IMG/VR virus record: IMGVR_UViG_3300050129_000104
Location: 1-26,864 of that record
Reading direction: 5' to 3' (one strand)
Length of the DNA stretch: 26,864 nt
Origin: a virus
Shown: positions 1 to 26,864 of the stretch, piece by piece
How positions within the stretch are numbered: position 1 is the first letter of the stretch
Layout of the letters: every line of letters starts with the position of its first letter
The notes under the pieces: model-generated
Databases searched by the model: none
What the model saw: only the letters and a program-made list of their open reading frames with translations
What the model was told of the DNA's origin: nothing
Made by a program: the position numbers and the translations under genes

Positions 1-773
1 GGAGTCAACGGCAAAGGCTGCTGGCGAATCTGCGCAGCTACTTCCGGCTGGCCTTGCGCCTCGGCCACTTTGGCGTCAGCCTCGGCCAGCTCCTTCGCTT
101 TGCGCTTGGCTTCAGCCTCGGCCTCTTCGCGGCGCCTGCGGTTCTCTTCTGCCTCCAGGCGCAGGCGCTCGTTCTTCTCCCGCTGGCGATATCCCGCCAT
201 GCCGCGGTCGAGAAAAGCCTCAGCCTCGTCATAGGGCTTCATCACATCGCGCTGCAATTCGAGCGTGGCCTGATAGGCGTCATAGGCCGGCTTGCGTAGC
301 CGGTCAACGCGCTCCTGGGCCCGCTTGCGCATCTCGCGCAGGCGCACCAGTTCGTTTCCGGCGACCAGGTACTCATCGGACGAGACGATGCTCAGCGCCT
401 TCACTTGGACGGCCACCGCGAGGGCTTGGAGCTTGAGCTCGTCCTCGTCCTCCGGGATCTCCGGGATGCCGGCGGCTTGCGCGGGAACCTGCGGCTCATC
501 TTCTACCGCCGCGGGCTCGCCCTCGACCTTAAAGGACGGGTGGTCTGGATTCTTGAGCAGATGCGCGGCGAAGTAAGTGCCAAGGGAATCGGCATGGAAG
601 AAATCATCTGCCATTTCTTCGCCGACGTTTGGGTATCCGTAGACCGCCCCGGCGGGCTCCTTCTTGGTCGGATGGAACCGGAGATACAGGACGAAGTTTT
701 CTTCGTCGTACCCGGCCTGCTTGATTCGCCCAGATTCAACATCCTTGAGCTCGATGACGGTTGCAGTTGTCAT
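1..773 (-). CDS. KTSC-domain protein with charged coiled-coil tail (partial, 3' end outside window)
   Basis: The reading frame is open from an ATG at 771-773 to the window edge (257 codons, no stop), so the C-terminus is missing. A strong ribosome binding site (GGAGAAGG) sits just before the ATG, 9 bases after the exonuclease stop, so the two are co-transcribed. Residues about 10-80 match the KTSC pattern: an S-x-x-I-x-x-x-GYD start, a central VYGYPNVGEEM segment and an S-x-G-TYF segment. KTSC domains are short, of unknown biochemical function, found alone in phages and at the end of some lysyl-tRNA synthetases. Residues about 90-125 are acidic and Pro/Glu-rich. The rest is a highly charged Arg/Glu/Lys/Ala helix that should form a long coiled coil. 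Position after recT and exonuclease suggests an early DNA-metabolism accessory role, which is inference only. Confidence 0.85.
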   Translation of the reverse strand, partial: MTTATVIELKDVESGRIKQAGYDEENFVLYLRFHPTKKEPAGAVYGYPNVGEEMADDFFHADSLGTYFAAHLLKNPDHPSFKVEGEPAAVEDEPQVPAQAAGIPEIPEDEDELKLQALAVAVQVKALSIVSSDEYLVAGNELVRLREMRKRAQERVDRLRKPAYDAYQATLELQRDVMKPYDEAEAFLDRGMAGYRQREKNERLRLEAEENRRRREEAEAEAKRKAKELAEADAKVAEAQGQPEVAAQIRQQPLPLT

Positions 774-782
774 AGCCTTCTC

Positions 783-1460
783 CTACGCGGCCTTTATGCC
801 GTGGTTCTTCTTCCATGCGTTCAGGGTTGCGCGGGCATGGTCCGCGTTGGCTTCGTTAGCCTGGTCGTCCCAGGCGGTGAGCGTTACCGCAGCAATCGCG
901 GCGTCCGCGTCGCGTGGATCTTCGTAGCAGATGGCCGCATATCTTCCCGTGGGAAACAGCTGCACAGACATTCGGCCCAAATGGCCGCAGCGCGGGCGGC
1001 CGGTTTTCAAGAGCTCGTAATCCGCAGTCTGCAGCGCCCATCCGGGATGCCTTGAGGCGCAACACTTTCGGTCGATAATGTATCTCACTGGCCCTATCCA
1101 GGCCTCAACATCTGGAGTCCCGCCAACCTCAACCCCGCAGATTAAGCCAAGCATGGGCTGCTCGACGGCGATTATCCTGGGCTTAACTTCGCGGCGAAAT
1201 TTTAGCCACGCCTCGAAATATGGGATCTCGTCGTCTGCCATCCAGGTGTCGTCGATGAAGCCGTGGATGTCGTACTCTGCGCACCATTTGTGGACGTTGC
1301 GCCCGCGGCGGCGCGCATTCTCCAAGACGTCTGCAGGCACCATGGAAAAGTTGAAGATGCCCTGCGCCGTCAGCGAGCCGGTCACCGATGGCCGCTCAAT
1401 GCCCGCGGCGTTGCGGTAGATGTGCCGGTCTTCTTCGAATGAGAATGCCAGGTCTTCCAT
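783..1460 (-). CDS. PD-(D/E)XK nuclease (phage recombination exonuclease, Cas4/YqaJ-like superfamily)
   Basis: 225 residues, ATG at 1460 with an A-rich GGA ribosome site 5 bases upstream. Motifs of the PD-(D/E)XK fold appear in order: H57 in an RGRNVH segment (the RG-x-x-H motif of Cas4/AddB-like nucleases), E100, D117 in GTPD, D130-R-K132 (the D/E-x-K signature) and Q144-x-x-x-Y148. Enzymes of this type degrade linear double-stranded DNA with divalent metal and supply single strands to an annealing protein. Here the annealing protein RecT lies directly upstream in the same operon, the usual exonuclease/RecT pairing of phage recombination modules. It could be another nuclease of the same superfamily, but the full motif set makes an active nuclease likely. 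Confidence 0.85.
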   Translation of the reverse strand: MEDLAFSFEEDRHIYRNAAGIERPSVTGSLTAQGIFNFSMVPADVLENARRRGRNVHKWCAEYDIHGFIDDTWMADDEIPYFEAWLKFRREVKPRIIAVEQPMLGLICGVEVGGTPDVEAWIGPVRYIIDRKCCASRHPGWALQTADYELLKTGRPRCGHLGRMSVQLFPTGRYAAICYEDPRDADAAIAAVTLTAWDDQANEANADHARATLNAWKKNHGIKAA

Positions 1461-1576
1461 AAAATCCTTTTCCTGCGGGCCGGATTAAAATTCACCGACC
1501 GCCCCACGCTTAATTCGCCGCTTATATAGGCCGCATGCTTAGCCGTCGGCTCACGCGCTATGTGGGTGCCACTAGC

Positions 1577-1596
1577 GTTTCAACCCCGGGCGCGAC
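1577..1596 (-). other. Solitary 20-base segment resembling a shortened type I-C CRISPR repeat, in the recT-exonuclease gap
   Basis: The 158-base gap between recT and the exonuclease holds a minus-strand segment beginning GTCGCGCCC and ending GGGGTTGAAAC. Type I-C repeats typically begin GTCGC-CCC and end GG-TTGAAAC around a central palindrome; here the central part is missing. Two mutually exclusive small stems can form next to it: 1592-1596 with 1602-1606, and 1585-1589 with 1598-1602. There is no second copy and no spacer, so this is not an array. It may be chance in GC-rich DNA. Nothing else in the gap is recognisable except a TATATA stretch near 1524-1530 that could serve as a promoter -10. 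Confidence 0.2.
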
Positions 1597-1618
1597 ACCG
1601 GGTCGCCGCAGGAGTTCT

Positions 1619-2593
1619 CTACCCTTCAACGGGCAACTGCTTCTCAAGCTCAAGCGCCAGCGTCTTCCAATCCGTGCTCGCGCCCTGAACCGTGTGGTCC
1701 TTAACGGCCTGGGCCCGCTGGACGTCGTCATAACGCAAGATCCCGAACAGCTCGAAGACGAGCTTCTTGTCGTGCGGTTCCGCGTTGCCGTTGCCGTTTT
1801 GCTCTGCGGGTGCCGGCTGCTCGTTCTTGGCCCATGCCATCGCCTTCTGGAGTTGGCTCTTGCGAATTTTCAGCGATGAATCGGTGCTTAGTGCTTCCTT
1901 GAGCCAGGCCTTCGCCTGTTCAATCGTCCGCCCGCTGGCCTTCCAGGCCTTGCCGAACTCGCGTGCCTCGTCCTGGGTAATGGGCTCGTCGAGCGGTGGC
2001 ATCTCTGCGATGGACCGGAACGGGCCTTCAATCGTTGGGCCTTCATAGTCGCCAGCCTCCTCAACGCTTATGAGCCCCTTCAGCGCATCGGGGAACGCAT
2101 CGCGCAAGGCGAAGCCGCGGGCGCGCATCTGGAGCATGCGGTAGGGATAGGTCTTCCATGGGCCATCCTTGTCCCAAAGCTTCGCCGTAACAGCGTCGGC
2201 CTTTGAGAAGCTGCGCTTTACCGGCTTCTTTCCCTTGCGCTTGACGATGCAGGTCGCCTTCTCGTGGGTCCGGATGTCGGCCATGTCGTCTTCTTCAACG
2301 TCCTCGCACTCAGGGTGCGACTTTACGATGGCGAGCTGCAAGTCTCCCCACACGGAAGGCCGACCGTTGATAACCGCAATCCCCTGGAGCGCCTGCATCG
2401 GTTGCACGCCGAGTTCCTTGCCGAACTGAATGGCGATGAGAATATTGAAGGCGTTGCCCTTGTAGTCCTTTGGGACCAGGTCGGACTTCGCGGCGAGCTC
2501 TGCGAACTCCTTGGCCTCGGCCATCGTGTTGGGTTCAAGGGTGCGGCGCTGAAGCTGCTGCTGCGGCTGAAGTACTTCTAGAGCGACTGACAT
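1619..2593 (-). CDS. recT: RecT-family single-strand annealing recombinase
   Basis: 324 residues from an ATG at 2593. This start was chosen over upstream in-frame starts because AAAGGAAT lies 5-8 bases before it and the longer form would run through the preceding gene in another frame. Residues about 28-183 are the RecT core: a LVPKDYKGNAFNILIAIQFG segment (40-58), then LGVQPMQALQGIAVINGRPS (61-80), WGD, a basic KRKGKKPVKRSF strand (118-129) and YRMLQMRARGFALRDAFPD (151-169). RecT binds single-stranded DNA and promotes annealing and strand exchange. The C-terminal 140 residues are less conserved, rich in charged residues and a Gly/Asn/Ala linker, as is usual for protein-interaction tails. Its start overlaps the end of the Cys-rich gene by 16 bases, so they are coupled. 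Confidence 0.93.
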   Translation of the reverse strand: MSVALEVLQPQQQLQRRTLEPNTMAEAKEFAELAAKSDLVPKDYKGNAFNILIAIQFGKELGVQPMQALQGIAVINGRPSVWGDLQLAIVKSHPECEDVEEDDMADIRTHEKATCIVKRKGKKPVKRSFSKADAVTAKLWDKDGPWKTYPYRMLQMRARGFALRDAFPDALKGLISVEEAGDYEGPTIEGPFRSIAEMPPLDEPITQDEAREFGKAWKASGRTIEQAKAWLKEALSTDSSLKIRKSQLQKAMAWAKNEQPAPAEQNGNGNAEPHDKKLVFELFGILRYDDVQRAQAVKDHTVQGASTDWKTLALELEKQLPVEG

Positions 2594-2802
2594 ATATTCC
2601 TTTCCATCCACTGATTCTGCAAAACATTTGCGCACTGCTGGCCGCAGAGATGCTTGGTACCGCATATCCGGGAGTTTTCCTCGCTCCACGGCGTTAGATA
2701 GATCGATGCCGTCCGCACTGATTCGTAAGCCAGCCACCAGTGATTGACTACGCCCTTGGGTTTCCCGCAGACATCGCAAACGACCTGGGCCGTGATGCTC
2801 AT
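2578..2802 (-). CDS. Small Cys-rich, probably zinc-binding phage protein, first gene of the recombination operon
   Basis: 74 residues from ATG 2802. Cysteines at 9, 12 (CDVC), 47, 53 and 57 (C-x5-C-x3-C) make a two-knuckle zinc-ribbon-like pattern, with an NHWW motif between the pairs. No annotated family is recognised with certainty; it resembles small zinc-ribbon proteins often found in phage early operons. The ATG is chosen over an upstream GTG at 2820 because the promoter -10 (2810-2815) lies between them. Transcription should start at about 2802-2803, leaving essentially no leader and no ribosome site. The 3' end overlaps recT by 16 bases. A role in early gene control or recombination is inferred from position only. 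Confidence 0.65.
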   Translation of the reverse strand: MSITAQVVCDVCGKPKGVVNHWWLAYESVRTASIYLTPWSEENSRICGTKHLCGQQCANVLQNQWMERNICQSL

Positions 2803-2809
2803 TTCGGTA

Positions 2810-2839
2810 ACTATAGCCACGGCGCTAGACCGTTGTCAA
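2810..2839 (-). promoter_or_regulatory. Sigma70-like promoter of the recombination operon
   Basis: On the minus strand a perfect -35 TTGACA (2834-2839) is followed after 18 bases by TATAGT (2810-2815). The predicted start point, about 7 bases on, coincides with the ATG at 2802, giving a leaderless transcript. The -35 box touches the inverted repeat at 2838-2853. Confidence 0.65.
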
Positions 2840-2853
2840 TCCATTTTTGGATT
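2838..2853. promoter_or_regulatory. 16-bp inverted repeat, candidate repressor operator
   Basis: AATCCA and TGGATT arms are separated by four T bases: a perfect 6-4-6 dyad lying over the upstream edge of the leftward -35 box. On the plus strand it is followed by a T-run (attttttg), so a weak terminator is an alternative reading. The divergent small HTH protein is the obvious candidate ligand, but no binding data can be read from sequence. Confidence 0.4.
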
Positions 2854-2953
2854 ATTTTTTGTGACTAAGTCGATTTTCCCCTGTATTTATAGGGTTCACG
2901 GCTGCCTGAAAAACATTTCTGTATTATTAGCCGCAAAGTGTGGTAAAACCTAT

Positions 2954-2983
2954 TTGACGGAAAACGGCCCAGGTTTTTAAGAT
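2954..2983 (+). promoter_or_regulatory. Promoter of the HTH regulator operon
   Basis: TTGACG (2954-2959) and TAAGAT (2978-2983) are separated by 18 bases, the same spacing as the divergent leftward promoter. The expected start point, about 2990-2991, coincides with an in-frame ATG at 2991, so this transcript would also be leaderless. Confidence 0.5.
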
Positions 2984-2990
2984 GATAGCC

Positions 2991-3191
2991 ATGCCAATGA
3001 ACGTCGTTCAGCCCGAAAACATGATTTTGTTCGTGCAACACAAGATGGGCGCGCGGTCGAGAAAGGAGTTCGCCGAGGCACTTGGCTGCTCCGAATTGGA
3101 GGTCTCGCGCGTGCTTCGAGGGGAGCGTTTCCCGAGCAAGGCTATGTTGAAAAGGTTGGGGCTAAAGGTCGTCTATCAGATCGTTGAATAG
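2991..3191 (+). CDS. Small helix-turn-helix (XRE/Cro-like) phage regulator
   Basis: 66 residues from ATG 2991; in-frame alternatives at 2982 and 2997 cannot be excluded, as none has a good ribosome site. Residues about 22-48 form a lambda-repressor-type HTH: a SRKEFAEALGCSELEVSR segment followed by VLRGERFPS. The C-terminal pattern, leucine-rich then LGLKVVY, is typical of very small phage and mobile-element HTH proteins in which one domain makes the whole protein. It is divergent from the recombination operon and separated from it by a control region with facing promoters and a dyad, the arrangement of a Cro/CI-type switch. There is no dimerisation or cleavage domain, so a classical CI repressor is unlikely; a Cro-like or TA-antitoxin-like regulator fits better. 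Confidence 0.75.
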   Translation: MPMNVVQPENMILFVQHKMGARSRKEFAEALGCSELEVSRVLRGERFPSKAMLKRLGLKVVYQIVE

Positions 3192-3204
3192 GGGGAATAG
3201 TTCC

Positions 3205-3594
3205 ATGGCAAACGCATTTGTATCCATCCTTGACCACGCCGGTTCGGTCATCAAGGAAATCTTCGTTAAGGGCCTGCCCATTGCCGAGAAGCTTGACGCG
3301 GCTGCGGACCCGTATCTCGAGGAGGCGTTCCCTGGAATGGCCGGCCTCTTGAAATCCACCTTGGCCATGCTCGGGAACGCCGAGGCTACCGGCCTGGCGG
3401 CGGCCAGCGGTACCGCAACCGGGCCAGTGAAGTTGGCCGCAGTGGTTTCTTCGCTGGAGCCGATCGCGATCGACTATCTCAAGCAGCGCGGCATCACTGC
3501 GGATTCGACCACGATCACGAACTGGACGAATGCCTTCGTTGCGCTTTTGAATACAATTCCGGCGCCGAGCAAACCGGCGGCGCCAGCAGTTTAA
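3205..3594 (+). CDS. Hypothetical phage protein, 129 residues
   Basis: ATG at 3205 follows a purine-rich AGGGGGA ribosome site and lies 13 bases after the regulator stop, so the two share a transcript. The protein is Ala/Leu-rich, probably mostly helical, without Cys, without a signal peptide and without a clear membrane segment. The first 60 residues form an amphipathic pattern, the middle is Ala/Gly/Thr-rich, and the end is a Pro/Ala-rich tail. I do not recognise the family. Codon pattern and clear start support a real gene. Its place behind the regulator suggests an early or lysogeny-region gene. Confidence 0.7.
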   Translation: MANAFVSILDHAGSVIKEIFVKGLPIAEKLDAAADPYLEEAFPGMAGLLKSTLAMLGNAEATGLAAASGTATGPVKLAAVVSSLEPIAIDYLKQRGITADSTTITNWTNAFVALLNTIPAPSKPAAPAV

Positions 3595-3648
3595 CCGAGA
3601 TACCACCCGACGAAGGGGCCTAGTAGGAAGCGAATCCTGGAGAGGTAA

Positions 3649-3840
3649 ATGGGCGCGGAGCCAAGCCGATTGATGCCGCGAGTGGGCCATAGTAAGCCGA
3701 ACCCACGAACACAAGCCCGTAAGATCGGTCGAAGGGTAGTAGCTGCAAGTCCGAACGGCCCCGCTATTCTGATTACGCCGGTGCCTTTTAGTGGCGATTG
3801 GATCGATGATGCCGCGGCTAGCGTACGCAGCTTTAGCTAA
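3649..3840 (+). CDS. Doubtful small ORF, 63 residues
   Basis: An ATG stands three bases after a very good GGAGAGG ribosome site. The product is basic in its first half, then Pro/Ala-rich, with no recognisable domain, no Cys and no membrane segment. The composition looks like translated non-coding GC-rich DNA, and it lies in a region with several inverted repeats. It is kept only because of the strong ribosome site and its position after the hypothetical gene on the same strand. Confidence 0.3.
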   Translation: MGAEPSRLMPRVGHSKPNPRTQARKIGRRVVAASPNGPAILITPVPFSGDWIDDAAASVRSFS

Positions 3841-4017
3841 TCTTTGAGAGTCCAGCCGGCTCCAAGCTTTAATCAAGTTTCCCCAGGTCAGGGCAACATG
3901 GCCTGCGGACGCGGCGGCAGTGGAAAACGACTCTGAGTTTACCCGGCTGGTGACTCACATGACGGGCCATGGGCCGCCGCGATAAGCTCCCACCACTGGG
4001 AGATGCAACCACGGAAT

Positions 4018-4047
4018 GGCCTGGGTGCAATGCCCAGGCCGCTTTTT
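4018..4047 (+). terminator. Rho-independent terminator or attenuator
   Basis: Stem GGCCTGGG (4018-4025) pairs perfectly with CCCAGGCC (4033-4040) around a 7-base loop, followed by GCTTTTT. It works only in the plus direction. It ends 10 bases before the ATG at 4057, so reading through it would be needed to express the next gene from upstream promoters. Confidence 0.75.
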
Positions 4048-4056
4048 AGAGGCCGC

Positions 4057-4485
4057 ATGTCCATCAAGACGATGCAATCGCATACCATGCAACTCCAGCA
4101 ACAGCTTCAGGCCGTCTCTGGGGCCCGCGACAATATCCTCCGCATCCTGATTGCCGTCACGCGCACCTACGGCGGCGAAGATAAGGAACTCGTTCTCGCG
4201 AAGATAGATTTGGCTGCCGTGAATCTTGCTCAGGAGGTTATCGACTGTCAGCCGTTGCCGGACGGAACTTTTAGGATCCGCCATCGCATGCTGACGGAGC
4301 CGCCCAAGATTGCGCTGGCCGAGCCGGCCGCAGAGGTGCAGGAGATGCAGGAGGAGCCGGAAGAGATAGCTCCGCCGTGTGATTGCACACACACAAAGGC
4401 TGAGCATATTGGCGGGGTGGGTTATTGCAGGCTGGGGAGTTGCGGGTGCGAGGGGTATCTTCCGGAGGAGGCGGTCCAGGCGTGA
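4057..4485 (+). CDS. Small phage protein with C-terminal Cys/His (zinc-type) motif
   Basis: 142 residues from ATG 4057, chosen because an AGAGG ribosome site precedes it and because a longer in-frame form would start inside the terminator region. The N-terminal half is helical and Gln-rich (MQLQQQLQAV). A central linker is Glu/Pro-rich. The last 35 residues carry CDCTH, then H, then C-x4-C-x-C and a terminal GYL, a compact Cys/His cluster also seen at the ends of many actinobacteriophage small proteins, where the pattern is C-x-C-H...H...C...C-x-C. The N-terminal helix plus zinc knuckle suggests a nucleic-acid- or protein-binding accessory protein; no specific function is known to me. Confidence 0.72.
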   Translation: MSIKTMQSHTMQLQQQLQAVSGARDNILRILIAVTRTYGGEDKELVLAKIDLAAVNLAQEVIDCQPLPDGTFRIRHRMLTEPPKIALAEPAAEVQEMQEEPEEIAPPCDCTHTKAEHIGGVGYCRLGSCGCEGYLPEEAVQA

Positions 4486-4646
4486 GGAGCCAGGATTGGC
4501 CGCCCCGAAAATACAGGCCGTTCTTGGGGTTCTTCTTTGTCCAGCCGTATGGATTTCGCGGATGGCTCTGCTGGTACAGGAGTGCGATGGATGGGCGCTG
4601 GGTGATTGGTTATCGCTGGCGCGGGTATGTGCGCTTTACACGCTGA
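4482..4646 (+). CDS. Tiny aromatic-rich protein, translationally coupled (54 residues)
   Basis: A GTG at 4482 overlaps the TGA of the preceding gene (GTGA), and a GGAGGAG stretch lies about 11 bases upstream in the previous gene's end. The product is unusually rich in Phe, Trp, Tyr and Arg (PFLGFFFVQPYGF, then WLCWYR, then GYRWRGYVRF), alternating basic and aromatic residues. It could be membrane-associated. No family is recognised. It ends 3 bases before the convergent holin-like gene. The moderate score reflects its small size and odd composition. Confidence 0.45.
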   Translation: MRSQDWPPRKYRPFLGFFFVQPYGFRGWLCWYRSAMDGRWVIGYRWRGYVRFTR

Positions 4647-4649
4647 CGC

Positions 4650-4958
4650 CTACTTCCCCACCTTAACCGCCGGCGTGGCATCCGGCCTGTCGGGAACTTC
4701 GTGCGAGGCCACCATCTGCACCGCGGCCTCTCCGGGAACGACTGCAGCCGTCTTGCCGGCATCGGTCTGCAGCATGGCGACGTAGACCTTCGCGAGGCTG
4801 CTGATGAATGTCGCGGCGCCAGCAATCTCCAGCGACTTCGGCGACTGGTTTAGGGCAAAATAACCGGAGACGAAGGTTCCGGTTACCATCAGAAACGAGC
4901 AAAGCCCGCTCGCGGTCGTCTTCCAGTTCTCGATTGCGTGGATGAGGAAAGCTTTCAT
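4650..4958 (-). CDS. Holin-like small membrane protein
   Basis: 102 residues from ATG 4958, preceded by AAAGGA 8 bases upstream. After a short amphipathic start there are two hydrophobic segments, about residues 14-36 and 42-63, and a hydrophilic C-terminal tail with Pro/Asp/Lys residues. Two membrane segments, a small size and a location in a block with an endolysin fit a class II holin, which makes inner-membrane holes that release or trigger the endolysin. Sequence alone does not prove holin activity; small phage membrane proteins with other roles look alike. It is the last gene of the minus-strand block and converges with the plus-strand gene ending at 4646. Confidence 0.6.
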   Translation of the reverse strand: MKAFLIHAIENWKTTASGLCSFLMVTGTFVSGYFALNQSPKSLEIAGAATFISSLAKVYVAMLQTDAGKTAAVVPGEAAVQMVASHEVPDRPDATPAVKVGK

Positions 4959-5010
4959 GGCAGAATTCCTTTCGTTATCGCATTATCATGATTTCGTGAT
5001 TTCGCACTAG

Positions 5011-5400
5011 TTACGGCGTGACGCTGAAGTTGACCGGCGGAGGCGGCGTGTTGCTCGGTATGGTCGCCGTGGACGTGACAGGCGTACTGGCCGCAGGATT
5101 GCCGCTCTGGTCCTTGCCGTTGACCACGAGCGAGTAAGTATGCGATCCGGCCGCTCCCGCAGGCGTCTGGGTATAGGTCAACGCCGTGGGCGCAATCGTT
5201 GAGCTGATAACCACCGGCTTGGTGGCGTTCGTGATGTCGCTCAAGGTGAAGCCACTAAGGCAATCGGTGGTCACGGTTGTCGAGCAGGCCGGCCAGGACG
5301 TCGCCCATGCGGAGTTGGCCTGCCAGGTAAACGTAACGCTGTTCGATTGCGCGAGCGCGGGCGAAGCCGCGAGAAGTAGCAGCCAGAGAAGTCGTTTCAA
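5011..5400 (-). CDS. Small secreted protein A, paralogue of the upstream gene
   Basis: 129 residues starting with TTG at 5400, justified by a strong GAGGTGA site 5 bases upstream and by the signal peptide it completes. Residues 1-18 are a classic Sec signal peptide: MKRL, a run of leucines, then SPALA before Gln. The mature part begins with an FTWQANSAW motif, carries two cysteines (WPAC...DC) that could form a disulphide, then an Ig/fibronectin-like beta pattern ending in a Thr/Pro-rich tail. The next gene upstream encodes a protein of the same length and plan (FTWQANPGW, WPPC...MC, SYT/YT then HT-FSLV). They look like a tandem duplication. Function unknown; secreted beta-sandwich proteins of this kind often bind ligands or other proteins. 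Confidence 0.72.
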   Translation of the reverse strand: MKRLLWLLLLAASPALAQSNSVTFTWQANSAWATSWPACSTTVTTDCLSGFTLSDITNATKPVVISSTIAPTALTYTQTPAGAAGSHTYSLVVNGKDQSGNPAASTPVTSTATIPSNTPPPPVNFSVTP

Positions 5401-5412
5401 GAAGTCACCTCG

Positions 5413-5811
5413 TTACGGGGTTTTGATTGCGAAAGCCAGGGGCGCCCCGGGGGCGGCAGCAGCCTTTATGGTGGTCGTTAGGGTTACCGGCGTTGATGCC
5501 GTCGCGGCTCCCGCCTGGTTCTTGGCGTTCGCGACCAAGCTGAAGGTGTGGACTCCGACCGTCGGCATCTTCCACATGGTGTAGGACAAGGCGGTCGCCG
5601 AGATGGTGTTCGAGACATTGAAGGGCGCCGATGGCTTGGTGACGTCCGAGATTGCGAAGCCGGTTCGGCACATGGTGGTAACCTTCGTTGTGCACGGGGG
5701 CCACGCGGACCATCCGGGGTTCGCTTGCCAGGTGAAGGCGGGGAATTGAGCCGGGGCGGTTGCGGTCGTAGCGACGGCCAGCGCGAGCACGAAGATATAG
5801 AGTGGTTTCAT
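5413..5811 (-). CDS. Small secreted protein B, paralogue of secreted protein A
   Basis: 132 residues from ATG 5811 with AAAGG 8-9 bases upstream. Signal peptide in residues 1-22 (hydrophobic VLALAVATTATAPA before Gln). The mature part repeats the plan of the downstream gene: FTWQANPGW, a Cys pair (WPPC...MC), IS-DV/DI-T, an aromatic YTM/YTQ, a V-HTFSLVANAKNQAG strand matching S-HTYSLVVNGKDQSG, and a STPVT-TTI/TATI stretch. The gap to the downstream gene is only 12 bases. The DNA shows fewer matches than the proteins, so the duplication is not recent. Role unknown; export into the envelope or medium is the only firm prediction. Confidence 0.75.
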   Translation of the reverse strand: MKPLYIFVLALAVATTATAPAQFPAFTWQANPGWSAWPPCTTKVTTMCRTGFAISDVTKPSAPFNVSNTISATALSYTMWKMPTVGVHTFSLVANAKNQAGAATASTPVTLTTTIKAAAAPGAPLAFAIKTP

Positions 5812-5845
5812 TGCGGGACCTTTCGCTGTAGAAAAAGGAGAGAAA

Positions 5846-6256
5846 ATGTGTCTACCGGTTACGCCATACAGGGTTGAGCGGGAATGGAAGCATGCGGGAT
5901 TATCCTGCGCCGTGGTCCAACAGCAAGAGGGCGGCCACCGTTGCGGCTACGTTCGGGTGCCTCCGGGCCATGCGCTACATGGCGGGGGCTACGATGACGT
6001 GGATGTTGACGTCCACGGCGGTCTCACCTTCGCCGAGATCGAGCCCTGCGACGAACACGAAGACGGCTGTGGGTACTGGTTCGGCTTCGACTGCGCGCAT
6101 TCGGGTGATTCTTCATACGACCCAAGCACGGATGCACCCGAGGCTGTGCGGCTGCGAGCACTATGCCCGAGTCTTGTCCGCGGGCATTACTGGACGCAGG
6201 CCGAGGTCGAGCGGGAAGCCGAGGCGCTAGCGGAACAGTTGGCGGCTGCCGCTTAG
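5846..6256 (+). CDS. Accessory phage protein with HGGLTFAE...GFDCAHSGD motif
   Basis: 136 residues from ATG 5846 with a near-perfect AAGGAG 5 bases upstream. The central part has the recognisable motif VHGGLTFAE, then GYWFGFDCAHSGD and, after a variable loop, Y-W-x-x-x-V-x-x-E followed by a helix LAEQLA. This combination is widespread in small proteins of phages of actinobacteria and other bacteria; no biochemical function is known to me. Conserved Asp, Cys, His and Trp in one block could mean a metal or ligand site. It is a lone plus-strand gene inside a minus-strand block, and its last 4 bases overlap the convergent endolysin gene, so it is probably an independently expressed insertion. Confidence 0.8.
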   Translation: MCLPVTPYRVEREWKHAGLSCAVVQQQEGGHRCGYVRVPPGHALHGGGYDDVDVDVHGGLTFAEIEPCDEHEDGCGYWFGFDCAHSGDSSYDPSTDAPEAVRLRALCPSLVRGHYWTQAEVEREAEALAEQLAAAA

Positions 6257-6777
6257 GCGGCCACCCGATTAAGCCACCCCTTTAGCTCCCCTGCCTGGGC
6301 CGGATTTGCCTCTGCAATCGCCCGGTAGTGCGCGGTGAGGGTATCGCGCCACTGAACCATCAGCGCCGCTTGCTGGGCCGCACAGGCGCTGTTTATGGCG
6401 GCAACGGTTTCAGGACCCGGTTCTCCATCGACCGCCAAACGGGCACCGAGCGCGTTCAGGCTTTTTTGGAGCAACAGAACGGTGGTCTCCGTGCCCTCGT
6501 TGACGCAGAACGAGAGCAGGCGATTCGCGAAATACTGGGAGACGATCGCGCCGCCGTCCATGTGGTCCCAGTAAGCCAATTCCATCGTTTCCTCGGCGAT
6601 CGCTTGCGCTTGCGGATTCGGCATCGCTCCATAGAAACCCGTCGCGGTCAGCTCTGGATGATACTTCTCCGCAATCCCGAACCGCGTTCGACCGCCCCTG
6701 TCCACCGTTAGCTTCCCCGAGAGGGTCGAGTCTTCCTGCAGCATGACGAAATCCACGGCCGTCTTTGCGTCTGCCAT
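6253..6777 (-). CDS. GH108 peptidoglycan hydrolase (endolysin)
   Basis: 174 residues from ATG 6777; a longer form from TTG 6792 is possible but would begin in the terminator. The N-terminal domain has the GH108 layout: catalytic glutamate E15 in LQED, then D26-RGG-x-T-RFGI (26-35) and Y69-W70-D71. Residues 100-130 (LLLQKSLNALG...VDGEPGPET) match the peptidoglycan-binding domain 3 that follows GH108 in many phage lysozymes. It should cut the glycan strands of peptidoglycan at the end of infection. No signal peptide is visible, so release through a holin is expected; candidates are the small membrane proteins at 4650-4958 and 6843-7406. The ribosome site is weak (GGTG). Confidence 0.88.
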   Translation of the reverse strand: MADAKTAVDFVMLQEDSTLSGKLTVDRGGRTRFGIAEKYHPELTATGFYGAMPNPQAQAIAEETMELAYWDHMDGGAIVSQYFANRLLSFCVNEGTETTVLLLQKSLNALGARLAVDGEPGPETVAAINSACAAQQAALMVQWRDTLTAHYRAIAEANPAQAGELKGWLNRVAA

Positions 6778-6790
6778 TCCGTTTTTCACC

Positions 6791-6819
6791 AATAGAAAAG
6801 CCCTCCCCGGGGGAGGGCT
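6791..6819 (-). terminator. Rho-independent terminator after the coiled-coil/TM gene
   Basis: In the minus direction the 10-base arms 6799-6808 and 6810-6819 (AGCCCTCCCC/GGGGAGGGCT) form a very GC-rich hairpin followed by TTTCTATT. It lies between the coiled-coil gene and the endolysin, so endolysin transcription either reads through or starts anew. Confidence 0.75.
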
Positions 6820-6842
6820 GTGCCTTCGCGGTCTAGCCGCTT

Positions 6843-7406
6843 TTACTTGGTCAGATTTGCCAGCATATGGACGAGGAGCGGCTTAATCAGGTCCAGAATC
6901 CAGGTGCCCGCGAAGACAGTAGCGATCGCGAGCCAAATGTGCGCCCGCTGAAGCTTGTTGGTCTTCTTCGTGTCTGACAGTCCCTCTGCCTTTAGATGGT
7001 CTTCCGCTTGCTCCTTGCGCAGGTCCGTCTTACCTTGCTCGCGGTATCGATCGGCCTGGAGGCCGGTGACAGCCTTGAGGAGATCGCTGTATTTTTGTTT
7101 GTCTTCCGCGCGCGCTACCTCGAGGAAGCCTGGCGGCCCCGTCCCGTTTCCCCAAAGCGCCCTGCGCCAGTGGTCGAACTGGTCCACGACCTTAGCGTGG
7201 TCGCCCAGAAGCTTCGTTAGCCCCGTGGTTTGCTCCGCGATGCCCTCGATTCTAAGCTGGTCGCCTGTCGCATGCTCGCTCAAAAGTCGGGTCTGTTCGG
7301 CATTCTGCCTCTTGATCTCTTCCATTCCCTTGATTAGAGGTTCCATTTGCTTTTTAACCTCTGCGGTTACCCAACCGCGCGTCGCGCTTACTTCGTCTTC
7401 CCCCAT
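6843..7406 (-). CDS. Coiled-coil protein with C-terminal membrane segment (lysis-type, XhlA/holin-like architecture)
   Basis: 187 residues from ATG 7406. Residues about 10-75 and 105-150 are highly charged Lys/Glu/Gln/Leu helices typical of coiled coils; a Trp/Pro/Gly break (DHWRRALWGNGTGPPGF) lies between them. A single hydrophobic segment (about residues 156-178) sits near the C-terminus. A soluble helical body anchored by a C-terminal membrane helix recalls XhlA-type lysis proteins and spanin-like parts, and the gene sits directly upstream of the endolysin. There is no lipobox, so it is not an o-spanin. Its own terminator follows it. Function as part of host lysis is inference. Confidence 0.68.
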   Translation of the reverse strand: MGEDEVSATRGWVTAEVKKQMEPLIKGMEEIKRQNAEQTRLLSEHATGDQLRIEGIAEQTTGLTKLLGDHAKVVDQFDHWRRALWGNGTGPPGFLEVARAEDKQKYSDLLKAVTGLQADRYREQGKTDLRKEQAEDHLKAEGLSDTKKTNKLQRAHIWLAIATVFAGTWILDLIKPLLVHMLANLTK

Positions 7407-7567
7407 GGCCAGGTCACTCCCCAGTTTGAATGGTTACCGCGGTACTTCGTTACTACCTGCCCTGGCCTGGAGCCCTACTTTGCTTTGATGGCCCGGAACG
7501 GTGATTGGCTCGCTCTTTTCGCGCCGGCCATGATAGATTGTAGGTCCCTTCCCCGCTGGAGACTGAA

Positions 7568-7915
7568 ATGCTAATCAAGATCATGCTTTTGATGCTCGCC
7601 TTGGGTGGAGTAGCGTCAGCCGGCGAGGGCGCTTATCCTACCCAATACGTTGTCGTTACTACCAGCAATGTGGGCAGTTTCATGATTGGCAACTTTTGCA
7701 CCATGAGCCTGCGCGACCAAGCTGCGGCCTCCGTCGCTCTCATCGTGCAGAGGCGCGGCCATAGCGCATGCCACACCTGGGATAGCGGCACCATCTTCCA
7801 CGGGCGTCGCGAAAAGAACTCGATCAAGTTGCTCACGACGGACGACAAAGGGAATCCCAAGGTGGAGGACTGGCCGATCACCGGCACCGTGGCGCTCGGC
7901 ATTCCGGCCAAATGA
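7568..7915 (+). CDS. Small secreted protein, isolated accessory gene
   Basis: 115 residues from ATG 7568 with GGAG 6-7 bases upstream. Residues 1-18 form a Sec signal peptide (MLIKIMLLMLALGGVASA). The mature protein has Cys residues in NFCTMS and SACHTW that could pair, and a beta-rich pattern. No family recognised. It is the only plus-strand gene in its surroundings, stands 161 bases from the divergent coiled-coil gene and converges with the fibre gene (4-base gap). A possible promoter lies upstream (TTGGCT near 7504, then a GATAGA-like -10 near 7530). The isolated position, own promoter and signal peptide fit a moron or lysogenic-conversion gene changing the host envelope. Confidence 0.7.
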   Translation: MLIKIMLLMLALGGVASAGEGAYPTQYVVVTTSNVGSFMIGNFCTMSLRDQAAASVALIVQRRGHSACHTWDSGTIFHGRREKNSIKLLTTDDKGNPKVEDWPITGTVALGIPAK

Positions 7916-7919
7916 ATGT

Positions 7920-9119
7920 TTAGGTCGCCCAACTCATGAGCGTGTTACCAACCGGTCCTCCGTCCGGCAGAATTGCATAACCCAAATAGTTGAAACCACC
8001 AGAGCCAAGATAGCTAGAAGATTTAGTAACTGTGTAGACCTGCGTCCAAAGGCTTCCGTCGTAGGAGAAGCGAAAGTAGATGCTGGTTCCATCGTCCTGC
8101 AACTGGAGCCATACGAACGGGCTTTGCTGAAGGATGCCATCCGCGGCCAGTACTAACTGCGTCCCGAGCGTGGTCGGGTTGGTGAGTTCGACAACGTAGA
8201 TGTTCCATGGCGGCCCACCGTAATCGAGCAAACCCAGATAGAGCGCCTCCCCGGTTGTCGTATTGGCGATAACGATGGCGAATCCCGTGGTCGAAACCGG
8301 CTGCGTGGTCCCATTGATGATTCCGGCCGGCATCGAGAACAGCGCGTTAAGGGTAAAGGCCGACCCCGGATACGTTCCCAGGATGCCCTCTACATGAACG
8401 CCGAGGGTTCCTGTGTCGACGAGCGTGATGCCGGTTGGATTGTTCGTTGCGGTGAAGGTACCCGATTGATTGTAGGCGGTTGTGAGCGAGATGCCGGCCT
8501 GCGTCGGTACCGCGCTCATGATGGCACTGAATAGGCCGCCTCCGCCTCCGCCGCTGGGCGTCACCCATGTGGGCGCCGAGCTGGAGCCATTCGTCTGGAG
8601 AACGTCGCCGCTGGTTCCAGCAGCCAACCGGGTGGGCACACCCGACGCGCCGCCGTAGATGATGTCCCCTTCGGTCGTCATCGGATTGGCGAGCGCAGTC
8701 GAACTGATGACACCGGCAGAAATGGTGATGGTAGAGCCGTCGGGCTTGACCGCTCCGAATGCGCCGGTGGTTGCCAAGGGCAAATCGGCCGCCGCCAATG
8801 CGCGGAAGGTTGGATCTGCTGCGGATCCTGACGCCGGGCCGGCAAAGACTTCGTTCGCCGTCTCCGTGGCAAGGGTTACCGCGAGCGTGCCTGAACCGGT
8901 GATCGGCGAGCCGCTCACAGACAGAATCGCCGGCACGGTGAGCGCAACGCTGGTTACCGTTCCGGTGCCGGTGCCGCCGGACAACACTTCGACCCAGGCC
9001 GAACCCGAGTCGCGATAAGTGATGTTCGTGTCCGTGGCGAAGTAGAGGCGCCCGGGGATGCCATAGGCGGGGATGTCGGCGTAGATGCCTTCAAGGATTA
9101 CTTGAGCAATGGTCGTCAA
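7920..9119 (-). CDS. Tail fibre-like protein with C-terminal jelly-roll-type domain
   Basis: 399 residues starting with TTG at 9119, which overlaps the TGA of the preceding gene (TTGA) and has GGGAG 6 bases upstream; no ATG is available near the start. Residues 1-45 contain an A-YGIPGRLYFATDTN-T-YRD-G motif common at the N-terminus of phage fibre proteins. Residues 50-120 are Gly/Thr/Val beta repeats (VTSVALT...GSGTLAV), followed by a GDIIYGGASG...LAAGTSGDVLQTNG-SAPTW motif typical of phage side-fibre stalks. After a Gly-rich linker (about 190-196) the last 200 residues look like a concanavalin-type beta-sandwich (FVWLQLQDDGTSIYFRFSYDG), similar to DUF1349 or laminin-G-like carbohydrate-binding domains. 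It should extend from the tail tip and contact the cell surface. No signal peptide, unlike the fibre-like genes further upstream. Confidence 0.8.
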   Translation of the reverse strand: MTTIAQVILEGIYADIPAYGIPGRLYFATDTNITYRDSGSAWVEVLSGGTGTGTVTSVALTVPAILSVSGSPITGSGTLAVTLATETANEVFAGPASGSAADPTFRALAAADLPLATTGAFGAVKPDGSTITISAGVISSTALANPMTTEGDIIYGGASGVPTRLAAGTSGDVLQTNGSSSAPTWVTPSGGGGGGLFSAIMSAVPTQAGISLTTAYNQSGTFTATNNPTGITLVDTGTLGVHVEGILGTYPGSAFTLNALFSMPAGIINGTTQPVSTTGFAIVIANTTTGEALYLGLLDYGGPPWNIYVVELTNPTTLGTQLVLAADGILQQSPFVWLQLQDDGTSIYFRFSYDGSLWTQVYTVTKSSSYLGSGGFNYLGYAILPDGGPVGNTLMSWAT

Positions 9120-9388
9120 TTTGGCACTCCCAGAACCACGATTACGTCGCCTCCGAGCGTGAGCGTCGCAGCGAAGATTATGTTTCCATTGCCATCGGTC
9201 AGCGGCTCGTCATGCGTGCCGCCGGGGCCCGGGCCGAGAACGACCGGCACGTAGGCCGAGACGTCGTAAATCGGCAGGCCCGCCGCGTTTACACCGGTAG
9301 GGCTTAGGCCCTTTTGCCAATAGACACTCGGGTAATCCGCTGGCGCGGCCGGGGTTACGTTGGAAAAATTTGCCTGGAATGCGCCCAT
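9116..9388 (-). CDS. Small tail-tip protein, 90 residues
   Basis: ATG at 9388 follows immediately after the stop of the large tail-tip gene (no gap), and the end overlaps the next gene by 4 bases, so translation is coupled on both sides. Gly/Pro/Val-rich, beta-type composition with a GNIIFAATLTLGGDVIVVLG end. No family recognised. Position between hub protein and fibre suggests a connector or chaperone for the fibre; this is inference from context. Confidence 0.7.
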   Translation of the reverse strand: MGAFQANFSNVTPAAPADYPSVYWQKGLSPTGVNAAGLPIYDVSAYVPVVLGPGPGGTHDEPLTDGNGNIIFAATLTLGGDVIVVLGVPN

Positions 9389-12300
9389 CTAAGAACCATT
9401 AACCGAGATAGTTTGGGCACCCGTCCCGCTCGTGCCGAGGACCGTGTATGGGTATGCGGTTGCGTCGGCGAGCGTTCCCGTCACGACGCCGAAGGAATTG
9501 AAGGGGAGCATCTTGAAATGCACCGTTTCGCCGACCCAGGCCGGCAGCAACGGTACTTTGCAAATGCCCTGTCCGCTCGGCGGCAGAAGGGCGAATGCAG
9601 AGCCGTTTGGATGGTCGACGCCGACGCCCGTAGCCGGCGCCCCGAGAACTGCACGGTCCAGATGGTTTCCGACCCCGGTGGCCATAAGGGTGTAGTTGTA
9701 AACCGCAGTCAGCGTCGCCGCGCCGTAGGTCATCAACTCATACGGCACTTCTGGCGTTGCGGCGCTCTCGACAATCACTTGGACCGCAAAGCCTCCGTTG
9801 CCGGCCGCGACAAAGTTATTTTCGACCGTGACCGCGCCACCCGGCATAACCTGATCTGCGAGTAGGGCATAGATATTCGTCGTTCCGGAACCGCCAAGGG
9901 TATTAGCTGTGCCGGTCGATGGTGTAATGACGGGCGCATCGATGGGGCCGCCATCTTGGCGAAGAGAGGCCCAGTAAACAGCCACGTCAGTATCGAGAAC
10001 CGCCCCGGAAGTCGTGTTGGTCAGGGTTATGTTGCCGCCATCTCCTCCGATGCCCTCGGTTTCGCGTATGCCGCCAGTAGGCCCAACGAATACGACGAGC
10101 CCGCCAGCCATATCGAAGGCTCCTGCGGGGCACTGGACCTCCACATATCCGAGTGTGATATCGAAGCTAATCAGCAGCTTATATACGGAGATTTGTGACC
10201 AGGGGCCGCCGCCGCCCCCGCTGTATGCGTTCGCCCATCCGGTTTCTGGGACCGGGGCTATGTTGTCGCCGGCAGAAGCGAAAAGGATTGCAAGGTCCCC
10301 CACCTCTGAGCCGGCCGGGAGAGGGATGAGGATCGTGTTGCTAATTGGGCCCTGAGTTAGAAACGAAGAGCCACGCAGGACTGGCGTCGGAGGCCCGTTT
10401 TCTACATAGCAGGGATAAACGAACCCATCCTCGGTTGCGACCGGGTAGCTCTGAAGTGTCTCCGCGCTCTCGGTAAGGTTGACGCTGAGGTTATTCGTCG
10501 TATCAGGGCTCGATGCACCCGGCCAATCGTCCACGGTGACGCCCTGAACTCCGTTTCCTATGGTGGGCGAACCTGCGGAAATATAGCTCGCTCCGCCATC
10601 GGTTGAGATGTAGACCTGCGCGCCGGCGAAGTTCGGGTCCGGGTCCGAGATGACAAGCCACACCTGGCCCTGATTTGCCGAGCCGATCAGCCCCGGAACC
10701 GGCTCGAAGATGATGGGCGGATTTATCGGCTGAGTGACGGTTGCACCCGTGCTTGGCGAACTGCCCCCGGACTGGCTCGCTGAAAACGGCGTGGGCGCGT
10801 ACATGCCGTAAACGAAGGGCTCGGCCTGGCACTGGATCGAGCCGTCGGTCTGCTCGGCCATCGAGGTGATGCGCACGGGTAACTGATTGACGCCCATGAG
10901 CGGGTCCGTCACCGTAATCAAATCCATCGGCGAGAGCAGGCACCATTTGGCCGGGACCGTAAAGCTGGCAACGTCTCCCCCGTATTGGAGCTTGCGCACC
11001 ATGATGCCGAGAATCTGGCGCGCGATTGACACATCCTGGATGGCGTAATTCTGCACCGGGTCGGCCTTGCGTATGCCGAAGAGCGAGATCCCCACCGCGT
11101 CCGGTTGCTCGACCACGCTCGGGTTGTAGTTCGAGCTCCGGTTGATGCACTGCATCTGCAGCACGTTTGGCTGGTCAACGCGTGCGGCCGTCTTGATGGT
11201 CAGCGGTGGGGTATTTCCCGATGCGACGAAGTCCCCGTTCTCCGTGCTCAGATTTGCGATCGGCCCGCACGCCGTGTAGGCGTTGAAGATGGCGCCGTTC
11301 CCAATCTTCGAGACTTCCGAGTAGGGGATGCTGTAAAGCTTGAACCCCATGAACAGCGGCGCCGCGTCGGCCGCCTGGTAGAGCGTAGTCAGCCAATCGC
11401 TCGCCGCCTGCTGGGAATCCATCGTGAGCGAGCCCCAGAGGCCATTGGCGCGGCATTGCAGGCGTACCGTGTCGAGCGAGTAATTGTCGACGTAGTCGCC
11501 GACCGGCGCCGGATAGCTTGGCGGCGCGATGGCGCACTTGAACGCCAGCGAGCAAACGTAGCTGGGATTCGAGCTGGGTTGCGGCATCGTGAACTTGTAT
11601 GTCCCCGGCGTTTCCACGGTGCGCGAAAAGATTAACTCATAGGGAGCGTTCAGGTCGTAAACGTTGCTCGGCGCGTTGAGTGGCGTCCAGAGCGGTATAT
11701 TCGGCGTCGTGCTAAAGCCGGGCGAGCCGGGCGTCCACAGCGAGAAGGTAAGAATGTAGGCCGGGAAGCCCTGCTGATTGGTTGTTACCTGGGAAACGCT
11801 CGGGCTCGTTCCGATGGTCGAACTGTCAAAGGTGTCGACGCCTCCAATCTCGAGCAATTGCGTGCCGCTGTCGTTTCCCTGCGGCCCGCTGATTGCGACG
11901 GTGTTTGGGCCTGACGCTTTTGCTTGTGCCCACCAGACCTGCATATACAGGCCCGAGGCGAGCAGCGGTGTCCATGTGTTCCCTGCCGTGTCCGATATGC
12001 CCAGCGTGGCCGTCGCCCCGGAAGTGGCGATGACGACCAGGAAATTCCCCTTCGTATTCGGCTGGTTGTACGGGATGGGATTTGAAGGAAAATCCGCGCC
12101 GCCCGCAAATTGATTCTGCACGCAGCCGGGAAAGTCGTAGCCCGAAAGCCCGTGCTCAACCTGGGTAAACCCCGGCATGGTTCCGGTGGTGTCGCCGATT
12201 GCTGCCTGGGCAACGCCTGAGCGGAAGACGTCCTCGATCATGTCGGCGAAGTCGGCATCGCCGGTTGGATAGAGGCCCCACTTGCCCTGGACCTCGACCT

Positions 12301-13096
12301 GCAGTTGCGGGATTACGCCGCCCGCGCCGAGGTCGATGCTTGAGGATCCAAGCCCCGCGAACATCGGGTAGACGATCTGCTGGGCCGTAAGGTTGGCGTC
12401 CTCGTACTCGGCCCCGGAGCCGAGCTGCGGCTCGAAGACAAGCATCTCCTTTTGGATCGGCGGCAGGTAGCTGGTGGCGGCCCTGAGCTGCGTATAGTAG
12501 ACCGTGACCACGCCGCCTGGAGCGGCATAAAACGGCCCGTCGAGATAGAACGTCGACCCGTACGAAGGCTCCCAGCGGTAGGTATATGGGAAGTTGCGCT
12601 GCTGCGAAATCCAGGCCGGCCCGGAAAACAGCGTGTTCCAACACGGCGTGGGCATGGTACCCGAAAGGCTCTGCGGCCCGTTCCCGCCGTAATCGTTGAA
12701 GACCACGTCGGTGTATGTCTGGTCCACCGTGACCGCGATGATCGAGTAGAAATACGGGTCATCGATGGTGTAGGAGGCCGCCCCGGACCCGCCCACCGCG
12801 AGGGTGATGAAGTTGAGCGGGATGGGACTCCCGTTATTCCACATCTGCTGGACACCCATGATGGGGTTGTGCCCGAGCAAGAAGTCGATGTTCTCGACGT
12901 ATGTGGTCACGCCCTTGATGTCTTGCTTGAGCTTCTTTGTGCTGCCGCCCTGGCGGATGTTCGCGGTCCAGATGGCGAGCAAGGGGCTTTGCGTCATCCC
13001 GTAGATGACCGGGATGGTTTGCCCATAGGTTGCAGCCTGGAGCAGTGACCCGAGCGCTGTCGGCTTGGTCGCGGCTGCTGCTTTTCCACTTAGCAT
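9389..13096 (-). CDS. Tail-tip/hub protein (GTA gp15/TipJ-like) with inserted beta-sandwich domains
   Basis: 1235 residues from ATG 13096; GGAG lies 10 bases upstream. The N-terminus (residues 12-60) has a small-residue start with VIYG and IRQGGSTKK as in tail-tip proteins. Residues about 520-780 contain the hub-like segment (FMGFKLYSIPYSEV, IQDVSIARQILGIMVRKLQY, LLSPMDLITVTD), where Leu-Ser-Pro-Met-Asp-Leu-Ile-Thr-Val is the classic strand of Phage-tail_3/GTA baseplate proteins. Two beta-domains appear as insertions: about 325-480 and 910-1115. The first (GNFLVVIATSG...DTAGNTW...QVWWAQAKASGPNTVAI) shares its pattern with the secreted 528-residue protein at 21645-23231. It lies downstream of the NlpC/P60 gene as in gene transfer agents. 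It forms the tip that contacts the cell, and the inserted domains probably bind the surface. Confidence 0.83.
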   Translation of the reverse strand: MLSGKAAAATKPTALGSLLQAATYGQTIPVIYGMTQSPLLAIWTANIRQGGSTKKLKQDIKGVTTYVENIDFLLGHNPIMGVQQMWNNGSPIPLNFITLAVGGSGAASYTIDDPYFYSIIAVTVDQTYTDVVFNDYGGNGPQSLSGTMPTPCWNTLFSGPAWISQQRNFPYTYRWEPSYGSTFYLDGPFYAAPGGVVTVYYTQLRAATSYLPPIQKEMLVFEPQLGSGAEYEDANLTAQQIVYPMFAGLGSSSIDLGAGGVIPQLQVEVQGKWGLYPTGDADFADMIEDVFRSGVAQAAIGDTTGTMPGFTQVEHGLSGYDFPGCVQNQFAGGADFPSNPIPYNQPNTKGNFLVVIATSGATATLGISDTAGNTWTPLLASGLYMQVWWAQAKASGPNTVAISGPQGNDSGTQLLEIGGVDTFDSSTIGTSPSVSQVTTNQQGFPAYILTFSLWTPGSPGFSTTPNIPLWTPLNAPSNVYDLNAPYELIFSRTVETPGTYKFTMPQPSSNPSYVCSLAFKCAIAPPSYPAPVGDYVDNYSLDTVRLQCRANGLWGSLTMDSQQAASDWLTTLYQAADAAPLFMGFKLYSIPYSEVSKIGNGAIFNAYTACGPIANLSTENGDFVASGNTPPLTIKTAARVDQPNVLQMQCINRSSNYNPSVVEQPDAVGISLFGIRKADPVQNYAIQDVSIARQILGIMVRKLQYGGDVASFTVPAKWCLLSPMDLITVTDPLMGVNQLPVRITSMAEQTDGSIQCQAEPFVYGMYAPTPFSASQSGGSSPSTGATVTQPINPPIIFEPVPGLIGSANQGQVWLVISDPDPNFAGAQVYISTDGGASYISAGSPTIGNGVQGVTVDDWPGASSPDTTNNLSVNLTESAETLQSYPVATEDGFVYPCYVENGPPTPVLRGSSFLTQGPISNTILIPLPAGSEVGDLAILFASAGDNIAPVPETGWANAYSGGGGGPWSQISVYKLLISFDITLGYVEVQCPAGAFDMAGGLVVFVGPTGGIRETEGIGGDGGNITLTNTTSGAVLDTDVAVYWASLRQDGGPIDAPVITPSTGTANTLGGSGTTNIYALLADQVMPGGAVTVENNFVAAGNGGFAVQVIVESAATPEVPYELMTYGAATLTAVYNYTLMATGVGNHLDRAVLGAPATGVGVDHPNGSAFALLPPSGQGICKVPLLPAWVGETVHFKMLPFNSFGVVTGTLADATAYPYTVLGTSGTGAQTISVNGS

Positions 13097-13126
13097 TCAG
13101 GGCCCGCTCCAAGTAAGATTGCGCTC

Positions 13127-13354
13127 ATGGAAAAGTGGCTCGTCTTTACGTACATTCGCGGTGACCTGTTTAAAGTCTCGGTGTGCAGAACAAAGCGAAT
13201 GGCTACCCGCCTGGATAACCAAAACAAGAAGCCTTTGATGGCCGCCTATGGATGGAGTTCTAAGGTGTTGCCGCTGTCATTCATCAATGCGTACCTAACA
13301 GGTGTGGACCCAAACAGGCTGAGCCACCGGAAGGCGCTAGCGATTGTTCAGTAG
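13127..13354 (+). CDS. Small plus-strand hypothetical protein between tail genes
   Basis: 75 residues from an ATG at 13127, in the 187-base gap that the tail operon leaves between the NlpC/P60 and hub genes. Its last 71 bases lie antisense to the end of the NlpC/P60 gene. The product is basic with a mixed hydrophobic/charged pattern (WLVFTYIRGDLFKVSV, KKPLMAAYGWSSKVLPLSF) that looks more protein-like than the GC-rich shadows nearby. The ribosome site is weak. No family recognised. It could be a small accessory gene, or the gap could simply be the leader of the hub gene. Confidence 0.42.
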   Translation: MEKWLVFTYIRGDLFKVSVCRTKRMATRLDNQNKKPLMAAYGWSSKVLPLSFINAYLTGVDPNRLSHRKALAIVQ

Positions 13355-13841
13355 GCCAAGGATCAAACACCGCGAACTCGGTATACCCGGTCATCCAGTG
13401 AGTCACGCAGTTCTGTTCCTTCACAACCGGGTTCGCAGCGTGGACCATGAACGGCCAGCGGGTCACAATGCCGCCATGGTTGAAGAGCCGGGAGCGCGCC
13501 ACCTTGAAGAGAATCAGGTCGCCGGGCGAGGCTTCCACCGTGCCGCGGCACCGGCCTTCCAACGTCTTGCGTGCGTGCCGAATCAGCCGCAGCATGTAAC
13601 GCTCGTCCGGCGCGTGGCAGAACCAATCGTGCGAGTAGACGCCGAGATCCTCGCGCTCTGCGAAACCGCACTCAAGAAGGTACTCGGCCAGGCATGTGGC
13701 GCAATCTGTCCCTGCACCCTTGACCCGTCCGCCTAAAACGTACGGCGTCCCAATCCAACTCCGCGCAATCTTCACCGCGTCGTCGCGGGATATCGCGCTA
13801 GCCGCCGTTTCCACTGAGGCGTCTCTTTCTTTGTTCCGCAA
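13284..13841 (-). CDS. NlpC/P60-family cell-wall peptidase of the tail tip (GTA gp14-like)
   Basis: 185 residues if begun at TTG 13841; GTG 13814 (177 codons) is an alternative, and neither ribosome site is good. NlpC/P60 pattern: ARSWIGTPYVLGG (26-38), catalytic C47 in a GTDCATC segment, GDLILF (107-112), H122 in NHGGIV and H134 in MVHA, the Cys-His-His arrangement of these endopeptidases. In GTAs and related siphophages this enzyme sits between the DUF2163 protein and the tip protein and cuts peptide cross-links so the tail can reach the membrane. Its start overlaps the small gene at 13798-13995, and its end is crossed by an antisense small ORF. Confidence 0.87.
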   Translation of the reverse strand: MRNKERDASVETAASAISRDDAVKIARSWIGTPYVLGGRVKGAGTDCATCLAEYLLECGFAEREDLGVYSHDWFCHAPDERYMLRLIRHARKTLEGRCRGTVEASPGDLILFKVARSRLFNHGGIVTRWPFMVHAANPVVKEQNCVTHWMTGYTEFAVFDPWPTEQSLAPSGGSACLGPHLLGTH

Positions 13842-13995
13842 GCATCCGCGGTCCGCACGGGAACTTTACGAAGAGGCGCATCTCCTCTGGCGTCATCGTT
13901 TCTTCCATGTGCGCGACCGCCTCTTTGAATTGCTGCAGTCTGATTTCGCGAGGCTGAGTAAGGAACTGCCGGATTCTTCTCTTTAGGTTCATCAT
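13798..13995 (-). CDS. Small basic helical protein coupled to the giant secreted protein
   Basis: 65 residues from ATG 13995, whose ATGA overlaps the stop of the 2185-residue gene; a second ATG follows immediately. GGTGG lies 3-6 bases upstream. The protein is highly charged (Lys/Arg/Glu) and helical, with a MTPEEMRLFVKFPCGPRML segment and a basic end. No family recognised. It overlaps the start of the NlpC/P60 gene by 17-44 bases, so it links the giant gene with the tail core by coupled translation. Its role may be that of a small assembly helper; this is inference. Confidence 0.55.
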   Translation of the reverse strand: MMNLKRRIRQFLTQPREIRLQQFKEAVAHMEETMTPEEMRLFVKFPCGPRMLAEQRKRRLSGNGG

Positions 13996-16900
13996 TTCCA
14001 CCAGCACCCAAAACACTGCCCCTGCGTATAGATCACCGTCGCCGGAAGGCTCGTAACGCCCGAGACTATCGTGATCGCCTTCACCGTCGTGCTTGCGCTG
14101 ATCGTAAAGGCCCCTGCATAGAGCGGCGACGCACTCGTCGGCGTGCTCCCGTCCACCGTGTAGTGAATGACGCCGCCCGCCGGACTAACGATGCTGACCG
14201 TCAGCGTCGTCGAGAACTTCTGCGGGCCCGGAATGATGGTCGGCGTCTGGCTGCTCAGCGTGTAGGTCGCCGTGCCCATGGCGCTCGTGATGTACCCGGT
14301 CGCGACCGCAATGGCGTTAATGATCGTGTTTGCCGAGACGCTGATGGGGCCTGAATAGACTGTCGAGCCAGTGTTGGGCGTGGTCCCATTGGTTGTGTAG
14401 TAGATCGTCGAGCTCGGCGTGGTATCGGAGATCACAACCGAGAGCGTCCCGGTGAACGCCTGCGAGCCCGGCGTAAAGAGAGGCGTCGCTGCGGTTGGAC
14501 CGCTCAGCGAATAGACTGCGGTTCCGACCGCGCTTTGCGTAAAGCCGCTCGCCGTGGCAATTGCCTTGACGGTTGTGCTTGCGGAGATGGCAAGGGGTCC
14601 AGAATAAACCGTGGAGGCGGTCGTCGGGGTCGAACCATCGAGCGTGTAATAGACGGTCGGACTGCTGGTCGAATCGCTAATGACTACCGAGATGCTTCCG
14701 GTGAAGGTCTCGGAGTTGGGCGAGAAGGTTGGCGTTGCTGCAGGGTTCGATCCGAGCGTATAGACTGCTTGGCTCGACGTGCTCGTGGTGAGTCCCGACG
14801 AAGTAGCAATGGCGCGCAACGTTGTGGTCGCGCTGAAGGTCAGCGGAGTTGAATAAACCGACGAGCCCGTGGTTGGTACGCTTCCATCCGTCGTGTAGTA
14901 GATCGTCGGCGATGGGCTGGAGTCGGAGATTGTGACAGTTACCGTGCCGGTGAAGCCCTCGGTGGTCGGCGAGAATGTCGGCGGCGCCGTGCAGCCTGGA
15001 GTGCAGCCGTTGATATCGACGTTAAGACTGCCAAAGGTGTATGGAGTCCACGACGCATAATGGCCATCGCTGGGATAGGTCGCCGTATAGTGGTGGGTGC
15101 CCGCGGCGACGTTGGTCAGCGTGAGTTGCGCCAGCGTTCCGTTATCTCCGTAGGTCCCGATGGTGGCCGTGCCGACCGGGGTCCCATTGTCAGAGAACGT
15201 GATCGGGCCGCTGGTCAGCGCATAAGACTCCTTGGAGTTGATCTCAGTCGCCGGCTGGATCACTACCTGCAAGGTGTACGTTGCCGTGGAACCCGAGAAG
15301 GTGCAGTTCGGCCGGCATTGCTGGTTGGTTGCCGTGGGCGTCATCATCAACAGTTCGCCTACGATGGGCTGGAAGCTTGAGGGATAGCTGCAGTTGTATG
15401 GCGTGCCACCGCTGCCGCTTCCGGTCGTGTTGACGCTCGTCCCGGCTGCGAACTGACTCAATAGCGAGGAATCGACAAAGTTCGGGCCCAAGGCGATTTG
15501 CGCGTACTGGTCCTTCGTCACGCTGCACTGCTGTGTCACGCCCTGGTTGGTTCCATTGATGTTGATGTTATTGAGCGACAGACCCATCAGGTTGCTGCTG
15601 TTGAGGCCCTGGAAGGTGAAGTATCCAGAGTTGCCAGTGGTGTAGGGCGCGGTCGAGGGAAGGACGGTGATGTTCGACAGCTTGATGCCGGTATAGAGCG
15701 GGGTCTGCGAGCCGGTGTCGCAGCCATAATTCGTGTAGAACCTCCATGTGTCATGCTCGTTCACCTGGCAAATATCGGTGAACGTGATGTTTGAGACGGT
15801 GCCTCCATTGGAGGTTGAGCTGTTGATGCCAATGCCGGCGCTCTGGACGTTGTTCAGGTTGCCATTCTGCGTGAGGCCGCTTACGACGACGTTGCTGAAT
15901 CCTCCACCCGTATCGCTGCCGATGCCGATCTCGATTCCGGCATAGGTATGGTTATTCAGGATGGAGACGTTCTTTCCAGCGCCGCCGCCATTGGTGCTCT
16001 TCATGGCCATCTGGTTGTCGCCATTGGATATGAAGCTGTCCTCAACCGTGACATTCTGAAAATTGTTTGTTGGGTCAATACCGTCGGTATTGCTGGTTTC
16101 AAATGGGGTGATGATTTTCGCGCCCCAAACGGTCAGCCCGTTTGCCTGCGTACCGCCGTTAGTGCCCTCCCACTCAAATTGAAATTCCGGCCCGGCATGA
16201 AGGGTCGTCTTGTAAAGCGTGAAGCTGCTGGCGTTGACCATGGCTAAGATGTTCGGGCCGTACTGATTTCCACCCTGCGAGTTCGGCGTGCAAGGCGGCG
16301 AGCCGTTGATTGCGCCGCTGTGCTTATTGCAGTAGGCCTGGATCGTGTTCGAGTACCACGAATAGCTTTGCTGGACGCCGCCGACCAAGAGCCGGTCCCA
16401 TCCGCGGCCGTCCAAGCGGCCATAGCCGTAAATCCCGGAGCCGGTTGTGTTCGGCCCCGTGATCCAGTGATTGCATCCGCCGCCCGCGGAGGTTACCACG
16501 CCGCAATTGGTCCCGCCGTAGTCGGCCGGGTTCCTGCTGGCATAAACGCCGACGCCGGGGTCGATCGTGAGACTCACACCCGTGGGGACGGTGATGCGTT
16601 GCAGAAGAAAGCCGTACTTGGTGCCGTCCGTGCTGGGTGCGAGTTCTACCGCTTGGCCGCTCGCGCAGCTATTGAGCGCGTTCTGGACGCGGGTCGTATC
16701 AAATGCCGTCTCCGACGACGGCTCATAGCTGAAGTTATTCGCCGGCAGGTAAGGCGTGACGTTGTAGGGGTCGTTATTGATCGAGGTGCTTGTGCCGATC
16801 GAGAGCACCGCGTTGAGCACCTGGCATACCGGCGGGAAGACGGGCTCTGTCACCGTGCGCGTATCGCCGCCCGATGAGAGTGTGTAGACAGACGTTCCGA

Positions 16901-19900
16901 TGTTGCTCTGCACGAATCCCGAAGCCGTGGCAATCGCCTTGAGCGTGGTGGTAGCCGTCAGCGTCAACGGGCTCGAATAGACGGTCGATCCCGTCGTAGG
17001 CGTACTGCCATCGTTGGTGTAGTAGATGGTCGAGCTGGGAGTCGTATCCGAGATGGTGACGGAGAGGCTTCCGCTAAACGTGGCTGAGGTCGGTGAGAAG
17101 CTGGGCGTGGCCGCGAGAACCGATGGGCTCACCGTCAAGGTGACGGGCGAACTGGTGACCGCGCCGACATTGGCAGTGACGTTCGTCGTGCCGGCCGCTA
17201 CCGCGGTGAAGAGACCGCCGGGCGAGGTCACTGTTCCGGTTGCCGGCGTCCCGCTGGTGAAGGACGCGCGGTTGCCCTGCGAATCGGTCGTGGTGCAATT
17301 GGTCGGCGAGGGCGCACCGCTTCCGGTGTACGTGCAGGTCGCGGTGAGCTGATTCGTTACGCCGATTCCGAAGGTAGTTATTCCACCGGTCGTGGTCACG
17401 GCGATCGAACTGAGGGTGGGACCTGCCGCGCATCCCCTGGTGACCAAGCCCGATAGCTGGGTCACATTGCATAGCCACGCCGGAAAGTACGGGTCGGATA
17501 CGACGCTGCCTGAGACCGGCTGGTAGCCCCATGAGGCGTTGCCGTTTGTCGGCGTGAGGTCCGTGATGAGCGCCGCCATGCAAGCGGGCACGGTCGCGTA
17601 GGAGCTGCAGCTCGGGGCGCTGGGGACGCTTCCCGGGGCGCTGGTAAATGACGGGTTCGTGGTCGTGTTCCCGGGTCCGAAGGTGAATCCGGTGCAGGTT
17701 CCCTGGCAATTCGTGTCGTTCCCGAACGAACTGTAGCCCTGGTTATTCGATACCGTGTTTGTGCCCGGTGACCCGGCGCTGTAGAAGCTGAGGCCATAGG
17801 TGTAAACCGGGTAGCCGCCAACCGTGTTGACCGTCGGCTGCACTATGTTCTTGGAAGCGGTTGCGTTATTGTCCTCCTGGAGAAAGATCTCGCCGAACTC
17901 CGAGGAGACCATTGCGGAATCCTGCGCGTTCGCATAGGCCGTGTTGTTCAGAATGAAGGTGTGGGCCAGGGTGGTCGAGTCAACGCGAAGTCCCGTATTG
18001 CCGTTGTAGAGCGAGATGTTGTTTTCCATCACGCCTTGCTGGGCGTACGAATTAGCATCCCAAGTATCGAAGATTATCCCTTCCCCGTCGGTGGGCGGCG
18101 TGCCCGCGCAGGGGTTCGGGTTCACGTTATGCCAGTCGAACGTCTGCGAAATGTAAATATGGGTGCCAGCCAAGGTATCGCTTTGCACCGGTTCCCAGAT
18201 GGAGATGCCGCTCCCGCACTCGGACGATTCCTGCGATCCGTTGTATGAGATCGATCCGACGACGTTGAAATAATCGACGCCGGCAGATCCGTTTGGAGGA
18301 GACGAGAAGCCGGCACTGTTGCAGCCGTTGGCGATATCGTTCCCGAAAACGATGTGGTGGATGGTCGAGCCGCCCAGCGGGTAGGCCTCGAAGCACGATG
18401 CCGTGCCGCCGGTCGCCGTGGCGACGAAACCAAAGACGCCCCAGTTGGAAGCCGTTATCCCGACGCCCGGCGAGCCGCTGGTGAGGCTCACCGTGCAGGC
18501 GAATGGAGTCGCGCAAACCACAGCCGCGATGTTTTCCGATGAACCCGAGCCGCAGCCCGTTACCGTGCCCCAATTGCCGAAGCCAAGGGCTGTCCCGTAA
18601 GCGCCCGCCGCCGCTGAAATCGTGGTGCCGCAAGCTATGGAGTGGTTAGGGGTAGCCCAGGGCGAACCCGAACTTGTGCCGGAATTCGAATCGCTTCCCG
18701 AGGGCGACATGTAATACGTGGTGGTCGACGAAACGGTGACAGTAAAGCCCGGGCTATTGACACCGGCCGCAGTGGCCGTGATGTTGGACGTGCCGGCGGC
18801 CACGCCCGTGACTATGCCTGTCGTCGACCCCACCGTGGCATGTAAGGTTGTGCCGCTTGTCCACGTTGCTGCGTTTCCCTGAGAATCGGTACTCGGTCCG
18901 GTGCAATTGGTCGGGGACGGCGCCCCGGAACCCGTATAGGTGCAGGTTGCCGTCAAATCGACCGTTCCTCCTACGGCCGTCGTGTTCGCTCCTGTTACCG
19001 CTATCGAGGCGAGCGTGATACTGCCCCCGCCAGTGTCGAGCGGATGCGGATAAACGTAAGGGGTGTAATAACTTGCCCAGCTGTTCGTCCCCACGCACTT
19101 GTAGAGCGTGCTTTGGTCGGTCGCCCAGTAGGCCACGCCGGTCGTGCAGCTTGCGGGGCGCGAAGCGAGCAATCCGCTGCCCGTTCCGCTGCTGCCGGTA
19201 AAACTCCCGGTGTACGCATAATAATCAGTGTTCGCAGCCAGGCCGGGAGCGTACCCGGTGTAATAGGTCGAGCTGGGAAAGCCAGATGAGGGGGTATAGC
19301 TGTTCAGCCATTCATAGAGTGGTTCGAGCGCCTGATTTGGCCAGGTTAACGTACCTGTCGCAGTATCGACTTTGCTTGGCGCCGTTCCATTCAACAGATC
19401 AGACTGCCCGGTTCCCGGTTCATCCAGGCACTTGTAGCCATAGGTTGAAGTGGGTGTTTGATCCCACGCGGATTCATCCCCCGAGAGCCCCGACGTGCTT
19501 CCGCAATATCCCCACCCTCCAGGGGTAGGAGACTGGGCATAGGTGGTATCGGTACTGCGCGTGGTGTGTAGATCTAGAAAGTGCTCGTAGCCGGATGCGG
19601 TATTGTTCCAGACCAGGGCCGTCGCCGACTGCATGTAAAAGAAGTCATACGTCTCGGTCGTCGGCGAAATAGCACCGTTGAACTGGTTTCCGTAAACCTC
19701 CATGCTCCGGCAGCCGCGGATGTCGGCTCCGGCACCCCCCGTGGGGTGCTCGTCCATGCCCACGTTGTTCATGGTGTTATAGCGGATGACGAGTCGGCCG
19801 CCGGAATAGCAGTCATTCATGTAAGAGGCCGATTGCCCGGGAATCGAACCGCTGTTGAAGACGTTGTTCTCAAAGAAGAAGGCGTTTCCGCTACCGAAGT

Positions 19901-20549
19901 TCGTCGCCGTGGCAAAGGAATCATCGCCGAAATAATTGGTATTCGTCGTACCCCCGGGATTGCCCCAGTTGTCATCCCAGACGTCGACTGCTCCACTGTC
20001 TTCAATGATGCTGTGGTCCATGACCCCATACATCCAACCGCCGGAGCCAATTCTCATCGGGGTATTCGGACCGGCATTCAGGTGAAGATGATCAAGACGA
20101 GTACTTTGCGAATATCCGCTTACGGCGACCATGCCGTTGTATTTCACATGGCCTGACCCAATGTTTACCGTCAACCCAGAAAGCCTGAAAAAGGATGATG
20201 CTACGCCCGGACCAAGACAGATCAGGCAATTCTGGTCTGCTCCATCGTTGTCGGTAATCGTTGTGCTGTCCGTTGCCGTGCAGGTTCCCCCGGGAGCGCA
20301 GGACCCGCTTATCGTGGTGGCCCCAATGATGGAGAGGTTGGTATTTCCTGAAGGCACATTGAGTGTGACCTGAGTGGTCCAGTTGCAGCTCCCCGCCGGG
20401 ATATTTACCTGCGTCGTCGAGGTGACAACTGAGTTAAAGGCTGTCTGCACGTCGGCAGCCGAGCAGCTCGCCGCATTAATGGTTTGAGCGCGTACCATCG
20501 GCGCGCAGAGGGCCAGCAGCGCACCCAGGAGCAGTGTGAGTCTTTTCAT
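13992..20549 (-). CDS. Giant secreted multidomain beta-helix protein (tailspike/adhesin-like)
   Basis: 2185 residues from ATG 20549, chosen over a longer in-frame start at 20699 because AAGGAC stands 6 bases upstream and the protein then opens with a clean signal peptide (MKRLTLLLGALLAL...VRA before Gln). Domains by rough residue position: right-handed beta-helix (25-480); BIG2-like Ig (509-606); second beta-helix with a YYMSPSGSDSNSG start like DUF1565 (610-1040); second BIG2-like Ig (1045-1143); one CHB_HEX_C-type repeat (1144-1227); GH28-like beta-helix (1229-1701) with NTDGID near 1486; Ig-like repeat (1743-1846); four CHB_HEX_C-type repeats (1852-2175); a short CFGCWWK end. This mix is typical of Acidobacteriota secreted proteins and suggests polysaccharide binding or cleavage. 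It sits between the DUF2163 and NlpC/P60 tail genes. Confidence 0.87.
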   Translation of the reverse strand: MKRLTLLLGALLALCAPMVRAQTINAASCSAADVQTAFNSVVTSTTQVNIPAGSCNWTTQVTLNVPSGNTNLSIIGATTISGSCAPGGTCTATDSTTITDNDGADQNCLICLGPGVASSFFRLSGLTVNIGSGHVKYNGMVAVSGYSQSTRLDHLHLNAGPNTPMRIGSGGWMYGVMDHSIIEDSGAVDVWDDNWGNPGGTTNTNYFGDDSFATATNFGSGNAFFFENNVFNSGSIPGQSASYMNDCYSGGRLVIRYNTMNNVGMDEHPTGGAGADIRGCRSMEVYGNQFNGAISPTTETYDFFYMQSATALVWNNTASGYEHFLDLHTTRSTDTTYAQSPTPGGWGYCGSTSGLSGDESAWDQTPTSTYGYKCLDEPGTGQSDLLNGTAPSKVDTATGTLTWPNQALEPLYEWLNSYTPSSGFPSSTYYTGYAPGLAANTDYYAYTGSFTGSSGTGSGLLASRPASCTTGVAYWATDQSTLYKCVGTNSWASYYTPYVYPHPLDTGGGSITLASIAVTGANTTAVGGTVDLTATCTYTGSGAPSPTNCTGPSTDSQGNAATWTSGTTLHATVGSTTGIVTGVAAGTSNITATAAGVNSPGFTVTVSSTTTYYMSPSGSDSNSGTSSGSPWATPNHSIACGTTISAAAGAYGTALGFGNWGTVTGCGSGSSENIAAVVCATPFACTVSLTSGSPGVGITASNWGVFGFVATATGGTASCFEAYPLGGSTIHHIVFGNDIANGCNSAGFSSPPNGSAGVDYFNVVGSISYNGSQESSECGSGISIWEPVQSDTLAGTHIYISQTFDWHNVNPNPCAGTPPTDGEGIIFDTWDANSYAQQGVMENNISLYNGNTGLRVDSTTLAHTFILNNTAYANAQDSAMVSSEFGEIFLQEDNNATASKNIVQPTVNTVGGYPVYTYGLSFYSAGSPGTNTVSNNQGYSSFGNDTNCQGTCTGFTFGPGNTTTNPSFTSAPGSVPSAPSCSSYATVPACMAALITDLTPTNGNASWGYQPVSGSVVSDPYFPAWLCNVTQLSGLVTRGCAAGPTLSSIAVTTTGGITTFGIGVTNQLTATCTYTGSGAPSPTNCTTTDSQGNRASFTSGTPATGTVTSPGGLFTAVAAGTTNVTANVGAVTSSPVTLTVSPSVLAATPSFSPTSATFSGSLSVTISDTTPSSTIYYTNDGSTPTTGSTVYSSPLTLTATTTLKAIATASGFVQSNIGTSVYTLSSGGDTRTVTEPVFPPVCQVLNAVLSIGTSTSINNDPYNVTPYLPANNFSYEPSSETAFDTTRVQNALNSCASGQAVELAPSTDGTKYGFLLQRITVPTGVSLTIDPGVGVYASRNPADYGGTNCGVVTSAGGGCNHWITGPNTTGSGIYGYGRLDGRGWDRLLVGGVQQSYSWYSNTIQAYCNKHSGAINGSPPCTPNSQGGNQYGPNILAMVNASSFTLYKTTLHAGPEFQFEWEGTNGGTQANGLTVWGAKIITPFETSNTDGIDPTNNFQNVTVEDSFISNGDNQMAMKSTNGGGAGKNVSILNNHTYAGIEIGIGSDTGGGFSNVVVSGLTQNGNLNNVQSAGIGINSSTSNGGTVSNITFTDICQVNEHDTWRFYTNYGCDTGSQTPLYTGIKLSNITVLPSTAPYTTGNSGYFTFQGLNSSNLMGLSLNNININGTNQGVTQQCSVTKDQYAQIALGPNFVDSSLLSQFAAGTSVNTTGSGSGGTPYNCSYPSSFQPIVGELLMMTPTATNQQCRPNCTFSGSTATYTLQVVIQPATEINSKESYALTSGPITFSDNGTPVGTATIGTYGDNGTLAQLTLTNVAAGTHHYTATYPSDGHYASWTPYTFGSLNVDINGCTPGCTAPPTFSPTTEGFTGTVTVTISDSSPSPTIYYTTDGSVPTTGSSVYSTPLTFSATTTLRAIATSSGLTTSTSSQAVYTLGSNPAATPTFSPNSETFTGSISVVISDSTSSPTVYYTLDGSTPTTASTVYSGPLAISASTTVKAIATASGFTQSAVGTAVYSLSGPTAATPLFTPGSQAFTGTLSVVISDTTPSSTIYYTTNGTTPNTGSTVYSGPISVSANTIINAIAVATGYITSAMGTATYTLSSQTPTIIPGPQKFSTTLTVSIVSPAGGVIHYTVDGSTPTSASPLYAGAFTISASTTVKAITIVSGVTSLPATVIYTQGQCFGCWWK
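14025..14992 (-). repeat. Four tandem CHB_HEX_C-type coding repeats
   Basis: Each unit is about 79-84 codons and runs ATP-FSP...F-G-(L/I)SV-ISD-(T/S)-S-TIYYTTDGS-PTT-STVYSGPL-(I/S)-ASTTVKAIA-A-GF. The YYT-DG anchors fall near 14158, 14394, 14643 and 14893, so spacing is about 236-250 bases. A fifth unit lies apart at 16868-17118. Units differ by many substitutions, so they are old duplications. Confidence 0.8.
16868..17118 (-). repeat. Displaced fifth CHB_HEX_C-type unit between Ig and GH28-like domains
   Basis: Encodes ATPSFSP...TIYYTNDGSTPTTGSTVYSSPL...TTTLKAIATASGF, the same unit as the C-terminal array about 2 kb away. It is placed between the second BIG2-like domain and the GH28-like domain and seems to act as a linker or sugar-binding module. 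Confidence 0.75.
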
Positions 20550-20578
20550 GAAATGTCCTTGGAGATGATTGCAAAGAC

Positions 20579-21511
20579 CTAAACGGCGCTCTGCGGGCTG
20601 GGCACGAACGGAAAGCCGGCGAAGTTCGGCGAGTCGCCCTGATTGATCGGCGCTGCGGTGCTCACATAAAACTGGTCGACACCCGGCGTCGGAGCCCACG
20701 GCATCGACGAATAGATATCGAAGACGCTGTGCGTGTTGCCGTTGCCGTCAACAAACTCGTTGTTGGTCGAGATCGCGCTCCAGAAACCGCCCAGCGTCGA
20801 GCCCGGGTTAGTGCTGACGAAGACCAGGTATCCGGCCACGAACAGGTTGAATGCGTAAATCTTCCCCGGCGTCGGCGAGATGCAGTCCGCAATGATGGCG
20901 TTTGTCGTTGTCCCCACGAATACGTTGAAGATGGGGATTGAAGGGTCGCCCGCAGGAATGGTCGCCGCCGTGTAGCCGGCCAAGGTCGACGTGCTCTCGA
21001 TGACGTTCGCGGGAACCTTCTGCGTCACCACATCCAAGAACGAGTTGATCTGAAATTGAATCTGGTTTCGGCCCAGCGTCGTGTTTGCGATCCGGCCGCC
21101 GAACCATTCGCAGGCGCCGAGCGTGCTCGCATCGCCCGGCGTCGGCATGAAGCATTTCCAGATCCTTACCGGCCAGTTGTCATAGAAGTGCTGGCGGGCA
21201 AGCTGCAGCGGCGTTGCGGTCGCCGCGCTCGAAGTAAAGTCTTGGTTTGAGGGTGACCAGCTTACTGTGGTGTTCTGAACGTCGAGTCCAACCTTGCATG
21301 TGATCGACCCCTTGGAAACCACGGCTGGATAGAACGTTCCCCAGGGCGGATAGATGACCGGTGCCTCGTGGTCGGTCATGAAGATGGACTGCGGGTTATC
21401 CTGGTCGCCGATCAGGTACAGGTGCCGAATGAGAGGGTTGACGGTGCCCGCAAGATACGTGACGACGGATGTGGTTGTGTCAACGCCTGCACCGCTTATG
21501 CACTGTCTCAC
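20579..21511 (-). CDS. DUF2163-like tail assembly protein (GTA gp13-like)
   Basis: 310 residues from GTG 21511, which overlaps the TGA of the 40-residue gene (GTGA). The early part (LIRHLYLIGDQDNPQSIFMTDHEAPVIYPP, given here only as a region near residues 27-56) followed by YPAVVSKGSITCKVGLDVQN and a distinct C-terminal half follows the layout of DUF2163/BR0599 proteins: a T-DH strand, a YxPA strand, then a C-terminal domain with an FVAG-YLVF strand. In GTAs this protein is part of the distal tail hub/baseplate, between the DUF2460 protein and the NlpC/P60 peptidase. Here 5 secreted-type genes separate it from those neighbours. Cys residues are few. Family call is by pattern, not by search. 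Confidence 0.68.
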   Translation of the reverse strand: MRQCISGAGVDTTTSVVTYLAGTVNPLIRHLYLIGDQDNPQSIFMTDHEAPVIYPPWGTFYPAVVSKGSITCKVGLDVQNTTVSWSPSNQDFTSSAATATPLQLARQHFYDNWPVRIWKCFMPTPGDASTLGACEWFGGRIANTTLGRNQIQFQINSFLDVVTQKVPANVIESTSTLAGYTAATIPAGDPSIPIFNVFVGTTTNAIIADCISPTPGKIYAFNLFVAGYLVFVSTNPGSTLGGFWSAISTNNEFVDGNGNTHSVFDIYSSMPWAPTPGVDQFYVSTAAPINQGDSPNFAGFPFVPSPQSAV

Positions 21512-21630
21512 GGTTTCACCGAAATTGCCTGGAAGAAGTAGTAGTCGATTCCCTGGCTATTCGTGTTTTGAATGGTCCACGTAAAGGTCTGGGCCGATGT
21601 GCCGCTCGTGTAGAGCACCGCCGAAGTCAT
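21508..21630 (-). CDS. Very small tail-operon protein, 40 residues
   Basis: ATG at 21630 with AAGGGTGA about 9 bases upstream, 14 bases after the stop of the 528-residue gene; its TGA overlaps the GTG start of the DUF2163-like gene, so translation is coupled. The product contains a TFTWTIQNTNSQGIDYYFFQ segment, a short beta-type pattern with aromatic residues. It could be a remnant of a longer fibre-type gene or a genuine small tail protein. It fills an otherwise empty 130-base gap in an operon with almost no gaps, which supports it. Confidence 0.5.
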   Translation of the reverse strand: MTSAVLYTSGTSAQTFTWTIQNTNSQGIDYYFFQAISVKP

Positions 21631-21644
21631 TAAGAGAATCACCC

Positions 21645-23231
21645 TTACTTCACGGCCAAGGTGCTACTAAAGCACGCGCCGATGTTTTGACTCTGTGTAT
21701 TTTGGGCCGACCAGGTGAGTGCTGCTGAGCCACTTGCCAGTCTATCGGCCATGATGCCCGCATCTTGCTCCAGACCAGATCCCTGGTAGTTATAGAAAGT
21801 ACCCGTACCAGCAGCTCCACAGCCGGTGTTGGTCCCATTCGGGCATATTTCCTCAGCAGTTAAGAACTGCCCCACGTTGATGCCACTGATCGTATCGAAG
21901 TCCTGGTTAAAGTAACTCAGCACCAGGGCCGGAAATCCGCTGGGAGTGATGTGTGCTCCTGTTGCCGTCGAGCTGGACGCACATGAAGTATTTGTCGCAC
22001 ACGGCGTAGACCCGGAACTGCAAGTGGCCGTAGAGTCATAGCCAGATGCTGCGCCTGCCACGTCGAAGAAAACCCACAAGGGATCTAGATCGGATGGGTT
22101 GGCGCCATAGGTCACGGTCACTTTTTCTGTCCCATTGCAAGTGGCCGGATAGTTGGTGGTGTTGTAATACTGGATTGAGAACCCGTCTCCCGAACTGTCT
22201 ACCCTGGTGAGTCCTGCCCAAGTGTTGCTGTTGTTGTCGGTCACCCCTGTGACTGTTGTTGAATCGATGTTTCCCACCAATAAGATCGGTGCGTTGCCCT
22301 GACATGGGAAGTTGACCGTCTGCGTGGTAGCGGTGGAAGCGGTTGAGTATCCCCAACCATTAGTCGATGGATACCCAGAGTTTTGAACTTCCATCGAGAG
22401 TAAGTAAGGGCCGGAAGGATGCGCTGCACCGGCTGTCACGGCTTTGATTGCCAAACCCGCAATGTTCGCACGGGTCACCGCCGAGGCTGCCGTTATTGCG
22501 CCCGTGACCGCGCCAGCGGTTGCCTGAATCCCAGTCTGCGCTGCTGACCAGCCGAGCCCGTCGTTTGTGGCGAGCGTCCACGTCGGCGTAGTACCGGTTT
22601 GAGCTGTATAACTAGTGAATCCGGTGGGCTTGGTACCGTATGTAACGGCGTTTGCGGCAATTAGCAAAAGGTCACCGTTCACGGTGGGCGTCATCGAGGC
22701 ACAGGCCAGCGACGTGCCGCTTGTTACCGTCGCCGCGCACGCTTTATCAACCGCTCCCAGATTGTCGTACTCCCACATGGTCATCTGATTGTGAGTTGCG
22801 CCTGTAGGCGTGGCGAAGGTCAGACTGACGCAATGCGAAGCATGAGTAACCGGTGCGACGTAAAAGGCTATTGTTTGGCTACCCGCTGTTTCAGAAGCAC
22901 CGGAGGGGAGGGAATAAGTATTAGATGAAGAGCCGTCGTCGGTTAATGAAATGTTACTTGTGGCAGATGCCGTGACCACCATGACAATGATAGTGTTTCC
23001 CGACTGCGTAGCGTATGGGAAACATTTAACCATATAATTGTCGGTAACAGCTCCACCGCCCAGATTGGTGTTTACCTGAACGTCAGTCGCCGTTACGATA
23101 GGTCCCTGCACCACAGCAGGCGTCGGGACTGACGTGGCTCCCACGTTAAATCCGGCCTGAACATATTGCCCCAGTGCGATCGCGGGCAACATGCAGCAAG
23201 CCGCCATGAGCGCCCATAGTAGCTTTTTCAT
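21645..23231 (-). CDS. Secreted two-domain beta-sandwich protein, 528 residues
   Basis: ATG 23231 overlaps the previous stop by one base (TGATG). Residues 1-21 are a Sec signal peptide ending IALG before Gln. Two similar beta-domains follow, about residues 40-265 and 275-525: each has a start such as GNTIIVMVV or APILLVGNI, a TDDGSSNTY/TDNNSNTWAGL strand, an AFYV/IQYY strand, a V-VTF/VTVTY strand, an acidic EYDNLGA/FFDVAGA turn and a final ASGS-ALTWSAQ or DLLLIAANA segment. This fold pattern recurs in the tail-tip protein (residues about 325-480) and in many Acidobacteriota secreted proteins. Several Cys pairs (for example ATCSSGSTPCATN) fit an oxidising environment. Likely a surface or virion-associated binding protein; no enzyme motif seen. 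Confidence 0.78.
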   Translation of the reverse strand: MKKLLWALMAACCMLPAIALGQYVQAGFNVGATSVPTPAVVQGPIVTATDVQVNTNLGGGAVTDNYMVKCFPYATQSGNTIIVMVVTASATSNISLTDDGSSSNTYSLPSGASETAGSQTIAFYVAPVTHASHCVSLTFATPTGATHNQMTMWEYDNLGAVDKACAATVTSGTSLACASMTPTVNGDLLLIAANAVTYGTKPTGFTSYTAQTGTTPTWTLATNDGLGWSAAQTGIQATAGAVTGAITAASAVTRANIAGLAIKAVTAGAAHPSGPYLLSMEVQNSGYPSTNGWGYSTASTATTQTVNFPCQGNAPILLVGNIDSTTVTGVTDNNSNTWAGLTRVDSSGDGFSIQYYNTTNYPATCNGTEKVTVTYGANPSDLDPLWVFFDVAGAASGYDSTATCSSGSTPCATNTSCASSSTATGAHITPSGFPALVLSYFNQDFDTISGINVGQFLTAEEICPNGTNTGCGAAGTGTFYNYQGSGLEQDAGIMADRLASGSAALTWSAQNTQSQNIGACFSSTLAVK

Positions 23232-23932
23232 CAGTTAGCCTGCACTGTGATCAATCTTGGGAAGGTGACGGTGGCCCCGTAGAAGTTTACGGCCGAAGTT
23301 GCTGTGTCAGTTGCTCGTCCCACTTGAATAATCATTAAGCTGCCGGCGACGCATCCGGTCACGTCGGTCGAGTTCATTTGCACGTTTGAAGAGACGAAGA
23401 ACTCATTCGCGGTCGCCGACGAAAGCGTGATCGTACTCGATGAATGGGCGGCATTAAATGACACATCGTCCGTCGTACTGCCATCGCCTTTCGCGCAGGA
23501 AACCTTGATTTGGGGAATGATCGTGTGCGAAGAGGAGCCGTCCGTCCCCGGATAGGCGAGCTGGAAGCGAATGTAGGGGTCGGTTCCGGTATCCCAATCC
23601 TCGGGGATCGTGACTGCAAACTGGGCGAAGGTCGTCGATGTGTCGGTGATTGCGATATAGCCGCCGAGGTTGTTTGTGCCCGCCCGGCATGTGACCGTTC
23701 CCCCGGAAGGAATGGACCAGCCGGCGCCCGCGGTCGTGTTATTGCAGTTCGCCGCAGGGACGAAGAGGCGCTCGGGGAAATCAACGAACGTCTCCGGCGA
23801 AACGGCGCCCTGGCTGACGCCTATCTGCTTCGTCGTCCCAACCGGCAGCGCGCTAAGTCCGGCCGTCTGCGCGAGCGCCTGCATGGCTACCGCCAGCGCC
23901 AGCAGAGTTAGCGCGTTGCGGATCCTACTCAT
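23231..23932 (-). CDS. Secreted beta-rich protein, 233 residues
   Basis: ATG 23932 overlaps the stop of the previous gene by 8 bases. Residues 1-21 form a Sec signal peptide (NALTLLALAVAMQALA before Gln). The mature protein has an FVDFPERLFVPAANCNN start, a YIAITDTSTTFAQFAVTIPEDWD-TGTDPYIRF region and VSFNAAHSSSTITL, a pattern of a jelly-roll or tail-stalk domain such as those in phage and Acidobacteriota particle-bound proteins. Cysteines at four or more positions (CNN, TVTC, VSC, TGC) could pair. No known enzyme motif. It sits in the exported-protein series between DUF2460 and DUF2163, with coupled translation on both sides. Confidence 0.75.
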   Translation of the reverse strand: MSRIRNALTLLALAVAMQALAQTAGLSALPVGTTKQIGVSQGAVSPETFVDFPERLFVPAANCNNTTAGAGWSIPSGGTVTCRAGTNNLGGYIAITDTSTTFAQFAVTIPEDWDTGTDPYIRFQLAYPGTDGSSSHTIIPQIKVSCAKGDGSTTDDVSFNAAHSSSTITLSSATANEFFVSSNVQMNSTDVTGCVAGSLMIIQVGRATDTATSAVNFYGATVTFPRLITVQAN

Positions 23933-24716
23933 TGATTACCCCGGGGCCATCAGAGAGCCACGCGGTTTGAGATTCATCGTAATTGAAATGCTGAGAACTG
24001 CATTTGGAGAGTGTGGTGCCGACCGTCATGAATCCGTGGACATTTGACGGCGGAGTTACAGTGTATCCGCCGGTTGCGTTCTGGCAAAAGGTAAGGACTT
24101 TATCCTGGCCGTAGTAGTTAGCCGAAGGTGCGGCAAGCGTAAAGCTAGTTACACTTGCAGTCAGAATATTCGTACTGTATCTAACCGTGTTTGAAAAAGT
24201 TGGGGTAGTCGAAGAAGCCACAGATTCATAACTGGCCACGATGCCGATGGGGGTTGTCAAGCCACTCAATTGCGTAATCGAGCTATTGTTTCCCGTGGCC
24301 GCCTTACCGTTCAACTGAGTCTGGATTGAACTGGTCGGGTCCACGTACCCCATCGTGGTTGGGGTAACTCCGTCCAGAGTCTTGTTGGTCAGGGTTTGTG
24401 TATCGGTGGTGCCTACGATCGTGCCGGAAGGAGCAGTTAAGCTTGTGCCAAAGGCCGATCCAGTGCTGACCATGATGCCGCTGGCAGGAAAGGTCTGACC
24501 AGAGGGGGCAACGCAGTCGCCGCTTGCCGGGACGAGCACGTAGGTCGCAGTTGCGCAGCCGGTCAGGTTTGCAAACAGCGCTTCCGTCGCTGATAGCGTT
24601 AGGGGCGGGCTTATGCCGGGGGCGGGCAGCCCGGAGGTCTGGGCCATGCTCAAATCTAGGTTGTCCCACACGATGAACAGTAGTAGATATGCCGTAATCT
24701 TCCGGAGCAGTTTCAT
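23925..24716 (-). CDS. Secreted fibre-like protein with phage stalk motifs
   Basis: 263 residues from ATG 24716, AAAGGG about 10 bases upstream. Signal peptide with a long hydrophobic run (residues 8-17) ending SMA before Gln; an Asp-Asn stretch before the cleavage site makes it a less ideal one. The middle contains TIVGTTDTQTLTNKTLDG and DPTSSIQTQLNGKA, motifs found in stalks of phage side-tail fibres. The last 70 residues (FTLAAP...YTVTPPSNVHGFM...SQTAWLSDGPGVINE) are nearly the same as the end of the neighbouring secreted protein at 24735-25604 (FTLAAG...YTVTPPSNVLGFM...DSAWIAQTPGVINQ). So a phage-type fibre has an added signal peptide and a shared end module. Confidence 0.8.
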   Translation of the reverse strand: MKLLRKITAYLLLFIVWDNLDLSMAQTSGLPAPGISPPLTLSATEALFANLTGCATATYVLVPASGDCVAPSGQTFPASGIMVSTGSAFGTSLTAPSGTIVGTTDTQTLTNKTLDGVTPTTMGYVDPTSSIQTQLNGKAATGNNSSITQLSGLTTPIGIVASYESVASSTTPTFSNTVRYSTNILTASVTSFTLAAPSANYYGQDKVLTFCQNATGGYTVTPPSNVHGFMTVGTTLSKCSSQHFNYDESQTAWLSDGPGVINE

Positions 24717-24734
24717 GTGGTGCCGCCCTTTCGT

Positions 24735-25604
24735 TTACTGGTTGATGACGCCTGGCGTTTGCGCAATCCAGGCTGAGTCCGACGTGTAATACGTAAAGCA
24801 CTGCTGATTGCGAAGGGACGCCGTTGTGCCGATGGGATTCATGAAGCCGAGAACATTGCTCGGAGGCGTGACGGTGTAGGCCGTGTTGGTCGCGTCGTGC
24901 GTAAACTCCAGGCACTTGGGCTGGCCGTCGGTACCGGCCGCCAGCGTGAATGTTGTGATGTTCCCCGAAAGCGGGATCCTGCTCGATGTCGTGGACAGAG
25001 AGAACGTCGGCGTCGCGGAGAACGAGAGATTTTCGTTAGTGAAGGTCCCGCCGCTCGGCGAGATTGCTACCGGCGTGCAGCCCGTCGTCAGTCCCTTCGC
25101 GTTAAGCGTGACCTGGGAGACGTGGGTTGCGTCGCCGCACGAGCCTATGTTGCTGTTGACCGTCGCGAGGGTTGCCGGCTGCGAACCCGTCCCTGGCCCC
25201 GCCATCACATCGCCGGTTAGCTCGTTGATGCCGCCGGGCCCACTTCCTCCGCCCGGCGTGGGCGCACCATTGAATGCCGAGGTGATATCAACGTTTCCCG
25301 TGATGGTGACGGGCGCGGTGTAGCAGGTACTGGCGTTCGGGGAGGCTGCGCAGATTTGAAACTTGGTGATCGACGGCGCATAGGAAAAGAACGTGTTGTT
25401 CCATACCAGCAGCGAAAAGGCCCCGTTTAGATTGATTGCTCCGTTCACCACCGTGACCGTCGGCCCCCCGGTTCCTTGGGGGATGAAGGTGGCCGTGACG
25501 GCGCCCCCGGCGTAACTGCTGATCGTGGCCGTGACTATGGCCTGCTGGGCAAGCGCGAGCGGCGCCGGCAGTAGCAGGAACAACAGTGCGGCCAGCTTTC
25601 GCAT
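24735..25604 (-). CDS. Secreted fibre-like protein combining two modules
   Basis: 289 residues from ATG 25604, 13 bases after the preceding stop; GGGGG lies 8 bases upstream. Earlier in-frame ATGs would overlap the previous gene and spoil the signal peptide. Residues 1-21 are a typical Sec signal peptide (LAALLFLLLPAPLALA before Gln). The first mature 110 residues (ATISSYAGGAVTATFIPQG, FSLLVWNNT, APSITKFQICAASPN-ST) match the signal-less protein at 25618-26007. A fibre stalk follows (ELTGDVMAGPGTGSQPATLATVNSNIGSCGDATHVSQVTLNAKGL, region about 150-200), and the last 70 residues match the end of the next gene. It is therefore a hybrid of the two neighbours. Confidence 0.82.
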   Translation of the reverse strand: MRKLAALLFLLLPAPLALAQQAIVTATISSYAGGAVTATFIPQGTGGPTVTVVNGAINLNGAFSLLVWNNTFFSYAPSITKFQICAASPNASTCYTAPVTITGNVDITSAFNGAPTPGGGSGPGGINELTGDVMAGPGTGSQPATLATVNSNIGSCGDATHVSQVTLNAKGLTTGCTPVAISPSGGTFTNENLSFSATPTFSLSTTSSRIPLSGNITTFTLAAGTDGQPKCLEFTHDATNTAYTVTPPSNVLGFMNPIGTTASLRNQQCFTYYTSDSAWIAQTPGVINQ

Positions 25605-25617
25605 CGGTTGGCCCCCG

Positions 25618-26007
25618 TTACGAAGCATTGACGGTAACGACTCCCGTGCCGCCCGTCGGTGAGAGCGTGACGTTGGTTCCGGCCACAATTTGGGTTACCC
25701 CGGGCGGGGCCGGTGCGCCGCTTAATGGTGTAGAGATGTCCTGGCTCGAAGAGGTGATGAGCACATCGGCGGCATAGGTGGTTGAGCCGTTTGGGGAGGG
25801 TGCGGCGATGATGAAGTGCGTGATGGACGGCGCAAGAGTGGCGTCGGTGTTGTTCCACGCCGTTATTGAAAAGACGCCGGATGAATTGATGTTGCCGGAT
25901 GCCTGGAGCACGGGCGGGGATCCGCCGCCCTGGGGAACGAAGAATGCCCGAATGCTTCCGCCTGCGTAGGCGGCGACTGTACCGGTGACGGTTGCTATCT
26001 GGCTCAT
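25618..26007 (-). CDS. Small tail-operon protein, signal-less paralogue of the next gene
   Basis: 129 residues from ATG 26007, whose ATGA overlaps the stop of the DUF2460-like gene. It lacks a signal peptide: it begins MSQIATVTGTVAAYAGGS, exactly where the mature part of the downstream secreted protein begins. Matches continue through FFVPQGGG/FIPQGTGG, FSITAWNNT/FSLLVWNNT, LAPSITHFIIAAPSPNGST/YAPSITKFQICAASPNAST and an ISTPLSGAPAPPG/ITSAFNGAPTPGG stretch. The end (IVAGTNVTLSPTGGTGVVTVNAS) is a common phage-fibre stalk cap. The two genes form a cytoplasmic/exported pair; the cysteines of the exported copy (ICAASPN, TCY) are absent here, in line with different compartments. Confidence 0.75.
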   Translation of the reverse strand: MSQIATVTGTVAAYAGGSIRAFFVPQGGGSPPVLQASGNINSSGVFSITAWNNTDATLAPSITHFIIAAPSPNGSTTYAADVLITSSSQDISTPLSGAPAPPGVTQIVAGTNVTLSPTGGTGVVTVNAS

Positions 26008-26864
26008 AGTGGTGTCGGCCTCGCTGTGGTCAACTTAAGTGTTCCGGTACCGTTCTCTGCATAGCTCCCGCCGATTGTCCAGATGCCGCCGCCTTGGCCG
26101 GCTACTACGGCCGCTGCCTGCGATCCGGCGTTAAGGAATTTCTCGAAATCCTGGCTGTCAGTAGCGAATCGCACGCGGAAATAAAAGTTGAATTGCGCGG
26201 TGATGGGCGGCGTTGGCGCCGCAGTCCATTTGACGTAAAGCCCCATGTACGAACCCGTGGGCAGCGCCAGGCCAGGTCCAAGGACGCTGTAGCCGGTCGT
26301 CTGGTGGACGCCCGCAGCATAGAGAGATATCGCGCCGTCGAGGTCGGTCACGTCCTCATAGAAGTTGCCGTCGAGCGTGCGCTGAATCGGCGAGTAATAG
26401 TTCCCAGCGCCGTCATTCACGAGATCGAGTTGCGCGAGCGGCGTATTCGGAATCCCGGTCAGCAAACCTTGGTCGGAGAAGACTGCCGTTCCGCTGGCCG
26501 TAGTCCCGCCCGAATCGTTGAAGACTGGAATGGTCGCGCCGGTCGTTCCCGCGGTCGTGACCAGTTGCCAGTGATGCGTCGGGTCGTAGATGCCCGCGCC
26601 CAGGGGATAGTAGGTGTTCGCGGCCCATGGCGTTGTCACGAGCGCCGGGCCGACGTAGTTATCGTCCTGATCCAGAAACAGGAAGCTTCCGGCCTCGCCG
26701 CCCATGGCGTTGAAGAAGCCCATGAGCGTGCGGAGTTCCGAGACTGTTAGGAAATTCCCCCACGGGAAGTCGTGAAGGAAGTCGTAAATTAGGGTCCAGG
26801 TCCAGCGCGGGTTGATTGCCTGCGCGATGCGGACCTCGTAGAAGTTAGGCGCGGCCTGGACGTC
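26004..26864 (-). CDS. DUF2460-like distal tail protein (GTA gp12-like), partial at window edge
   Basis: The frame is open to the window end (287 codons, no start in view), so the N-terminus is missing. The visible start carries PNFYEVRIAQAINPRWTW, then FLTVSELRTLMGFFNAMGG, GSFLFLD-DD, the layout of DUF2460 proteins: an aromatic/basic strand, an L-x-x-L-x-x-FF-x-A-x-G helix and a phenylalanine-rich F-F-D strand. A QLDLVNDGAG-YYSPIQRTLDG region follows and the C-terminal half has an NFYFRVRFATDSQDFEKFLN end typical of the same family. In GTAs it forms the distal tail ring before DUF2163. It is the first tail-core gene of the operon in this window. Confidence 0.8.
   Translation of the reverse strand, partial: DVQAAPNFYEVRIAQAINPRWTWTLIYDFLHDFPWGNFLTVSELRTLMGFFNAMGGEAGSFLFLDQDDNYVGPALVTTPWAANTYYPLGAGIYDPTHHWQLVTTAGTTGATIPVFNDSGGTTASGTAVFSDQGLLTGIPNTPLAQLDLVNDGAGNYYSPIQRTLDGNFYEDVTDLDGAISLYAAGVHQTTGYSVLGPGLALPTGSYMGLYVKWTAAPTPPITAQFNFYFRVRFATDSQDFEKFLNAGSQAAAVVAGQGGGIWTIGGSYAENGTGTLKLTTARPTPL

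Follow-up and report, generated by a model that had tools for sequence, protein, structure and literature searches.

Putative Sec-exported, fibre-like proteins encoded within the tail and lysis region of an Acidobacteriota-type phage

Why would genes woven into the tail region of a phage encode signal peptides? The prevailing view is that tailed phages build their virions wholly in the cytoplasm. A sequence-only reading of a 26,864-base virus record (the window, meaning this whole stretch) had singled out eight signal-peptide genes, five of them inside the tail-tip operon (DUF2460-DUF2163-NlpC/P60-J), and had proposed that they encode an exported set of surface adhesins or fibre decoys, with receptor masking, polysaccharide handling and late docking on lysis-released virions among the suggested uses. 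Our ORF check of the window confirmed all eight as real open reading frames (Table 1; genes are named by their first coordinate). Start sites were picked by script, and in 13992-20549 and 24735-25604 the ATG is internal to a longer ORF. Five signal genes are indeed located in the operon. On the minus strand, which carries every signal gene except 7568-7915, DUF2460 is followed by the signal-less 25618, four exported genes ('exported' denotes predicted export throughout), DUF2163/Gp84_N and an exported giant, and then by NlpC/P60, J, an adaptor, a signal-less fibre and lysis genes with small exported proteins. As had been claimed, most neighbouring genes overlap or are 13-30 nt apart; the longer gaps measure 133 nt ahead of the DUF2163 gene, which has relatives at 50-56% in loci L005-L014, and about 150 nt past the giant. 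A scan for sigma-70-type sites revealed no excess of promoters or terminators over chance, and the base composition of the signal genes is mostly that of their neighbours, with lower GC3 in 21645 and 23925. With such junctions, no promoter or terminator excess and a neighbour-like composition, co-expression of the set and the tail tip is the simplest reading.

Table 1. Features of the window discussed in the text, in minus-strand order
Position	Strand	Feature	Predicted signal	After the cut	Cys	Evidence
26004..26864	-	DUF2460 tail-tip gene, truncated by contig end	none			Pfam DUF2460 1.7e-12
25618..26007	-	paralogue of 24735 N-terminal half	none		0	54% identity over 79 aa
24735..25604	-	exported fibre-like protein	MRKLAALLFLLLPAPLALA	QQ	6	score 12.0
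23925..24716	-	exported fibre-like protein	MKLLRKITAYLLLFIVWDNLDLSMA	QT	4	score 8.1
23231..23932	-	exported knob protein, jelly-roll domain	MSRIRNALTLLALAVAMQALA	QT	4	score 11.4
21645..23231	-	exported beta-rich protein	MKKLLWALMAACCMLPAIALG	Q (cut inferred)	12	score 10.8
20579..21511	-	DUF2163 / Gp84_N baseplate-hub type gene	none			Pfam 5.9e-6
13992..20549	-	exported 2185-aa giant	MKRLTLLLGALLALCAPMVRA	QT	46	signal score, domain matches
13284..13841	-	NlpC/P60 tail peptidase				Pfam 7.7e-4; PHROG minor tail protein
9389..13096	-	J-like tail-tip protein (Phage-tail_3)				Pfam 5.9e-16
9116..9388	-	fibre adaptor	none		0	55% to fused fibre L023 N-terminus
7920..9119	-	tail fibre	none		0	PHROG 19068 and 9625
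7568..7915	+	small exported protein	present		2	score 10.8
6253..6792	-	endolysin (GH108 + PG_binding_3)				Pfam
5413..5811	-	small exported protein	present		2	score 11.2
5011..5400	-	small exported Ig-like protein, TTG start	present		2	score 11.5; weak Big_1 match 0.0035

Each of the eight N-termini has the n-, h- and c-regions of a Sec/signal peptidase I substrate: K/R occurs in the n-region, the hydrophobic core is free of charges and a small-x-small site follows. Our home-made, rule-based predictor, which considers n-region charge, core hydropathy and the -3/-1 residues, scored them at 8.1-12.0, close to the 8.3-12.0 of a dozen known signal peptides from E. coli. Five of six cytoplasmic or membrane controls scored below 4, the membrane protein LacY reached 7.3, and the remaining window genes tested all stayed below 8. 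The same cut was passed by 47 of 2000 shuffles that kept the composition of the eight proteins (2.4%), 24 of 2600 shuffles of non-signal genes (0.9%) and 5 of 756 internal pseudo-N-termini (0.7%), so that fewer than one of the approximately 21 genes considered would pass by chance. The weakest signal, that of 23925-24716 (8.1), has D/N within its c-region. Residue Q is found at +1 of the predicted cut in six of the eight, and two residues beyond it in 21645 (MLPAIALGQ); close to the cut, [AGST]Q is also seen in 21 of the 33 long signal proteins from phages. A host-type rule of Q at +1 was weakly supported and was rejected, two Acidobacteriota genomes giving 14% and 29% on the basis of 35 and 17 signal peptides with imprecise predictor cut sites. 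None of the eight has a lipobox Cys at +1, and the mature parts contain an even number of cysteines in every case (2, 2, 2, 46, 12, 4, 4 and 6 in gene order from 5011 to 24735). Judging by sequence, Sec export of the eight proteins appears well supported.

In the structural regions of control phages (lambda, crAss001, B124-14, and Acinetobacter and Brevundimonas phages), signals are almost absent. The tail-tip architecture is the same in the Acinetobacter and Brevundimonas phages, which have one in 53; B124-14 has one in 25 (a membrane-type protein), crAss001 has one membrane lysis protein that passes and signal-less tailspikes, and lambda has Lom, a true signal, plus one borderline false positive. 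Mx8, also run as a control, has three signal-bearing proteins. In the Myxococcus phages Mx8 (p64) and Mx9 (p14), annotated 'putative tail fiber', a Sec signal stands exactly ahead of a common fibre N-terminal domain. Across 79 viral loci with this type of domain, 77 have it starting within the first residues and are signal-less; the other two are Mx8 and L166, the latter with a different signal. The premise that virion tail proteins normally lack a Sec signal thus holds for the control phages other than Mx8 and for this ordinary fibre family. The graft in Mx8, Mx9 and L166 gives the clearest indication that a normal tail-binding start may be retained in exported fibres.

The window contains an internal control of the same kind. 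The start of the signal-less 25618 aligns with the mature start of exported 24735, and in a hairpin-like stretch the A and T of 25618 (IAAPSPNGSTTY) stand opposite C and C in 24735 (ICAASPNASTCY). The pair shows what looks like the graft of a signal together with two added cysteines. The linker of 24735 is 70% identical to Tunturi_4 gp113 and also matches the exported fibre of L055. Its C-terminal domain is shared with 23925 (41% over 140 aa), and we found no homologues of this domain beyond near-identical contigs. The knob of 23231, whose predicted structure (pLDDT 68.5) resembles both CBM-like and tail-fibre/tailspike folds, recurs in 13 other viral loci, always on a carrier protein with a Sec signal (13/13), and had no match in the phage collection. 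It is present in only one of 396 Acidobacteriota genomes, there inside a myovirus-type provirus with five signal genes in a row ahead of the lysis genes. The fibre homology of 24735 and 23231 runs through exported fibres only. The giant combines beta-helix-like stretches, a degenerate GH28 region (1.9e-36 to 1bhe) and Big and CHB_HEX_C/Fn3_assoc repeats, and matches an exported protein of the provirus in L071 at 45% over 623 aa. Compared with the catalytic motifs of 1bhe, it retains NTD, has DN for DD and is missing GHG and RIK; it does not qualify as a GH28 polygalacturonase by these four motifs, and its GH28 unit may serve in binding instead of cutting. The small proteins 5413-5811 and 5011-5400 are paralogues (51% over 77 aa).

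Similar genes are found in the Tunturi phages, cultured phages of Acidobacteriota (PMC11924767). Tunturi 1 has signals on gp12, gp13, gp14 ('tail spike'), gp16 and gp17 ('virion structural'), with 1-32 Cys; in Tunturi 1 (gp12-14, gp17) and Tunturi 2, nearly all large proteins of the fibre/spike block are signal-bearing. Tunturi 4 has signals on gp113 and gp114, Tunturi 3 has none, and Tunturi 5 has none within the fibre region read. Tunturi 4 gp114 and Tunturi 1 gp17 share a module (49% identical over 650 aa), and the two phages are unrelated according to their authors; the main text of that paper mentions neither mass spectrometry nor signal peptides (PMC11924767).

The sequence-only reading had suggested looking for the same exported series in related phages and proviruses, and it does recur there. 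Using the J-like protein as query, we identified relatives in 55 viral loci, many of them fragmentary and some related and hence not independent, and in one Acidobacteriota MAG. A phylum-wide search yielded one more clear provirus (G395) besides weaker matches; two relatives are thus proviruses within Acidobacteriota genomes, and the exported form is present in one of them. Signal-bearing genes make up 47 of 152 genes (31%) within 6 kb after J versus 12 of 313 (4%) before it, and in L035, L060 and L068 an exported gene sits exactly between DUF2460 and DUF2163, like in the window. From these loci, signal-bearing tail-region genes recur beyond one contig, and fibre-body or fibre N-terminal-domain homology is detectable in the relatives. 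The first gene past J usually encodes the fibre adaptor. In 12 phages adaptor and signal-less body make up a single protein, and in 19 the adaptor is separate. A Sec-signal gene comes next in 10 of the 19 with a separate adaptor versus none of the 12 with a fused one (p = 0.004, with hand-coded states and kinship ignored), and a quick J tree forces at least six state changes (gains or losses). The J proteins of L030 (fused, signal-less) and of L042, where the adaptor comes with an exported body, are 66% identical, and the two phages share a terminal domain (44% over 205 aa); a body segment is likewise homologous across the two forms in L048 and L018 (58% over 99 aa), and the signal-less fibre of the window has segments in common with fused fibres. 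A programmed frameshift joining adaptor and body, which overlap in L048 for example, was rejected, since a complete signal peptide would then be purposeless. Among proteins encoded near J, related loci not being independent, an even Cys number is found in 38 of 46 exported versus 28 of 66 signal-less proteins (p = 3e-5), with Cys contents of 1.9% and 0.9%, respectively. Several exported fibres after J or the adaptor have the motif xNPxQIxW right behind the signal, followed by differing bodies; it might be an attachment-type module.

The sequence-only interpretation is therefore partly supported, namely in silico for an exported, fibre-like set woven into an Acidobacteriota-type phage tail and lysis region; of the uses it had listed, late docking is the one favoured. 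We consider export of fibre-class proteins very probable. The eight window proteins would be Sec-exported and disulfide-stabilised, the larger ones belonging to the fibre, knob or spike class, and their likeliest fate would be docking on virions at lysis, a combined reading to which we give about an even chance. They would be late products of the operon that encodes the tail tip, leave via the host Sec pathway, be cut by signal peptidase I and fold outside the cytoplasm with disulfide bonds formed by host disulfide enzymes. At least those encoded next to the tail tip would then wait in the periplasm and join tails once lysis mixes the compartments. The virion would thereby gain oxidised, disulfide-locked fibres beyond reach of the reducing cytoplasm. 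Docking as such, to which we assign slightly less than an even chance, is favoured by signals grafted exactly ahead of fibre N-terminal domains, by the alternation of exported with cytoplasmic fibre bodies and by the fibre block of Tunturi 1, where no large spike is signal-less. We are aware of no tailed phage that takes up its fibres from the periplasm. In vitro, fibres of T4 and tailspikes of P22 attach to finished particles, so that late docking is chemically feasible. Two points count against docking: the signal-less fibre 7920-9119 may make the exported proteins of the window supernumerary, and a recognisable tail-attachment domain is missing from most exported proteins, among them the giant.

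Alternatively, the exported proteins could stay off the virion as secreted or surface-bound polysaccharide binders and lyases, involved in receptor masking, superinfection block, keeping progeny off debris or loosening the soil matrix; fibre modules would be reused because the same glycans are bound. This is a substantial possibility even though we hold it to be clearly below an even chance, and the giant is the foremost candidate for such a non-virion role in receptor masking or in the handling of polysaccharides. It agrees with the CBM-like match of the predicted knob fold, with the GH28-like, beta-helix, Ig and CHB_HEX_C domains, with runs of several exported genes that precede the lysis genes in loci of siphovirus, podovirus and myovirus type and with a signal-less fibre still being present in the window. 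Superinfection exclusion is the role of T5 Llp and Cor, exported proteins whose genes lie next to or not far from those for receptor binding (PMC9586334). The observations that favour docking argue against an off-virion role, as does the partial loss of the GH28 catalytic motifs. That the genes are host-derived lysogenic-conversion cargo (morons), inserted into the tail operon like lambda Lom, seems improbable: the signal-bearing Lom directly behind J and the proviruses among the relatives are in line with it, but the window genes overlap or nearly touch tail genes, show neither the sigma-70-type promoter or terminator excess nor, for the most part, a composition of their own, and the knob is confined to one provirus in the 396 Acidobacteriota genomes. 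Still less probably, the hydrophobic N-termini are no export signals but stay on virion proteins, as uncleaved anchors or as membrane-active tips. In favour of this, the support for cleavage is at the level of sequence prediction; against it, the small-x-small sites, the frequent Q at +1, the even Cys numbers and the coincidence of mature starts with the starts of signal-less homologues all point to removal of the hydrophobic segment.

The sequence-only reading knew of no described system of this form. Taken as a claim that nothing related exists, this was too strong given the partial precedents of lambda Lom and T5 Llp and Cor, none of which, however, are fibres. Lom resembles the window genes as a Sec-signal protein at the tail-tip/fibre junction, but is a single outer-membrane protein with a predicted Cys-free mature part. 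Llp and Cor are likewise exported phage proteins, namely superinfection-exclusion lipoproteins which bind the receptor from the periplasm, and Llp adjoins the receptor-binding gene and contains a disulfide (PMC9586334); they are small, whereas the window's eight lack a lipobox, are mostly large and fibre-like and partly occur in runs. Ordinary siphophage and podophage fibres and tailspikes (PHROG 19068/9625; the crAss001 gp22 polygalacturonase/tailspike) share domains and gene position with the exported proteins but have no signal peptides. Carbohydrate-active AMGs of soil viruses, as far as the part of the literature consulted goes (e.g. PMC6172770), likewise bring glycoside-hydrolase-type domains into soil phages, but here such domains sit in tail operons, joined to fibre-like modules, and the GH28 catalytic motifs are partly lost. 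Full-text searches of open-access papers found no description of Sec-exported tail fibres, and export signals on fibre-type genes of soil phages have apparently gone unnoticed so far.

It is tempting to suggest, tentatively and at rather below an even chance, that some soil tailed phages use split-compartment assembly, with receptor-binding fibres or spikes matured in the periplasm and added to cytoplasm-built virions no earlier than lysis. Maturation of fibres outside the cytoplasm would amount to a new route of assembly and could explain why fibres are robust and rich in disulfides. Should the proteins never join the virion, they would form an unrecognised, recurrent phage secretome at the surface of abundant soil bacteria. 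The question is open to testing in cultured phages and, either way, the annotated spike and fibre genes of Tunturi 1, Tunturi 4, Mx8 and Mx9 need re-reading.

A predicted exported module is common to gp114 of Tunturi 4 and gp17 of Tunturi 1 (49% identity), cultured Acidobacteriota phages that show no relationship apart from it. In the Myxococcus phages Mx8 and Mx9, another Cys-rich signal-peptide protein is encoded after the predicted exported fibre, immediately in Mx9 (p15) and one gene farther along in Mx8 (p66). A myovirus-type provirus in an Acidobacteriota genome carries five signal-peptide genes in a row, flanked by collagen-like fibre genes and lysis genes. In the locus L026, a gene whose 895-aa product resembles a glycosyltransferase at its beginning has a fused fibre on one side and small predicted exported genes on the other.

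In the window, exonuclease and RecT-like recombination genes lie near the lysis genes. The GH28 unit of the giant predicted exported protein has degenerate catalytic motifs, and its role is probably binding only.

Coordinates of the features discussed
Feature	Location
Tunturi 4 gp114	L138:35018-37324
Tunturi 1 gp17	L139:19474-23028
Mx8 p66, Cys-rich, signal peptide	L151:38169-38822
Mx9 p15, Cys-rich, signal peptide	L154:6085-6810
Run of five signal-peptide genes	L148/L149 (G340:C46), ~14782-22516 of joined stretch
Gene for protein with glycosyltransferase-like beginning	L026:16367-19054
Exonuclease and RecT-like recombination genes	window 783-1460 and 1619-2779
Giant protein with GH28 unit	window 13992-20549
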